From: Mongoliibacter ruber
GTDB taxonomy: Bacteria > Bacteroidota > Bacteroidia > Cytophagales > Cyclobacteriaceae
Assembly (NCBI RefSeq): GCF_003003005.1
Contig: NZ_PVTR01000002.1
Coordinates: 62,001-126,000, forward strand
Direction of reading: 5' to 3'
DNA: 64,000 bases
Below, one piece after another: positions 1-64,000 of this stretch. Each line of letters opens with the position of its first letter. Within the stretch, counting starts at the first letter, position 1. The notes under the pieces were generated by a model that was not told the origin of the DNA, searched no databases, and saw nothing but the letters and a program-made list of their open reading frames with translations. A program made the translations under genes and the position numbers.

Positions 1-2
1 CC

Positions 3-545
3 TTGTATGACAGGGTGTATGGATCAGGTAGGTGGAAGTACTCTACCATTTATTCCTTGTCTATTGGACAGGGAGAAATGCTAGTCACCCCACTTCAGAT
101 GGCGAACTTGGCAGCTATTTTTGCCAATAAAGGTTATTATTATGTCCCTCATCTAGTCAAAGCAATTGATGGAGACCCAAGAAGAATCCCTGAAAAGTAC
201 AGAACAAAAATGGATGTTGGTGTCGAATCTCATCACTTTGACCTGGTACAAGATGCCATGGCCGAGGCTATCTATGGCACAGCCGCCCGTGCTGCAATAA
301 AAGATATCACCATTGCAGGGAAAACGGGTACCGCCCAAAACCCCCAAGGTGAAGACCATTCTGTATTTATTGCATTCGCTCCAAAAGAAGATCCCAAAAT
401 CGCCATAGCTGTATATGTAGAAAATGCAGGCTGGGGCGGTCGAGCCGCTGCAAGTACGGCCAGTCTAATGATCGAAAAATACCTGCGCGGTGAAATTACG
501 CGCCCGTCCCTAGAAGAATACGTGTTGGCAGGAAAATTTATGTAA
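3..545 (+). CDS. mrdA: Penicillin-binding protein 2, C-terminal part (5' end outside window)
   Basis: This is the last 180 codons of a class B penicillin-binding protein, the transpeptidase that cross-links side-wall peptidoglycan during elongation. The reading frame is open to the window edge, so the true start lies upstream. The third transpeptidase motif is visible as GKTGTAQNP (about codon 106), and the stretch SIGQGEMLVTPLQMANLAA is typical of PBP2. The SxxK and SxN motifs are not in the window. The gene stops one base before the GTG of rodA, the usual SEDS/bPBP partner, which supports PBP2 rather than a division PBP3. Confidence 0.93.
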   Translation: MYDRVYGSGRWKYSTIYSLSIGQGEMLVTPLQMANLAAIFANKGYYYVPHLVKAIDGDPRRIPEKYRTKMDVGVESHHFDLVQDAMAEAIYGTAARAAIKDITIAGKTGTAQNPQGEDHSVFIAFAPKEDPKIAIAVYVENAGWGGRAAASTASLMIEKYLRGEITRPSLEEYVLAGKFM

Positions 546-546
546 A

Positions 547-1821
547 GTGAGACAGGACGATTTATACATCAATAAAATTGATTGGATTACAATAGCTATC
601 TATGCTGTATTGTTGCTTATTGGCTGGTTTAATATCTATGCTGCAGTATATGATGAGCAATTCCCAAAAAGTATTTTTGACTTATCGATTAACTCCGGCC
701 AACAACTGGTTCGTATAGGTGTCGCAGTGCTAATAATCCTACTGATTATGGTAGCTGATTATAGATTATTTGAAAACCTCTCATGGATATTGTATTTCCT
801 GTTTTTAGGTTTTCTGATCATAACTCCTTTTATAGGAAAAGAAGTGAACGGTCAAACCCTCTCAATCGGATTTGGATCTTTAAGGATTCAACCCGCTGAA
901 TTTGCTAAATTCACCACAGCTCTTGCTTTGGCCAAATTTATGGAAAGACCAAGCTTTGATCTCAGCCAAGTCAAACACCAACTACAAGCTTTGGCAATCA
1001 TTATGTTGCCCGTCTTTTTCATCATGTTGCAACCTGATACCGGTACTGCTATGGTGTTTTCTGCGTTTTTTATAATGTTCTACAGGGAGGGTATGCCTCA
1101 AAGATACTATGTCCTAGGTCTGACTTTTATCGCCATTTCATTATTGGCATTGGGTATAGAAAACAATCTTTACTTGGTAGTAGGTGTAGCAGCAGTTATT
1201 TTCTTGCTTATTATGATAGGCAAAAAAAAGATATCCAGAATTATAAGTTTTGCAATCCTAGGAATCGTCATTATCGGCTACAGCTATAGCTTGGATTATG
1301 TAGTCTCTAAATTGCCCGAACATCAGCAAAACAGGATCATGGTCCTTTTCAACCCAGATCTTGACCCCTTAGGGGCGGGTTGGAATGTGACACAATCAAA
1401 GATTGCCATCGGTTCGGGAGGTTTTCTGGGAAAAGGATATCTTGAAGGTACTCAAACCAAATTTGACTTTGTGCCGGAACAACACACAGATTTTATCTTT
1501 TGTACATTAGGGGAAGAGTTTGGCTGGCTTGGAAGTCTTATAGTTGTTACGCTTTTCTGTGCACTACTTGTTCGATTAGTCATGCTGGCAGAGAGACAAA
1601 AAAACCGTTTTTCCAGAGTATATGGTTACTGTGTAATTTCGATTCTCTTTTTCCATTTTATGATCAATATCGCCATGACTATTGGCTTGTTTCCTGTGGT
1701 AGGTATCCCCCTTCCTTTCTTTAGTTATGGAGGATCCTCACTTTGGTCATTTACCATTTTACTGTTTATTTTCATCAAATTAGATTCGCACAGAATTCAA
1801 TTGCTTGGAAGAATGGGCTAA
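547..1821 (+). CDS. rodA: RodA, SEDS-family peptidoglycan glycosyltransferase
   Basis: This 424-residue polytopic membrane protein polymerises lipid II into glycan strands together with PBP2. About ten hydrophobic segments run through the sequence. SEDS hallmarks near the end include the loop PEQHTDFIFCTLGEEFGWLG and the terminal GIPLPFFSYGGSS motif. The start is GTG at 547, one base after the mrdA stop, so the two are translationally linked. Length is normal for Bacteroidota RodA. FtsW is the alternative SEDS member, but the adjacent PBP2 favours RodA. Confidence 0.95.
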   Translation: MRQDDLYINKIDWITIAIYAVLLLIGWFNIYAAVYDEQFPKSIFDLSINSGQQLVRIGVAVLIILLIMVADYRLFENLSWILYFLFLGFLIITPFIGKEVNGQTLSIGFGSLRIQPAEFAKFTTALALAKFMERPSFDLSQVKHQLQALAIIMLPVFFIMLQPDTGTAMVFSAFFIMFYREGMPQRYYVLGLTFIAISLLALGIENNLYLVVGVAAVIFLLIMIGKKKISRIISFAILGIVIIGYSYSLDYVVSKLPEHQQNRIMVLFNPDLDPLGAGWNVTQSKIAIGSGGFLGKGYLEGTQTKFDFVPEQHTDFIFCTLGEEFGWLGSLIVVTLFCALLVRLVMLAERQKNRFSRVYGYCVISILFFHFMINIAMTIGLFPVVGIPLPFFSYGGSSLWSFTILLFIFIKLDSHRIQLLGRMG

Positions 1822-1962
1822 ATCATCCCAAAATAAAAAGCTATTTTCAAGATTCAAGTCATAAATTCTCTTCGATATACTCTTTTGCTCATGGCAAGTC
1901 CTTTTACAATTTTTAGGCTTCCATATATCGCTGTTGAAAAAAATTTCGATTGCATATTTGAT

Positions 1963-1990
1963 ATAAAAAAAGGGGTTTGTTAACCCCTTT
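1963..1990 (-). terminator. Rho-independent terminator of the unknown gene at 1980-3107
   Basis: AAAGGGGTT (1969-1977) pairs with AACCCCTTT (1982-1990) around a four-base loop. Read on the minus strand the stem is followed by a run of T. The TAA stop codon of the minus-strand gene (1980-1982) lies at the loop and stem edge, so translation ends inside the terminator. Confidence 0.8.
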
Positions 1991-3107
1991 GATCAAATTT
2001 CCGAAATACAACTTGAAGAAATTCATTTACAGGTTCTGAATCTTTATCCCAATTCAACTCCGAAACATAGCGCTGATTGATCACTTCTATTGCATCTACA
2101 AAATTTTCACACTTGTCAATAGACTTCAGTGCATGTTTTAACAAATCTGGGTTTCCTTCAAAAAGCTCCTTGGTGAACATGATCTTTTGATTGATACCCA
2201 AGCTTTCTGAAAGTTCTTTGATAGTACCTTTCATAATGCTGTACTCTTCATTTTCAAATCTAGCCCAAGCTTCAAGTGGGTCTATACTATCTGTTTGTTT
2301 ATAGGAAGCAACTTTCATGGCTTGAGTTTCGATGACATTTACCTCTTTGACTACATCTTTCGTGTCCGATTCAATAATTTCTTTTTTGACGTCCGGTTGA
2401 TGTACAACAACCTCTTTTGGTTTGGATACTTCTACATCTTCAATGGGAGTTAAAACATCATGTGATCTCTCTTTTTTCAATTCATCTCCAATTCTTAGCT
2501 TGGAAAAATCCAAAGGCAGGATATCATTCATCCCTTGAAGCAAAGATTCCGCTGATTCCAGGTTTTCTTCCTGTTGCTCAAAATTATGAGCTACTGCAGA
2601 CTTGTAGGCCTTTACAGAATATCCTAATCCAGCTCTATCTACCAGGTCATTGACCAAAGAAGAATGCCATTTGAAATATTTCTTATTTTCTCGGATGTAA
2701 TTGGGCAAATGCTGTTCAGGAGTTTTATCAAATTCTTCGCTGAAATATGCGACAGGATCAACTGCTAATAAAATTGAATATGCGGCTGCCTCTGCTAAAA
2801 GCGGTTCGAAATACTCTTTCTCTATCTTAATCGTTCGGGAAAGGACATTCATAAACTCCTTGAGCGCCTCGTGAACATTTTTATCTCTGTAATCAAAATA
2901 AGGATTGCTTTTAAGCTTCTCCAGCTCAAGCTGCCATGCCTCAAACAAGGTTTTGATTACAAAAAAATTAACCTGTGAAGAATTGGTCAGCTGCAGGATC
3001 TCCTGCCCTGTCATGTACTTTTTTTGAGAAAAATAACTATCACAGATTTTTTGTGAGTACTGTACTGCGTAGCTTTCTACGTATTGGCTGTTTAACTTAG
3101 CGTTCAT
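1980..3107 (-). CDS. Conserved-looking protein of unknown function, 375 aa
   Basis: I do not recognise a characterised family. The protein is soluble and acidic, with no signal peptide or membrane segment. Residues 1-190 are mostly helical by composition. Residues about 205-260 form a charged Lys/Glu/Val-rich linker, and a second small helical part follows (about 270-375). The start ATG at 3107 lies 38 bases from the divergent ferredoxin gene, so they probably share a promoter region. A two-domain protein with a charged linker suggests an adaptor or binding role, but nothing in the sequence fixes a function. Confidence 0.75.
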   Translation of the reverse strand: MNAKLNSQYVESYAVQYSQKICDSYFSQKKYMTGQEILQLTNSSQVNFFVIKTLFEAWQLELEKLKSNPYFDYRDKNVHEALKEFMNVLSRTIKIEKEYFEPLLAEAAAYSILLAVDPVAYFSEEFDKTPEQHLPNYIRENKKYFKWHSSLVNDLVDRAGLGYSVKAYKSAVAHNFEQQEENLESAESLLQGMNDILPLDFSKLRIGDELKKERSHDVLTPIEDVEVSKPKEVVVHQPDVKKEIIESDTKDVVKEVNVIETQAMKVASYKQTDSIDPLEAWARFENEEYSIMKGTIKELSESLGINQKIMFTKELFEGNPDLLKHALKSIDKCENFVDAIEVINQRYVSELNWDKDSEPVNEFLQVVFRKFDQRG

Positions 3108-3145
3108 TGCTTGAAGATAGTTTATACTAATCAGACACGAAAATA

Positions 3146-3472
3146 ATGCCGAAAATTATTATAGAGAATCTTAATCACTTGGAAATTAACACCAATGAAA
3201 GGGAAAGTAATGTAATTGAATTGATTCACGGGAATTTTATAGACTGGATGCATGCCTGCGGCAAAAAGGGGCGATGTACTACTTGTAAAATGATTGTAGT
3301 CGAAGGGGCGGAAAATCTTTCAGCGCAAACAGAACGGGAGGAATTTTTCAGGTCGAAGGGCAGGTTAAACAATTCCGAAAGATTATCTTGCCAAGCTAAA
3401 TTGAAAAAAGGAGAAATTACCATCCGTGTGGCTGACGAAAACAAGTTTCCACATATGGTTTACAGCGAATAA
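3146..3472 (+). CDS. 2Fe-2S ferredoxin
   Basis: This 108-residue protein has the plant/vertebrate-type 2Fe-2S pattern. Cys38, Cys44 and Cys47 occur as CGKKGRCTTC, with the fourth ligand Cys82 in RLSCQAKL. It would be a cytoplasmic one-electron carrier, partner unknown. It ends three bases before the thymidine kinase ATG, so the two are probably co-transcribed. Length and motif are normal for a small ferredoxin. The class is certain, but whether it serves FeS assembly or another redox enzyme is not. Confidence 0.9.
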   Translation: MPKIIIENLNHLEINTNERESNVIELIHGNFIDWMHACGKKGRCTTCKMIVVEGAENLSAQTEREEFFRSKGRLNNSERLSCQAKLKKGEITIRVADENKFPHMVYSE

Positions 3473-3475
3473 TAT

Positions 3476-4063
3476 ATGTTTATTGAACCTTCCATAGGTA
3501 AATCCAACCCAAAAGATAAAAAAGGACATATTGAAGTAATATGTGGGTCTATGTTTTCGGGAAAAACAGAAGAGCTTATCCGTAGACTAAACCGGGCCTT
3601 GATTGCAAAACAAAAAGTAGAAATTTTCAAACCTTCCATTGATAAGAGATACCATGAATTTGATGTGGTTTCACACAATGAAAGCTCTATAAGGTCTACT
3701 CCTGTACAGTTTGCCGAGGATATTATTCTACTGGCAGGTAATTGTGAGGTAGTGGGAATAGATGAAGTACAGTTTTTTGACAACAGGATCGTGCATGTCG
3801 CAACAGTCCTGGCCAACTCAGGAAAAAGGGTAATTCTTGCCGGTTTGGATATGGACTTTGAAGGGAACGCATTTGAACCTATGCCACAGCTCCTTTCTAT
3901 TGCTGAATATGTTACAAAAGTTCATGCTATTTGTATGAAATGTGGAGACCTGGCTTCTTATTCCTTCAGGTTAAGTGCCACCAAGGATAAGGTGCTTTTG
4001 GGGGAAAAAGAAAGCTACGAGGCCCGCTGCAGAAAATGCTTTTTTGAAGATAAAGACAAATAA
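3476..4063 (+). CDS. tdk: Thymidine kinase, type II
   Basis: The enzyme phosphorylates thymidine with ATP in the pyrimidine salvage pathway. The P-loop GSMFSGKT is at residues 24-31. The catalytic Glu is in DEVQFF (Glu97), and the structural zinc site is formed by Cys153, Cys156, Cys185 and Cys188. The length of 195 aa is typical. It follows the ferredoxin by three bases and precedes porZ by four bases, so ferredoxin-tdk-porZ-recO form one tight gene string. Confidence 0.96.
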   Translation: MFIEPSIGKSNPKDKKGHIEVICGSMFSGKTEELIRRLNRALIAKQKVEIFKPSIDKRYHEFDVVSHNESSIRSTPVQFAEDIILLAGNCEVVGIDEVQFFDNRIVHVATVLANSGKRVILAGLDMDFEGNAFEPMPQLLSIAEYVTKVHAICMKCGDLASYSFRLSATKDKVLLGEKESYEARCRKCFFEDKDK

Positions 4064-4067
4064 GCTC

Positions 4068-6287
4068 ATGGTAAAAAGCTGTCAAGTGGGTTGCTGTTTG
4101 TTTTTTGATAATTGCCGCTTTTGGGCATTAGCTTTAATCTCGACACTGACTTGCCAATTTTCATTTTCACAATCCAATATACCAGTTGGGACTTGGCAGA
4201 TTCACAATTCATACCTTGACAGCGGAATACTTACAGGATCTGAAACATCCATATTTTCAATCACCGGCAATGCTGTTTTTTATTTGAATGTAAATACGAG
4301 AGAGGTAAATACTCTTACGGTGCTAGATGGGCTCTATGATCAAAACTTTACTACAGGCACTTTCGCTCCAAATTCAAAAAAACTTATCCTCTCTTATCCT
4401 GACGGTAGCATTCAACTGATAGGAGAAAGAGAAATCAGCACCATCACACCCTTAAGGGATAACCCCCAAATCAACCAAAAGAGGATCAATTCCATTAAAG
4501 TAAAAGGCAATTTGGCTTTATTATCCGGGGCTTTTGGGATGGCTGTGTTGAATGTTGGTAATGAAACTTTTGAGGCTTCGTTTACCAACTTGGGAAAAAA
4601 CGGAGATGCCTTAGAAATTTTTGACCTGACAGAAGATCCGTCAAGATATTATTTGGCTACCGCAAATGGCCTTTTGATAGGAAATAAATCCCGCAACTTG
4701 AACGACTTCCGAAATTGGGAAAGAGTGGCTGAAACAGGAAATTCCCTAATTGAAACTGAAACAATAGGTAGCCAAGTATTTACGATTGACGAAAAAGGAA
4801 CACTTTCCCTTTTTAATAGAGAAACCTTTGAGTTGGAGAATATCATCGGGATCAGTAAAGCTAAAAACTTACATTTTTTTGGAGAAAGGCTTTTTTTTCA
4901 AATGGATAATAGTGTCTATTCAATAAACGAGAATGGATCATGGAACCTTTATTATAATAATGAAGCCCAGAATATTTTTTCAGATTACTTCATTTCTAAC
5001 TCCGGTTTTTTCCTTCAGATCAAAGGTGAAGGAATTGTCACAGGAGATGGCTCCACTTTTTCACCAAATGCACCACTTGCTCAGATCAAAAACTTCCTTC
5101 CAAGCAGGGAGGGTTCATTTGCCATCCCATATTTTCAAAACTTACAAGGAGAGATCAAATTGGCCAACAGACAAATCCTAAGTCGCCTTTTTCAAGGAAG
5201 GTGGGAGAAATTGGTATCTCCGGAAGAAATATTGACAATAGCTCAGATTGGATTTGACATTTACTTTGGAACAAATACTGGATTGTGGAAAAAGACAGGC
5301 AATAACCTCATAGGAGTTACACTGCCAGGATTGCAAGATCAACCTTCGGTAAGCAGTCTCCATGTAGACCAAAATGCAAATCTTTGGATTGGTCTAGGAA
5401 ATGGTGATTCAAAGCTTTACAAATTGACTCTAAGAGGTGAATTGGAGCAAGTAAATGTTCCCGGTTTAGCAATCCCTTACAAAATCATTTCAGATCGGGC
5501 TTCAAATTTATGGATACTCCAGAGAAATCAGTCTGGCAATTCCAGTCTTCAGGTTTTCAATGAGAATTCAGGATTGAACAGAATGATCGGCACAGTCAAT
5601 AGTACTGGCGGATTGGCTAATGCTAATCTTCTTGACATAGATATTGATTACAATCAGCGTGTTTGGATAGGAACAGAAAATGGTGTTGCTTACATTCCCA
5701 ATGCCAATACCATCAGCAATAGCAGCACAGTCAATACGATAGTCCCCAATTATTTGGGGAGGCCATTATTGGCTGGGGTTATTGTTTCCCAGGTGAAAAC
5801 AGCCCCGGATCAGACCAAATGGTTTGGTACAGAAAATGAAGGAATATGGAGGTTTTCGGAGTTTGGTGATGAGCTCATTGAGCAATTTGGAAGGAACAAC
5901 AGTCCCTTGGTTTCAAACCGAGTGGAGAACTTGAATCTAGATCCGTCTTCCGGAGAATTGCTGATTGTTCAAGAGAATGCATCATTCTCCTACAGGACTT
6001 CTGCCATAGAGTCCTATGCATCATTGGAAGAACTCAAAATCTTCCCAAATCCGGTAAGGCCTGAATTTAATGGGCTCTTGAGTATTGAGGGACTCACTGA
6101 TTTTGCTCAGGTAAAAGTAACCACCTCGGCAGGAAGAGTGGTTTATTCTGCGGAGATCAGAGGAGGGAAAGCAACTTGGAACCTACTGGCACTTCAGGGA
6201 GGCAGGGTGCAGCCTGGCGTGTACTTGGTATGGGTCATGGATGAATCGGGAAAAGAGCGGGTCTCAGGTAAATTTGTTGTTTTGTAA
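4068..6287 (+). CDS. porZ: PorZ-like T9SS protein, two beta-propellers plus C-terminal sorting domain
   Basis: PorZ is a surface component of the type IX secretion system attachment machinery. In Porphyromonas it delivers anionic LPS to the sortase PorU. This 739-aa protein has a signal peptide (about residues 1-35, ending SFSQ). Two-component-regulator-type propeller repeats follow, such as LWIGLGNG, VWIGTENGVAY and KWFGTENEGIWRF, and the end is a T9SS type-A sorting domain starting at the FPNPV motif. The open frame extends upstream to 3975 inside tdk. The ATG at 4068, four bases after the tdk stop, is preferred because it starts the signal peptide. The recO start overlaps its stop. An orphan two-component-regulator propeller protein is the alternative, but architecture and recO linkage favour PorZ. 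Confidence 0.82.
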   Translation: MVKSCQVGCCLFFDNCRFWALALISTLTCQFSFSQSNIPVGTWQIHNSYLDSGILTGSETSIFSITGNAVFYLNVNTREVNTLTVLDGLYDQNFTTGTFAPNSKKLILSYPDGSIQLIGEREISTITPLRDNPQINQKRINSIKVKGNLALLSGAFGMAVLNVGNETFEASFTNLGKNGDALEIFDLTEDPSRYYLATANGLLIGNKSRNLNDFRNWERVAETGNSLIETETIGSQVFTIDEKGTLSLFNRETFELENIIGISKAKNLHFFGERLFFQMDNSVYSINENGSWNLYYNNEAQNIFSDYFISNSGFFLQIKGEGIVTGDGSTFSPNAPLAQIKNFLPSREGSFAIPYFQNLQGEIKLANRQILSRLFQGRWEKLVSPEEILTIAQIGFDIYFGTNTGLWKKTGNNLIGVTLPGLQDQPSVSSLHVDQNANLWIGLGNGDSKLYKLTLRGELEQVNVPGLAIPYKIISDRASNLWILQRNQSGNSSLQVFNENSGLNRMIGTVNSTGGLANANLLDIDIDYNQRVWIGTENGVAYIPNANTISNSSTVNTIVPNYLGRPLLAGVIVSQVKTAPDQTKWFGTENEGIWRFSEFGDELIEQFGRNNSPLVSNRVENLNLDPSSGELLIVQENASFSYRTSAIESYASLEELKIFPNPVRPEFNGLLSIEGLTDFAQVKVTTSAGRVVYSAEIRGGKATWNLLALQGGRVQPGVYLVWVMDESGKERVSGKFVVL

Positions 6288-6973
6288 TGCTAAAAAAAAC
6301 TGACGGGATAGTTCTTTCCTACCTGAGGTATCAAGAAACCTCCATAATCACTAAGGTTTTTACACGAGATTTTGGGCTCAAAAGCTACATTATCAATGGT
6401 GTCCGAAGCAGCAAAGCCAAAAGTAAAATGGCCTTGTATCAACCTTTGACTATCTTAGAGATGGTGGTTTATGAAAAAGAAAACGCCAATATCAACAGAA
6501 TTTCAGAAGCCAAACTTCGACAAGCATTTCAGACAATCCCATTTGATTTCTACAAATCGGGCATTGCTATGTTCATGGCTGAGGTGCTTTCAAAGTCAAT
6601 TTATGAAAGTTACCAAAATGAAGACCTTTTTGATTTCCTTGTTCAAACCATTGCATTTTTGGATAGTGAAGAAGTATACCTGAGTCATTTTCCGATTGTT
6701 TTTTTATGGGAAACTTCCAAGTACTTGGGCTTTTCACCGGACAATGCAAGGGGGTTTTTTGAAGAAATACAGGAAAACATTACCAATCAAATGGATTGGG
6801 GAAAAGAAATGCAGTCCCTAAATATGATCATCGATCAGTCATTTGCTTGTCGGGAAAAGATTCCCTCCAAAACCCGAAGAGATCTTCTTGACCATATGCT
6901 ATTACTTTACAGCAAGCATTTGGATTTCAATGGAGACTGGAAGTCAGTAAAAGTCTTGCGCCAACTGATGTAA
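6287..6973 (+). CDS. recO: DNA repair protein RecO
   Basis: RecO anneals SSB-coated DNA and loads RecA in the RecFOR gap-repair pathway. The 228-aa protein opens with the RecO-type OB fold: KTDGIVLSYLRYQETSIITK, then the SYIINGVRSSKAK loop. A helical C-terminal part follows. The zinc-ribbon cysteines found in many RecO proteins are absent (only one Cys is visible), as is common in Bacteroidota. Start and porZ stop overlap as TAATG, so translation is coupled. Confidence 0.93.
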   Translation: MLKKTDGIVLSYLRYQETSIITKVFTRDFGLKSYIINGVRSSKAKSKMALYQPLTILEMVVYEKENANINRISEAKLRQAFQTIPFDFYKSGIAMFMAEVLSKSIYESYQNEDLFDFLVQTIAFLDSEEVYLSHFPIVFLWETSKYLGFSPDNARGFFEEIQENITNQMDWGKEMQSLNMIIDQSFACREKIPSKTRRDLLDHMLLLYSKHLDFNGDWKSVKVLRQLM

Positions 6974-7240
6974 TAAGCGCCTTGATTTTGAGAATGTTCG
7001 GTCAAAAATCGATGATTTAAAGAAAACATTGTCAAGTAAACAGGTATTGGCAGTGATAAGGGAATAAAAACTTGCGTATTAAGTATTGAACAGTTAATAT
7101 TGTGACATAACAGTATTTGAAGAATCCTCTCCCCGGGGATTTTAACTATCCTGAATTTCTTTTTACTTCAGTTAAATAGTAATCAATACATCATCATTTC
7201 AATTTACATCACAGTATTAATTTAATTTCGTAAGCTTTTT

Positions 7241-9046
7241 ATGTATAACATAGAAGAATTAAGGATCAGACTTCTATCAGAGTTGAAGGAGATCGCCGAG
7301 GAGTTGGGAGTAAAAAACTTCAAAAATCTCAAAAAAGATGACCTTGTATATGCCATTCTGGACCAACAGGCCATCACTCCTGAACAAGCACTCCCAAAAA
7401 AGAAACCTTCTGTCACTGAAGACGAACCAAAGAAGGAAGAAAAAAAGACGGAGCCCAAAGCAAACTCACCCAAAGCTGAAGCTCCTGAAAACAAACCTGC
7501 TTTTAAAAGGCAAAATGTAACTGAACTTCCAAAGGATGCACCTAAAGAGGAGTCAAGACCGAAAAAATCTGAAGCTTCCAAACCTACACCAAAAAAAGTA
7601 GAGCATAAACCTAAAGGAGAATCAGCGCCTAAAAGGGAATCTCCTTCTAAAGCGGAATCAGCACCTAAGGCAGAGTCAGCGCCTAAAGTGGAGCCAACAA
7701 AAGAGGAAAAAAAACCTATTCCTCCACAACCGGAAGCTGATGAAAAGCCAAAGTTTATCCGACCTAGAAGAAAAGTGGTGGAAGTAGAACCTACACCAGC
7801 ACCGGAAAAGCCACAAGAACAGGAAATAGAAATCCCTAGGAGAAAAAACATAAGGGATACAGAGGAAGCGCACATTCCAGCCGCTGAAGTCGTCTCTTCC
7901 AGAAAAAAACCATACGTAAGTCCGAAAGAATTTGAAGGTATTATAGAAAATGAAGGAGTACTGGAAATCATGTCCGAAGGATATGGCTTTATGAGGTCTC
8001 TTGATTACAATTACCTTGCTTCACCAGACGATATATACGTATCCCCATCTCAAATCAAACTTTTTGGACTGAAGACAGGAGATCATATCAAAGGCTCTAT
8101 CAGACCTCCTAAAGAAGGCGAGAAGTATTTTGCCCTTCTTAAAGTAATTACCGTAAACGGGAAAACAACCGAAGAAATCAGAGATAGGATTCCTTTCGAA
8201 TACCTCACTCCATTATTCCCGGAAGAAAGACTAAACCTTTCTACAAAGGCAGACCATTACTCTACCCGAATCCTAGATTTGTTTGCTCCAATCGGTAAAG
8301 GACAAAGAGGTATGATTGTAGCGCAGCCAAAGACAGGTAAAACTGTATTGTTGCAACAGATTGCCAATGCCATAGCGGAAAATCATCCTGAAGTACATTT
8401 GATGATTCTACTGGTAGATGAAAGACCTGAAGAGGTTACTGACATGGCACGTTCTGTAAAGGCGGAAGTAATATCTTCCACATTTGATGAACAAGCTGAA
8501 CGACATGTAAAGGTTGCCACTATTGTACTCGAGAAGGCCAAAAGAATGGTAGAGTGCGGTCATGATGTAGTAATACTTCTTGACTCCATCACCAGACTTG
8601 CCAGGGCTTACAATACCGTAGTGCCATCATCAGGAAAAATCCTTTCCGGTGGTGTGGATGCCAATGCATTACACAAACCGAAGAGATTCTTTGGTGCGGC
8701 CCGTAATGTAGAAAATGGAGGTTCATTGACCATCATTGCTACAGCATTGGTAGAAACAGGTTCTAAAATGGACGAAGTGATCTTTGAAGAATTCAAAGGT
8801 ACTGGCAACATGGAATTGGCACTGGACAGAAAACTATCCAACAGAAGAATCTATCCAGCCATCGATGTACCTGGTTCAGGTACAAGAAGAGAGGATTTGC
8901 TCATGGACAAAGAAGAAATGCAAAGGGTGTGGATCCTGCGCAAGCTTATGTCCGACATGACTTCTCAAGAAGCAATGGAGTTCCTATTGCAAAGAATGAA
9001 AGGCACAAGAGACAATACCGAGTTTTTGATATCCATGAATGGGTAA
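7241..9046 (+). CDS. rho: Transcription termination factor Rho with long charged N-terminal insert
   Basis: Rho is the hexameric RNA-dependent ATPase that ends transcription of untranslated RNA. Residues 1-45 are the Rho N-domain ([21 protein letters not shown]). Residues about 48-225 are a disordered Lys/Glu/Pro-rich insert with tandem ESAPKx units. The cold-shock-like RNA-binding domain follows, then the RecA-type core. The P-loop is QPKTGKT (Lys367) and Walker B lies in [17 protein letters not shown]. At 601 aa it is longer than the roughly 420 aa of E. coli Rho because of the insert, which is common in Bacteroidota. A 267-bp gap upstream and a terminator at 9074 make it a single-gene unit. 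Confidence 0.97.
7619..7690 (+). repeat. Four tandem 18-bp units inside rho
   Basis: Four imperfect 18-bp copies (start points 7619, 7637, 7655, 7673) encode E-S-[AP]-[PS]-K-x in the disordered insert of Rho. Copies differ by several bases, mostly synonymous or conservative. Such units can expand or contract by slippage without shifting the frame. Confidence 0.85.
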
Positions 9047-9073
9047 CAGAAAGTCTCAGATAAAATAAAAAAG

Positions 9074-9099
9074 CCGGTCAAATGATCGGTTTTTTTTTT
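9074..9099 (+). terminator. Rho-independent terminator after rho
   Basis: CCGGTCA and TGATCGG pair (with one G-T pair) around a small loop and are followed by ten T. It lies 27 bases after the rho stop codon. Confidence 0.88.
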
Positions 9100-9389
9100 A
9101 CCTGCTCCGGTCAGACATATTTCTTTATCCTTCTTTGAAAGTATTTTTTTTGTAATTAAGCCAATTCAGATGGCATAATTTAAACTATATCTCAATGATA
9201 CCTACCCTAGATAGTTCTCATCATACAAATTAGAATGGCGTTTTTAGGGTCTATTTTTCCTACTAGAATAGGCATTTGAATAAGGTTGTTTTTTGAAACT
9301 AATCGAATCCCTAAAACTCTATTGTATTCGAAATACATAAAGTTTAATACAAAAAACATTATTTATTTTTTTATAAAAACTCTTTGACT

Positions 9390-9397
9390 TATTTTTG
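9390..9397 (+). promoter_or_regulatory. Candidate -7 box (TATTTTTG) of the glycine-rich gene
   Basis: TATTTTTG fits the Bacteroidota TANNTTTG consensus and lies 62 bases before the ATG at 9460. No good TTTG -33 box is present at 19-21 bases spacing, so the call rests on the -7 element only. Confidence 0.4.
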
Positions 9398-9459
9398 CGC
9401 TGTCAATCAGATTGATACGCCCCGAATATTTATGAACACTTTTATACTTTAATCATTTC

Positions 9460-10857
9460 ATGGTTGAATTCAGGATAAACAATAGAATAGTATTTCTATT
9501 GGTTTTTACATTAGCTTATTTTGGATTAAGCAATAGTATTTTTGCTCAATTGTATAATTCCCCAGGAACATTTACTTACACCGTACCCACTTATTCAGGT
9601 CCAGATCCCGGACCGAATGAGATACTAGAACTTAGTATTCAAGTTACAATTGTTGGCGCTGGTGGTGGTGGAGGAAGAGGCAATGGCGCTGGAGGCGGCG
9701 GTGGAGGACAGGTTATCACAATTACAAGAATCGTAAATGAAGGTGATGTATTTAATGGTATTGTAGGTACCGGAGGAGCTGGTCGAACAGGCAGCAATGG
9801 AGTTGGACTAGCAGGCTCGAATTCTGTGTTTGATGGAATTGTCGCAGCAGGTGGGTCTGGAGGCGGTGGGGGAGATGCTGGAAATGGAGGAAATTCGGGA
9901 AATGGCAATTTAGGTGGAACTGCGGCTATACCTGTTTCAGGGAATGCATCTGATTCAAGAAATTCAGGCGGCGGTGGCGGTGGCGCAGCAGAAATAAATG
10001 GGAATGGAGCCAATGGCGTTTGGTCAGGAAATAACGCTAATGGTGGAAATGGCGGTGAAGGAATAGACGGATTTGGAGGAGGAGGAGGGGGAGCATCAAA
10101 AGGTCAAGGTAATGGAAGTAATGGTACAGGTGGCCAAGGGTTTGATGGAGGAACTGGTGGTTCCAGAGGTGTTGCAATAGATGCAACAAATGGAGGCGGT
10201 GGCGGCGGAGGCGGAAATGGCGGTGGTCGCGGTGGACACGGAGTTGTGATAATTACCTTTCAAGCAAGAATTCTTCCCGTAAAATATACATCTTTTCAAG
10301 CTACATACAACCTTGAAAACAGAGCTTCTGACATCACCTGGACTACAGCCAAAGAATGGGAAAACTCTCATTTTGAAATTGAAAGAGCTATAGGTCAGGT
10401 AAAGGATTTTGAACTTGTAGGCACAGTAGAAGGTATGGGCTTCTCTGATGAACCCATAGATTATGCCTTCTCAGATAAGAAATTACCATTGACAGGGGGT
10501 GTGGCCTATTATCGTCTGAAGCAGGTAGATTTTAACGGTAATTTCCAATACAGTGAAGTTTTAAGTGTAAGAATCCCATCTACTCAAGTACAATCGGGTG
10601 TCTGGAGGGCTTACCCTAATCCTTCCAAAGGGCAGAGGCTAAATCTAGATTTGGTCAACATACAGGAATATAACAATGAGCCTATAAGTGTAAGGATAAT
10701 ATCGCCATTGGCAGAAAACTTTATGATTGATGGAAGCAACATCAGAGATGTATCAGATAAATTGTCCGAAAAAATTCAAAGCTCAACGAATGGACTTTAC
10801 ATCCTAGAAGTCTATTGGGGTCAAAAGCGAGAATACATTAAAGTATTAAAAAATTAA
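9460..10857 (+). CDS. Secreted glycine-rich protein with T9SS type-A sorting domain
   Basis: A signal peptide (about 1-30, ending IFAQ) is followed by a short beta segment (FTYTVPTYSG). A Gly/Asn/Ser-rich domain follows at about residues 65-265, with many GGGGG and NGG runs closing at the segment HGVVIITFQ. This opening and closing pattern is that of the bacterial glycine-rich domain seen in extracellular and fibre-type proteins. A beta-sandwich part follows (about 270-375). The C-terminus is a type-A sorting domain (YPNPSKGQ onwards, ending YIKVLKN), so export by T9SS and surface attachment are expected. The ligand is unknown. It is monocistronic between two terminators. Confidence 0.85.
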   Translation: MVEFRINNRIVFLLVFTLAYFGLSNSIFAQLYNSPGTFTYTVPTYSGPDPGPNEILELSIQVTIVGAGGGGGRGNGAGGGGGGQVITITRIVNEGDVFNGIVGTGGAGRTGSNGVGLAGSNSVFDGIVAAGGSGGGGGDAGNGGNSGNGNLGGTAAIPVSGNASDSRNSGGGGGGAAEINGNGANGVWSGNNANGGNGGEGIDGFGGGGGGASKGQGNGSNGTGGQGFDGGTGGSRGVAIDATNGGGGGGGGNGGGRGGHGVVIITFQARILPVKYTSFQATYNLENRASDITWTTAKEWENSHFEIERAIGQVKDFELVGTVEGMGFSDEPIDYAFSDKKLPLTGGVAYYRLKQVDFNGNFQYSEVLSVRIPSTQVQSGVWRAYPNPSKGQRLNLDLVNIQEYNNEPISVRIISPLAENFMIDGSNIRDVSDKLSEKIQSSTNGLYILEVYWGQKREYIKVLKN

Positions 10858-10867
10858 ATGCATTAGA

Positions 10868-10905
10868 AAAAAAGGGTCAACAATAAAACTGTTTGACCCT
10901 TTTTT
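10868..10905. terminator. Bidirectional terminator between convergent genes
   Basis: A 13-bp perfect stem (10868-10880 with 10893-10905, core AAGGGTCAA/TTGACCCTT) closes a 12-base loop, with T runs on both strands. It separates the glycine-rich gene (+) from the AAA+ gene (-). Confidence 0.9.
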
Positions 10906-10908
10906 CAT

Positions 10909-12432
10909 TTACATATCATCATCCTCAAAATCTCCTTCATCTGGCGCTCCCATGTCAAACATACTGCTGAACAAATCCTTGAACTGTAACCCGGTATCAA
11001 GTAATTTTTTACTCAGTTGACTATACTCTGCAAGTCCATGCAACAAAAATTCCATGAAGAACTCCTTCTCTTTTTCTGGCAGATTTTTGACCATTTTGGT
11101 GACCAAGTCCTCCAGACCAGGTACTTGGTGTAGCATGGATTTATACTCTTTATCGGATTGGGAAGCTACGATGTCCAGCTCATTTCCTTCACCAAACCAA
11201 GACAATGGCAATACATATGGATTGCCTTCTTTTTCTTTTTTCTTTTGTTCAGGCGAAGGGAAATAATTCACAAATTGTGAGCGGATAGCCTTTCCGATCA
11301 AGTTGTAGGCTACCAGGCCGGCGCCTTCTTGTTCACCTTCATAGACGAGCTCTACTTTTCCGGTAATAGCAGGAATTACCCCTATCAAATCCGCTACCCT
11401 AGCTACTGTGTTTTCCTCTTGATTCAGGTACAACCTTCTTTCTGCAGCTGATACTAGGTTTTCATATGCAGAAATGGTTAATCTGGCAGACACTCCACTT
11501 TTTTCATCTACATATTCACTGCTTCTCGCTTCTACAGCGATCTGTTCTATCAGATCTTTGAGGAGCTCAGGAATATGAATTTTATCGACAGGCTTCCCTT
11601 TAAGTTTGGCTTCCTGTGCAGTGATTCTTTTTCCGATTTCAATAGACTTAGGATAATGTGTAATGATCTGGCTTTCTATCCTATCTTTCAATGGGGTCAC
11701 GATCGAACCCCTGTTAGTATAATCTTCTGGGTTTGCGGTAAACACAAACTGTATATCCAATGGCAACCTCAACTTAAATCCACGAATCTGAATATCGCCT
11801 TCCTGAAGTATATTGAATAAGGCCACTTGAATTCTTGCCTGAAGATCAGGTAACTCGTTAATCACAAAAATAGACCTGTGAGACCTAGGCACTAGACCAT
11901 AATGTATAACCCTTTCATCATTGTATGAAAGCTTCATTGTTGCAGCTTTGATCGGATCTACATCCCCTATCAAGTCAGCTACTGACACATCTGGAGTGGC
12001 AAGTTTTTCGGTATAGCGGTCTTCTCTATGCCACCAAGAGACAGGGGTCTGATCCCCTTTTGACGCTATCAAGTCATGGGCAAAAGAAGTCAATGGTTGC
12101 AAGGGATCATCATTTAGCTCTGAGCCTTCCACCACCGGTACATACTCATCCAAAAGCTTGGTCATCATCCTGGCTATTCTTGTTTTGGCCTGACCTCTTA
12201 ACCCAAGCAAATTAATGTTGTGTCTTGAAAGTATCGCCCGCTCAATGTCAGGAATAACAGTATCCTCAAATCCCCAAATTCCTTCAAAGACATTAATTTT
12301 CTGATTGATTTTTTTTATCAGGTTTTGCCTGAGTTCTTCCTTAATGCTCTTGGCTTGGTATCCACTTGCTTTAAGTTCACCAAGGGTTTTTATTTTCAAT
12401 AATTCGCTTGCTTTCAAATTTTCGTAATTCAT
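10909..12432 (-). CDS. AAA+ ATPase, magnesium-chelatase subunit I type
   Basis: This 507-aa cytoplasmic protein is a BchI/ChlI-like AAA+ ATPase, the family that remodels targets with a vWA-domain partner. Visible are a Walker A GLRGQAKT (about residues 77-84), a Walker B-like strand SIFVINEL (about 187-194) and a sensor-1 strand FVFTANPEDY. Walker B carries Asn-Glu in place of the usual Asp-Glu. A Lys/Glu-rich spot and an acidic tail (DEGDFEDDDM) follow. The ATG at 12432 lies two bases after the partner's stop; an in-frame TTG at 12438 would overlap it. No chlorophyll or cobalamin genes are near, so true metal chelation is unlikely. The target is unknown. Confidence 0.88.
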   Translation of the reverse strand: MNYENLKASELLKIKTLGELKASGYQAKSIKEELRQNLIKKINQKINVFEGIWGFEDTVIPDIERAILSRHNINLLGLRGQAKTRIARMMTKLLDEYVPVVEGSELNDDPLQPLTSFAHDLIASKGDQTPVSWWHREDRYTEKLATPDVSVADLIGDVDPIKAATMKLSYNDERVIHYGLVPRSHRSIFVINELPDLQARIQVALFNILQEGDIQIRGFKLRLPLDIQFVFTANPEDYTNRGSIVTPLKDRIESQIITHYPKSIEIGKRITAQEAKLKGKPVDKIHIPELLKDLIEQIAVEARSSEYVDEKSGVSARLTISAYENLVSAAERRLYLNQEENTVARVADLIGVIPAITGKVELVYEGEQEGAGLVAYNLIGKAIRSQFVNYFPSPEQKKKEKEGNPYVLPLSWFGEGNELDIVASQSDKEYKSMLHQVPGLEDLVTKMVKNLPEKEKEFFMEFLLHGLAEYSQLSKKLLDTGLQFKDLFSSMFDMGAPDEGDFEDDDM

Positions 12433-12434
12433 TA

Positions 12435-13535
12435 TCAAAATCTTTTAGTACGGTTTTTTCTGTAATCTTCAAAAATCAAATCTCCCAGACCTTTCAAGTT
12501 ACTGTAATAGGCATTTCCATTGTTTACTTTGGTAAACTCTTTTACAAACTCCTTCAAATAGGGATCAGATGCAATCATAAATGTGGTCACAGGGATTTTT
12601 AGTTTCCTGCATTGTGCAGCTAGCTTAAGCGTTTCTGAAAGTATTTTACTGTCGATTCCAAAAGCATTTTTATAATACTTGATACCCACCTTGAGACAGG
12701 TTGGTTTCCCATCAGTTATCATGAAAATCTGCTTGTTTTGATTTTTTCTCCTTCTGAGTAGATCCATTGCCAATTCCAATCCGGCTACGGTATTGGTATG
12801 GTATGGCCCCACTTGGAGATATGGTAAGTCTTTAATTTCAATTTGCCATGCGTCGTTGCCAAAGACAATCACATCCAGCGTATCTTTTGGATACCGGGTT
12901 TTTATTAATTCGGCTAGAGCCATTGCCACTTTTTTAGCTGGTGTGATCCTGTCTTCACCATACAAAATCATAGAGTGACTGATATCTATCATCAGAACGG
13001 TAGAAGTCTGAGTTCTATACTCATTCTCTACCACTTCAAGATCATCTTCAGTCAATAAGTAATCTCCACCAAAACCGTGGTTTACTTGCGCATTGCGGAT
13101 TGAATCAGTGAGTGCTATCTGATCCAGGTTGTCTCCAAAGGTATAAGGCCTTCTATCAGTGCCCTTTTCATCGCCCGGGCCTGAATGGGTAGTTTTGTGC
13201 GATCCTCCCTTACCTCTTTTGAGCTTCCCGAAGATCTCTTCAAGAGCACTCTTTCTGATAGTCTGTTCTGCCTTCCCTGTGATCTTGATTTCTCCTTTGG
13301 CATTTTCTTCAGTCAAGTAGCCTTTGGACTTGAGGTCATCTATAAAGTCACCTATTCCATAAGATGGATTGGTAAGATTATGCCTTTTGTCCAGATTGCT
13401 CAACCAACTCAAAGCCTCTGCTACATCTCCACCTGTCATTGTCACCAATTGCAAGAAGATATTCAACAGATTATCAAAGGTGTTTTTCTCAGGATCATGG
13501 GGTGGTATGTACTTGGTAAATCTAAATCCTTTCAT
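12435..13535 (-). CDS. vWA-domain protein, partner of the AAA+ ATPase
   Basis: The protein has 366 aa and no signal peptide or membrane segment. Residues about 1-105 are helical. A basic Gly/His-rich linker follows (about 106-125), then a von Willebrand A domain. The MIDAS metal site is visible as D184-I-S-H-S188 and the later TDGKP. In magnesium-chelatase-like systems the vWA protein bridges the AAA+ ring and its client, and this pair has the same order and spacing. The gene is upstream in the operon and starts 61 bases from a divergent small membrane-protein gene. Confidence 0.88.
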   Translation of the reverse strand: MKGFRFTKYIPPHDPEKNTFDNLLNIFLQLVTMTGGDVAEALSWLSNLDKRHNLTNPSYGIGDFIDDLKSKGYLTEENAKGEIKITGKAEQTIRKSALEEIFGKLKRGKGGSHKTTHSGPGDEKGTDRRPYTFGDNLDQIALTDSIRNAQVNHGFGGDYLLTEDDLEVVENEYRTQTSTVLMIDISHSMILYGEDRITPAKKVAMALAELIKTRYPKDTLDVIVFGNDAWQIEIKDLPYLQVGPYHTNTVAGLELAMDLLRRRKNQNKQIFMITDGKPTCLKVGIKYYKNAFGIDSKILSETLKLAAQCRKLKIPVTTFMIASDPYLKEFVKEFTKVNNGNAYYSNLKGLGDLIFEDYRKNRTKRF

Positions 13536-13596
13536 ACAATGGGTAACAATCTGAAAGCTAGAGTAGTTTATATATTATCACTAAATAACTGAACCA

Positions 13597-13803
13597 ATGA
13601 AAGATTACTTATTTCCAGTGTACCTAGCGACGGCATTTTTGATCGTTTTTGTCACTGCCATTCACGCCGGAATCAATACCGCAATAATCCTGTTTATGTT
13701 CTCAATATCGCCTGCAATAGTCATCTGGATGGTATACAAAGTACTGACAGCAGATGTAGAAGTCGATGATACCTTTGATGACAAATGGTACCAAGATCAG
13801 TAG
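13597..13803 (+). CDS. Small inner-membrane protein, 68 aa
   Basis: Two hydrophobic helices (about residues 4-20 and 25-48) are followed by an acidic tail (DVEVDDTFDDKWYQDQ). I do not recognise a family with known function. The start ATG at 13597 is divergent to the vWA gene. Coding potential is supported by the clean two-helix pattern and a strongly charged cytoplasm-like tail, typical of small conserved Bacteroidota membrane proteins. Confidence 0.7.
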   Translation: MKDYLFPVYLATAFLIVFVTAIHAGINTAIILFMFSISPAIVIWMVYKVLTADVEVDDTFDDKWYQDQ

Positions 13804-13963
13804 TAAGATCATCACGATCAACTCGAAAGTATTCTGTCTGTTTTTAAATAGAAATTATAACACAAATATTATCTTTTCCGTCCATAAATTGTACTCACCG
13901 AACACGTATAGTAGTATAATTATTTAAATTGTGGAATGTAAATTCATCCAAAATCAACTGTTC

Positions 13964-14230
13964 ATGAACCGACAAATCAGGGTAAGCGGCAAAGTGCAAG
14001 GAGTCTTTTTCAGAAAAAGCACTCAAAAAAAAGCGCTTGAGTTAGGCTTGACTGGTTGGGTAAAAAATGAGGAGGATGGAACGGTATTGGTAGAAATCGA
14101 GGGAGATTTGCCATCAATTTTAGCCATGCAGAGTTGGCTAAGACTAGGGCCTCCAAATGCTGTAGTAGAGAATCTTGACATTATCACCGGAGAAGAAAGA
14201 GCCTATGAGGACTTTTTAATACTTGAATAA
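13964..14230 (+). CDS. acyP: Acylphosphatase
   Basis: The enzyme hydrolyses acyl phosphates in the cytoplasm. The motif VSGKVQGVFFRKST holds the phosphate-binding loop and catalytic Arg, and GWVKNEEDGTV holds the catalytic Asn. With the ATG at 13964 the length is 88 aa, normal for the family. An upstream in-frame GTG (13931) would add 11 residues with no match to the fold. It converges on the Kazal gene with two bases between stops. Confidence 0.94.
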   Translation: MNRQIRVSGKVQGVFFRKSTQKKALELGLTGWVKNEEDGTVLVEIEGDLPSILAMQSWLRLGPPNAVVENLDIITGEERAYEDFLILE

Positions 14231-14232
14231 AA

Positions 14233-14478
14233 TCAGTCACATTCTCCCTCAGTGAATTTCACCACACCATTGTTTCTTGCTATACAATCATTGGAATAAG
14301 TCACTCCATTACATCCGCATACTGGCTTGTAGATCATATAACATGCTGCATCGGGATTGATCTTACTTCTATCGATACAGGTTTCGTCTACCACTTCACG
14401 AGGCACGTTGTCTTCACACTGAAAACCAGAAAGACCAAATACCATTGCGAAGAGAAAAGTAACAGCTGATTTTTTCAT
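14233..14478 (-). CDS. Kazal-domain lipoprotein
   Basis: This 81-residue secreted lipoprotein has a signal peptide ending at Cys21 (GLSGFQC, a loose Bacteroidota lipobox). The rest is one Kazal-type domain: a Cys after VVDET, then [18 protein letters not shown] and SNDC, with a final Cys in GEC. Kazal domains block serine proteases by inserting a loop near the second and third Cys. The CGCNG form is the usual bacterial variant. A role protecting the cell from own or foreign proteases is inferred. It is a single gene divergent from prfA. Confidence 0.87.
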
Positions 14479-14583
14479 AATCTTTTCATTTACAATACTA
14501 AGACGGAGGTTTGGACTTAAAAGCTACAAGTAAGGTAAAATTTCTTTTCAATTGAACCAAAATGTGCTTCCCGGAAATTTTAC

Positions 14584-14591
14584 TAATTTTG
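14584..14591 (+). promoter_or_regulatory. Candidate -7 box (TAATTTTG) of prfA
   Basis: TAATTTTG matches TANNTTTG and ends 22 bases before the prfA ATG. No clear -33 TTTG is seen at the expected spacing. Confidence 0.5.
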
Positions 14592-14613
14592 CCAACCTAA
14601 AAATTAATACAAC

Positions 14614-15690
14614 ATGCTTGACAAATTACAGGCGCTCAAAGATAGATTTATAGAAGTGGGTCAATTGATCATCCAACCAGATGCAATGACCGACATGAGT
14701 AAATACACGAAGCTGACCAAGGAATACAAAGATTTAGAAAAAGTGGTGGAGCTTTATGACCAATATAAACTGATCATTGATAACATCAAGAGCACGAAAG
14801 AAATATTGGATAAAGAAAAAGATCCGGATTTCAGGGAAATGGCTAAGTCAGAACTTGATGAACTTCGCAAGAATGAAAATATCTTAGAGGAGAAACTCAA
14901 ACAGCAATTGATTCCAAAGGATCCCAACGACTCAAAGAACTGTATACTTGAAATCAGAGGTGGAACCGGAGGAGATGAAGCCGCTATTTTTGCAGGAGAT
15001 CTTTTTAGAATGTATGAAAGATTCTGTGAAAAACAGGGTTGGAAACTTACGGTACTGGATTTGACCTTTGGATCTTCGGGTGGATACAAAGAAATCATCA
15101 GCACTATCACAGGAGCTGATGTATATGGTATGATGAAATTTGAGTCTGGCGTACACCGTGTACAAAGGGTTCCTACCACTGAGACACAAGGAAGGGTACA
15201 TACATCAGCTGCATCAGTAGCTGTCCTACCCGAAATGGATGAAGTCGAAGTAGATATCAACATGAATGATGTCCGAAAAGACACTTACTGTTCATCAGGA
15301 CCGGGAGGTCAATCTGTAAATACCACATATTCGGCGGTGAGGCTGACACATAATCCATCTGGACTTGTAGTGACTTGTCAAGATGAAAAATCTCAGATCA
15401 AAAACTTTGAAAAAGCCCTAAAAGTACTTCGTTCAAGACTCTATGAGATTGAACTCGCAAAGCATAATGATGCTGTGGGGGCGCAACGGAAGTCAATGGT
15501 TGGTTCTGGAGATAGATCTGATAAAATCAGAACCTATAATTACCCACAAGGTAGAGTCACAGATCACAGAATTAATAAAACTGTCTATAACCTTCCCAAT
15601 GTCATGGATGGCAACATTGAAGAATTTATTTCAGCCTTAAGACTGGCCGAAAATCTTGAGAAAATGAACACTTCGGGTTTGGAAGAATAG
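14614..15690 (+). CDS. prfA: Peptide chain release factor 1
   Basis: RF1 releases the nascent chain at UAA and UAG. The protein is 358 aa. The codon-recognition PxT motif is present as P-T-T in [14 protein letters not shown], which separates it from RF2 (SPF). The catalytic GGQ motif is at residues 231-233 in the form [10 protein letters not shown], common in Bacteroidota. No programmed frameshift is present, as expected for RF1. It appears to be transcribed alone or with the GNAT gene 82 bases downstream. Confidence 0.97.
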
Positions 15691-15772
15691 TTTATTTACA
15701 AAAAACCGCATTTCTTTTTATGGATTCTCGTAAAAAGGGCGTTACCTTAAGGTTAAGAAACCTGATTTTTAC

Positions 15773-16312
15773 ATGAAGATAAGCGGAAAGAATAATATTG
15801 AGCTGGTTAGCTGGAATGAAAAGCATTTTCACAATCTCTACCCATTGGCAAATAACCCAAATATTGCGAAGAATCTTCGTGATAGTTTCCCCTCACCTTA
15901 TACCATTCATGATGCCAGACATTGGATTGAACACAATCAAAAATTCAATCCTGCACAGAATTTTGCAATAGAATTTGAAGGTAATCTCGCAGGTTCTGTA
16001 GGCTGCGAAATTGGCAAAGATGAACTCCGAACAAATATGGAGATTGGTTTCTGGCTAGGGGAAGCTTTTTGGGGAAAAGGCATTGCCACAGAGGCTGTAA
16101 CTTTGTTTACAGAGTATGCACTAGATAAATTCCCTGAAATCAAAAGGATATTTGCTCAGGTTTATGATTCCAACGTAACCTGTATGAGAGTACTCGAAAA
16201 TGCAGGATTTGAGCCGGAAGCAATTATCCGCCATGGATATATAAAACATGGCAAAGTGGGTGATCTATTCCAGTATGTTATCATTAGAGATGAAGTAGAA
16301 AAATTTGATTAA
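15773..16312 (+). CDS. GNAT N-acetyltransferase, RimJ/RimL type
   Basis: The 179-aa protein has the GNAT fold of the ribosomal-protein/antibiotic N-acetyltransferase group. The acetyl-CoA pyrophosphate loop is seen as WLGEAFWGKGIATEA (Q/RxxGxG/A-like), and the family signature near the end is NVTCMRVLENAGFE. The substrate cannot be told from sequence. The start ATG at 15773 gives the normal length. It ends before a strong bidirectional terminator. Confidence 0.9.
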   Translation: MKISGKNNIELVSWNEKHFHNLYPLANNPNIAKNLRDSFPSPYTIHDARHWIEHNQKFNPAQNFAIEFEGNLAGSVGCEIGKDELRTNMEIGFWLGEAFWGKGIATEAVTLFTEYALDKFPEIKRIFAQVYDSNVTCMRVLENAGFEPEAIIRHGYIKHGKVGDLFQYVIIRDEVEKFD

Positions 16313-16343
16313 ACCTGATGCTTCGCTCTACACTTTAAAATAG

Positions 16344-16373
16344 AAATGGCCTCCAATCATAGAGGCCATTTTT
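16344..16373. terminator. Bidirectional terminator between GNAT and trans-sulfuration genes
   Basis: AAATGGCCTC (16344-16353) pairs perfectly with GAGGCCATTT (16362-16371) around an eight-base loop. It lies between the convergent genes; T run on plus, weaker on minus. Confidence 0.88.
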
Positions 16374-16374
16374 A

Positions 16375-17625
16375 TTAGCACTTTTCGAGGGCTTGCTCAA
16401 TGTCCCAGATTATATCTGAGGGATGCTCCACCCCAATGGAGAGCCTGACCAATTTTTCAGTAATACCAATGCTATCCTTATCTTCTTTAGACACATCACT
16501 GTGGGTCATGGTAGCCGGATGTTCTGCCAATGACTCTGTGCTACCCAAGGATACCGCCAGCTTGATCAATTTGAGGTTGTTCAAAAATTTGAATGCTTCA
16601 GCTTCTCCTCCTTTAATATCAAATGAAAGCATGGCTCCTGCACTGGAGTGCTGCTTCTTGTAAATAGCATATTGCCTACTTCCTTCCTCAAGGTGCCCCA
16701 AATAATAGACTTGTTCAACCTTAGGATGTTGAGAAAGGTATTGAGCAACTTCTACCGTATTTTCCGCCTGCTTGGACATCCTGACTTTCAAAGTCTCAAG
16801 ACTTCTCATCAATAACCAACCTGTCCAAGGGCCCGCCATATTTCCCAAAAAAGTACGCAAGGTCCTTACTCTTTTCATATGCTTAGACTTCCCCAATACA
16901 GCGCCTGCTATCAAATCTGAATGGCCACCAATGTATTTGGTCGCAGAATAAACAACCAAATCCGCTCCATGCTTCAAAGGATGCTGCCATAATGGTCCCA
17001 TATAAGTATTGTCTACACATACCACGACTTCTTTATCTGAAGTACTTAACCTATCTGCTATTTTTTTACACTCTTCCAAATCAAAAAGCGCATTGGTCGG
17101 GTTTGCCGGTGTCTCTACATATACCATTTTTACTTTATGCTCTAAACCCTTTCCTTTGAGGTCTTGAAAAACCTCTTCTTCACTTTGGGTATTGGTAAAG
17201 CCATGACCTGTTATTCCGTACTCCGGCAAGACTTTATTGATAAAATGATCTGTTCCTCCATATACAGGCTTGCTATATAAAATCGCATCTCCTGGACGTA
17301 AAAACTCCAGCATGACTGTTGAAATCGCCGACATACCGCTCTCAAAAACAGCACATTCATCTGCTTCATCCCACAGACATAACCTTTCTTCCAAAATCTG
17401 TAAATCAGGATTATTTAACCTTGAATATATCAGGCCAAGCTCCTCATTAGGCTCTTTTTCTCTTTGGCCATACGCAACCTCAAAAAAAGCTTTCCCCTCT
17501 TCTGCGGAGTTGAAAACAAAGGTTGAAGTCTGGAAAATCGGGCATTTTATTGCTCCCTCTGACAATGCCGGTTTGTAACCATGGGACATCATCAGACTTT
17601 CGGGTTGGAAATATCTATTGTTCAT
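16375..17625 (-). CDS. Trans-sulfuration PLP enzyme (cystathionine gamma-synthase / methionine gamma-lyase family)
   Basis: This fold-type I PLP enzyme acts on sulfur amino acids in the cytoplasm. The PLP Lys is K230 in YSATKYIGGHSD. Asp205 in VCVDNTYMGP would bind the pyridine nitrogen, and SGMSA (about 96-100) binds phosphate. At 416 aa it is slightly long, mainly through an insert near residues 52-66. No met or cys biosynthesis gene is adjacent, so gamma-synthase, gamma-lyase and beta-lyase roles cannot be separated. Confidence 0.9.
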   Translation of the reverse strand: MNNRYFQPESLMMSHGYKPALSEGAIKCPIFQTSTFVFNSAEEGKAFFEVAYGQREKEPNEELGLIYSRLNNPDLQILEERLCLWDEADECAVFESGMSAISTVMLEFLRPGDAILYSKPVYGGTDHFINKVLPEYGITGHGFTNTQSEEEVFQDLKGKGLEHKVKMVYVETPANPTNALFDLEECKKIADRLSTSDKEVVVCVDNTYMGPLWQHPLKHGADLVVYSATKYIGGHSDLIAGAVLGKSKHMKRVRTLRTFLGNMAGPWTGWLLMRSLETLKVRMSKQAENTVEVAQYLSQHPKVEQVYYLGHLEEGSRQYAIYKKQHSSAGAMLSFDIKGGEAEAFKFLNNLKLIKLAVSLGSTESLAEHPATMTHSDVSKEDKDSIGITEKLVRLSIGVEHPSDIIWDIEQALEKC

Positions 17626-17829
17626 AATATTTGGGTTTTATCAGTACAAATCAGCACAAAACCTTAACAATTAACAAGACCGAAATAAAAATAATATTTT
17701 GTAAAAAAAGATACTACCTATAGGATATTTTTTGTTCTCAAAACAAAATACATCCTATTCAAATTCAGTAAAACATTATATTGAAATTTTTCAAAAAATC
17801 CTGTTTTCGATTCAAGAAATTAGGCCACT
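17626..17829. other. Intergenic stretch without recognised gene
   Basis: AT-rich 204-bp gap between two minus-strand genes. It should hold the promoter of the PLP enzyme and the 3' end of the YCF48 transcript. I see no convincing hairpin or ORF. Confidence 0.5.
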
Positions 17830-20637
17830 CTATTTTACCAATATTTTCTTAAAAATTTCTTTGTCTCTTGTTTGTATACTGATGGTATGTAAACCTTTGG
17901 GCATATTGTCAAATTTAAATTCAAACATACCCTCAACAGGTACCACTTCATTTAAGGTTTGCCCCAAAGCATTGTGAATACTGATCTTACGAATCCCTGA
18001 TATACCTCTCAATTTTAAGTTAAACTCACCTGAAGAAGGGTTTGGGTATAAGCTTACAGACTCCGTTTCAAAAGGTCTTTCGACAATAGAGGTAATAAGG
18101 TTGACATTGACTGGCAAAGTTCTGGTTTCACCTTCATCACAACCATTTTCAGGAGTAACAGAAATGGTAAAATCACCCTCTCGTTCCCATTGAACAGTAA
18201 CCTGACTTGTTCCTTGTCCATCCACTATCCTTCCGCCTTGCCCACTGATTTGCCATTGATAGTTTACTTCAGCCACATTGACTACGGAGTACTCTTCCTC
18301 TGTAAGGCCTACCATTTCCGGTCCCGATATTACAGATGGCATTTGAGGTGGTGTCTGCACCATAATTTCTTTCACAAAAGTCTCCCCATTTCCACATGGA
18401 TTACTTGGGGTCACACTTACCGACTGGTCACTGACATTGATCCACCTTACCAAAATCCTATTGGTACCTTGACCCTCAGTAATCAGTCCTCCACTCACTT
18501 CCCAAATAAAATTAGTACCTGGAATATCTTCTATGCTGTACTCCATGAAGCTTTCTAAACATACCGCACCTTCGCCTTCTATTTCGTCGATCATTTCCGG
18601 TTCAGTAGACACTAGCACCTCTAAACCTGTAGTTCCGCCGTTGCCACAGAAATTCTGCCCCCTCACCAATACAGCATTTCTTCCGGGTACATCCCAAGCT
18701 ACTACAATTCTTGTAGTGCCCTGACCTTCCAAAATCGTCCCACCATCTACTCTCCATTCAAACTCTGTATCCAATTCAACTGCCTCTTGAACAGTATATA
18801 CTTGCTGACTCAAGCAAATATTATTTTCTCCAAAAATCACCGTTGGAGTTTCTGGCACCTGACAATCATAATTAAACAAACTGCCTTTTTCCCCTACTGC
18901 AAAACCATTACTGAGCGTCCCAAAGCTGATTCCAGTGAAGTCCTGGAAAGTTGAAGTAACCAATCGCTCCCAATTCTCCCCACCATCCTTTGTTTGGATA
19001 ATCAAACCTCTTTCTCCAGCAATAAAACCGACCGACTCATCCAAAAACTCAATTGCACTTAGATTTTGATTAAAAGTGGTATTGATCCTTGTCCAGGTAA
19101 TTCCTTTATTTTCAGTCTTAATAATTGCCCCTCCACTACCGATGGCTACAGCTGTTTGTTCGTCAAGCATTGCAAGACCATTGAGGTTTTGATTTGTACC
19201 TGAAGTGATTCTCTTCCACTCTCCATCCTCTAATACAGCCACAAAGCCACCTGAACCTATCACGATCCCAGATTCTGGATCAAAAAAAGCAATTGACCTA
19301 AAATTAAAATTACTGTTGCCTATATTGATTGTTTCCCAATTGACACCTGCATTTTCTGTCCTTGCCAAAAAACCAGCATCCCCCACTGCATAGCCCAGAT
19401 TGTTGTTGAAAAAGAAAAGACCATTAATGTTGTTATTAGTACCTGGATTCAGTGAGGTCCAATTCCCACCAGAGTTGGTCGTCCTGAGGATATTCCCATT
19501 TTCACCAGCGATATAACCAAATGCATTTGTAGTGAAAAACAAGTCATTAAAAACTACCGATAATGGTCGAGACCTGTCTACAAGCGTATTTCCTCCATTA
19601 TTGGTTGAAAAAACCCTTCCATTTGGCCCTATGATATAACCTAAAGTGGCGGTCCTGAATTGGGTTCCTGTGTAATCTATCTCCCTTCCTGATAACCTCA
19701 AGGACCAACTTTGGCCGGAGTTGGTGGAAGAAATGAGAAAACCATTGCTACCGACAGCAAACACAAGATTTGAGGTAGTCCTAAAACTGGCATCAACATA
19801 TGTCTCCGAATTATTGATATTGATTCCATCAAAAGTAAGTCCGGCATTGGTAGTCCTCATCAAGGTGGCATTTTCACCTGTGATGGTCCCAAAATTCGTA
19901 TTTGTCCTGTTAAATGCTACTGCCAAAAGATTCCTTTCAGTTCCTGAATTGATCCTCTCCCATGAATTTCCTGCATCTGAGGTTTTCAAGATGGTGCCAA
20001 CATTTCCAACAGCATATCCAACTTTCCCATTTACAAAATGAACGTCATTAAGGGGCGTATTTTGATTGGTATTGCTTACCGACCAGTTATTCCCACCATT
20101 GAAAGTTCTAAACACCTGACCATTTTCAGCGGCGACATAACCTGTATCTGAATTGGCGAAGTAGAGAGAATTTAAGTCTGCAGTAGTACCGATATTTTGT
20201 CTGGCCCAAGACTGTCCTCCATTGGTAGACCGGTATGTTTCTCCATTTTCCCCAACTATATAAGCCCTATTTTCACTTAGAAATTTTACTTTTTTAAGGC
20301 TTACAGAAGATCCAATATTAACTAATTGCCAAGAATTGCCCCCATTGCTAGTTCTATAAACTTGACCTTGTTCTCCTACCATTAAGCCTAAGCTTTCATT
20401 GGCAAAATCTACTGCCATCATACGGTTCTTGGTAGGAGCTTCTTGTTCCGTCCAGCTAAGGCCGCCATCAATGGTTTTTAGTATTACTTGGTTTCCTGAA
20501 ATAAAACCCACCTCTTCATTGACCCAGGCAACACCAGTGAATTGATTGCCCCAACCTCCTACTCTTCTCCAAGACTGCGCAAGGGTTATTTCCTGAAATA
20601 GAAAAAAAACTAAGAGAATACAAAAAGCTTTTTTCAT
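17830..20637 (-). CDS. Large secreted YCF48-repeat protein with PKD-like domains and T9SS sorting domain
   Basis: The 935-aa surface protein has a signal peptide (about 1-21, ending TLAQ). About a dozen YCF48/BNR-type propeller repeats follow (to residue about 590), seen as recurring TxNGGxxW and VGxxGxxxxT motifs. Three PKD-like modules come next, each with an EGQGT or DGQGT signature and a -V-W strand. The end is a type-A sorting domain from LYPNPSSGE to KKILVK. YCF48 repeats assist photosystem assembly in plants, but in Bacteroidota they occur in exported proteins of unknown role. The ATG at 20637 is chosen because an upstream GTG falls inside the -7 box. Confidence 0.87.
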   Translation of the reverse strand: MKKAFCILLVFFLFQEITLAQSWRRVGGWGNQFTGVAWVNEEVGFISGNQVILKTIDGGLSWTEQEAPTKNRMMAVDFANESLGLMVGEQGQVYRTSNGGNSWQLVNIGSSVSLKKVKFLSENRAYIVGENGETYRSTNGGQSWARQNIGTTADLNSLYFANSDTGYVAAENGQVFRTFNGGNNWSVSNTNQNTPLNDVHFVNGKVGYAVGNVGTILKTSDAGNSWERINSGTERNLLAVAFNRTNTNFGTITGENATLMRTTNAGLTFDGININNSETYVDASFRTTSNLVFAVGSNGFLISSTNSGQSWSLRLSGREIDYTGTQFRTATLGYIIGPNGRVFSTNNGGNTLVDRSRPLSVVFNDLFFTTNAFGYIAGENGNILRTTNSGGNWTSLNPGTNNNINGLFFFNNNLGYAVGDAGFLARTENAGVNWETINIGNSNFNFRSIAFFDPESGIVIGSGGFVAVLEDGEWKRITSGTNQNLNGLAMLDEQTAVAIGSGGAIIKTENKGITWTRINTTFNQNLSAIEFLDESVGFIAGERGLIIQTKDGGENWERLVTSTFQDFTGISFGTLSNGFAVGEKGSLFNYDCQVPETPTVIFGENNICLSQQVYTVQEAVELDTEFEWRVDGGTILEGQGTTRIVVAWDVPGRNAVLVRGQNFCGNGGTTGLEVLVSTEPEMIDEIEGEGAVCLESFMEYSIEDIPGTNFIWEVSGGLITEGQGTNRILVRWINVSDQSVSVTPSNPCGNGETFVKEIMVQTPPQMPSVISGPEMVGLTEEEYSVVNVAEVNYQWQISGQGGRIVDGQGTSQVTVQWEREGDFTISVTPENGCDEGETRTLPVNVNLITSIVERPFETESVSLYPNPSSGEFNLKLRGISGIRKISIHNALGQTLNEVVPVEGMFEFKFDNMPKGLHTISIQTRDKEIFKKILVK

Positions 20638-20660
20638 GGGGTATAGATGAGGGGCATGCA

Positions 20661-20668
20661 CAAAAATA
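20661..20668 (-). promoter_or_regulatory. Candidate -7 box (TATTTTTG) of the YCF48-repeat gene
   Basis: On the minus strand TATTTTTG fits TANNTTTG and lies about 24 bases before the ATG at 20637. It excludes the longer GTG start at 20661. Confidence 0.5.
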
Positions 20669-20813
20669 AGATTAATTGGCTAAAATGAAACAGCTTGGAT
20701 ATAATGGTTTTACCTCCCCATCTATATCACTTGTAGATTTCTTTGACAAAGAACAAATATCATTTTAGAAACTCCCAATTAAGACCTATTTTTAACAAAA
20801 GAAGAAAATCGCC

Positions 20814-21470
20814 ATGAAAAAAATAATTTACCTAATTCCAGTATTTTTCGCAATTCTTTCTTGTGGATCGAATGAAAGAGTAAGCAGGGAAGTTTTTGAT
20901 GAGGTCAATAAAAGCATGAAAGTGACCAAAGTCAATGAAGCTGAAATGATACAAGCTGCAATGAAATGGGGAAATGAAATCAGCCAAGAAGCACAGGATG
21001 CTCTGATCGGGACCCTTCAGGAAGCCATTGCAGAAAAAGGTGTTACTGGGGCTATTGAATTTTGTAACGTAGAAGCACTTCCAATACTACAAGAGGTAAG
21101 TGACAAATACAATGTTGAGGTACGCAGGGCTTCTTTCGACTACAGAAATCCTGTAGATGCACCGAAGGAATACGAAGCTGGAATTTTGGACACTTATGTT
21201 TACAATATGGAGAACAACCTTGAAAGCGAGCCAAGTGTCCAGAAATTTGAGAATGGAGATGTGTTACTTTACACGAAAGCCATCAAGATTCCTGGAGGTC
21301 TCTGCCTGAATTGTCATGGCGAGCCAGGTAAGGAAATCGCTCAAGAAACCTTGAACAAAATAGATGAACTTTATCCAGAAGACAAAGCAAAAGGCCATCA
21401 AATCGGTGACCTAAGAGGAATGTGGAGCATAAGGATGACCAAAAAAGAAGTAGTAAAAAGGATGGAGTAG
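20814..21470 (+). CDS. DUF3365-type c-type haem lipoprotein
   Basis: The 218-aa envelope protein is a probable lipoprotein (Cys17 in AILSCGS) and carries one c-type haem site, C164-L-N-C167-H168. The layout fits the DUF3365/Tll0287-like family: a helical N-terminal part, a PAS-like core with NPVDAPKEYE, then CLNCHG and a closing GDLRGMWSIRM strand. These proteins are thought to sense redox or small ligands through a single haem. No kinase or cytochrome maturation gene is adjacent. It is divergent from the YCF48 gene. Confidence 0.87.
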   Translation: MKKIIYLIPVFFAILSCGSNERVSREVFDEVNKSMKVTKVNEAEMIQAAMKWGNEISQEAQDALIGTLQEAIAEKGVTGAIEFCNVEALPILQEVSDKYNVEVRRASFDYRNPVDAPKEYEAGILDTYVYNMENNLESEPSVQKFENGDVLLYTKAIKIPGGLCLNCHGEPGKEIAQETLNKIDELYPEDKAKGHQIGDLRGMWSIRMTKKEVVKRME

Positions 21471-21719
21471 ACATTCAAAGAATTTCAGGGATTGTTTCTT
21501 CGAAAAAATTTATTTTTTTGAGGTAAAAATCAACATAACATTTACATTTTTTTTCTGGTCTCTATGTTTTTTATGTGTTTCAAACTTATTTTTTACATTT
21601 TATAACCAATTATTATTCTGTCAAAAAATTATAATGAAAAATATTCAAGGTTTCTTGGGGTCTTTCTTAATTTTTTTGACTCTAATATATAATAGCTGTA
21701 GAATAACCACCAATCCAGA

Positions 21720-22355
21720 ATGGCAATTAACCCCAAAAAACCAACCACTTCAGCTAGTTTATCTATTAAGAACAGTGATATCCTCCGGATATACGGAAAA
21801 AAGTCTGATCCCGAAGTTTGGGAAGCTTTTGATTATGGAGATGAACTTGCTTTTAATTATTTATACAGGATCTATGTACCTGTTTTATTTCGATACGGAA
21901 CACAGCTTACACGAGATGAGGCAGTGGTTCAAGACTGTATCCAAAATATTTTTATTTCACTTAGAAGTAAACGTGGCACTCTTACAAAAGTGAATTGTAT
22001 CAAGGCTTATCTATTCAAAATCATGAATAGAGAAGTCTTAAAAAAACTATCCAAATACAAAAAACTGGAATTTAAGGATACCAATGATCTAGAAGGCAGC
22101 TTTTTGATTGAGGTTTCTTCTGAATCAAAAATGATTGAATCTGAGTGCTCTATAGAAATAAAAGAAAAATTAGAAACTGCCCTTAATCAGTTGACATCTA
22201 AACAAAGACTTGCCATACTTCTACTTTATCAGGAAGGCCTGAGCTACAAGCAAATTGCTGAGGTATTTGATTTCAATGAAGTAAAAACAGCAAGAAAATT
22301 AGTTTACAGAGCCCTTAATAGCATGAGGAATATATTGAAAGATAAAAACCAGTAA
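21720..22355 (+). CDS. ECF-type RNA polymerase sigma factor
   Basis: The 211-aa sigma-70 family protein has region 2 (about 38-105, with LTRDEAVVQDCIQNIFISL) and region 4 (about 150-205, helix-turn-helix in YKQIAEVFDFNEVKTARK). The gene order sigma, FecR-like anti-sigma, SusC with STN domain is the standard trans-envelope signalling cassette of Bacteroidota. It should therefore drive the downstream locus, and perhaps itself, when SusC is occupied. An unusual N-terminal extension of about 30 residues precedes region 2. Confidence 0.92.
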   Translation: MAINPKKPTTSASLSIKNSDILRIYGKKSDPEVWEAFDYGDELAFNYLYRIYVPVLFRYGTQLTRDEAVVQDCIQNIFISLRSKRGTLTKVNCIKAYLFKIMNREVLKKLSKYKKLEFKDTNDLEGSFLIEVSSESKMIESECSIEIKEKLETALNQLTSKQRLAILLLYQEGLSYKQIAEVFDFNEVKTARKLVYRALNSMRNILKDKNQ

Positions 22356-22424
22356 TGATTAAGAGGTTGTTTTCGGCAAAAAACCAACCATCACCTTCTT
22401 AAACATAAATTTGATAAAAATTGA

Positions 22425-23456
22425 ATGAAATACGAAGATTTTGATATTGACGACTTTCTAAAAGATGAATTTTTCATCCACTGGGTGAAAAACAGGGATG
22501 AAGACACCGTACATTTTTGGGAAAAATGGATTCAACAGCATCCAGAAAGAAAACATATTGTATTTACTGCAGCTGATATAATAAAATCTATTCACTATAA
22601 AGAAAAGATCTCCATAAGTGATCGGCTCTATCTTGAAACATTTGAGAACATTTTGCAAGCTGAAAATAATCCAGTAAACAAACCGCATAAAAAAACCTGG
22701 TGGAGTATTTTTCAAATAAGGAATGTTGCAGCTGTTTTCCTCATTACCGTCCTTATGTGGCTTTCGTGGGATATGATTTTTGTTCCCCAACAAACTGAGG
22801 AACTGAATTTACAACCAATAGAATGGGTAACTAAAATTGTTCCAGGTGGGAAAAAGTCAATCGTTACACTTTCCGACGGAACGAAAATATTTATGAATTC
22901 CAATAGTGAACTGTCTTATCCAAAAACATTTTCAGACTCATCAAGAACAGTAGCTATAAAAGGTGAAGCTTTTTTTGAGGTTCAAAAAGAGGATAGACCA
23001 TTTATAGTGAGTTCCAAGGGTTTAAAAATAAATGTATTAGGAACTTCCTTTAATGTAAAAGATTCTGAAGATGGTAAAGTTGCAGTAGCACTCATGAGTG
23101 GAAAAGTTCGCATTAATGACAATTCGGGAAATCAAGTCAATCTTCTTCCCAACGAAATGCTGGTCATAAAGGAAAATGGACCCTTTATAAAAACCGGGTT
23201 CGACTCTTTAGAAGTATTGGGCTGGAAAAATAAATACCTCATTTTTAAAAAAGAAAATTTTTACTCAGTAAAGAAAAAATTAGAAAACTGGTATGGAGTA
23301 GAAATTGAAATTAAGGGTGCAGTAAACCCAAGATGGACATATTCAGGGGTTTATCATGATGAAATGTTGGAAAACATTCTAAAAGGGATGAGCCACACAT
23401 CAGGGATTTCTTACACTATCAAAAATAAGAAAGTAATTATATCCAATATCGAATAA
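22425..23456 (+). CDS. FecR-family anti-sigma factor
   Basis: This 343-aa single-pass inner-membrane regulator has a cytoplasmic part (1-90) that should bind the ECF factor. A membrane helix lies at about residues 103-123 (AAVFLITVLMWLSW). The periplasmic FecR domain follows (TLSDGTKIFMNSNSELSYP, then GEAFFEVQ and VLGTSFNVK), and the last part resembles DUF4974, the domain that contacts the STN domain of the transporter. It lies 69 bases after the sigma gene and 149 bases before susC. Confidence 0.93.
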   Translation: MKYEDFDIDDFLKDEFFIHWVKNRDEDTVHFWEKWIQQHPERKHIVFTAADIIKSIHYKEKISISDRLYLETFENILQAENNPVNKPHKKTWWSIFQIRNVAAVFLITVLMWLSWDMIFVPQQTEELNLQPIEWVTKIVPGGKKSIVTLSDGTKIFMNSNSELSYPKTFSDSSRTVAIKGEAFFEVQKEDRPFIVSSKGLKINVLGTSFNVKDSEDGKVAVALMSGKVRINDNSGNQVNLLPNEMLVIKENGPFIKTGFDSLEVLGWKNKYLIFKKENFYSVKKKLENWYGVEIEIKGAVNPRWTYSGVYHDEMLENILKGMSHTSGISYTIKNKKVIISNIE

Positions 23457-23494
23457 ACTCATGATGATCACAAACAACACAAGTTAAAAAAAGA

Positions 23495-23529
23495 AGCAGA
23501 AAGTGTTCTGGGGGGAACAGCTTTCTGCT
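23495..23529 (+). promoter_or_regulatory. Hairpin 1 in the susC-like leader
   Basis: AGCAGAAAG (23495-23503) pairs with CTTTCTGCT (23521-23529). TGTTC (23504-23508) pairs with GAACA (23515-23519). One G is bulged and the loop is G-rich (TGGGGG). No T run follows, so it is not a standard terminator. It is 77 bases before the susC ATG. Confidence 0.65.
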
Positions 23530-23536
23530 AGAAAGT

Positions 23537-23566
23537 CCTAGGCAAAGATTGTATAAGCTGCCTAGG
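23537..23566 (+). promoter_or_regulatory. Hairpin 2 in the susC-like leader
   Basis: CCTAGGCA (23537-23544) pairs perfectly with TGCCTAGG (23559-23566) around a 14-base loop. It begins seven bases after hairpin 1 and ends 39 bases before the ATG. Together the two form a structured leader of about 70 bases. Confidence 0.6.
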
Positions 23567-23605
23567 AGACAGTTCAAGTTTCAATCACTTAAACCACTCA
23601 ATCTT

Positions 23606-26600
23606 ATGAAAAAAAAATTACTCAGACAACTTATTATGCTGTCGAAAAGATTATTGTATGGTTTCGCGATCCAGTTATTTATTTGCACAGTTCTAATTGC
23701 AAAAAATAGCAATGCGCAAAGGAAGACCATCGAAGACGTCAAAGTAACGCTCAATTTGAAGGATCAGCCCATAAAAAGAGCTTTCCAAGAAATTGAAAAC
23801 AACACCGAATTTAGATTTACTTACAATGATAATTTGGTCGATGTAAGCGGTCAGGTTACTATTGAAACAAAAAACAAACCAGTAATCGAAGTTTTGGAAT
23901 CAATTTCCAAGCAAAGCTCACTGCAATTTGTCCAAATCAACGACAATATCCATGTCAAACCAGCTTTCAATATTACTAAAAAAGAAAGGGTTCTTGTCAT
24001 GGAGGAAGCCGATTATAAGGTAATCACGGGGGTCGTACGAGATGATGAAGGAGAGCCACTTCCAGGCGTTTCTATATTAATCGAAGGCACAACCAACGGT
24101 ACCATTACAGATATTGATGGCAATTTTTCCATTGATGCCGCAGAAGGGTCTATACTAGCGTTTTCTTTTATTGGATTTGAAACTAAAAAAATCCAAGTCT
24201 CAAGCAGCAATGTATATGATGTAGTTTTAAGTACTGATCTAAAATCTTTGGGTGAGGTAATAGTAGTGGGTTATGGAGAGCAAAGAAAAGAAACAATAAC
24301 AGGATCTGTTGCCACTGTAAAAGGAAATGAACTTGTAAAATCTCCAGCCATGAACCTTTCAAATTCTATAGCTGGTAGAATGGCAGGGGTAGTTGCTGTC
24401 AATAGAAGTGGTGAGCCGGGGTTTGATGGTTCAGGTATACGAATTAGAGGCTCTAACACCCTTGGAAACAATGATGCATTAATAGTTATAGATGGGATTC
24501 CCGCCAGAGCTGGAGGTATTGAGAGATTAAATCCAAACGATATCGAATCCATTTCAGTACTTAAAGATGCAGCGGCTGCAATTTATGGAGCGAGGGCAGC
24601 TAATGGTGTTATTTTGGTCACAACAAAAAGAGGCCAATCCGGAAAGCCCGAACTCTCATATCAATTTAACCAAGGGTTTGCACAACCTACAGTAATCCCA
24701 GCGTTGGCTAATGCTGCACAATACGGTGAGATGTTAAATGACCTGAGTGTATATGAACTACCTGTTAATGAGTGGCAAGCGGCCACAAATGCTTTCCGAA
24801 ATGAGAGTGTCTACACACGTCCAAATGGTCAAGTCAGAACTGCTCCTTTTAGTCAAGAAGCTTTAGCCATGCATAGAGCTGGGACCGATCCTTGGAATTA
24901 TCCAGATACAGATTGGTTTGCAGCCACATTGAAACCGTGGTCCCCTCAGGTTAGACACAACTTGCAGCTGAATGGAGGAAATGATAACATCAAATATTTA
25001 GCATCTATGGGCTATCAAAATCAGGATGCTTATTACAGAAATTCAGCTACTGGCTACCAACAATATGATATGAGATTAAACTTGGATGCCAAAATCAATG
25101 AGTATGTTGATCTTCAGCTTGGTGTCTTAGGACGGCGAGAGTCCAGATTTTTCCCAACAAGGAGTGCCGGAGCAATATTCAGGATGCAAATGAGAGGTAA
25201 ACCTCATGAGCCCGCATTTTGGCCTGATGGAAGACCAGGGCCAGATATAGAAAATGGTGAAAACCCAGTAGTAATCACTACGAATGCAACAGGATATGAC
25301 CGTGACACAAGAGATTATTTCCAAACCAATGGAGCTTTGAATATCAAAATCCCTTGGATAGACGGGTTGAAGTTTACAGGTACTGCAGCGGTGGATAATT
25401 TGAGTAGGTTTGTAAAAAGGTGGGAAACACCTTGGACGCTGTATCAAAGAGGAAGTGGTTTTGAAGCTGATGGAACTACACCTATTCTAGTACCTACCGA
25501 AAGAGGGCCAGCTGAACCTAGGCTAACCCAATCCAATAATAACCAATTGAATATACTACTCGGTGGTGTATTCTCATATGATAAACAATTTGGAGACCAC
25601 GGACTGCAAGTACTCGCAGGAACTAACAAGGAAACCGTAAAAGGTGATGACTTTTGGGCCTATAGGAGATTTTTCATTTCAACTGCCATAGATCAGATGT
25701 TCGCCGGAGGTGATGATGAAAAGAATAATGGGGGTGCGGCATTTGAACAAGCTCGTCTCAATTATTTTGGAAGAGTAGCCTATAATTTTAAAGAAAAATA
25801 TCTTTTGGAATTCCTTTGGAGGTATGACGCATCCTACATATTTCCAAAAGAAACAAGGTATGGATTCTTCCCTGGTGTAATGGCAGGATGGGTTATTTCG
25901 GAAGAAAATTTCTGGAAAAATAATTTCAGCAATTTTGATTTCTTTAAAGTAAGAGGTTCGTGGGGACAGATGGGTAATGACCAAATCTTTTACGATGGCG
26001 TTTTCCAACAATACCAATTCCTATCTACTTACGGATTTAGAAGCCACATTTTGGAAGGTCAGGAAGCAAAGACATTATTTGAGACCAGAGTGCCAAATGA
26101 TATGATTACATGGGAAGTAGCTAATAACTCAAACCTCGGAGTAGAAGGCCAATTATTCCAGGGTAAAGTATTCTTCGAATTTGATTTGTTCTACAATAAA
26201 AGGACTAATATTCTTTGGCGAAAAAATGCCTCTGTCCCTCAAAGTACAGGTCTTTCATCTCTATTACCCGCAGAAAATATAGGTGAAGTAGAGAATAAAG
26301 GTTTTGATATCAATTTGGGATATAGGGGTCAAAAAGGAGAATTCAGATACGCTGTGAGTGTAAATGGTGGGTATGCAAAAAATAAAATCCTTTTCTGGGA
26401 TGAGCCTCCAGGTGCTCCAGATTGGCAAAGATCTACTGGAATGCCAATGGGTTCTCCAGGTCCAATATATGTATATGATGGTGTTTTCAAAGATCAACAA
26501 GATATTGATAGCAACACTCTTGATTATTCTGCAATTACCAATGAGCTTCGCCCTGGCGATATGAAATTCAAGGACGTGGACGGTGATGGAGCGATAACCC

Positions 26601-27100
26601 CTCTTGATAGAATACGATTAGACAGAAATAATATCCCAAGATTCCAGGGAGGCATGAATTTCAATGCAAGTTGGAAAAACATCGATGTCTCGATATTATT
26701 TCAAGGAGCTGCAGGCGCTATGGCTTTAGTTAGTGCAGGAGAATCAGGAAACATCGGTAACTACCTTTTGGATTTCTATGAAAATCGATGGACTATAGAC
26801 AACCCAAGCAGTGTACATCCAAGAATTGCCAACAGAAGTGACCAATACTTTTCTTCTGGCAACACTTACTGGTATAGAAGCACTGATTACATAAGGCTTA
26901 AAAATATGGAAATAGGCTATACCCTTCCTGAAACTCTTACTACCAGACTGGGGATGAGCAATGTCAGGCTTTACATGAATGGGTTGAATTTATTGACCTG
27001 GGATAAACTTAAAGTATATGACCCTGAGTCAGATAACTCAACAGGTCAATATTACCCTCAAGCAAGAGTTATTAATGGTGGTTTTTCTGTGACATTTTAA
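23606..27100 (+). CDS. SusC/RagA-type TonB-dependent outer-membrane transporter with STN signalling domain
   Basis: This 1164-aa outer-membrane barrel moves large ligands inward using TonB energy. After a long signal peptide (to about residue 38, SNAQ) come an STN secretin/TonB domain (about 45-115) and a carboxypeptidase-regulatory-like beta domain (about 138-215, GVVRDDEGEPLPGVSI). The plug follows (about 220-345, including LKDAAAAIYGARAANGVIL), then the barrel ending at GGFSVTF. The STN domain plus the upstream sigma/FecR pair marks it as a signalling transporter. The frame stays open to a TTG at 23549, but the ATG at 23606 starts the signal peptide. The substrate is unknown. Confidence 0.95.
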   Translation: MKKKLLRQLIMLSKRLLYGFAIQLFICTVLIAKNSNAQRKTIEDVKVTLNLKDQPIKRAFQEIENNTEFRFTYNDNLVDVSGQVTIETKNKPVIEVLESISKQSSLQFVQINDNIHVKPAFNITKKERVLVMEEADYKVITGVVRDDEGEPLPGVSILIEGTTNGTITDIDGNFSIDAAEGSILAFSFIGFETKKIQVSSSNVYDVVLSTDLKSLGEVIVVGYGEQRKETITGSVATVKGNELVKSPAMNLSNSIAGRMAGVVAVNRSGEPGFDGSGIRIRGSNTLGNNDALIVIDGIPARAGGIERLNPNDIESISVLKDAAAAIYGARAANGVILVTTKRGQSGKPELSYQFNQGFAQPTVIPALANAAQYGEMLNDLSVYELPVNEWQAATNAFRNESVYTRPNGQVRTAPFSQEALAMHRAGTDPWNYPDTDWFAATLKPWSPQVRHNLQLNGGNDNIKYLASMGYQNQDAYYRNSATGYQQYDMRLNLDAKINEYVDLQLGVLGRRESRFFPTRSAGAIFRMQMRGKPHEPAFWPDGRPGPDIENGENPVVITTNATGYDRDTRDYFQTNGALNIKIPWIDGLKFTGTAAVDNLSRFVKRWETPWTLYQRGSGFEADGTTPILVPTERGPAEPRLTQSNNNQLNILLGGVFSYDKQFGDHGLQVLAGTNKETVKGDDFWAYRRFFISTAIDQMFAGGDDEKNNGGAAFEQARLNYFGRVAYNFKEKYLLEFLWRYDASYIFPKETRYGFFPGVMAGWVISEENFWKNNFSNFDFFKVRGSWGQMGNDQIFYDGVFQQYQFLSTYGFRSHILEGQEAKTLFETRVPNDMITWEVANNSNLGVEGQLFQGKVFFEFDLFYNKRTNILWRKNASVPQSTGLSSLLPAENIGEVENKGFDINLGYRGQKGEFRYAVSVNGGYAKNKILFWDEPPGAPDWQRSTGMPMGSPGPIYVYDGVFKDQQDIDSNTLDYSAITNELRPGDMKFKDVDGDGAITPLDRIRLDRNNIPRFQGGMNFNASWKNIDVSILFQGAAGAMALVSAGESGNIGNYLLDFYENRWTIDNPSSVHPRIANRSDQYFSSGNTYWYRSTDYIRLKNMEIGYTLPETLTTRLGMSNVRLYMNGLNLLTWDKLKVYDPESDNSTGQYYPQARVINGGFSVTF

Positions 27101-27102
27101 TT

Positions 27103-28971
27103 ATGAACATTACCATGAAAAAATTTAATATTAAAGCAATACTTATCTCCTTGATTTCATTGTCAATATGGAGTTGCAATGATGATTTTCTGAATACTGT
27201 TCCACTCGGAGAAGTGTCCGAATCAGCAGTTTGGACTGATGCTGGATTGGCTGAGGCTTTCGTAACAGACATTTACGGAGGACTTGTCTGGGGAGGCTTT
27301 AATGAACAAGCCTTGGCGTCTTTGACTGATGAGGCTATCTTCACTCACCCGGGACGGAATATAAACACGGTAACAGAAGCAAGATCAAATCCCCAAAACC
27401 CAGGCTGGATTGATGATTCTAGGGGCTGGGCCAACCTTTACAACAGGTTACGTGCAGCAAATATTGCTATAGAGAATCTATCAGACCCAAAATTTGATAA
27501 CACATCAGGAATTGCAGATAGACTTTTGGGGGAAGCGATATTCATGAGGGCATATTTTCACCATCAGTTGTTGAGGAATTATGGATCATTTCCAATAGCT
27601 GACGGAATGACTACTTTAAGCGATGATACTTTTGAAAAGAAAAGAAACACTTTTGAAGAATGTGTTGATTTCATTATCAACGATTTAGACAGATCTGCTC
27701 AATTACTTGAAGGTTTAAATCTTCAACGAGGTCGTGCAAATGAGGTCGCAGCATTGGCCCTTAAATCTAGGGTATTACTCTACGCTGCAAGCGATCTTCA
27801 TGATATGCCGACTGCATCAGCAAAATCTTCTGTGATTTCTGGCTATGAAAACAAAGAGTTGATCGGTTATACTTCCGGAAACAGAACTGAAAGATGGCAA
27901 AAAGCAAAAATTGCAGCTAAGGCAGCCATGGATCTTCAATCAGGTAATATGCTCAATCTTTCTGAACCTTTGGACCCTCAGGCAGCTACTGATATCTATA
28001 TCAACAATTCTATTTCTAGGAATGGTGGAGAAAATGAGATGATTTTCGGAAGATATTATTTAAACTCCAAACCTGAATGGGGTGGACGTCAAGGCTTGTT
28101 TAACGGTCCCAATGGATACAACAATTGGGCTGGAAATACTCCAGTTTCTCTGCTGGTAGATGATTATGAGATGATGGATGGAAGCAAATTTGATTGGAAT
28201 AATCCTGAAATTGCTGCTAAGCCCTACGAAAACCGTGACCCAAGGTTTTATGGTACTTTTCTATATGAAGGAGCCCAATGGAAGCCTAGATCCCCCGCCA
28301 ATCAAGCAAGGGATCCGCTTGGCCAAATTCAAACTGGCAGCTACGAAGTTACCAATGCTACAGGTCAAAAAGTCACTCATTTCGGTTTGGATACGAGAAA
28401 CAGCCCAATAGAAGATTGGAACGGCTCGTACACTGGATATTATGTGCGGAAATTTGTAGAACCTGACCCATCACACGTGGATCAAAATACATGGCAGGAG
28501 ATTCCTTGGCCAGCAATTAGGGTCACAGAAGTTGTACTCAATTATGTAGAAGCTTGTATCGAATTAGGTGAATATGAGGAAGCAAAATCATATTTAAATA
28601 GAATCAGATATAGAGCGGGTATGCCAGCCATTACTTCTACAGGAGATCAGTTAATCGCAGATTATCGAAATGAAAGAAGGGTCGAAATGGCTTTTGAAGA
28701 GCAGCGCTATTATGATACCAGAAGATGGATGATTGCTCCGGAGACCTTGGGAAGGCAAGCCAATGGTATTCAGATAAGGGGTACCTTAAAGCCGGGCAAG
28801 TCCAATGTGACATATAGATATGATACCGAATTGTACGATTATTCCTATTCTTTAATTGATATAGATCCTGGAAAAGAAAATAGATTATGGCTTGATAAAA
28901 TGTATTGGATGCCAATAAGTTTTGATGAAATGAACAGGAATTCTCTTCTGATTCAAAATCCCGGTTACTAA
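27103..28971 (+). CDS. SusD/RagB-type substrate-binding lipoprotein
   Basis: This surface lipoprotein caps the SusC barrel and binds the ligand. It begins three bases after the susC stop. A second ATG at 27115 gives a cleaner MKKFN signal peptide, so the start may be 12 bases later. The lipobox Cys is in LSIWSC (residue 25). TPR-like helices and the C-terminal SusD signature (EACIELGEYEEAKSYLNRIR, then DYRNERRVEMAFEEQRYYD) are clear. Length (622 aa) is at the upper end of the family. It ends before a strong hairpin. Confidence 0.95.
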   Translation: MNITMKKFNIKAILISLISLSIWSCNDDFLNTVPLGEVSESAVWTDAGLAEAFVTDIYGGLVWGGFNEQALASLTDEAIFTHPGRNINTVTEARSNPQNPGWIDDSRGWANLYNRLRAANIAIENLSDPKFDNTSGIADRLLGEAIFMRAYFHHQLLRNYGSFPIADGMTTLSDDTFEKKRNTFEECVDFIINDLDRSAQLLEGLNLQRGRANEVAALALKSRVLLYAASDLHDMPTASAKSSVISGYENKELIGYTSGNRTERWQKAKIAAKAAMDLQSGNMLNLSEPLDPQAATDIYINNSISRNGGENEMIFGRYYLNSKPEWGGRQGLFNGPNGYNNWAGNTPVSLLVDDYEMMDGSKFDWNNPEIAAKPYENRDPRFYGTFLYEGAQWKPRSPANQARDPLGQIQTGSYEVTNATGQKVTHFGLDTRNSPIEDWNGSYTGYYVRKFVEPDPSHVDQNTWQEIPWPAIRVTEVVLNYVEACIELGEYEEAKSYLNRIRYRAGMPAITSTGDQLIADYRNERRVEMAFEEQRYYDTRRWMIAPETLGRQANGIQIRGTLKPGKSNVTYRYDTELYDYSYSLIDIDPGKENRLWLDKMYWMPISFDEMNRNSLLIQNPGY

Positions 28972-28992
28972 TTATTAATTGATCTGGAAATC

Positions 28993-29045
28993 AAGCAGCT
29001 TAGCAGACATCTTCGGGTGAATCAGCTAAGTTGCTTCTTTTTGTT
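28993..29045 (+). terminator. Terminator or attenuator between susD and the FG-GAP gene
   Basis: AAGCAGCTTAGC (28993-29004) pairs with GCTAAGTTGCTT (29025-29036) with one G-T pair, and CTTTTTGTTT follows. The next gene starts only 23 bases later, so this may cut down rather than abolish read-through. Confidence 0.75.
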
Positions 29046-29067
29046 TAACGCTACCAAATTCCGCACC

Positions 29068-32000
29068 ATGTACAGATCATTGTACCAATTACTTCTGATT
29101 ACCATTGTCCCTCTTTTGTTGCTATTTTCTTGTTCAAACACTAGCAATGAACCATTGGATGGATCAAGCAGGGAGAATTTCAGACTTTTCGATTTATTGG
29201 AGCCTGATGAATCTGGAGTGACTTTTAGAAATCAACTCACGGAAGGACCAAATACAAATGTATTGATGTACGAGTATTTTTATAATGGCGGTGGTGTCGC
29301 TATTGGCGATCTTAACAATGATGGCCTAGATGATATATATTTTTCCGGAAACATGGTATCGAATGCTTTGTATTTAAACAAAGGAAATTTAAAGTTTGAA
29401 GACATAACAGCAAAAGCTGGAGTACAAGGCAGAGAAGGTCCATGGACAACAGGCGTTTCCATGGCCGATGTGAATGGTGATGGTTGGCTTGATATCTATG
29501 TGTGTTATTCAGGCAATTTACCATCTGACAAAAGGCGAAACCAATTGTTTATTCATCAAGGTCTAAATGATGAAGGTATTCCTTTTTTCAAAGAAAAGGC
29601 TGTAGAATTTGGTCTTGACATAGACTCATATTCTACTCAAGCCTTATTTTTTGATTATGATTTGGATGGGGATTTGGATATGTTTTTACTAAACCACAAT
29701 CCCAAATCAATACCTGTATTAGACGAATCAAGTACCAAAGATTTATTGAGTAAAAAGGATGCTTCTGGATCTCAGTTATTCAGAAACGATAACGGGAAAT
29801 TCGTTGAGGTGACAGAGGAAGCTGGTATTCAGAACTCAGCACTTTCATACGGCTTAGGCATAGGAGCTGCTGATCTAAATGGAAATGGATATCCAGATTT
29901 ATATGTAAGTAATGATTACACCGCCACTGACTATCTGTATTTCAATAATGGGAACGGAACTTTTTCAGAAGGGAGCAAAACTTCATTAGGTCATATTTCT
30001 CAATTCTCTATGGGAAATGAACTGGCAGACTTTAATAATGATGGGTTCATTGATATTTTCACACTCGACATGTTGCCCGAGGATAATAAACGTCAAAAAT
30101 TACTGATGAGTCCTGACAATTATGAAAAACACCAATTTATGGTCAATGCAGGGCTACACTATCAATATATGCGCAATATGCTACATCAAAACCATGGTAA
30201 TGGTAGATTTAGTGAAATAGGTCAGATTGCTGGAATTTCTAATACGGATTGGAGTTGGGCAGCATTATTTGCAGACTTTGATAATGATGGATGGAAAGAT
30301 TTGTTTGTCAGTAATGGGTATAGAAAAGACTATACAAATTTAGATTTTTTAAAGTACATGAGCGATTATGTTCAAAATCACAGAGGAAATCTAAAACGGG
30401 ATAATATTCTAGATTTAGTATCTAATATTCCTTCCTCTGATATCTCAAATTATGTTTTCCAAAATAATCAGGCAGGAGGGTTTAATAATGTAACTTCCGA
30501 ATGGGGCCTTTACAAACCCATAAATAGCAATGGAGCTGCTTACGCTGACTTAGACAATGACGGTGACTTGGAATTAATCATTAATAATATAGATGCCACT
30601 TCTTTCATCTATAAAAACAATAGCCAAGAAACCAAACAAAATAACTGGATACAAATAAAATTGAAAGGTGAAGGAAATAACCCTGATGGTATAGGTGCAA
30701 AAGTATACATCTTTAACAGCAATGGTATTCAATTACAGGAACAAATGCCTACAAGAGGTTATCAATCGAGTGTTTCTTTCAAGCTGCATTTTGGTCTTGG
30801 GAAGATTAACGAGATAGATTCTCTAATGATAATATGGCCAGGAGGAAAATATCAAAATATCAAAAAGCCGAAAATTAACTCATTGCTCATTCTGGATCAA
30901 GAAAACAGCCAAGAACAGGCGTTTTTAAGCCTTCCTAAAAATAATCAAGCTATTTTTAAAAATACAGGTGAGCTGGGAGAACCTACTTTAAAATCAGAGT
31001 TTAATGATTTTAAAAGACAACCATTGCTACCCAATCCTATTTCAGGTGACAAGATCGCATTGGTCAAAGGAGACCTAAACGGAGATGGTTTTGATGATGT
31101 GTTTGTGGGCGGCCTTTTCGGACAAGCACCGCAAATTTTGTTTCAAAACAAAAATGGTGATTTCACGCCAAAGGAACTGAGAAATTTAGAAGAAACACTT
31201 GATTATGAAGATGTCGATGCCGCCATCTTTGATGCAAACGGTAATGGTTTCTTAGATATCTACGTAGCGAGTGGAGGATATGGGAATTTCATAAAGGGTG
31301 ATAAAAGATTTCAAGATCGGCTTTACTTAAATGATGGCAATGGTGGATTTGTTTGGAGCAAGAATGCCCTGCCAGAAAATTATTACCCTACCACAACAGT
31401 AGAATTCAATGATATAAATGGAGATGGCTACCCAGATTTATTTGTTGGTTCTGGCGCAATACCAGGCCAATATCCCCATTCTGAAACTAGTGTAATTCTT
31501 ATCAATAATCAGGATGGAAGTTTTAAAGATATGACCTCTAAATATTTTCCTGAACTGGCTGATATTGGAATAGTAAAAGACGCCAAATGGGTAGACTTAA
31601 ATAGAAACGGCCAAAAAGAATTGATTCTATTGGGTGAGTGGATGCCAATCAGCATTTTTGCCTTAAAAGATGAAAAGTTTGAAAATGTCACAGATCAATA
31701 CTTTACTCACGAAACCACAGGTTGGTGGAATACAATTCAATTAGAGGAAATCGATGGGAAAATAGTACTTATCGCTGGTAATTATGGATTGAATAGCCAA
31801 ATAAAAGCGAACACGAAAGAACCAGTTGAGCTATACTTCAAAGACTTTGATGATAATGGGTCGGTAGATCCAATATTAACCACTTTTATTCAGGGCGTTT
31901 CTTACCCTTATTTAACGAGAGATGAATTTTTGGATCAATTCATATATAAGAAGTCAGGATTTACCACCTATGAGAGCTATGCAAATGCTAAGATAGAAGA

Positions 32001-32400
32001 TCTTTTTACACCGAATGAATTTAAAGACTATGGATACCGAAGAGCCTTATCCCTCGATACAAAAATGTTTGTTCTTGACAGCAAAGACATATTTGAAGAA
32101 GTTGAACTTCCTCTTGAAGTTCAATATTCCCCAGTTCACAAAATCTTGTTTATAGAACATGTCTCTAATCGATATTTACTTTTCTTTGGAAATCAAGAAA
32201 ACTCTAAATTAAGAATTGGTAAGCAAGATGCAAATCACGGAGTCTTAGTCAAATTGAATGACCTGTCAAAACCTGAATACATTCCTCAATCCATTTCTGG
32301 GTTTAATATTATTGGTGATTCTAGAAATGCATTAAGAATTGGGGAGAAAAAAATTATTGTAAATATTATGGGCCAAGCACTTCAGGTTTATGAATATTAG
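29068..32400 (+). CDS. FG-GAP/VCBS-repeat lipoprotein with internal ASPIC/UnbV domain
   Basis: A predicted lipoprotein (Cys22 in LLLLFSC) of 1110 aa. Calcium-binding FG-GAP repeats of the form DLNNDGLDD, DVNGDGWLD, DYDLDGDLD and DFNNDGFID fill the first half, building an integrin-like propeller. An ASPIC/UnbV domain lies at about 531-605 (GIGAKVYIFNSNG to IIWPGG), and a second FG-GAP block follows. This is the CRTAC1-like architecture. The frame opens upstream at 29017, but the ATG at 29068 starts the signal peptide and lies beyond the hairpin. Its 3' end overlaps the next gene by 11 bases. It probably acts as a surface binding scaffold; the ligand is unknown. Confidence 0.88.
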   Translation: MYRSLYQLLLITIVPLLLLFSCSNTSNEPLDGSSRENFRLFDLLEPDESGVTFRNQLTEGPNTNVLMYEYFYNGGGVAIGDLNNDGLDDIYFSGNMVSNALYLNKGNLKFEDITAKAGVQGREGPWTTGVSMADVNGDGWLDIYVCYSGNLPSDKRRNQLFIHQGLNDEGIPFFKEKAVEFGLDIDSYSTQALFFDYDLDGDLDMFLLNHNPKSIPVLDESSTKDLLSKKDASGSQLFRNDNGKFVEVTEEAGIQNSALSYGLGIGAADLNGNGYPDLYVSNDYTATDYLYFNNGNGTFSEGSKTSLGHISQFSMGNELADFNNDGFIDIFTLDMLPEDNKRQKLLMSPDNYEKHQFMVNAGLHYQYMRNMLHQNHGNGRFSEIGQIAGISNTDWSWAALFADFDNDGWKDLFVSNGYRKDYTNLDFLKYMSDYVQNHRGNLKRDNILDLVSNIPSSDISNYVFQNNQAGGFNNVTSEWGLYKPINSNGAAYADLDNDGDLELIINNIDATSFIYKNNSQETKQNNWIQIKLKGEGNNPDGIGAKVYIFNSNGIQLQEQMPTRGYQSSVSFKLHFGLGKINEIDSLMIIWPGGKYQNIKKPKINSLLILDQENSQEQAFLSLPKNNQAIFKNTGELGEPTLKSEFNDFKRQPLLPNPISGDKIALVKGDLNGDGFDDVFVGGLFGQAPQILFQNKNGDFTPKELRNLEETLDYEDVDAAIFDANGNGFLDIYVASGGYGNFIKGDKRFQDRLYLNDGNGGFVWSKNALPENYYPTTTVEFNDINGDGYPDLFVGSGAIPGQYPHSETSVILINNQDGSFKDMTSKYFPELADIGIVKDAKWVDLNRNGQKELILLGEWMPISIFALKDEKFENVTDQYFTHETTGWWNTIQLEEIDGKIVLIAGNYGLNSQIKANTKEPVELYFKDFDDNGSVDPILTTFIQGVSYPYLTRDEFLDQFIYKKSGFTTYESYANAKIEDLFTPNEFKDYGYRRALSLDTKMFVLDSKDIFEEVELPLEVQYSPVHKILFIEHVSNRYLLFFGNQENSKLRIGKQDANHGVLVKLNDLSKPEYIPQSISGFNIIGDSRNALRIGEKKIIVNIMGQALQVYEY

Positions 32401-33745
32401 ATTTCAAAGTCTCGGTGATTTACAAGTATTACATTTACTTACTACGATTATGGTGTGTATTTTGTCTTCATGCCATTTCGGAAAAGAGATAGAGAAATAT
32501 ACGAATAAAGATATTGCAAACATTATGGGGGAAGTCACAGCTGTTATGGTACATGATGTAACCAACCCTCCTTTGGCAAGTAGATTTTATGCATATATAA
32601 GTCTTGCAGGTCTTCAGGCATTAAATCCAGACTTTGGGCATAATATATTTGAATCTTTAGAAGAATATAATAGGCCTACAGATATATTAGACAATGAGGA
32701 TGTAAATTATCAGCTGGCAGCTATTTTATCAATGACTCAAACCGCTAAACTACTTCTACCATCCGGGGATAACTTGGAAAAGCATCTAGATAACATTAAA
32801 AAAACAGCTCTTTCAAAAGGTATCTCTAAAAAAATATTGAGATCCACTGATTCTTATAGCAAAGCTATCGCCATGCATATAATTGAGTATGCCAATACAG
32901 ATGGGTATAGACTAATTAGCTCTTTGCCCAGATACGAAACAAGTTCGCTACAAGGAAATTGGGTTGCTACCCCTCCTGGATATTTCCCCGCTGTAGAACC
33001 ATACTTTAACACTTTAAGGCCTTTTTTTCTTGACTCAGCAAATCAGTTCGTACCCGAGCTACCAGTTCCCTATGAAGAAGAAGCTGAGAGCAAATTTTTC
33101 CATTTAGCATTAGAAGTATATGACCAAAATTTATCAGAAGAACAATTGTTGATCGCTGCTTTTTGGGATTGTAACCCTTTTGCCTTAGATGAAAATGGGC
33201 ATTTGTTAATTGGGTTAAAAAAAATCTCACCTGGCGCCCATTGGATAGGAATTGCCAATATTGCATGCAAGCTTGCAAATTTAAGTTTTGAAAAAACTAT
33301 GGAAATTAATGCAGTTTTGTCCATGACGATATTTGATTCTTTTATTGCTTGTTGGGATGAAAAATATCGAAGTAACCGAGTAAGGCCTGAAATTGCAATA
33401 AGAAAACTTATTGATCCTGGTTACAAACCATTTCTACAGACACCACCATTTCCAGAATACCTAAGTGGCCATTCTGTTGTTTCAACCGCTTCAGCTGAAA
33501 TACTAACAAAATTTTTTATGGAAAATTTTGCATATGTCGATACAGTGGAGGTTGCATACGGACTGGATCCAAGAAAATTCAATTCCTTTAAAGAAGCTGC
33601 GCAAGAAGCATCGTTTTCTAGGCTCTATGGAGGAATACACTTCAAAGATGGTATCGTAGAAGGCCAAGTTCAAGGCAAAAAGATAGGTTCTAACATAGTC
33701 AATAAATTAGGTCTAACCGAAGTTATAATAGCTGACAATAATTAA
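32390..33745 (+). CDS. Vanadium-dependent haloperoxidase / PAP2-superfamily lipoprotein
   Basis: The 451-aa predicted lipoprotein (Cys28 in CILSSC) has all three parts of the vanadate/phosphate site: K325-x6-R332-P333, S359-G360-H361, and S410-R411-x5-H417 followed by Asp420. These bind vanadate in haloperoxidases and phosphate in acid phosphatases. The sequence around SGH (PEYLSGHSVVS) and the closing GIHFKDGIVEGQVQGKKIG resemble bacterial haloperoxidase-like proteins rather than lipid PAP2 phosphatases. The reaction cannot be settled from sequence. It overlaps the FG-GAP gene by 11 bases, so the two are translationally coupled. Confidence 0.87.
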   Translation: MNIRFQSLGDLQVLHLLTTIMVCILSSCHFGKEIEKYTNKDIANIMGEVTAVMVHDVTNPPLASRFYAYISLAGLQALNPDFGHNIFESLEEYNRPTDILDNEDVNYQLAAILSMTQTAKLLLPSGDNLEKHLDNIKKTALSKGISKKILRSTDSYSKAIAMHIIEYANTDGYRLISSLPRYETSSLQGNWVATPPGYFPAVEPYFNTLRPFFLDSANQFVPELPVPYEEEAESKFFHLALEVYDQNLSEEQLLIAAFWDCNPFALDENGHLLIGLKKISPGAHWIGIANIACKLANLSFEKTMEINAVLSMTIFDSFIACWDEKYRSNRVRPEIAIRKLIDPGYKPFLQTPPFPEYLSGHSVVSTASAEILTKFFMENFAYVDTVEVAYGLDPRKFNSFKEAAQEASFSRLYGGIHFKDGIVEGQVQGKKIGSNIVNKLGLTEVIIADNN

Positions 33746-33759
33746 ATTCTTCATTAAAA

Positions 33760-34731
33760 ATGGTAATCAAAAAAAGCATTTATTTATATACACTGGTACT
33801 ATCGCTTGGAACTATTGCTTTGGTGTCAGGTAAATTTATTGACTTTTCACCCTACACCCAAAAAATCCCTGATACGAGCACTTCTTTTGAATTAGTACCG
33901 ATCCCTGGTGGCAAATTCAAATTAGGCAGCACTTTAAATGAAGATGAAAGACCTGTTCATGAAGTAGAAATTTCTCCTTTTTGGATGGGAGCCCATGAAA
34001 TTACCTGGGATATTTTCGAACTTTTCTTAGATAAGGATTATGAGGAATCTATCGCAGACAAGCCGCTTCCTGAGGGTGTAGATGGACTCACAAGACCAAG
34101 TATTCCTTATTTGGACATGACTTTCGGCATGGGAAAAGAACAAATGCCAGCAATTGGAATGACTCAATATGGAGCCATTCAATTTTGTAAATGGCTTTAT
34201 TTAAAAACAGGCGTGTTTTACCGACTTCCCACTGAAGCAGAATGGGAATATGCCGCTAGGGCTGGCAGCAATGATAAATATTTCTTTGGAAATGATGAAG
34301 GTCAGTTGGAAGAATACGCTTGGTTTGCGAAAAATAGTAACCAATCCACTCATAAAGTCGGACAAAAAAAACCAAATCCTTGGGGATTATATGATATATT
34401 AGGGAACGTAATGGAGTGGACCTCTGATCAATACCTTGCAGATGCCTATGCAAACAGGGTGAAAAACAAAGACCCGAAAGTCCCAAACCAAAAATTATAT
34501 CCCTCAGTCATCAGGGGTGGTCACTATGATAGTCCCGCTGACGATTTAAGGACCGCAAAAAGATTTGCTTCCACTCCTGAATGGAAAAGAATAGATCCGC
34601 AGATCCCGAAAAGCCAGTGGTGGTTTCCAGAAGCACCATTCCTTGGAATAAGAGTGGTAAGGCCTCTAGAAACACCATCTGAGGCAGAGATCTGGGCTTA
34701 TTACAACAAAGAACCTATCGCAGATTATTAA
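33760..34731 (+). CDS. SUMF1-fold (formylglycine-generating-enzyme-like) envelope protein
   Basis: This 323-aa protein has an N-terminal hydrophobic segment (about 7-23), which suggests export. The SUMF1 fold is shown by FELVPIPGGKFKLGS, RLPTEAEWEYAARAG, NPWGLYDILGNVMEWTSD and the final RGGHYDS...FLGIRVVRP. The two copper-binding cysteines of true formylglycine-generating enzymes are missing from the C-terminal part, and no sulfatase is nearby, so it is not a sulfatase activator. The fold is also used by binding and iron-oxidase proteins. It sits 14 bases after the haloperoxidase gene and 18 before the oxidoreductase. Confidence 0.88.
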   Translation: MVIKKSIYLYTLVLSLGTIALVSGKFIDFSPYTQKIPDTSTSFELVPIPGGKFKLGSTLNEDERPVHEVEISPFWMGAHEITWDIFELFLDKDYEESIADKPLPEGVDGLTRPSIPYLDMTFGMGKEQMPAIGMTQYGAIQFCKWLYLKTGVFYRLPTEAEWEYAARAGSNDKYFFGNDEGQLEEYAWFAKNSNQSTHKVGQKKPNPWGLYDILGNVMEWTSDQYLADAYANRVKNKDPKVPNQKLYPSVIRGGHYDSPADDLRTAKRFASTPEWKRIDPQIPKSQWWFPEAPFLGIRVVRPLETPSEAEIWAYYNKEPIADY

Positions 34732-34749
34732 CTATAAACACTAAAACCC

Positions 34750-36069
34750 ATGAATAACCAAAACTCAAACCGAAGGAGGGATTTCATCAAAACCTCCGCC
34801 TTGGTCACAGGAGGTCTCATCCTCCAACCTTGGAATATCCCTGGAGCCTATGCTTCAGGCACAGATGAAATCAAACTTGCTGTCATTGGATGTGGAGGAA
34901 GAGGTACTGGCGCCGTTTTTCAAGCATTTGAAACTGGCCATAATATCAAACTTGTAGCTATGGCGGACGCTTTCCGAGACAGAATTGACAAAAGCTACGA
35001 ACCTATTTTGGATAAATATGGAGCTGACAAAGTAGATGTGCCCGAAGAGAGAAAATTTGTGGGTTTTGATGCATATAAAGAAGCCATCAAACTCGCCGAT
35101 GTAGTAATCCTTGCAGCACCTCCGGGATTCAGACCTGATCATTTTGAAGAATCTGTCAAACAGGGGAAACAGATTTTTATGGAAAAACCCGTAGCAACAG
35201 ATGCCGCTGGCATCAGGAGAGTACTCGCTGCCGCCGAAGAGGCCAAAAAGAAAAAACTCAATGTAGTCGTGGGGCTTCAAAGACACTACCAAGACAATTA
35301 CCGTGAAACCATCAAGCGTATTCATGATGGTCAAATTGGAGATATAGTAGGTGGACAGGTATACTGGAATGACGGGGGAGTATGGGTCAATGCCCGGCAA
35401 CCTGGTCAGACTGAAATGGAATACCAAATGAGGAATTGGTATTATTTCAACTGGCTTTGTGGAGACCACATCACGGAGCAGCATGTTCACAACATAGATG
35501 TAGCCAACTGGGTCAAAAAAGGCCATCCTGTGAAAGCATATGGTACAGGAGGACGTCAAGTAAGAAGAGGAAAAGACCATGGAGAGATTTTTGATCACCA
35601 TTCAGTTACTTTCACCTATGATGATGGAACTGTTATTTTTAGCGAATGCCGGCATTTTCCCGGTGCAGCCAATCGGGTCGATGAAACCTTTCAGGGAACA
35701 AATGGCTCTGTATATTTGAGTGCTGGCAACCATGGGATTCTAACTGACCGCTCAGGCAAAGAGCTCTACAACCATGACAGACAAAACAACAGGAACCCAT
35801 ACCAAGTAGAGCATGATGAACTTTGGGCAGCAATAGTAGAAGGCGAGTACAAGTTTGCTGATGCAGAAAATGCAGCTCATAGTACCATGACCTCAATTAT
35901 GGGCAGGTATGCGACATACTCAGGTAAAGTAGTCACTTGGGATGAGGCTATCAATTCAGAAGTTGATCTGATGCCAGAAACATTGGCTTGGGATGCCATG
36001 CCAAGAGTACTTCCAAATGAAGATGGCTACTACCCACATGCAATTCCTGGAAAAACTAAAGTGTTTTGA
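34750..36069 (+). CDS. Gfo/Idh/MocA-family oxidoreductase, Tat-exported
   Basis: The 439-aa NAD(P)-dependent sugar oxidoreductase carries a Tat signal (RRRDFIKT, then ALVTGGLILQPW). The Rossmann fold begins at KLAVIGCGGRGTGA (about residues 42-55). The family catalytic Lys is in FMEKPVATD. A substrate domain follows, with CGDHITEQHVHNIDVANW. Tat export implies that it folds with its cofactor in the cytoplasm and works in the periplasm, like glucose-fructose oxidoreductase. The next gene encodes a Tat-exported TIM barrel, a common partner. Confidence 0.93.
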   Translation: MNNQNSNRRRDFIKTSALVTGGLILQPWNIPGAYASGTDEIKLAVIGCGGRGTGAVFQAFETGHNIKLVAMADAFRDRIDKSYEPILDKYGADKVDVPEERKFVGFDAYKEAIKLADVVILAAPPGFRPDHFEESVKQGKQIFMEKPVATDAAGIRRVLAAAEEAKKKKLNVVVGLQRHYQDNYRETIKRIHDGQIGDIVGGQVYWNDGGVWVNARQPGQTEMEYQMRNWYYFNWLCGDHITEQHVHNIDVANWVKKGHPVKAYGTGGRQVRRGKDHGEIFDHHSVTFTYDDGTVIFSECRHFPGAANRVDETFQGTNGSVYLSAGNHGILTDRSGKELYNHDRQNNRNPYQVEHDELWAAIVEGEYKFADAENAAHSTMTSIMGRYATYSGKVVTWDEAINSEVDLMPETLAWDAMPRVLPNEDGYYPHAIPGKTKVF

Positions 36070-36071
36070 TC

Positions 36072-36992
36072 ATGAGAAGAAGAAACTTCATCAAAAATTT
36101 AAGTTTGAGTGGGGCAATAGCATCTATAGCAGGAGGCGCTTCCGTTTCAGCCTTTGCTAAAGTTAACAAACCTTCAAACACCTTTAATTTGGACTATGCT
36201 CCTCATTTCGGGATGTTTAAAGGACATGCAGGAGAAGACTTGATAGATCAGCTGAAGTTTATGGCTGACCAAGGATTTCGCTCACTGGAAGACAATGGTC
36301 TTTTAGGGCGGCCGATAGATGTGCAGAATAAGATTGGTGAAAACTTGGAAAAGTTAGGCATGAGAATGGGTGTCTTTGTAGTGGATGGAGGAGACAATTG
36401 GAAAGTCTCCCTGACCACGGGTAAAAAAGAATTCGTAGACACCTTTGTCAAAACTTGCCGTGATTCTGTAGAGGCTGCCAAAAGAGTAAATGCTAAATGG
36501 GCTACTGTGGTACCGGGTTTTTTTGAAAGAAATCTACCCATGGGAATTCAGACAGGTAATGTAATTGAAGCATTGAAACGGGGTGCAGAGGTATTTGAAC
36601 CACATGGCTTGACCATGGTTTTGGAACCTCTGAGTGATACTCCGGAACTTTTCCTCAGGTATTCCGATCAGTCATATGCTATTTGCAAAGCTGTAGGAAG
36701 TCCTTCATGCAAAATCCTCTATGACGTATACCACATGCAGAAGAATGAAGGTAACTTGATTTCTAATATGGAAAAATGCTGGAACGAAATAGCATACATA
36801 CAAATTGGGGACAATCCTGGTAGAAAAGAACCTGGAACCGGAGAAATCAATTACCTTAAGGTGTTTGAATACATCGATTCCAAGGGTTTTGAAGGGATAC
36901 TGGGTATGGAGCATGGAAACGCCCTTCCTGGAATAGATGGAGAAAAAGCACTTATTGAAGCATATCGAAAAGCAGACAGTTTTAAATCATGA
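36072..36992 (+). CDS. Hydroxypyruvate-isomerase-like TIM barrel, Tat-exported
   Basis: The protein has 306 aa and a Tat signal (RRRNFIKN, then LSLSGAIASIAGG ending SAFA). It belongs to the AP-endonuclease-2/sugar isomerase TIM-barrel group and is closest in motifs to hydroxypyruvate isomerase (QIGDNPGRKEPGTGEINY). Putative metal ligands lie in LEPLSD, YDVYHMQ, QIGDNP and GMEHGN. An in-frame TTG at 36066 overlaps the previous stop; the ATG at 36072 starts the Tat signal. Acting beside a Gfo/Idh enzyme, it may isomerise or cleave an oxidised sugar in the periplasm. This is inference. Confidence 0.9.
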   Translation: MRRRNFIKNLSLSGAIASIAGGASVSAFAKVNKPSNTFNLDYAPHFGMFKGHAGEDLIDQLKFMADQGFRSLEDNGLLGRPIDVQNKIGENLEKLGMRMGVFVVDGGDNWKVSLTTGKKEFVDTFVKTCRDSVEAAKRVNAKWATVVPGFFERNLPMGIQTGNVIEALKRGAEVFEPHGLTMVLEPLSDTPELFLRYSDQSYAICKAVGSPSCKILYDVYHMQKNEGNLISNMEKCWNEIAYIQIGDNPGRKEPGTGEINYLKVFEYIDSKGFEGILGMEHGNALPGIDGEKALIEAYRKADSFKS

Positions 36993-38023
36993 AAAATCCA
37001 GTCTTTTGGTCATTTGTTTTATTACTCTTGTTTTCCTGTGAAGAAAACAGAAGAATCAAAACTGTAGAAAAACCAAAAGGCTGGATAATTTTAGACACCC
37101 AAGTGGACGCCTCTCTTAGAGGGTTGTCTCCAATTACAGAAAATATTGTTTGGGCAAGTGGTTCCAATGGCACTTGGTTGAGAACCTTGGATGGAGGTAT
37201 CAATTGGGATTCAGGCGTCATCAATGGTTTGGATTCAGTGGATTTTAGAGATATTGAAGGAATTGATGCGTCGACAGCTATCGCCATGTCATCAGGCCAG
37301 CCAGCATTAATTTTCAAAACTTTAGACGGAGGCAAGACTTGGGAGAAAAAATTCGAGGGATCTGATAAAGATTTTTTTGATGGCATGTATTTTCAACGTA
37401 AAAAGGGAATTGTCTTGGGTGACCCTGTTGACAATTATTGGAAAATCCTGACTACAGACGACCTAGGAGAGACTTGGAAGGTAAGTGAAAGATCTCCGAA
37501 AGCTAAAGAAGGCGCTGGATCTTTTGCAGCAAGTGGATCAACGGTCATGAGGGATAATAACAGGATTTGGTTTGCTTCAGGAGGGCTGAGCAGCGATATT
37601 TTCTTCTCTGACGATGATGGCATGCATTGGAAAATAATTTCTACCCCCATTTTACAGGGAGAGCCATCTCAGGGTATATTTTCTTTTACAAAAGTGAGTG
37701 ATCAGGTTTTAATTGCGGTAGGAGGTGATTATTTAAAATCAGATTTTGCAGAAAAAAATGCCATTATCTCAACAGATGGAGGCATGAGTTGGGAATTGAT
37801 TGAAGGAAATTTACCCAAGGGCTATCGTTCTGGTATAAGCTATTTTCCACTACATCATTGGCTGATTTCAGTGGGCCCGAGTGGTTCAGATTATTCGAGA
37901 GATGGAGGCATAAATTGGGAGAAATTTTCAGAAGAAGGTTTTCACGCTATTTTTCGTGACAAAGCACAAAGCAGTATTTGGGCTTCTGGTAGCAAGGGCA
38001 GGATTGCCAAACTGGATTATTGA
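36989..38023 (+). CDS. YCF48/BNR-repeat lipoprotein
   Basis: The 344-aa lipoprotein (Cys17 in LLLFSCEE) forms one predicted beta-propeller. Recurrent blade motifs are TLDGGINWD, TLDGGKTWE, TTDDLGETW, SDDDGMHW, STDGGMSWE and SRDGGINWE. The start overlaps the previous stop (ATGA), so it is the last gene of the accessory operon. A scaffold or sugar-binding role is likely. No catalytic residues can be identified. Confidence 0.85.
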   Translation: MKNPVFWSFVLLLLFSCEENRRIKTVEKPKGWIILDTQVDASLRGLSPITENIVWASGSNGTWLRTLDGGINWDSGVINGLDSVDFRDIEGIDASTAIAMSSGQPALIFKTLDGGKTWEKKFEGSDKDFFDGMYFQRKKGIVLGDPVDNYWKILTTDDLGETWKVSERSPKAKEGAGSFAASGSTVMRDNNRIWFASGGLSSDIFFSDDDGMHWKIISTPILQGEPSQGIFSFTKVSDQVLIAVGGDYLKSDFAEKNAIISTDGGMSWELIEGNLPKGYRSGISYFPLHHWLISVGPSGSDYSRDGGINWEKFSEEGFHAIFRDKAQSSIWASGSKGRIAKLDY

Positions 38024-38200
38024 CAGCAAAACAGATTGCCCCCTAAAAATGAATTCATGATTTTTTTAAAGTATTCACACTAGCATTACCAAATGCACCC
38101 ATCTTATATTATATTTATTATTCGGACAATGGCACATTTATTATTTTAGTTATATTGTCATCTTAATTGTCTTACTCAACACCAAAAAAATCTAAAGGAA

Positions 38201-38941
38201 ATGTTTGATATCATTCCATCCATATGGCTCATTGACGGGAAATGTGTTCGCCTTAAGAGAGGTGATTTCGCCACTCAGGAGGTGATTTCCAACAATCCTG
38301 TCGAAATTGCCCAAGCTTTTGAAGATCATGGTATTCGTTGGCTTCACTTAGTGGATCTTGATGGAGCGAGAAGAGGCGAACCAAAAAACTACCACATCCT
38401 GGAACTTATCGCTGGATATACCAACCTCAAAGTAGATTTTACTGGAGGAATATCTACAGATGGTGATGTGTTAAAGGCATTTGAAAATGGTGCTTATGCA
38501 GTTACAGCAGCATCCGTTGCAGCCACGTATCCAGAGCGTTTTTCACAATGGATCATGTCTTATGGAAGGGAAAAAATCTTTATGGCTGCAGATACCAATC
38601 CTGCTGATAATAAAATCAAAGTGCGAGGCTGGCTGAAAAAAACGGAAATAGACCTGTTTGACCATATCGAATTCTTCTATGAAAGAGGACTCAAGTACCT
38701 AAAGTGCTCCGATGTCACCAGAGACGGAGTAATGGAAGGCCCTAACCTGGAACTATACAAGAAAATCGTCGAAAAATTTCCATCAATTCGACTGGCTGCA
38801 AGTGGTGGCGTGAGGAATATAGAAGACTTCAAGCAATTGAAAGACAATGGAGTAACCTCAGTAGTTTTTGGCCGGGCATTTTTCGAAGGGATTGTCACCC
38901 TCAAAGACCTAGACAAATTTATGGCCGAACATGGCCAATAG
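38201..38941 (+). CDS. HisA-family TIM barrel lacking the first catalytic Asp
   Basis: The 246-aa protein aligns with HisA (ProFAR isomerase) over its whole length: WLIDGKCVRLKRG, VDLDGARRGEPKN, TGGIST, KVRGWLKKTEID, CSDVTRDGVMEGPN and ASGGVRNIEDF. The first catalytic Asp (Asp8 in Thermotoga HisA, normally in PAID) is Trp9 here (PSIW). The second, Asp131 (MAADTN), is kept. The GGGIR phosphate loop reads TGGIST, and the VxxGT loop reads VTAAS. It stands alone with no his genes around. Either it catalyses a different sugar-phosphate reaction or it is a regulatory paralogue. A terminator follows. Confidence 0.85.
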   Translation: MFDIIPSIWLIDGKCVRLKRGDFATQEVISNNPVEIAQAFEDHGIRWLHLVDLDGARRGEPKNYHILELIAGYTNLKVDFTGGISTDGDVLKAFENGAYAVTAASVAATYPERFSQWIMSYGREKIFMAADTNPADNKIKVRGWLKKTEIDLFDHIEFFYERGLKYLKCSDVTRDGVMEGPNLELYKKIVEKFPSIRLAASGGVRNIEDFKQLKDNGVTSVVFGRAFFEGIVTLKDLDKFMAEHGQ

Positions 38942-38944
38942 CAA

Positions 38945-38980
38945 AAAAGCCAGTTCTAAGAGCTGGCTTTTACTATTTTT
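38945..38980. terminator. Bidirectional terminator after the HisA-like gene
   Basis: AAAAGCCAG (38945-38953) pairs with CTGGCTTTT (38963-38971), extended by a few pairs with one T-G wobble. T-rich runs occur on both strands. It separates convergent genes. Confidence 0.85.
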
Positions 38981-39001
38981 GAGTAAGGGTAATTTATGAA
39001 A

Positions 39002-40264
39002 CTATTCTAAAATTTTTGCATCATACTCTATCCTCAATGCATTCAAATCGGGCTTCCTTTCTTTTTCCCTCTTTAACTCAATTTGGTAAAGGTATTCACC
39101 CAACTCGGAGTAGAAAGGAAAAGCCACTTCGTCAAATTCGTATTGGTTGTCATTGAGCGTTTCGTTTTCATTCACATAGATTACAGCTGTCACAAAAAAC
39201 TCCACGCCATTTTCGAAGTCAACAAAATAAGCCCCGTCTAATAAGTGTCCATAGGCCATGCCTGTCTTATTGAATATTCTGAACTGTGCAGGGATTGGCT
39301 CCTTTCCTGTACCGAATTTGAAAAATTTAGAATAGCTGTCGTAATACTCTGGTAATTCATACTTGGGAAAATCACTCTCCCCTGGAAGCATTGACATATA
39401 TTTTAAAACAAACTGTCTATCTTCCTCCGAGAGGTCAAACCTTTCAGATGATTGGAATTTTTCCGGAAACAAAAGCCTCATCACTGTACCATGAAAGTCC
39501 GAAAGAGAATACTTGTTTTTAAAAGTAAAGTCCATCGGTTGCTCTACTAATTTTCCCCCATCCATAAAACTTTTACCGATATCCGGTTTGCCACTAACCG
39601 AAAACACAGTTTCGGTTTCTCTGGCAGGAATTTCCAAAATCTCTTGTCCATCAAAATCAAAAAATCTGATCGGATTAAAATGCCGATTCTCTTCAGGACT
39701 CATCGGTATGCTCAGCCGGTGGTTGATAACTGTATTTTTTAGCCCTTTCCCTTCCAGTTTTTCATTGATATAATCCTGTCCAAGCAACTCATAGAGCCTG
39801 TTATAGGCATCATTGTCGCTCACTAAAAGGATTTTTTTGATGTAGTGAGCTACACTGGGCATCAGATTAGCAGCTGTACTGTCTGTAAATGCTGGGATTT
39901 GGGAAGTCCTGACGGAATCAGTTACCATCATACTTTCCTTAGAAAGGCCTCTTACATTCTGCTCACCCAACCACTCCAAAGCCAATACCGCAACTGGAAG
40001 TTTGACTGTAGAGGCTGGATAAAAATATGTCTGATCGTTCAGGTTAAACTCAAATGTTTCAAAAACAGGTTGATTGTTTACATCTCTGTTTATTTGAGTA
40101 TATAGTATTTGAACTTGGTATTTTGAGGCATTGCCCAATACCTCCTTCAAGATTGGATAATCTTTTGGGATATTTTGAAATGGATCATATTCTTCTTGTT
40201 TACAACTTGACAGAAGGACAAAAAAAATAAAAAATCGGATTGTAAAGCCTTTCAAAATCTTCAT
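39002..40264 (-). CDS. Class A beta-lactamase-fold serine hydrolase, lipoprotein
   Basis: The 420-aa lipoprotein (Cys21 in VLLSSC) has the three serine-hydrolase motifs of the class A beta-lactamase/PBP fold: S85-T-V-K88, S149-D-N151 and K333-T-G335. It is far longer than a typical beta-lactamase (about 290 aa), with an insert around residues 190-310. The omega-loop ExxxN motif is not obvious. A cell-wall or ester/peptide hydrolase is more likely than drug resistance. It lies 19 bases after the PLP enzyme gene and is probably co-transcribed with it. Confidence 0.85.
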   Translation of the reverse strand: MKILKGFTIRFFIFFVLLSSCKQEEYDPFQNIPKDYPILKEVLGNASKYQVQILYTQINRDVNNQPVFETFEFNLNDQTYFYPASTVKLPVAVLALEWLGEQNVRGLSKESMMVTDSVRTSQIPAFTDSTAANLMPSVAHYIKKILLVSDNDAYNRLYELLGQDYINEKLEGKGLKNTVINHRLSIPMSPEENRHFNPIRFFDFDGQEILEIPARETETVFSVSGKPDIGKSFMDGGKLVEQPMDFTFKNKYSLSDFHGTVMRLLFPEKFQSSERFDLSEEDRQFVLKYMSMLPGESDFPKYELPEYYDSYSKFFKFGTGKEPIPAQFRIFNKTGMAYGHLLDGAYFVDFENGVEFFVTAVIYVNENETLNDNQYEFDEVAFPFYSELGEYLYQIELKREKERKPDLNALRIEYDAKILE

Positions 40265-40283
40265 ATAGGATGTTTAATTTTTA

Positions 40284-41369
40284 TCAAGTCAAAACACTGG
40301 ATTCAAAAACCTGCCCTTGAATTTTTTCCAGAATCTTATAAAGTTTTTCCAAGTCTTCCTGTTCATGATGGGCAGAAAGAACGACTCTGTTGATCCAGGG
40401 GTCTGTTGGCTCCGGATATGGAAAAGAACTGATTATTACACCTTCATCCTCTAATTGGCTGACCCATTTCCTGTTTTTGAAAGAATAAACGGGGAAGCCC
40501 AAATCCTTCTCAAAGCCGGAAATTTTGTTAATTACCGAGTTAAAGTAGGTTTTATTTTTTTGTAATCTTAGAAATTGCTCTTTATATAAGTCCTGTGCCT
40601 GCAAGAACGCCCAAAGATATGCCTGAGGTGGAGGAGATGCAGATCTGAAAATTTTCCTGTTCAAAATCCCAATAAGTGGCTGTACAGGCCCCAAGGTGAT
40701 TCCAGCTGGCATTCCGAGTGCTTTTCCCAATGAGCCCGAAACCAATAACTCGACAGGCAGATATTTCCACCTGTTGTAAGTCCCATAAATATCATCTCCC
40801 ATCACACCGAATGCATGGCTATCATCTACAAGAAATGTGTATTGGTGCTTCCTAGGCAAGTAACCCATCCAGCTAAAGTCATGGATAGCGGGCTTAAGCG
40901 GGTCTACTGCATTTGCCAAAATCAAAATCCGCTGTGCTTTGAGCGTTTCGCACATTTCTTTGACGTGCTCTTTCCATTCTTCAAAGTTCTGATTTGGGTC
41001 TGGACTGAGTTCCTCAGGAAGAATTGCAGGATGTGTGTCCGGTGCAATAAAAATGTAATCCGTGTGATCCAATAAATAATTGACCGTGGCATATCCAGCC
41101 AAATATCCGCTACTCCAAACCAAGGCTTTCTCAGCTCCCGCTTTTTCAGCAAAATAATTTTCAAACTGTTCGAAAATATTGAGTCGAACATTATTGATTC
41201 TACTGAGCCCATGATTTAGACCTAGATTTCTGATACCTCTGATCACAAGATCTTCATACTCCTTTATCGCTGCCATTCCCAAATAATCGGTGCCACTGAA
41301 ATACAGATACTCTTTATTGTCCCTTAGTATATGGCGACCGATTTTGGTTTGGATGTGAAATAAACTCAT
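40284..41369 (-). CDS. Alpha-oxoamine-synthase-like PLP enzyme (KBL/BioF family)
   Basis: The 361-aa fold-type I PLP enzyme resembles 8-amino-7-oxononanoate synthase and serine palmitoyltransferase. VDDSHAFGVMG matches the PLP-binding DDAHGFG motif, and the Schiff-base Lys is in SGSLGKALG (Lys216). The open frame extends 18 codons upstream, but a -7 box lies inside that stretch, so the ATG at 41369 is chosen. The family joins an amino acid to an acyl-CoA. No biotin gene is near, so a lipid or other product is possible. Confidence 0.85.
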   Translation of the reverse strand: MSLFHIQTKIGRHILRDNKEYLYFSGTDYLGMAAIKEYEDLVIRGIRNLGLNHGLSRINNVRLNIFEQFENYFAEKAGAEKALVWSSGYLAGYATVNYLLDHTDYIFIAPDTHPAILPEELSPDPNQNFEEWKEHVKEMCETLKAQRILILANAVDPLKPAIHDFSWMGYLPRKHQYTFLVDDSHAFGVMGDDIYGTYNRWKYLPVELLVSGSLGKALGMPAGITLGPVQPLIGILNRKIFRSASPPPQAYLWAFLQAQDLYKEQFLRLQKNKTYFNSVINKISGFEKDLGFPVYSFKNRKWVSQLEDEGVIISSFPYPEPTDPWINRVVLSAHHEQEDLEKLYKILEKIQGQVFESSVLT

Positions 41370-41711
41370 TTGGAAGATGTTGGGTGATAGCTTGATACAA
41401 ATATAACTATTTGTACTCTTCAATTAATCCATTCATTTTCAAATTTCCAAAGAATCTCTAGATAAAATCTCATCATGCCTGTATTTAATCCATTTTTTTA
41501 GCAGTAATCTACACTTTTTAGAATAAACCACCTTAAATAACTGTCGTTTAGTGTTTTGCTTCCTACTTCCAAAAGTATTATGATAACAGCTTTCATACCA
41601 GAAGAATCTAAGTAATAGCATTAACCTGTAATTTCAAACCAACATAAACTGGCCTCATAGAGCCTCATTAGCAATTGTTAAATCTTGCCAATTCCCACTG
41701 TGCTAAGTTTC
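41370..41711. other. 342-bp intergenic region
   Basis: AT-rich region between two minus-strand genes. It contains the -7 box of the PLP gene at its left end and the 3' flank of the outer-membrane gene at its right end. The one open frame (41439-41621, minus) has no coding character. Nothing else is seen. Confidence 0.6.
41398..41405 (-). promoter_or_regulatory. Candidate -7 box (TATATTTG) of the PLP-enzyme gene
   Basis: On the minus strand TATATTTG matches TANNTTTG, about 28 bases before the ATG at 41369. A TTG lies upstream at a short 15-base spacing. It places transcription start downstream of the longer ORF start. Confidence 0.55.
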
Positions 41712-44567
41712 TTACCAAGTTCTTCCTCCTCCACCCCAAGGTCTTCCCCCCTGAGGTCTCTGAGTGCTTTCTTGTTGTTTGAAATTCCCGATGATATAAG
41801 TAAATGAAACAAGCCCATATCTGGTCAAAACCCGAGTAAATGTATCCTCAATGGTCACGTCATTGACAGTTCTCCCAATGGCGTTGTTTTGATTCAGTAA
41901 ATCAAAAATACTCAACTTAAATTCGCCTTTGTTGTCCTTCAAAAATCTATATCCCGCTTCTATATTCCATAGCCAAACAGACTGATCTAATTCTGCGGAA
42001 AGTCCCCTATAAAGGGCATTGTTGACCACATTTGATACAAACAACTTACCATTATTAGGGCTATAGTAAAACCTGATATTTGAATTTTGTATATAGAAAT
42101 TGTTGCTGAGGTTAGACTGTAAACTACTGTTTACAATTGTATATGTCCCTGTTGTAGACAAAGTAAAATCCAAATCCTTACTGATATTGCTAGTCAAAGT
42201 AAGTCCTTGGCTCAGGTCCAAGTTGTCATTGAAGTTTTTCTGCCCGTTGATAAATCCAGGAGTTCTGTTCATGGATACACTGGAATTAAGATTGAATTGG
42301 GACTTTAGCTTTTTGATAGGTGTACCATAAGTCACAAATAAACGAGACCTAAATTGCCCGGATAAATTTTCGGGCCTACTTATCTGAGCTCCTGGCCTCA
42401 ACAATACCTCTCCGTTGATAAGGGTATCTGTTTGGGCTACAAAAGTGCTATTCCCGATAAAATTGTCTGTCACAGACAAGAAAAGGAAGGAGAAGAATGT
42501 CCTTGATTTCTCAAGATTGATTTTGGAAAAATTCGTAAACACTGTATGGCTATAAGCTTGACCTAAATCTGGATTTCCAACAGAAAGCTGCAATTGATTC
42601 TGATTGTTGATTACATTCTGAAGCTGATTGACTGCAGGTTCCTGTGTATTCGTTCTATACCTCATCCTAAATGAGGTCCCTTTTTCTCTGTTCCTATAAG
42701 AGGCATTCATGCCAGGAAGAAGGTTGCTGAAAGACCTATTAAAAGTCTGTTCCCTTGGGAAAAAACTCTCATTGTCCTGGACCGCATATTGGTAATCAAG
42801 ATTGGCATTTACATTCCAATTTTTATAGTTGTAGCTATATCCTGCACTTGGCCTTTGGACGATAAATCTATTGTCAAATACGTTACTCAAAGCGGTATCC
42901 AAAACCATCATACCCAATTCAGGAACCAAAGCAAAAGTTTGCTGATCAGCGGTAGTTTTGTTGTTTCCAATTTGGTAGGACAAGGTCAGAAGTGATTTTT
43001 CATTTACTGGCTCCGTCAATTGTACAGTTGCCCTATAGTTGAAGCCATCGGATAAACCAATTGTTTCTTGGTCCAGGGTATCCCTTATATCTCTGATAAA
43101 ATCCCTGTTTGCGGCAATCAGTTCAGACAATTGATCTCTCTTATTCCAAGCGGTAAACACAGTAGTGGATACAGTCCTTCCAGGTTTGTCAAACTTGTAC
43201 CTGTACACGAAATTATTGGAGATATTGTAGCCTTCTGTCTCAGCATCAGATATGGTACGGGTACTGCTAAGCGGATCCCTTATACCTGAGAAGTTTATCC
43301 CGTCACGATCTAAAAATGTCCTGTTATTTTGAAAATTCAGAGAAGGAGTCATGATGATGGCATTTTTTTCATCAATATCATATTCAATTCTACTGTTGAC
43401 CCGATGGTTATTATTGCGAACAGTATTGATCAAGGTCTCATCATAGAATTGTCTATTTTCTTCTGAAAGTATCAATTCCCTATTTGTCAGTCTGAATACA
43501 TTATTGTTGGTAGAATTGAAAAAATATGATGTAGTCAGATTCATTTTACCGCCAATTTTATCACTGTAGTTGAGGCCTAGACTATTGGTAGTGATAATTC
43601 CCTGATCTTGACCGACCAAGAAATTGTTGTTGCCACCGCCTCCTGGTCTTCCACCACCGCCTCCACGTCCACCTTGGCCTCCTCCTTGGCCCCCGGTGAC
43701 CCCGACGAGATCTTGTGATGAGAAATTTTGCTGGTTGATATTGTTGAACAAACCTATGATGGAGATCCTTTTATCACCTTTGAAAAGATTGAAATTTCCC
43801 CCAGCGGCATACCTATTGTCTGATCCTCCCCCAGCATACAGCCTTCCAAACTGACCACTGCGTTTGTCAGGCCTAGTCACAATATTGATAGTCCGGGCAT
43901 AGTTCCCGTCATCAAAACCAGTCAACCTGGATTGATCTGACCTTTGGTCTAGAATCTCCACCCTATCTATCACATCAGCTGGTAAGTTTCGAAGAGCCAA
44001 AAATGGATCACTCCCAAAAAACTCCCTGCCATCTACCAAGACCTTCTGAACCTGTTCCCCTTTTGCTTGAATTTCTCCATTTTGTATCGTTACCCCTGGA
44101 ATCTTCCTGACCAAATCCTCTGCATCGGCATTCTCTCTTGTCCTGAATGCATTGGCATTAAATGAGGTAGTATCACCTTTTACTTCCCCCACAGGAATCT
44201 GTCCCTCTATCACCACTTCTCCAAGCAACTTGCTGTCTTCCACCAATACCATGGTGCCCAGATCCATTCTTTCACTGATATTATGGTTTCTGACTATTTT
44301 CTGATAGCCTAGATAAATGATTTCCAATTTAACATCAGGAATGTCAGCACGTCTGATTTCGAAAGTTCCACTTGCTCCCGTTACGGTAGAAGTCAATAGT
44401 GAATCCGTTACTGTTTTCAGTAAAACATTGGCCCCAATCATCGGTTCATTGGTACCGGATTCTATAACCTTGCCTTTTAAGATCAAGTCACCACGCTGAG
44501 CCGATGCCTCCCATGAGACAAAAATCATAGAAATAAGAAAAATCCAAGTAAGTAAATTTGAACGCAT
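41712..44567 (-). CDS. Outer-membrane beta-barrel protein, TonB-receptor-like
   Basis: The 951-aa outer-membrane protein has a signal peptide (about 1-23, ending ASAQ) and a carboxypeptidase-regulatory-like domain (about 30-110, GKVIESGTNEPMIGANVLL). A TonB-plug-like part follows (about 140-215, RKIPGVTIQNGEIQ), then the large C-terminal barrel of the OMP_b-brl_3 type. A Gly-rich loop lies at about residues 290-315 and the tail is again Gly-rich (GGRPWGGGGRTW). No SusD partner is present. Substrate unknown; such proteins may be small-ligand or metal transporters. Confidence 0.88.
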   Translation of the reverse strand: MRSNLLTWIFLISMIFVSWEASAQRGDLILKGKVIESGTNEPMIGANVLLKTVTDSLLTSTVTGASGTFEIRRADIPDVKLEIIYLGYQKIVRNHNISERMDLGTMVLVEDSKLLGEVVIEGQIPVGEVKGDTTSFNANAFRTRENADAEDLVRKIPGVTIQNGEIQAKGEQVQKVLVDGREFFGSDPFLALRNLPADVIDRVEILDQRSDQSRLTGFDDGNYARTINIVTRPDKRSGQFGRLYAGGGSDNRYAAGGNFNLFKGDKRISIIGLFNNINQQNFSSQDLVGVTGGQGGGQGGRGGGGGRPGGGGNNNFLVGQDQGIITTNSLGLNYSDKIGGKMNLTTSYFFNSTNNNVFRLTNRELILSEENRQFYDETLINTVRNNNHRVNSRIEYDIDEKNAIIMTPSLNFQNNRTFLDRDGINFSGIRDPLSSTRTISDAETEGYNISNNFVYRYKFDKPGRTVSTTVFTAWNKRDQLSELIAANRDFIRDIRDTLDQETIGLSDGFNYRATVQLTEPVNEKSLLTLSYQIGNNKTTADQQTFALVPELGMMVLDTALSNVFDNRFIVQRPSAGYSYNYKNWNVNANLDYQYAVQDNESFFPREQTFNRSFSNLLPGMNASYRNREKGTSFRMRYRTNTQEPAVNQLQNVINNQNQLQLSVGNPDLGQAYSHTVFTNFSKINLEKSRTFFSFLFLSVTDNFIGNSTFVAQTDTLINGEVLLRPGAQISRPENLSGQFRSRLFVTYGTPIKKLKSQFNLNSSVSMNRTPGFINGQKNFNDNLDLSQGLTLTSNISKDLDFTLSTTGTYTIVNSSLQSNLSNNFYIQNSNIRFYYSPNNGKLFVSNVVNNALYRGLSAELDQSVWLWNIEAGYRFLKDNKGEFKLSIFDLLNQNNAIGRTVNDVTIEDTFTRVLTRYGLVSFTYIIGNFKQQESTQRPQGGRPWGGGGRTW

Positions 44568-44697
44568 ATAAGCTTAGTTAAATCGAGTCTTAGACCATCA
44601 TTGGCTACAAAAAGTTTAATTGAAATTCAGCTAAGTTTTAAGTGGGAATTTTCAGGGTCTAAAAGGTCAAAAACCCCTTTTAACAAAAGATAGACAT

Positions 44698-44733
44698 AAA
44701 AAAAGCCGATAGAGATAAACACGCTATCGGCTT
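44698..44733 (-). terminator. Terminator of aspS
   Basis: AAGCCGATAG (44703-44712) pairs with CTATCGGCTT (44724-44733), followed on the minus strand by seven T. It lies 115 bases downstream of the aspS stop and before the outer-membrane gene, which therefore needs its own promoter. Confidence 0.82.
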
Positions 44734-44847
44734 CAAAACTAATTTGCTCAAGTAGACTCAATACCTAAATCAACTGTACTTAGAGGTATTTCGCCTAAAG
44801 GAATAGGTGATTCGAATATCAACCAATATCCTCATATCAATTAAAAT

Positions 44848-46605
44848 CTATGAGTCTTTCAAATTGACTTTAATAGACAACTCTTTCAATTGATCCTCAG
44901 CGATGGTACTTGGAGAATCTATCATCACATCCCTTCCAGAATTATTTTTAGGGAAAGCAATGTAATCTCTGATAGAATCAGAGCCTCCAAAAATTGCACA
45001 GAACCTATCAAACCCAAATGCAATCCCTCCATGAGGAGGTGCTCCATATTCAAAAGCCTCCATCAGGAAGCCAAACTGCTTTTGTGCTTCTTCATCAGAA
45101 AACCCAAGATGCTTGAACATCAACTGTTGGGTAGGCCTATCATGAATCCTAATAGAACCACCACCGATCTCTACTCCATTGATGACTAGATCGTATGCAT
45201 TTGCTCTAACTGCACCTGGATCTGATTCCAACAATGGGATGTCCTCTGTTTTGGGTGAGGTAAATGGATGGTGCATGGCATGATACCTTTGTGTTTCCTC
45301 ATCCCACTCCAACAATGGAAAATCAACCACCCAAAGTGGTTTGAAGACATTTCTATCTCTCAATCCCAGGTCTTCACCCATTTTCAACCTCAATTCAGAC
45401 ATTTGCTTTCTGGTGCTCTTTTCGTCACCACTCAAAACCAATAGAAGATCGCCAGGTTCAGCACCCATTGTATCTGCCCATGCCTTAAGGTCATCTTGGT
45501 TGTAAAACTTATCCACCGAAGACTTGAAAGTACCATCAGCATTGCATTTGACATACACCAAACCCTTGGCTCCGATTTGAGGCCTTTTCACCCAATTGGT
45601 CAATTCATCTAACTGCTTTCTGGTGTACTCTGCAGCTCCTTTTGCACAAATACCAAGGACTAATTCTGCTTGATCAAAAATAGCAAAACCCTTGTTTTGG
45701 GTCAATTCATTCAACTCTGAAAACTTCATGTCAAACCTCAAATCCGGTTTGTCATTACCATAATATTTCATAGCGTCAGCAAAAGTCATTCTTTTGACTT
45801 CTTCGAGTTCAATACCCTTAACATTTGTGAAGAGATGTCTTACCAAACCTTCAAATGTGTTCAATATATCTTCTTGGTCCACAAATGACATTTCGCAGTC
45901 AATTTGTGTAAACTCAGGCTGTCTGTCAGCTCTTAAGTCTTCATCTCTGAAGCACTTTACAATTTGAAAATAGCGGTCAAAACCACTAACCATCAACAAC
46001 TGCTTGAATGTCTGAGGAGACTGAGGCAAAGCGTAAAACTCACCTGGATTGACACGAGACGGTACGACAAAATCTCTGGCACCTTCAGGAGTAGATTTAA
46101 TCAACACGGGTGTTTCTACCTCAATAAAATCCTGAGCATCCATGTATTTTCTGGTTTCCTGCATCATCCTATGACGGAGTTGCAGTTTTTCTCTGACTAC
46201 ATTTCTTCTCAAATCAAGGTAGCGGTACTTCATCCTCAATTCATCACCTCCATCAGTTTCATCTTCTATAATAAAAGGAGGAACTTTGGCTACGTTGAGT
46301 ATCTCAAGATCCGATACTTTGACCTCGATGTGTCCAGTAGGGATTTTATCATTTTTAGAGGTACGTTCGATCACAATCCCTGAGGTCTGTACCACAAACT
46401 CCCTTCCCAAGGAAACCGCTTTTTCTAAAAGTTCCGGCGCTGTAGATCCTTCTTCAAAAATCAATTGGGTGACACCATATCTGTCCCTAAGGTCAACCCA
46501 GACCAGTCCACCTTTATTTCTTACCCTTTGAACCCAACCGGCCAAAGTTACTTTTTCATTGATATTTTCTAATCTTAACTGTCCGCAAGTATGAGTTCTT
46601 TGCAT
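44848..46605 (-). CDS. aspS: Aspartyl-tRNA synthetase
   Basis: This class II synthetase charges tRNA-Asp. The 585-aa length and the bacterial-type insertion domain are normal. The N-terminal OB fold ([23 protein letters not shown]) binds the anticodon. Motif 2 is [18 protein letters not shown] and motif 3 is [14 protein letters not shown], with the flipping-loop region around TPEGARDF. It is flanked by its own -7 box and a terminator. Confidence 0.98.
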
Positions 46606-46919
46606 GATTTGGCTTGGTATTTTTTAAAGTGGACAAAGATAAACAAACCTTGCAGAGATTGCTAAGTAGCATTAAAAGAATGGCTTGAAACTTCAATAAT
46701 CAGCAAAAAAACAGCTCATTTTATCAATATGGCCTATGAATTTTTCGATTTTATTGAAAAAATCCACCAAACAGCAATCATAAAACATCAAAATAGGCGT
46801 TAGAAAAAAGTGTGGACAAATGTTAAAATTCAAAGATACATTCCACAATGTTTGCAATTTGACCGGAATTTAAATTTCTTTGAAGTAATCAGCCCAAAAC
46901 TAAAATTTCAAAAGCAATA
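46606..46919. other. 314-bp divergent promoter region, aspS / M23 peptidase
   Basis: It holds the aspS -7 box. On the plus side no full TANNTTTG is present near the peptidase start. It contains no ORF of note and no strong hairpin. Confidence 0.6.
46634..46641 (-). promoter_or_regulatory. Candidate -7 box (TATCTTTG) of aspS
   Basis: On the minus strand TATCTTTG matches TANNTTTG and lies 28 bases before the ATG at 46605. A clear -33 TTTG is not seen. Confidence 0.55.
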
Positions 46920-48200
46920 ATGGTAAAAAAGTGGATAGGCATCAGCGCCTTGGTGTTCGCCTTAATCGGAGGTTATTTCATAGTAGAAAATAGGACTTCA
47001 AAAGCAAAAGAATTGGTAGCCGAAGAACTTATAATTGAAGAAGAGGTAGCAATAATCGAAGAGGAAAACCTGCTTTACGGCATCAGCATCAATGGTTTGC
47101 AGATTACAGAAGGAGTCGTCGGAAAAAATCAAACCCTGTCCTCCATCCTCAGCCCTTTCAATGTCCCTTATGAAATCATCGATCAGATAGCCAAAAAATC
47201 CAAGGATATATTTGATGTCAGAAAAATAGCTTTCAACAAAAAATTCACCATACTTACTCCGGAAGACTCCTCCCAAGCCCAATTTTTTATTTACGAGCCC
47301 AACCCATCAGAATATGTAGTTTTTAAACTTGATGAATTGGAAATTTATAAAGAAGAGAAACCTGTAGAATTACGCCATGTAGAAAAAGGAGGCATCATTT
47401 CCAACAATCTTTCTTCCAATATGGGTGAATTGGGCATTACAAATGACATGATTGACCAGTTTGCGGATCTCTTTGGCTGGTATGTCAATTTTCAAGGTCT
47501 TCAAAAAGGTGATGTTTTTAAAGTTGCTTACAAAGAAAAAGTGGTCGAAGGCAATGTAGTAGGTGTCACGGATATCGAAGCAGCATATTTCCAACATAAA
47601 GGACAGGAGTACCACGCCATACCCTTTGAACAGAATGGTGAAGTAAATTTCTTTGACCAAGAAGGTCACAGTTTCAAAAAGTCATTTTTAAGAGATCCAG
47701 TAAAATACACAAGAATAAGCTCAAAATATAACCTGAAAAGATTTCACCCGGTACAGAAAAGGTACAAGCCGCATTTGGGAACTGATTACGCAGCCGCGAC
47801 AGGAACTGAAATCAGAACCGTGGGAGATGGCACAGTAGTAGAGGCGCGATTCACAAGTGCCAATGGAAATTATGTCAAAATCAAACACAATGACACTTAC
47901 ACCACACAATACCTTCACATGTCCAAAATTGCATCAGGCATGAAGCCAGGCACCAGGGTAAAACAAGGTCAAGTAATTGGATTTGTGGGTAGCACGGGAT
48001 TGGCTACCGGTCCTCATCTTTGCTTCCGATTCTGGAAAAATGGCAAACAAGTAGATTGGCTTGCAGAAAAACTTCCTCCATCTGACCCTATTTCCCAAGC
48101 AAACAGAGAGGCTTTTGAAAGAGTCAAGTTTGAAAAAATCAAGCAAATCACTGCAATAGAAATTACCGATAAAAGAGAACCACTACTCGCGGAAAAATAA
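46920..48200 (+). CDS. M23-family (LytM-type) peptidoglycan peptidase
   Basis: This 426-aa membrane-anchored protein (helix about 5-22) has an acidic segment after the anchor (about 35-50). A LysM-like/OapA-like middle part follows (about 53-260), then the M23 domain. Zinc ligands His285 and Asp289 are in HLGTDY, and His333 is in YLHMS. The usual HxH reads H366-L-C368 (GPHLCFRFW), so the last zinc ligand His is replaced by Cys. Similar HLC or HVC forms occur in Bacteroidota. It should cleave or regulate peptide cross-links. A terminator follows. Confidence 0.92.
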   Translation: MVKKWIGISALVFALIGGYFIVENRTSKAKELVAEELIIEEEVAIIEEENLLYGISINGLQITEGVVGKNQTLSSILSPFNVPYEIIDQIAKKSKDIFDVRKIAFNKKFTILTPEDSSQAQFFIYEPNPSEYVVFKLDELEIYKEEKPVELRHVEKGGIISNNLSSNMGELGITNDMIDQFADLFGWYVNFQGLQKGDVFKVAYKEKVVEGNVVGVTDIEAAYFQHKGQEYHAIPFEQNGEVNFFDQEGHSFKKSFLRDPVKYTRISSKYNLKRFHPVQKRYKPHLGTDYAAATGTEIRTVGDGTVVEARFTSANGNYVKIKHNDTYTTQYLHMSKIASGMKPGTRVKQGQVIGFVGSTGLATGPHLCFRFWKNGKQVDWLAEKLPPSDPISQANREAFERVKFEKIKQITAIEITDKREPLLAEK

Positions 48201-48210
48201 TTAGAATAAG

Positions 48211-48237
48211 AAACCTCCTCACTTGGAGGTTTTTTTG
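48211..48237 (+). terminator. Terminator after the M23 gene
   Basis: AAACCTCC (48211-48218) pairs with GGAGGTTT (48225-48232) around a six-base loop, and the T run continues to 48236. It lies 11 bases after the stop. Confidence 0.88.
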
Positions 48238-48329
48238 TTTTGGATAGGATTTGATTTTAAATGAGTAAATCGGCCAAAAAGTAATCGCTCAAGCAAAATT
48301 CTACCTCTTTTTCCTTGAAAATTTATTCT

Positions 48330-49298
48330 TTAAAACCACCTGGAATTTGAAATCCTTGAAGATTTTGAATTCAGATAGTAACCTATTGAAATCTCATGTG
48401 AAGAATTTTGATAAGTTTCCAGGGCATTCAGGTTGTGGTCATACGCGTATCCGATTCGAAGATTCTGAGTTGCAAAAATTTCCGCAAGCATTGCCGCAGA
48501 AGTCCTATTGTGCAGATTTCCCTCAAAATTATCAACGCCCAATCTCAAATTAGACCGGTAAGAAGCCCCCAGCCAAAGTCTTTCCATAAACAAAAACATA
48601 GAATTGATATCGTAGCTTGTGGGTGCGCCTTGTAATTCACGGATGAGGAAACTCGGTTTGAAGGTGACATTATCTCCCAATGGAACCATCATGCCAGCTG
48701 TGAGGTAAAAGTGAAAGTCATGAAATGCAAGGGCGATATCCTCTCGTTCTAAGGCCTTTTTTCCCACCATATTAAAAGCACTGAAGCCAGCATAAAACTT
48801 ACTGGTGTTGAAAAAAAGTCCGGCATTCATATTTGGGGTAAAAGTACTTAACCTTCCCTCAGGGATACTCGGGTCATTTGGATCGTTGTATTCCCAATTC
48901 CCATCAAGTACATATTGACTGGCACCTGCACTTACCCCTAAGGAAAGAAAACTCTCTTTTCCCGTCTGAATCCTGTATGCATAAGTGAGCAAACCTGTCG
49001 AAGTAGTAGTCGGTCCAATCTGATCTGATAATATTGAAACTCCAAATCCCATCAGCCCCTCTTTCGCACTTAGGTCAGCTGTAACGGTAAAAGTTCTGGG
49101 TGCGCCAGGCAAGTTGACCCATTGATCGCGGTAAGTACTTTGGATATACCCTTGACCTTTGTATCCAGCATATCCTGGATTGATATGCAAGCCATTGAAA
49201 ATATATTGACTGAATTGTGGAAGCTGCTGTCCCGAAACAATTGTCACGGAGAACACCATGACTACAATCCATCCATATGTTTTCAATACATTTTTCAT
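48330..49298 (-). CDS. PorP/SprF-family T9SS outer-membrane protein
   Basis: The 322-aa protein has a signal peptide (about 1-23, ending SGQQ) and the PorP/SprF pattern: LPQFSQYIFNGLHINPGYAG, then YRDQWVNLPGAPRTF, and a C-terminal SHEISIGYYL strand. SprF-type proteins are needed to secrete one partner adhesin through T9SS and bind its type-B C-terminal domain. The partner is the gene just upstream (12-base gap). It may also anchor the adhesin to the gliding motor. Confidence 0.94.
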   Translation of the reverse strand: MKNVLKTYGWIVVMVFSVTIVSGQQLPQFSQYIFNGLHINPGYAGYKGQGYIQSTYRDQWVNLPGAPRTFTVTADLSAKEGLMGFGVSILSDQIGPTTTSTGLLTYAYRIQTGKESFLSLGVSAGASQYVLDGNWEYNDPNDPSIPEGRLSTFTPNMNAGLFFNTSKFYAGFSAFNMVGKKALEREDIALAFHDFHFYLTAGMMVPLGDNVTFKPSFLIRELQGAPTSYDINSMFLFMERLWLGASYRSNLRLGVDNFEGNLHNRTSAAMLAEIFATQNLRIGYAYDHNLNALETYQNSSHEISIGYYLNSKSSRISNSRWF

Positions 49299-49310
49299 TT
49301 CTATTAGGTC

Positions 49311-51332
49311 TTAATCTTTTATCACCTGCACCCAGCCCTTGAACTCATGCGTCTTACCTCCTGCATCTTCCCCTTGAAAAATATAGTAATAAGTACCCGC
49401 TACCTGATTGGGTGCGTCCCAATTGTTATCGTAATTGGCTCTTTCATACACATGATCTCCGTAGCGGTTATAAATGAGTATGTTGTTAGCCGTGAATTTG
49501 CTGATTCCCCTGATTTCAAATGCATCATTTTTATTGTCTCCATTGGGAGTGATCACATTTGGAATAAAGAAAGGGTTCACCACATTAAAATCAGCGGCGG
49601 TGTTGTTACTCATATCCAAATCTTCCTCAGCTGAACTCACTGTTGCCTGATTGGAAATCGTTAGTGGGTTTTGGCCGGAAATTGCATCTGCCTGTACCAG
49701 AACAGTCAAGGTCAAAATGACGCCTGCAGGCAATTCAGGAACGGTATAAACGATTTTGTTTCCCTCTACTGTGGTATCAAGTTTTACACTTTCGTCAGTG
49801 GCAATGAAGGTTGTGTTGATATATGTAAGCCCTGAATTAAAAAAGTCTATGATTTCTACGTTGCTGGCATTGGTTCCGCCAAGATTGGTAACTGTGATGG
49901 TATACTCAAACTCGTCCCCTTCAAAAATTTCCACATCATTGGACGTTTTTTCTATTGCCAGATCTACATTGTCTGCAAGCAAAGTAACAGTCACAGTAGC
50001 TTTGTCAAAAGTATCCGGGAATCCATTTTCCCTCAGCACATATTCCAATTGATAGGTTCCGGGAGGATTGATACCTGGAATCAATAAGATCAACTCACCT
50101 TTTTCATTGATATTCAAACCAATCAAGCCATCCAACTCTGTAAATTCGACTTCAACCTTTTCTGGGTCAACAGGATTTCCTTTGATGACATCATTGTCTA
50201 AAATGTTTCCAAGTGGTTCCAGAGTACTTGAAAAATGCTCTCCTATTTCATCATCATTGGCAATGATTTCCACCAATTCTTCCCGACACCTGACACCAAA
50301 TAGAATATCTGAATGATGTCCTACACTTCTTGATAATTCTCTTTCCAGCAAATCAGAGGTAGTAAGCCCACATTGAATATCCATTCTAATGTTATTGAAA
50401 TCTTCAATTCTCAGGTTAGGAAGTGTTTTAATCAAACCGGTTTCACCCACGTTTTTGGCCGCCTCATTGAGGAAACTATCCATTTCCAAGCTAGCTGAAT
50501 AATTACCAAAAGCGGTATTGTGATCAAAAGTCTTGCTCCAATATCCCGTAAGGTCAATCATGGCTTCATAAGATGGCCCTTCGGCACTCTTTACCTTGAT
50601 ATTTGAAGATTGAGTATTGCCAAAACCTGCAATATTCAACTCGCCATAGTTCTCAGGTCCGTCGTATCTGCCATCCCCGTTCAAGTCAAACCATTCCCAT
50701 TTATTTATCTCTACAGCGCCATTGGACAGATCATTTAGAGTGACTCTTCCGTCATCATTAGCATCAAACCATTCGTCTTGAACACCATTTCCATTGGCAT
50801 CATACCAGACTCTCCCTGAAAGAAAAAGGGGATTATTGCTGCCATAAACAAAGTCAGAAACATCCACTGCACATTCCTCGAGATTAACCTGCACCTCTGA
50901 TGTCTCTGAAGCAAACAATCCTCTTACCACATTCAAATTTGCGTCCTGAACCTGAATCAAATATTTGCCAAAATTTAGGCCTTCAAAAAAGTAACGACCA
51001 TCTGCACCAGTAACAGTGATCAATTTTGGAACATCATTTTCACCAACAGAACTCAATACGACAGGAACCCCACTTATCGGTTTCCCGCTTTGTTGATTGA
51101 CAATTACACCTGATATATCACCTTGATCAATACACAAAGCTTGATTTGTTTCTTGACTTGGAAACATCAGTTCTCCCTTGAAGCTATTGCCATGCAGATT
51201 GAATGCGAAGACAGAAGGGGATATTAGAAACAAAAAGAAAAATGATAGGACCTTAAAGCCAGCCAAAACCGCCTGCACCGCAACAATGTGTGCTGAAAAA
51301 TATGGCTGAAAAAGGCTATAGAAACGCTTCAT
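49311..51332 (-). CDS. Large secreted protein with gliding-motility (T9SS type B) C-terminal domain
   Basis: The 673-aa protein has a signal region at about residues 25-45 (LSFFFLFLISPSVFAF). A carboxypeptidase-regulatory/SdrD-B-like domain follows (about 72-155, GVIVNQQSGKPISGVPV), then EF-hand-like calcium loops (DANGNGVQDEW, DANDDGRVTLNDL, DLNGDGRYDG) and a DUF11 beta-sandwich (about 455-575). The type-B sorting domain starts at IPNVITPNGDNKNDAF and ends at WVQVIKD. Export would need the SprF homologue immediately downstream. Probably an adhesin; binding target unknown. Confidence 0.9.
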   Translation of the reverse strand: MKRFYSLFQPYFSAHIVAVQAVLAGFKVLSFFFLFLISPSVFAFNLHGNSFKGELMFPSQETNQALCIDQGDISGVIVNQQSGKPISGVPVVLSSVGENDVPKLITVTGADGRYFFEGLNFGKYLIQVQDANLNVVRGLFASETSEVQVNLEECAVDVSDFVYGSNNPLFLSGRVWYDANGNGVQDEWFDANDDGRVTLNDLSNGAVEINKWEWFDLNGDGRYDGPENYGELNIAGFGNTQSSNIKVKSAEGPSYEAMIDLTGYWSKTFDHNTAFGNYSASLEMDSFLNEAAKNVGETGLIKTLPNLRIEDFNNIRMDIQCGLTTSDLLERELSRSVGHHSDILFGVRCREELVEIIANDDEIGEHFSSTLEPLGNILDNDVIKGNPVDPEKVEVEFTELDGLIGLNINEKGELILLIPGINPPGTYQLEYVLRENGFPDTFDKATVTVTLLADNVDLAIEKTSNDVEIFEGDEFEYTITVTNLGGTNASNVEIIDFFNSGLTYINTTFIATDESVKLDTTVEGNKIVYTVPELPAGVILTLTVLVQADAISGQNPLTISNQATVSSAEEDLDMSNNTAADFNVVNPFFIPNVITPNGDNKNDAFEIRGISKFTANNILIYNRYGDHVYERANYDNNWDAPNQVAGTYYYIFQGEDAGGKTHEFKGWVQVIKD

Positions 51333-51504
51333 GCTTGATTTAAAGAGTAGTACGAGGAGATTGAATGGGGTGATTAAATCTTTATACTGTTTTAATTGCT
51401 GTAAACATACAATTATTTGCTCTTCATAAAAAATATATTCAGTAATAAATTACTGATAAAATGCATTTTATTTATGCTAAAAAGTATTTCTGAGGAAAAA
51501 GCAC

Positions 51505-51529
51505 AAAAAAAGGAGGCCTCAGCCTCCTT
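51505..51529 (-). terminator. Terminator of the small ORF
   Basis: AAGGAGGC (51510-51517) pairs perfectly with GCCTCCTT (51522-51529) around a four-base loop, followed on the minus strand by seven T. The stop codon of the small ORF lies in the loop. Confidence 0.85.
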
Positions 51530-51644
51530 GCTTTTTAATTTGTTTTTCTGTTTTGAGATTCTTAATGTATTCTTTAATGACTCTCATTTTTTGATTATTC
51601 CCCAAAATCCCTTTGGGAATAATCCTTTCCAAACTCCAATACAT
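51519..51644 (-). CDS. Small ORF, 41 aa, or structured small RNA
   Basis: This short minus-strand frame starts at ATG 51644 and ends with a TGA at 51521-51519 in the loop of a strong terminator. The product starts MYWSLERIIPKGILG and has a basic, Lys-rich second half (KEYIKNLKTEKQIKK). An internal ATG at 51585 would give 22 residues. The frame also holds an inverted repeat (51593-51602 with 51615-51624), so the transcript is structured. No family is recognised. It could be a small protein, a leader peptide or an sRNA; the terminator supports a real transcript. Confidence 0.5.
   Translation of the reverse strand: MYWSLERIIPKGILGNNQKMRVIKEYIKNLKTEKQIKKQGG
51593..51624 (-). repeat. Inverted repeat inside the small ORF
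   Basis: GATTATTCCC (51593-51602) and GGGAATAATC (51615-51624) form a perfect 10-bp stem. With one bulged C, three more A-T pairs extend it. It is independent of the terminator stem 64 bases away. Confidence 0.75.
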
Positions 51645-51768
51645 AGTTTTAATTAGTGGGTGATGTATATAAAACGCCAATCAAAGGTTTTAGTTTAATC
51701 CAATCAAAACAATCATTCCCTTTTTGTTTTTTATGGGTATATTCAATTATCATAAAAATTTTACAAAT

Positions 51769-53202
51769 ATGGAAACTATAACCTTAGAAAATATTCAATC
51801 AGAAATTGACCACACTTTTTTGCTCCAGAAAAAACAATCTATTCAAAACAGAACCCAACCGGTGCAGGAAAGGAAAGTACTTCTGGAAAAACTACTTGCT
51901 TGGATCAAAAACAACCATTCGGATATACAAAAGGCCATACATGCGGATTTCAAAAAACCTTATCCTGAAATAGATGTCTCTGAGATTTTTGTGGTCACTT
52001 CTGAAATCAAGCATGCCATCAAGCACATAGACAGCTGGGTCAAGCCTCAAAAAGTATCCACTCCCATGCCTATGTTGGGTACAAAATCTTACATCCACCA
52101 TGAACCTAAGGGTACAAGTTTGATTATTGCCCCTTGGAATTACCCATTCAATTTGGCCTTAGGCCCATTGGTTTCGGCTATTGCGGCTGGTTGTACCGCC
52201 ATCATCAAACCCTCAGAACTCACACCTCACAATTCGGCTTTGTTGAGACGATTGGTTGAAGAAACCTTTGACAAGAGTCAAGTGGCTTTGTTTGAAGGGG
52301 AAATAGAAGTGGCTCAAATGCTTTTGGCCAAGCCTTTTGACCATATTTTTTTTACAGGCAGTCCAGCAGTCGGAAAGATCATCATGAAAGCAGCCGCTGA
52401 AAATCTGAGTTCCGTGACATTGGAGTTGGGCGGAAAGTCACCTGCAATTATTGATGCAAATGCTGACCTCAAGGATGCCGCTGGCAAAGTTATCTGGGGC
52501 AAATTTGTAAACTGTGGACAAACCTGCATTGCACCGGATTACATCATGGTCCACCACACGATCAAAGATGAATTCCTGAAAGAGCTTAAAAGCCAGATTG
52601 AAAAAATGTATGATTCCTCCAGAAAAGGAGTTGAAAAAAGTAAAGACTATGCTAGAATAGTCAACGGCAAGCACCTCAAAAGACTTAAAAACCTACTGGC
52701 AGATGCTGAGCTAAAAGGTGCAAATAAATTCTATGGTGGCTATGTAAATGAGGAAGAAAATTTTTTCGAACCTACCATCCTTACTGATCTTTCTGAAGAA
52801 ATGGAGGTAATGCAAGAGGAAATATTTGGACCCATTCTTCCCCTCATCACCTTTGGAGATCTTGAAGAAGCCATTCATTACATCAATCTCAAACCTAAAC
52901 CTTTGGCTCTTTATGTTTTCTCTAAAGACAATGATAACATCAAGAGAATTTTTAAAGAAACCTCATCGGGCGGAGCTGTGGCTAATGACTGTGTACTCCA
53001 TTTTCTCCAAAATGAACTTCCGTTTGGAGGAGTCAACAATTCAGGGATAGGCAAAGCTCACGGGCACTATGGATTTTTGGCTTTCAGCAATGAAAAAGCG
53101 GTACTACATCAAAGGATCGGTCTGACCGCTACAAAGCCCCTTTATCCTCCCTATGGCTTTGCTGGCAAAAAAATTATTGACAGTTTACTGAAATGGTTTT
53201 AA
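51769..53202 (+). CDS. NAD(P)-dependent aldehyde dehydrogenase, class 3-like
   Basis: The 477-aa cytoplasmic enzyme oxidises aldehydes to acids. The family motifs are IIAPWNYPFNLALGPL, FFTGSPAVGKIIM, LELGGKSPAIID (general-base Glu) and NCGQTCIAPDY (nucleophile Cys). The short length and the hydrophobic C-terminal end (GKKIIDSLLKWF) are typical of fatty-aldehyde-type ALDH3 members, often membrane-associated. The open frame reaches a TTG at 51724, but the ATG at 51769 gives the normal N-terminus. It is transcribed alone or ahead of the efflux operon. Confidence 0.93.
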   Translation: METITLENIQSEIDHTFLLQKKQSIQNRTQPVQERKVLLEKLLAWIKNNHSDIQKAIHADFKKPYPEIDVSEIFVVTSEIKHAIKHIDSWVKPQKVSTPMPMLGTKSYIHHEPKGTSLIIAPWNYPFNLALGPLVSAIAAGCTAIIKPSELTPHNSALLRRLVEETFDKSQVALFEGEIEVAQMLLAKPFDHIFFTGSPAVGKIIMKAAAENLSSVTLELGGKSPAIIDANADLKDAAGKVIWGKFVNCGQTCIAPDYIMVHHTIKDEFLKELKSQIEKMYDSSRKGVEKSKDYARIVNGKHLKRLKNLLADAELKGANKFYGGYVNEEENFFEPTILTDLSEEMEVMQEEIFGPILPLITFGDLEEAIHYINLKPKPLALYVFSKDNDNIKRIFKETSSGGAVANDCVLHFLQNELPFGGVNNSGIGKAHGHYGFLAFSNEKAVLHQRIGLTATKPLYPPYGFAGKKIIDSLLKWF

Positions 53203-53292
53203 CTTAAAAAAGCGTAAATGATAAACAAAAACAGGTATGAATAGTTGAAATATGGTATTCCATCAGATTTTTCAACTTTCATCCTTTCCCTA

Positions 53293-54630
53293 ATGGTCTT
53301 GAAGAAATCCTGCATTTTTATTCTTTTTTTTATACCTGCCATCCTGATGGCTCAGGAAAATCAGAAGTTGACATTAGATGACTTGATTCAAATAGCCTAT
53401 CAAAACCAACCTGTCCTCAGGATGACCATGATAGAGCGGGAAATAATCGACAACAATGTCAAGTCATCTCTTTCAGGATGGCTCCCACAAGCTGGACTTG
53501 AGGCTGACTACTTCCGTTATTTTGAGCAACCGGTGGCTATTTTCCCTGACTTTAACAACCCTGGATCTGGTAATGTGCAGGAAGTTCGGACCGGTGTTCC
53601 CTTCAATTCAAACCTTAATTTTTTTGTAAACCAATCTATCGTAAATAATGACCTGTTCAGGGCAAAAGGCCAGGCCAACTACCTGAGGGCTTCGGCTGAG
53701 CAAAACTTAGAGCTCGTGAAAATCGAGCTAAATGTGAATACAAGCAAGGCCTTTTTTGAAGCCTTACTCAGCCAGGAAGAAATCCGAATCAGAGAGGAGG
53801 ATATCCAAAGACAAGAAAGGCAGTTGAAAGATGCAAGGTCACTCTATGAAGCGGGTATAACGGACAATATTGATTACAAAAGGGCAAGAATCGCACTTCA
53901 AAATTCCCGCTCAGCTCTATTTCAAGCTCGAGAACAGTATCAAGTCAGTATGGCCAGACTCAAAGAATTGGCAGGGATATCAGGAGCAGCACAAATAGAA
54001 TTGGATTATGAATTGAATGAGCTTATAGAACAGGTTCAACTTGACACCCTTGAAGGGGTGGATTATGGCAAAAGGTATGAGAGTCGGTACCTCATGTCCC
54101 AAAAAAGCATTCAAGAAGCGGAATTGGCATTTTCGCGAAGAACATTTCTTCCAAATATCGATGCATTTTTCAATTACAATATCATCTATCAAACACTCGA
54201 CGGAAGTCAGCTTTTCAATACAGCCTTCCCAAATTCACTTGCCGGCTTTAGAATGGCCTTTCCTATTTTTCAAGGAGGAAGAAGAAATTATGAAATCAGG
54301 GCGGCAGACTTGCAATTGAAACAGCTTGAAGTAGCACAAGAGGAACTTCAACTTCAGATCAATCGTGAGCATCAGGAGGCATTGAGTGCTTACAAAGCAT
54401 ACCTCTATGAATGGAAAATTCAAGAAGAAATAAAAGACACTGCTGAAGAAATCTACAACACCATCAGCCTACAATATGAAGAAGGGGTAAAGAATTTCCT
54501 TGAAGTCATTCAGGCAGAAACAGACCTGAGAACGAGTAGAATCAATTATATCAATGCCCTTTTCAGGTTGATGGCAAGTAAAATGGATTTGCTGAAGGCA
54601 AGAGGAGAAGTTCAAACGGAGGAATTATGA
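53293..54630 (+). CDS. TolC-family outer-membrane efflux channel
   Basis: The protein has 445 aa and a signal peptide (about 1-20, ending ILMAQ). Two long coiled-coil halves of the outer-membrane factor fold follow, with typical segments LTLDDLIQIAYQNQPVL, LYEAGITDNIDYKRA and YEEGVKNFLEVIQAE. It forms the exit duct for the RND pump encoded next. A TTG in frame at 53245 would extend it by 16 residues; the ATG at 53293 starts the signal peptide. Its stop overlaps the adaptor start (ATGA). Confidence 0.93.
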   Translation: MVLKKSCIFILFFIPAILMAQENQKLTLDDLIQIAYQNQPVLRMTMIEREIIDNNVKSSLSGWLPQAGLEADYFRYFEQPVAIFPDFNNPGSGNVQEVRTGVPFNSNLNFFVNQSIVNNDLFRAKGQANYLRASAEQNLELVKIELNVNTSKAFFEALLSQEEIRIREEDIQRQERQLKDARSLYEAGITDNIDYKRARIALQNSRSALFQAREQYQVSMARLKELAGISGAAQIELDYELNELIEQVQLDTLEGVDYGKRYESRYLMSQKSIQEAELAFSRRTFLPNIDAFFNYNIIYQTLDGSQLFNTAFPNSLAGFRMAFPIFQGGRRNYEIRAADLQLKQLEVAQEELQLQINREHQEALSAYKAYLYEWKIQEEIKDTAEEIYNTISLQYEEGVKNFLEVIQAETDLRTSRINYINALFRLMASKMDLLKARGEVQTEEL

Positions 54631-55739
54631 GACTTGAAAAATACATACCGATCTTTCTGATGTACCTAATTCCAATGGTGCTTTTTTCCTCATGTGCCGA
54701 TGAAAAAGACCAAGAAGAAAAGGAAAAAGTTACGGTTTCGGCTGCAATTGAAAAAGAGATCAGATTTTCCCGTACCTATCCTGCCACAGCGGTGGCACTA
54801 GAAGAAGTGGAGTTACGGGCAGACGTAGTTGGCTACGTCACAGGAATTTTCATCAAAGAAGGACAGGAGGTCAAAAAGGGCCAACTTCTTTATCAGATTG
54901 ACCCTACGCGGTATGAAGCCAGACAACAACAAGCTGCTTCCGCTGTTTCTATTGCTGAGTCTAACCTTGAAAGAATAAAAAAAGACTTCGAAAGATATGA
55001 AAGGCTAAAAGCCGAAGATGCCATCGCTGCCCAAATTTATGACAGTGCGCTCAATGAACTCCGCAATGCAGAACAAGAACTCAATGCGGCAAAGTCAGAG
55101 CTGGAAAACACGAGCATTGACCTTCAGTATGCCAGTATCTATGCTCCTTTCAACGGAACGATAGGCTTCAGTCAGGTAAGAATGGGCAGTCTCGTAAACC
55201 CTGGAGAAAGTCTATTGAATATCGTCTCAAGGGACGATCCCATGGGTGTGGATTTTTATCCAGAAGAACGCTATTTGAATAAATTTTTGGAGCTTTCAAC
55301 TTATGAAACCACTCTGGAAGATTCAGTATTCACTCTCAAATTGAGTGATGGCAGCATTTTCCCTCATCCAGGAGAAATAGAAATCCTTGATAGAGCGGTA
55401 AATAGAAACACAGGAACAATTCAAATCAGGGTGAAATTTGATAATAAAGAAAGGAAACTCAGGCCTGGAATGAGTGCAACTTTAATTGTCAATGAAACAG
55501 AAAATGAAAGCGTCATCTTGATCCCACAGTCTGCCATCAAAGAGCAGATGGGTGAGTTTTCAGTCTTTGTTGTGGAAAATGAGGAAGTCAAACAAGTCAA
55601 AGTAGAAACTGGAAGGAATTACCAGGATAAACGAGTCATTAAAGAGGGTTTGGAGCCGGGACAAAAAGTAATAGTCAAAGGGATTCAAAAAGTACAAGAC
55701 GGTGATGTGGTAGAAATAATAGAGGAAAAAGAATCATGA
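54627..55739 (+). CDS. RND efflux periplasmic adaptor (membrane-fusion protein), lipoprotein
   Basis: The 370-aa lipoprotein (Cys23 in VLFSSC) links inner pump and TolC channel. The lipoyl half-motifs are VELRADVVGYVTGIFIKEGQ (about 68-87) and the matching YAPFNGTIGFSQVRMGSLV (about 172-190). An alpha hairpin lies between them and beta-barrel and membrane-proximal domains follow. Four-base overlaps with both neighbours show tight operon structure. Confidence 0.94.
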   Translation: MRLEKYIPIFLMYLIPMVLFSSCADEKDQEEKEKVTVSAAIEKEIRFSRTYPATAVALEEVELRADVVGYVTGIFIKEGQEVKKGQLLYQIDPTRYEARQQQAASAVSIAESNLERIKKDFERYERLKAEDAIAAQIYDSALNELRNAEQELNAAKSELENTSIDLQYASIYAPFNGTIGFSQVRMGSLVNPGESLLNIVSRDDPMGVDFYPEERYLNKFLELSTYETTLEDSVFTLKLSDGSIFPHPGEIEILDRAVNRNTGTIQIRVKFDNKERKLRPGMSATLIVNETENESVILIPQSAIKEQMGEFSVFVVENEEVKQVKVETGRNYQDKRVIKEGLEPGQKVIVKGIQKVQDGDVVEIIEEKES

Positions 55740-58700
55740 TAGCAGATACTTTTATCCAAAGGCCCAATACCGCCATAGTCATTTCGCTATTTATTTTATT
55801 GCTTGGCATTTTGGCCATCAACACTTTACCTGTATCCCAATATCCAAACATCACGCCCCCGGTGATTCAAGTGACTGCTACTTATACAGGTGCAGATGCC
55901 GAAACCATAGAGCAAACGGTCATGACGCCACTGGAAACCGAAATCAACGGTACTCCTGGTATGGCTTATATAGAAAGCACTGCAAGTAGTGAGGGTAGGT
56001 TGACCATGAACATCACATTTGAAGTAGGCACTGACATTGATGTTGCAGCTGTAGAAGTTCAAAACAGGATTTCAGTCGCAGAACCCCTATTGCCAGAAGA
56101 AGTGAGGAGACTTGGCATTGTGGTGAGAAAAAGAAATCCCAGCATCCTGCTTATTGTATCAATATTGAGTCCTAATGGCACCCATGGAATTGATTTCTTG
56201 AATAACTACACCAATATATTTGTAAAAGATGAACTCTTAAGAGTGCCAGGTGTCGGAGATATTTTTGCCAGAGCGGAAGACTTCAGTATGAGAATCTGGC
56301 TAAAACCGGACAGGCTTTCACAACTGGGAATCACCGCCAACGAGGCTATTGCAGCTCTTCAAGAACAAAACTTGCAGGTGGCAGCTGGAAGAATAGGAGC
56401 TCCTCCACAGACAGAATTCCAATCCTTTGAATACACTGTTTTTACAAATGGCAGGCTACAAACAGTAGAGGAATTTGAAAATGTCATCCTGAAAAACAAT
56501 CCTGAAAACAATGCCTTGGTCTACCTCAGAGATGTGGCAAGGGTAGAACTTGGACGTTTTGATTATGCTACCAATAATTTTACGGATGGTTATCCCGCAG
56601 CATACCTCTTAGTGTACCAAACTCCAGAAAGCAACATCCTAGATACAGAACAAGGAATCAGGGAAACGATGGAAAGGCTCAAAGAAAACTTTCCCAAAGA
56701 CCTGGATTACATCATTCCATTTGAATCGGCATCTGTCGTATCAGAATCGATAAGCGAAGTGGTAAAAACTCTGTTTATTGCCCTCGGGCTTGTCATTTTA
56801 GTGGTGTTTGTTTTCCTTCAAAACTGGAGGGCTACCTTGATCCCAATTCTGATTATCCCCGTGTCAATAATCGGCACTTTTGCACTCTTTATTCCACTTG
56901 GATTCACTATAAATACGCTGACCTTATTCGGCTTTGTATTGGCAATAGGGATTGTTGTCGACGATGCTATTGTGGTAGTGGAAGCCACTTCAGCCATTAT
57001 GGAAAAAAAGGGGGTATCTGCAAAAGAAGCTGTTACAGAAGCCATGAAGCAAATATCAGGGCCGGTAATTGCCATGTCTCTGATTGTGGCGGCTGTATTT
57101 GTACCAGTCGGATTTATTCCAGGGATCATTGGAAGACTATACCAACAATTTGCCATGGCCGTAGCTGTATCGGGATTGATATCGGGATTTGTGGCCTTAT
57201 CCCTTACTCCAGCATTATGTTCTCTACTTCTCAAACCGAGCAGCATCAATGAAAAGTCAAAAGGGCTTGACAAGTTTTTTCATCATTTCAACCGGCTTTT
57301 CGATAAACTTCAAAAAAAGTACGATCGCGGGGTAGAATGGAGCTTGGGAAACATCAAAATAATTATCGCCGGTTTGATCCTTTTAGGAGCAGCGACCATC
57401 TTTATGTTTCAATTCAAGTCTACAGGATTTATCCCTACAGAGGATGAGGGTCGGTTATTTGTGACTTTTGAGCTACCTGAAGGGTCTTCCACCAACAGGA
57501 CACTCAGCACCATCAACAAACTGATGGAGGTGCTCCAAGAACAAGAAGAAGTGTTGCATTTTTCAGGTGTCACCGGATTGAATGCTGTGAACTTTGCGAC
57601 AAAATCGAACAGTGGAACCGTATTTACCCAACTTACTCCTTGGGACAAGAGGAAGGGAAAAGGGCAAAATGCCTTTGAGGTAAGGGATAGATTGGAAAAA
57701 ATACTCGCTGAAGAAATCCCCGAAGCTGAGGTAGTCATTATAGCACCTCCGGCCATTCCAGGATTGGGGAGCACCTCAGGATTTACCTTTATTTTTCAAG
57801 AATATGACAATAGCGGCGACATTAAAGATTTTGAAGCCAATTTGAAAAATTTTATAGGTGAAATCAACGGCCATGAGGACATCGGTTCAGCCTTTAGTTT
57901 TTTCAGCGCAAGCACTCCCGCATACCAAGTCAATCTTGATAGAGAAAAAACAGCTCGACTGGGAGTAAATATTGGCGAGGCTTATCAAACTTTACAGACA
58001 TATCTAGGCAGTATTTATGTCAATGATTTTATTTTGTACAACAGAAACTTCCGTGTCTTGGCCCAAGCGGATTCAGCGTATAGAGAAAGTCCTGAATCAT
58101 TGAGTCAGTTCTTTTTGAGAAACTCAGAAGGCGGACTGACACCCTTGAGTAACCTTACGGAAGTGAAATTAATCGAAAATGCGCCATTGATCAGTCATTT
58201 CAATCTTTTCCGCTCTGCTACTATCAACGGTGAGGCAGCGCAGGGAAAGAGTTCGGGTGACGCAATCCGTGCATTGGAAGAAGTTGCGGACAACAGTCTT
58301 CCTTCGGGCTATGGTTTTGAATTCTCCGGTATCACAAGAGAAGAAGTGGCCACGGGAGGAAGCACGCTTTTGATTTTTCTACTTTCAATCATCTTTGTAT
58401 TCCTATGCCTTACGGCTTTGTATGAAAGCTGGTCAGTTCCTTTTTCGGTTTTGATGGCTGTGCCTACTGGCGCATTTGGCGCCATCATCACACTATTATT
58501 AATACCCAGATTGGAAAATAATGTCTATGCTCAAATAGGTCTTTTGACCTTGATAGGCTTAGCAGCTAAAAACGCCATCTTGATAGTGGAATATGCCAAA
58601 GAAAGGGTTGACGGTGGTATGGATATCAAAGAGGCCGTCATAGAAGCTTCCAAACTACGTCTACGCCCCATTATTATGACCTCTTTGGCTTTTATCCTTG

Positions 58701-58894
58701 GAATCATGCCTTTGGTTTTTGCCGGTGGCGCCGGTGCACTAGCACGTCAGACCATAGGATGGACAGTCTTTGGGGGAATGACTATGGCCACATTGATGAC
58801 CATCTTTATTGTTCCGGTACTTTTTGTATTGATTACAGGATGGGCATATTCCGAAAAGGAACTGGCGGCACTAAAAGAGAAAAAAGATTCCTGA
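55736..58894 (+). CDS. RND multidrug efflux permease, AcrB/MexB (HAE1) type
   Basis: This 1052-aa inner-membrane proton/drug antiporter has 12 membrane helices and two large periplasmic loops. Proton-relay residues are visible as the Asp pair in GIVVDDAIVVVEA (helix 4) and the Lys in LIGLAAKNAILIVEYAKE (helix 10). The N-terminal FIQRPNTAIVISLFILLLG and SQYPNITPPVIQV are standard. Its substrate is not predictable, though hydrophobic drugs, bile salts or dyes are usual. No TetR-type regulator is adjacent. Confidence 0.96.
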   Translation: MIADTFIQRPNTAIVISLFILLLGILAINTLPVSQYPNITPPVIQVTATYTGADAETIEQTVMTPLETEINGTPGMAYIESTASSEGRLTMNITFEVGTDIDVAAVEVQNRISVAEPLLPEEVRRLGIVVRKRNPSILLIVSILSPNGTHGIDFLNNYTNIFVKDELLRVPGVGDIFARAEDFSMRIWLKPDRLSQLGITANEAIAALQEQNLQVAAGRIGAPPQTEFQSFEYTVFTNGRLQTVEEFENVILKNNPENNALVYLRDVARVELGRFDYATNNFTDGYPAAYLLVYQTPESNILDTEQGIRETMERLKENFPKDLDYIIPFESASVVSESISEVVKTLFIALGLVILVVFVFLQNWRATLIPILIIPVSIIGTFALFIPLGFTINTLTLFGFVLAIGIVVDDAIVVVEATSAIMEKKGVSAKEAVTEAMKQISGPVIAMSLIVAAVFVPVGFIPGIIGRLYQQFAMAVAVSGLISGFVALSLTPALCSLLLKPSSINEKSKGLDKFFHHFNRLFDKLQKKYDRGVEWSLGNIKIIIAGLILLGAATIFMFQFKSTGFIPTEDEGRLFVTFELPEGSSTNRTLSTINKLMEVLQEQEEVLHFSGVTGLNAVNFATKSNSGTVFTQLTPWDKRKGKGQNAFEVRDRLEKILAEEIPEAEVVIIAPPAIPGLGSTSGFTFIFQEYDNSGDIKDFEANLKNFIGEINGHEDIGSAFSFFSASTPAYQVNLDREKTARLGVNIGEAYQTLQTYLGSIYVNDFILYNRNFRVLAQADSAYRESPESLSQFFLRNSEGGLTPLSNLTEVKLIENAPLISHFNLFRSATINGEAAQGKSSGDAIRALEEVADNSLPSGYGFEFSGITREEVATGGSTLLIFLLSIIFVFLCLTALYESWSVPFSVLMAVPTGAFGAIITLLLIPRLENNVYAQIGLLTLIGLAAKNAILIVEYAKERVDGGMDIKEAVIEASKLRLRPIIMTSLAFILGIMPLVFAGGAGALARQTIGWTVFGGMTMATLMTIFIVPVLFVLITGWAYSEKELAALKEKKDS

Positions 58895-58930
58895 TTTTTT
58901 CTAACTTGAAAAAAATCTGCATTGGCAACT

Positions 58931-60073
58931 ATGAAAAGAACCACACGAAGCATTTTGCTTTTTTCAATTATGGCATTTTCTACACTTTCTGCTTACTCTC
59001 AACAAAGGCCCCGTGAATTAGGAATTAAAATCGGTGTACTTCCAACAGGCGGGCTAAATGCCATTACGGATGTTTCGGGAGTAAGCGTAGGACACCTCAC
59101 CAAGATAGAAGGAGATCAAATCCGCACAGGAGTCACTGCCATAATTCCCCATCAAGGAAACCTTTTTCAACAGAAAGTTCCTGCTGCAATCTATGTGGGA
59201 AATGGTTTTGGAAAACTGGCTGGAAGCACCCAAATACAAGAGTTGGGCAATATGGAGAGCCCTATCATTCTAACCAATACCCTGAGTGTTGCTGCAGGGA
59301 TTACTGGGGTAGTACAATACACTTTACAACATGACGGCAATGAATCTGTCCAGTCCGTGAATGCAGTAGTAGGAGAAACCAACGATGGCTATTTGAATGA
59401 TATACGAGGGCAGCATATAAGCCCAGAAGAGGTACAAAAAGCCATTGCCACTGCTACCGAATCGAATGCTGAAGAAGGAAATATCGGGGCTGGTACCGGT
59501 ACCGTATGCTTCGGGTTCAAAGGTGGGATAGGCACATCCTCTAGAAAACTCCCTGAGAGTCTAGGAGGATTTACAGTAGGAGTGTTGGTGCAGACTAATT
59601 TTGGTGGCGTATTGCAAATCAACGGTGTTCCGGTAGGACAGGAATTGGAACAATATACCTTCAAAAATCAACTCGAGTCTGCCGATGGGTCTTGCATGAT
59701 TATCGTCGCGACTGACGCTCCTGTAAATGAAAGAAACCTTCGAAGAATTGCTGAAAGAGCAATGTTGGGATTGGCCAAAACCGGCGGCATAGCATCCAAC
59801 GGCTCCGGTGATTACGTGATAGCCTTTTCCAATCATTCCGACAACTGGGTTCCACATCAAGCAAAGTCTCTTGAAACGAGCAAAAACCAACATTTAAGAA
59901 ATGATGACATGACTGCACTTTTTCTCGCTACGATAGAGGCCACTGAGGAAGCTATCATCAACTCCCTATGGGCAGCTGAGGATATGAAAGGAAAAGATGG
60001 AAGGGAGATAAAGGCACTTCCAAAAGACAAGGTTTTGGAACTGATGGACAAGTACCAGAGGTTATCTCAATAA
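58931..60073 (+). CDS. P1-family aminopeptidase (DmpA/BapA type), exported
   Basis: The 380-aa protein has a signal peptide (about 1-23, ending SAYSQ). The DmpA family consists of N-terminal-nucleophile hydrolases that cut themselves before the catalytic Ser; here the motif SNGSGDYV gives Ser292. Other family strands are NAITDVSGVSVGHLT and GNIGAGTGTVCFGFKGG. Substrates are D- or beta-amino-acid peptides. The ATG at 58931 is preferred over a TTG at 58922. It follows the RND gene by 36 bases and may be co-transcribed. It converges on the photolyase with three bases between stops. Confidence 0.92.
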   Translation: MKRTTRSILLFSIMAFSTLSAYSQQRPRELGIKIGVLPTGGLNAITDVSGVSVGHLTKIEGDQIRTGVTAIIPHQGNLFQQKVPAAIYVGNGFGKLAGSTQIQELGNMESPIILTNTLSVAAGITGVVQYTLQHDGNESVQSVNAVVGETNDGYLNDIRGQHISPEEVQKAIATATESNAEEGNIGAGTGTVCFGFKGGIGTSSRKLPESLGGFTVGVLVQTNFGGVLQINGVPVGQELEQYTFKNQLESADGSCMIIVATDAPVNERNLRRIAERAMLGLAKTGGIASNGSGDYVIAFSNHSDNWVPHQAKSLETSKNQHLRNDDMTALFLATIEATEEAIINSLWAAEDMKGKDGREIKALPKDKVLELMDKYQRLSQ

Positions 60074-60076
60074 ATT

Positions 60077-61606
60077 TTATAGCGAATCAAGATCGTTAAG
60101 GTATTTCTCTGCCTGTTCAAGGATTTCATCCTTATTCTTCATCTTGGCCAAAGTCCTGTAAGCCATTCCAATTCTTGGGTTTTTGGCGAGTTTGTCTTCG
60201 TTTCTATTATAAAAATGCCAATATAGACTGTTAAAGGGGCAGGCTTTATCTCCTGTTTTTTTACTTTTTGAATAATGGCAGCTCCCACAATAATTGCTCA
60301 TCTTGTCAATATAGTTGGAAGAAGCTGCGTAAGGTTTGGTGCCTACGATTCCTCCATCAGCAAACTGACTCATACCTCGTGTATTGGTGATCTCTACCCA
60401 TTCTATGGCATCTATATAAATTCCCAAGTACCAGGCATCTACATCATCAGGTTTAATTCCTGCAATCATAGCAAAGTTTCCAGTAATCATTAGCCTTTGG
60501 ATATGGTGGGCATACGCATGGTCCAATGACTGACCAATAGCATGTTTGAGGCAATTCATTTTGGTATCTCCGGTCCAAAAGAATTCAGGCAATTTCCTCT
60601 GATTACCGAAGAAATTAAGGTTTTGGTATTCTGGCATTTTGGCCCAATAAACCCCTCTCATGTATTCCCTCCAACCGATAATTTGACGGATAAATCCCTC
60701 CACTTGCGCTATATCGATTTGATTTTGGTGTTCATACCAGTATTTTTCAACCTTTTCCACTACCTCCAATGGAGAAATCAATTTGGTATTCAAACTAAAA
60801 CTCAACCTACTGTGAAAAAGAAAAGGGTCTTCAGTATGCATAGCATCCTGATACATCCCAAAATTGGGTAAGAGTTTTTCACAGAAATAGTCCACCAAAG
60901 CCAAGCTCTCCCTCCTTGAATGTGGCCATGAAAAATTTTGAACATCTATATTGCCAATGGTCTTGACCTCTGCCTTTTCAATCATGTTGACCAATTCAGA
61001 AACATCACGGCTTTTTAACAATTGCGGTTCCAGAATAGAAGTGTCTTTTAATTTATTCCTATTAGCTTCATCATAGTTCCACTTGCCGGTCAAGGGTTCT
61101 TTTCCATCCATGAGAATGTCGTATTTCTTCCTCATTTCCCGATAAAAGGATTCCATTAGGTAGCTCTTTTTTCCTTTGAAAAAGGTTTTTAAAAAATCTC
61201 TATCCGTCAAAAAATGCTCTGTATCATATGATTTGGAAGATATACTAAATGAGCTGCAAATTTCTCTCAACTGCTTATCAAGCCGGAATTCATCAGGCAG
61301 CATATATTCAAAGTGGTCGAAACCTTCCTTTTCCACTAGCCTATTCAGGTTTTTTTTGAGGTTTTGTTCATTTCCTGCATCATCCAATTTGATGTAGATC
61401 AGCTTGTGACCTCTATCCTTAATTTCCTCAGCAAAAGTTCTCATCACCTGAAAGAAACCTACAACTTTCTGAATATGATGCTTTACATAATCAGTTTCTT
61501 GCCTCATTTCCATCATAAGGTAAGTAACAGAATCATCTTTTTTCTCAAACCAAGAATGCTTGCTGTTGAGCTGATCTCCTAGAATCAATCGAACAATTTT
61601 TGCCAT
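60077..61606 (-). CDS. FeS-containing bacterial cryptochrome/photolyase (PhrB/CryB type, probable (6-4) photolyase)
   Basis: The 509-aa flavoprotein is expected to repair UV photoproducts with blue light. The N-terminal lumazine/antenna domain starts at RLILGDQLNSKHSWF. The FAD domain includes GFIRQIIGWREYMRGVYW and FADGGIVGTKPYAASSNYI. Four cysteines, C352, C440, C443 and C456, have the same spacing as the 4Fe-4S ligands of Agrobacterium PhrB (350, 438, 441, 454). Some members signal instead of repairing. It is a single gene. Confidence 0.92.
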   Translation of the reverse strand: MAKIVRLILGDQLNSKHSWFEKKDDSVTYLMMEMRQETDYVKHHIQKVVGFFQVMRTFAEEIKDRGHKLIYIKLDDAGNEQNLKKNLNRLVEKEGFDHFEYMLPDEFRLDKQLREICSSFSISSKSYDTEHFLTDRDFLKTFFKGKKSYLMESFYREMRKKYDILMDGKEPLTGKWNYDEANRNKLKDTSILEPQLLKSRDVSELVNMIEKAEVKTIGNIDVQNFSWPHSRRESLALVDYFCEKLLPNFGMYQDAMHTEDPFLFHSRLSFSLNTKLISPLEVVEKVEKYWYEHQNQIDIAQVEGFIRQIIGWREYMRGVYWAKMPEYQNLNFFGNQRKLPEFFWTGDTKMNCLKHAIGQSLDHAYAHHIQRLMITGNFAMIAGIKPDDVDAWYLGIYIDAIEWVEITNTRGMSQFADGGIVGTKPYAASSNYIDKMSNYCGSCHYSKSKKTGDKACPFNSLYWHFYNRNEDKLAKNPRIGMAYRTLAKMKNKDEILEQAEKYLNDLDSL

Positions 61607-61694
61607 ATCTTAGAAATCAATATCCCATCAATATGTTTCAAATTAAAAAAACATTGAGCAATTGAGATAAATAGGGCTGAGTTAGCTAAAAGTT

Positions 61695-62723
61695 TTAATA
61701 TTTGAAACAAGGCATGCTACTTGGCCTCCTTCCATCACCGCCGTTGTTTTTTCCTAATAAAAAGGAATAGCGCATAGAAATCTCATGGGCGCCTCCGGTA
61801 TTGGCTTGTCCTAGTTGCGATAAGGTAAAGTCATAACTATAGCCAATATCTATACCGCTCTGAAGGGAAAAACCAACCAAACCTATAATTGACTCGGTAT
61901 TGGGCAAGGCAGTACTTTTGGTGGGCAAGCCTCTGTACCACGCTCCAATGACCAAGGGTTGCAGATTGACCTGCATCCCCAGATCCAACTGATTGAAAAC
62001 ATCTTGATGCTTGTAATTGAAAGCAAAGACAATTTCTCTGGTATTTTGAGTATTCATCAAACTACTTAGTGCTCCTTCTGATAGGTCTACCTTCATCCCA
62101 CCGTGGAGTGATAATTTCATCGGCCACTGAGCTATTTGATCATCAATGAAAGATATATTGGGTTGGCTGACATGGTGGGCAGAAAAACCTAACCAGCCCC
62201 ACTGATTATTGTAAAGCATTCCAAAGTGAAAATCTGCATACCTATGCCTCATATCCAAAACCAAGGATTCACCGCTATGGTCTCCGATTATTCCGCTGTC
62301 AGGATCAATCTGACTACCAAAGACCATATGATTGAGATTGGCATCCCTTGATACAAACGACCCCTGCATTCCAAACCTGAGAAAGCTATCCAATCCTAAC
62401 CTCAACCTGTAAGAATATGCCAAACCTATTTCAGAAGTACTTAAACCCGACATGGTCTCATCCATGCCGTTCACAATCAACGCTACCCCACTGTTTGTCC
62501 CAAAGAAGTAATGGTCAAAATAAGCTGAATATGCATTGAGTGAGTGATCTAGACCAGGCCATTGGTTTCTGTAATTGACACCAAATCGCGTCATCTCTGC
62601 AGAACCTGCAAAAGCGGGATTAAGATAAATAGGAGCAGCATAGAATTGAGAAAACTGAACATCCTGTGCCCGGATAGAGAAGCCTAGAAAAACAACAAAT
62701 AAAAAGGTAACTAGGGCTTTCAT
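61695..62723 (-). CDS. PorP/SprF-family T9SS outer-membrane protein (second copy)
   Basis: The 342-aa protein has a signal peptide (about 1-19, ending RAQ) and the family pattern VQFSQFYAAPIYLNPAFAG, RNQWPG and a late GGAHEISMRYSFLL strand. It lies two bases after the stop of the upstream adhesin, so it is probably the dedicated secretion partner. It differs clearly from the copy at 48330. Confidence 0.94.
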   Translation of the reverse strand: MKALVTFLFVVFLGFSIRAQDVQFSQFYAAPIYLNPAFAGSAEMTRFGVNYRNQWPGLDHSLNAYSAYFDHYFFGTNSGVALIVNGMDETMSGLSTSEIGLAYSYRLRLGLDSFLRFGMQGSFVSRDANLNHMVFGSQIDPDSGIIGDHSGESLVLDMRHRYADFHFGMLYNNQWGWLGFSAHHVSQPNISFIDDQIAQWPMKLSLHGGMKVDLSEGALSSLMNTQNTREIVFAFNYKHQDVFNQLDLGMQVNLQPLVIGAWYRGLPTKSTALPNTESIIGLVGFSLQSGIDIGYSYDFTLSQLGQANTGGAHEISMRYSFLLGKNNGGDGRRPSSMPCFKY

Positions 62724-62725
62724 AT

Positions 62726-64000
62726 TTACCTGATTAAAGTTATCGAACCGGACTTTTGCAATTTATCCCCCTGAATATTGGTGAAGGAGATTTGATACAC
62801 GTAGCTGCCTCTTGGCATTAATTTCCCTTTATAGAAACCGTCCCATCCTTCACTTTCGAGTCCAGAGGCTGCGAATATTTGCTCACCCCAATTGTTAAAG
62901 ATGTTCATTTCAAATTCGATTACCCCTTTAATAATGGGCTTGAAAGTATCATTCAATCCATCTCCATTGGGTGTAAATGCTGTAGGAACAGTCATCCATG
63001 CTTCATTATCGAGCACGCTGACCACTTTTGTTTCTACCGAAGAACAGCCATATATATCATAAGCGGTCAAAGTCACATCAAAATCACCCCAAGCATTGTA
63101 ACTGTGGATGGGGTCTTTGTCAGAAGACATTTGACCATCACCAAAATCCCAATGCCAGGCGATAAACTCTTCAGATATTTGACTTTCAAAAATCAATTCC
63201 TCCGACATGTATACTTGATCCAATGCGTTGATTTCAAGTTTTCTAAAATTGAAATCGATTCTTAAGCTTGATTCCTTGTCAAAGGAATTAACCCTTACCT
63301 TTTCAAGCACACTACAGCCATCTGCATCGATCACCTCCACACCGACTTCCTGCTCGTTTAGCAATTCAATTTCTTTTACATTGATAGAACCATCTGACCA
63401 TTTGATAGCATATGGGCTTTTTCCTCCTTCGATTTTTAGCCATGCTTGGACTTTGAAATCTCCTGTACTGCAATCCAGCTCCAAAGAAGTATCAATGTGA
63501 GCAACCATTTTTTCAGGTTCTTGTATGGTAATTGACTGATTGACCGAGCAGCCAGTTGCATCAGTTACCTTAACAGAATAGATTCCTGCAGTCATCCCAA
63601 CTATACTGCTGGACTTTTGTCCATTATTCCATTGAATGCTATAAGGTGCTACACCACCGGAGATCTCAAGATCAACTTCTCCATCCTCAGCTCCTGCACA
63701 AAGATTATGTTGTATCCTGTTCACTTCTACTATGATATCTGATTGGGCCGAAAAAACCTCAAAAGACCTGTAGCTACTGCATCCCTTTTCATCTTTTACC
63801 AATACTTCATAAATACCAGCATACAATCCGGAGATATCTTTGGTGGTTTCTCCATTTGACCATTCAAAAGAATAGTTGCCAGAACCACCATCTACATCAA
63901 GAAAAATAGCTCCAGTTTCATTGCTGCAATCTATGTTTTCGATCCTTTCATTGATTTCAATACCAGGACCATCTCCTAAAATCTCAAAGGAAATACTTGT
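62726..64000 (-). CDS. SprB-like repeat adhesin with T9SS type-B C-terminal domain (5' end outside window)
   Basis: The frame is open to the right window edge, so this is the C-terminal part (about 424 codons). It shows SprB-type repeats (GGVAPYSIQWNNGQ, GTxxVKVTDATGCS and their relatives), each ending in a Cys-containing strand. A PKD domain follows (FIAWHWDFGDGQMSSDKDPIHSY), then the gliding type-B sorting domain (TVPTAFTPNGDGLNDTFKP to SGSITLIR). SprB itself is a mobile gliding adhesin, and length beyond the window is unknown. Confidence 0.92.
   Translation of the reverse strand, partial: TSISFEILGDGPGIEINERIENIDCSNETGAIFLDVDGGSGNYSFEWSNGETTKDISGLYAGIYEVLVKDEKGCSSYRSFEVFSAQSDIIVEVNRIQHNLCAGAEDGEVDLEISGGVAPYSIQWNNGQKSSSIVGMTAGIYSVKVTDATGCSVNQSITIQEPEKMVAHIDTSLELDCSTGDFKVQAWLKIEGGKSPYAIKWSDGSINVKEIELLNEQEVGVEVIDADGCSVLEKVRVNSFDKESSLRIDFNFRKLEINALDQVYMSEELIFESQISEEFIAWHWDFGDGQMSSDKDPIHSYNAWGDFDVTLTAYDIYGCSSVETKVVSVLDNEAWMTVPTAFTPNGDGLNDTFKPIIKGVIEFEMNIFNNWGEQIFAASGLESEGWDGFYKGKLMPRGSYVYQISFTNIQGDKLQKSGSITLIR

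Follow-up and report, generated by a model that had tools for sequence, protein, structure and literature searches.

The closest described counterparts of the locus analysed here are SusCD polysaccharide utilisation loci under ECF/FecR/STN control, the vanadium iodoperoxidase of Zobellia galactanivorans (PDB 4cit/4usz), reportedly the subject of a 2014 paper by Fournier, and the oxidative glycoside cleavage pathway that exists in Bacteroides (BT_2158 family). In a literature search for haloperoxidases together with SusC/SusD, TonB or ASPIC/FG-GAP, no such cassette was found described, with most subscription papers lying outside the coverage of the search.

We analysed a ten-gene run in a 64,000-nucleotide stretch of Mongoliibacter ruber DNA, called the window below. 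Gene families, module boundaries, co-inheritance and an invariant vanadate site were established. With moderate confidence, we read the run as a mosaic operon, in which an older quartet of genes is preceded directly by a SusC-SusD-ASPIC-haloperoxidase cassette with a sigma-FecR-STN unit at its 5' end, and which works as proposed below.

Gene content and regulatory front end

All ten open reading frames were found on the + strand by an ORF check and a Pfam scan, and the names given to them in a preliminary description were correct. The run starts with an ECF-type sigma factor (21720..22355; Pfam Sigma70_r2/r4) and a FecR-type anti-sigma regulator (22425..23456; FecR, FecR_C). The SusC reading frame (23549-27100; STN, CarbopepD_reg_2, Plug) consists of an N-terminal extension with the signal peptide and the STN domain (23549..24010) and a SusC/RagA body of plug and barrel of the haloperoxidase-cassette type (24011..27100; TIGR04056, 904 bits). 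The ATG at 23606 is more likely the start codon than the in-frame TTG at 23549. SusC is adjacent to the SusD/RagB lipoprotein gene (27103..28971; SusD_RagB, 1.2e-58, and SusD-like_3), as identified with Pfam and TIGR04056. Outside the locus, the left neighbour (20814..21470, + strand) is a gene that we take to be of the DUF3365 type, which marks the empty site in relatives.

From the FG-GAP gene onward, the intergenic gaps are −11, 14, 18, −4 and −4 bases, in agreement with the very short gaps and overlaps described before. Scans for sigma-70-type promoters, Bacteroidetes-type promoters and terminators gave counts at or below chance, so we infer co-transcription of the locus from gene spacing only. 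In Pfam and NCBIfam scans, none of the ten genes scored above the cut-off of a glycoside hydrolase, lyase or sulfatase model, which bears out the earlier view that this is not a standard polysaccharide-utilisation locus. For the YCF48 protein, there was a weak match to a single glycosylhydrolase model of NCBIfam (37.5 bits; cut-off 175). No source of H2O2 was recognised within the locus.

The sigma factor, FecR and the STN domain on the receptor, all found by Pfam, are the parts of ECF/FecR/STN cell-surface signalling that the preliminary description had named. The sigma factor shares 45-52% identity with its counterparts at seven further SusCD loci. A search of 78 family genomes placed the best FecR matches (45-50% identical) in six genomes, at seven SusCD loci other than this one. 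SusC residues 20-60 share 53-75% identity with the SusC proteins of those other loci. Residues 61-140 scarcely align (coverage of 0-10% or less) with SusC of Anditalea and Rhodonellum, whose cassettes are the nearest to that of the window and, unlike ECF/FecR/STN-controlled SusCD loci, lack the sigma-FecR-STN control unit in the stretch examined. From residue 251 on, SusC is 79-94% identical, by segment, to the Anditalea and Rhodonellum proteins, and an AU test rejected grouping this body with the SusCs of the other loci (p 0.001). These comparisons suggest that the sigma factor, FecR and the STN-bearing extension of SusC, whose best matches occur together at other SusCD loci, were grafted onto the cassette.

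The carboxypeptidase-regulatory-like domain at the start of the SusC body (residues 156-238) is left out of the proposed graft, because the AU test (p 0.76 and 0.60) did not back a quick tree in which the window had grouped with the other SusCs. As this domain is assignable to neither source, the graft is claimed only for the sigma factor, FecR and STN.

The downstream quartet and its joining site

The last four genes encode a SUMF1-fold protein without FGE cysteines (33760..34731; FGE-sulfatase), a Tat-type Gfo/Idh/MocA oxidoreductase (34750..36069; GFO_IDH_MocA), a Tat-type TIM-barrel isomerase/epimerase-like protein (36066..36992; AP_endonuc_2) and a YCF48-like BNR lipoprotein (36989..38023; PSII_BNR, BNR). 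This quartet is an older unit that is conserved apart from the cassette. SUMF and Gfo are neighbours in 37 of 44 genomes, and the TIM gene adjoins Gfo in 26 of 42. With the best YCF48 place taken for each of 47 genomes, the YCF48 gene adjoins TIM in 7 of the 42 TIM-bearing genomes, 24 of which also carry a YCF48 match. Twin-arginine signals, predicted previously for both sugar enzymes, are conserved at 97% or more in the Gfo protein (R9-R10-F12-K14; 21 sequences) and the TIM protein (R5-R6-F8; 18 sequences).

The SUMF1 protein resembles the formylglycine-generating enzyme (FGE) and PvdO, with an FGE-sulfatase fold at 144 bits and a PvdO score of 80 bits, the latter under the cut-off of 500 bits. 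It was rejected as an FGE: S258 aligns with the position taken as the first catalytic cysteine, and that taken as the second falls on L263. The aligned structure chain with a serine opposite S258 is, we assume, a mutant FGE. C143 is the sole cysteine among the conserved columns. The TIM protein scored below the NCBIfam equivalog cut-offs for hydroxypyruvate and 2-oxo-tetronate isomerases (117.4 bits with a cut-off of 353.45, and 114.3 bits with one of 325, respectively), and is an isomerase/epimerase-like relative of these enzymes. The predicted model of the Gfo protein had a pLDDT of 57.4, too low for a fold search. As a candidate member of the BT_2158 glycoside 3-dehydrogenase family, the Gfo protein was rejected, as it scored 45.7 bits against the NCBIfam NF058561 cut-off of 750; the analogy to glycoside oxidation in Bacteroides drawn earlier is thus weak.

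The preliminary description had treated the string from SusD to YCF48 as one conserved pathway. Among 80 named loci of the vanadium haloperoxidase (VHPO), three of which end less than 1 kb from the VHPO gene, SUMF lies directly downstream of VHPO at two, in Anditalea and Rhodonellum. SUMF is located within 20 kb of a VHPO gene in 3 of the 40 family genomes with both and apart from it in 37; this count used 95 strong VHPO places, some with short flanks, and the long family loci comprise 82 VHPO genes. In Segetibacter (L062), SUMF and Gfo lie farther from VHPO on the other strand.

In five relatives (G021, G043, G039, G073 and G053), one of them of the same genus as the window, the DUF3365-type gene is followed directly by SUMF, the start of an unbroken quartet, with gaps of about 130-670 bases, and there is no sigma-to-VHPO block. 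The claim of a conserved string therefore failed for its SUMF-Gfo-TIM-YCF part. Because the comparison with these relatives splits the string in two, tight same-strand spacing is no proof of a single pathway. An CATACTTTNTTTGC element, suggestive at most, lies upstream of SUMF in G021, G043 and G039 and is missing in the window, G053 and G073.

How the two parts came together is a separate matter. Transfer and recombination may have brought the cassette to its place ahead of SUMF recently, in the lineage of the window; the alternative is a single old joining with five or more later losses. The recent-transfer history is a serious contender, from which we lean only slightly away. The same-genus genome and the four other relatives have no trace of the cassette between the DUF3365-type gene and SUMF, and a hand count on the quartet tree (21 rows) gives two gains against five losses, that is, fewer events. 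The low GC content of sigma-FecR (33%) and ASPIC-VHPO (36%), compared with 40% in the flanks, points the same way. However, Anditalea and Rhodonellum are joined at the same site with a similarly short VHPO-SUMF gap (about 14 to 75 bases). The ratios of the window-Anditalea to the Anditalea-Rhodonellum path, hand-summed from trees built with different models, are also similar for the cassette (about 1.3) and the quartet (about 1.5); therefore, Anditalea and Rhodonellum are not recent donors. The low GC of ASPIC and VHPO recurs in Anditalea and not in Rhodonellum, so GC content is mixed evidence and leaves a foreign origin unsettled.

The haloperoxidase and its cassette

Upstream of the quartet lie the genes for an FG-GAP/ASPIC repeat protein (29017..32400; seven FG-GAP_3 repeats and UnbV_ASPIC) and VHPO (32390..33745; assigned by PAP2, phmmer and Foldseek), with the lipobox signals LLFSC and ILSSC, respectively, read by eye from the sequence. 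VHPO belongs to the same type as the Zobellia iodoperoxidase, and such an activity is predicted from its sequence and model. In phmmer it matched PDB 4cit, whose annotation is vanadium-dependent haloperoxidase, at 2e-102, and 4cit was also the best Foldseek match of the predicted model (pLDDT 86.5; TM 0.81/0.89; 39% identical). K325, R332, S359, H361, R411 and H417 are present in 171 of 171 VHPO sequences and G360 in 170, in line with the vanadate-site enzyme described earlier; we take these K, R, S-G-H, R and H residues to be the vanadate ligands. W322 and F354 are likewise invariant in the 171 sequences and presumably match residues of the fungal chloroperoxidase pocket.

VHPO might instead act as a phosphatase in vivo, binding phosphate in its vanadate pocket and removing it from a phosphorylated sugar or lipid, so that the product could be imported by SusCD. 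We consider this a live alternative but an unlikely one, given that Foldseek ranks 1-18 are all vanadium haloperoxidases or their homologues, with the iodoperoxidase nearest, and that the two putative chloroperoxidase-pocket residues are invariant. The points that favour a phosphatase are the PAP2 superfamily match just under the Pfam cut-off (26.0 against 27.2 bits), the acid phosphatases that appear from rank 19, and the ROK kinases (two loci) and GH65 gene (one locus) beside ASPIC-less homologues. According to the title of PDB entry 3bb0, vanadium apo-chloroperoxidase can also dephosphorylate.

SusC-SusD-ASPIC-VHPO is a recurring cassette in Bacteroidota. An ASPIC gene lies within 1.5 kb upstream of VHPO in 81 of 86 close homologues, with a median gap of 0 bases; of the five misses, three (L051, L098 and L117) are limited to 66-434 bases of upstream sequence, L112 has an ASPIC match outside the gap rule and L057 is a true miss. 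In the long family loci, 64 of the 82 VHPO genes have ASPIC within 6 kb on the same strand and never on the opposite strand, 16 have none nearby and two further genes are at contig edges. No ASPIC gene accompanies the fourth, distant VHPO match of the window genome (71.5 bits). Four of six ASPIC-less loci scanned have ROK kinases, GH65 or SusCD as neighbours, and the other two have housekeeping genes. SusC and SusD are kept in 65 of 77 loci with more than 9 kb upstream, a retention measured one way only, in loci chosen by VHPO.

Co-variation was tested over 64 complete cassettes, leaving out L149 and L150 as paralogues. Mantel r was 0.938 for SusC-SusD and 0.933 for ASPIC-VHPO, compared with 0.64-0.71 for SusC-VHPO, SusD-VHPO and SusC-ASPIC; common descent of the species contributes to these values as well, and one genus, Dyadobacter, supplies many of the 64 loci. 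In a tree of 32 chosen loci, the window, Anditalea and Rhodonellum cassettes form one clade. Six genome-repeating loci (L137, L138 and L153-L156) were dropped from the cassette counts and this tree. In a phylum sample scored for the VHPO gene alone, 43 of 198 genomes encode a protein of this VHPO type (E 1e-60 or better).

Proposed working of the locus and comparison with known systems

We infer the signalling, read-through and catalytic chemistry of the mosaic operon as follows. SusCD would bind and import a ligand, and the STN domain would signal receptor occupancy to FecR, freeing the sigma factor and inducing the operon. The VHPO and ASPIC repeat lipoproteins may act as a pair at the envelope, using vanadate and H2O2, and VHPO would oxidise either a halide, with iodide and bromide as the first candidates, or an organic substrate connected with the ligand that SusCD takes up. 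The quartet begins 14 bases 3' of the VHPO gene and would be transcribed by read-through from the same promoter. Ligand-induced peroxide/halide oxidation at the envelope is the probable role of VHPO.

The preliminary description proposed that the locus forms a single envelope pathway: SusCD takes up a glycoside, which the Tat-exported Gfo/TIM pair oxidises and either isomerises or cleaves, and VHPO works on that substrate too. Its account of the parts was borne out, its joining of them into a single pathway only in part. Tight gene spacing, the same joining in Anditalea and Rhodonellum with cassettes of the same clade, and the sugar context of four of the six scanned ASPIC-less VHPO genes of relatives are in its favour. 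Nevertheless, the separation of SUMF and VHPO in most family genomes with both, the lack of a further joined locus among the 80 and the low BT_2158-family score of the Gfo protein make it quite improbable. An assembly chimera at the conserved SusC stretch or the locus edges, which the SusC mosaic might suggest, is barely credible, as the reading frames are intact, both flanks are ordered as in relatives and the VHPO-SUMF junction is seen again in two other genomes.

A wider view of the cassette is tentative and on balance doubtful. SusC-SusD-ASPIC-VHPO could represent a Bacteroidota-wide class of envelope loci that uses vanadate-dependent peroxide/halide chemistry instead of carbohydrate hydrolases, with the ASPIC lipoprotein as a dedicated partner of VHPO (scaffold or substrate presenter), a transporter that takes up either the halide or the oxidised product, and regulatory front ends swapped with other SusCD loci near the SusC 5' end. 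If ASPIC-VHPO is a haloperoxidase unit with a SusCD transporter of its own, a halide-peroxide system would be present at the envelope of many Bacteroidota. This would bear on halogen cycling, the use of SusCD outside glycan hydrolysis and the movement of signalling units between SusCD loci.

As in the oxidative glycoside cleavage genes of Bacteroides, a gene of the Gfo/Idh/MocA fold lies beside a TIM-barrel gene here, but the ten genes have no DUF1080 model match. VHPO shares the motifs W-D-E-K-Y-R-S-N, P-P-F-P-E-Y-x-S-G-H and R-x-Y-G-G-I-H with the Zobellia iodoperoxidase, whereas it is a lipobox protein within a SusCD operon, known from sequence and fold. SusC, SusD, the sigma factor, FecR and STN are in the order usual for SusCD polysaccharide utilisation loci with ECF/FecR/STN control; in contrast to the cargo of such loci, with its CAZymes or sulfatases, the cargo here is ASPIC and a haloperoxidase.

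Gene string and downstream quartet

The ten genes of the preliminary description (21720-38023, + strand) were all borne out by ORF and Pfam analyses in coordinates, strand and family: sigma, FecR, SusC with an STN domain, SusD, FG-GAP/ASPIC, vanadium haloperoxidase (VHPO), SUMF1-like (SUMF), Gfo/Idh/MocA (Gfo), TIM barrel and YCF48. The spacing from the FG-GAP gene downstream was −11, 14, 18, −4 and −4 bases. As described, no glycoside hydrolase, polysaccharide lyase or sulfatase model exceeded its cut-off in the ten genes; the YCF48 protein gave a single weak match to a glycosylhydrolase model (37.5 bits, cut-off 175 bits). The locus is real, but its reading as a single pathway is too simple. 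The lasting result is a recurrent SusC-SusD-ASPIC-VHPO cassette with exchangeable front and back ends.

The relatives did not support the string as one conserved unit. In G021 (a genome of the same genus), G043, G039, G073 and G053, the gene that adjoins the string on the left in the window (20814..21470, + strand), which we take to be of DUF3365 type, was followed directly by SUMF, Gfo, TIM, YCF48 and a HisA-like gene. No match to sigma, FecR, SusC, SusD, ASPIC or VHPO was found between the DUF3365-type gene and SUMF in these five genomes, and the distance between the two genes was about 130 bases in G021. The presumed HisA-like gene of the window (38201-38941) likewise lies directly 3' of the quartet. 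On the other side, a 943-aa YCF48-like repeat protein, named from its own sequence, is encoded on the minus strand (17830-20661), adjoining a locus that has its own YCF48 lipoprotein.

Of the 19 SUMF loci examined, five had the DUF3365-type gene upstream, two (Anditalea and Rhodonellum) had a cassette directly upstream, and 12 had neither neighbour. Across the 78 genomes of the family sample, each counted at its best-matching place, adjacency was found for SUMF-Gfo in 37 of 44 genomes, Gfo-TIM in 26 of 42 and TIM-YCF48 in 7 of 42; SUMF was within 20 kb of VHPO in only 3 of the 40 SUMF genomes with a strong VHPO.

A tree built from 32 selected cassettes united the window with Anditalea and Rhodonellum in a supported clade. 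In the quartet tree, the window grouped with G021, G043 and G039, and Anditalea together with Rhodonellum fell outside. A later transfer, in which a cassette from an unsampled relative recombined in front of SUMF, fits the data; a single old joining of cassette and quartet, followed by at least five losses, fits as well.

The SusCD-ASPIC-VHPO cassette

VHPO relatives were collected by a genome-collection scan, and the best 80 of 404 were used, including Anditalea, Echinicola, Cyclobacterium, Dyadobacter, Emticicia, Pedobacter, Niastella and Saprospiraceae bins. After the addition of family loci and the removal of same-genome repeats, the sample, whose loci were chosen by VHPO, comprised 86 VHPO genes above 380 bits. 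An ASPIC gene was located within 1.5 kb upstream in 81 of them (median gap, 0 bases), and SusC and SusD homologues were in place in 65 of the 77 loci having more than 9 kb upstream. In long family loci, where more distant VHPO genes were included, 64 of 82 VHPO genes had a same-strand ASPIC gene within 6 kb upstream and none had one on the opposite strand; ASPIC was absent beside 16, and two further cases were cut by contig ends. Altogether, seven ASPIC domains are encoded in the genome of the window, and all three of its VHPO genes above 350 bits adjoin at least one; a fourth, distant VHPO match has no ASPIC neighbour. By our own estimate (seven genes in 5 Mb), the chance of a same-strand ASPIC gene within 6 kb is well under 1/100. 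No report of this cassette was found in the literature searched, in which subscription journals were thinly covered.

Co-variation of protein distances (Mantel r, complete cassettes) was highest within SusC-SusD (0.938) and ASPIC-VHPO (0.933); the three cross pairs examined gave lower values (0.64-0.71). None of these values was reached in 999 permutations. Thus, the cassette consists of two pairs, SusC-SusD and ASPIC-VHPO, that have been partly exchanged.

Several variants were observed. A second VHPO cluster of the window's genome (L150:3718-16100) has three tandem ASPIC genes upstream and a SusD gene nearby on the same contig and strand. At L227:2-7328, SusC-SusD-ASPIC is followed by a member of a distant VHPO subfamily (125 bits) in the VHPO position. 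Two tandem VHPO genes per cassette occur in Cyclobacterium, Lunatibacter, Lunatimonas and Pleomorphovibrio (loci L043, L046, L059, L075, L083, L095, L106, L110, L053, L063 and L067).

The signalling front end

The best family matches of FecR (45-50% identity) were at seven loci in G034, G018, G070, G067, G053 and G047. SusC residues 20-239 matched best at the same seven loci, which also have a related sigma gene. By segment, the SusC body shared only 22-50% identity with those of these loci and 79-94% with those of Anditalea and Rhodonellum, whose SusC proteins have no STN domain. Neither sigma nor FecR had a match in the upstream 4.5-4.7 kb in Anditalea and Rhodonellum, nor in a further 10 kb in Anditalea. 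Using length as a proxy for STN, 13 of 65 cassette SusC proteins were of STN-form size (at least 1160 aa) and 52 were at most 1111 aa.

At three of these seven loci, nine proteins encoded downstream of SusD were compared with Pfam. The matches were GH88, a GH20 domain, malate synthase, an FAD oxidase and DUF4861; another protein matched only below the cut-off, and the remaining three had no match. This mixture indicates that kin of the window's signalling unit precede different cargo.

The enzymes and known haloperoxidases

By alignment, the cysteines expected of an FGE are missing from the SUMF1 protein. The twin-arginine signals of the Gfo and TIM proteins are conserved, and in sequence comparison both resemble sugar enzymes at the family level only.

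Among six VHPO loci without ASPIC whose surroundings were scanned, ROK kinases adjoin VHPO at two (L174:1237-7359 and L176:2429-3667), a GH65 gene at one (L195:2399-4444), SusCD at one and housekeeping genes at two. Given the ROK, GH65 and SusCD neighbours, a sugar-linked or phosphatase role is possible. Loci L175, L184 and L188 have gene sizes like those at L174, L176 and L195, and a 775-aa gene, with no Pfam match in the one scanned, lies near VHPO in L174, L175, L184 and L188.

No H2O2 source was recognised among the genes of the locus. The vanadate site of VHPO was unchanged in 171 sequences, except for one glycine in one of them. The window's VHPO matches the Zobellia iodoperoxidase in both sequence and fold. 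An iodine-accumulating Arenibacter is reported to have at least five homologues of the Zobellia-type haloperoxidase, and a mechanism of uptake that involves glucose oxidase and haloperoxidase has been proposed (PMC5064120); one Zobellia vIPO is reported to be upregulated with Ascophyllum (PMC9296495).
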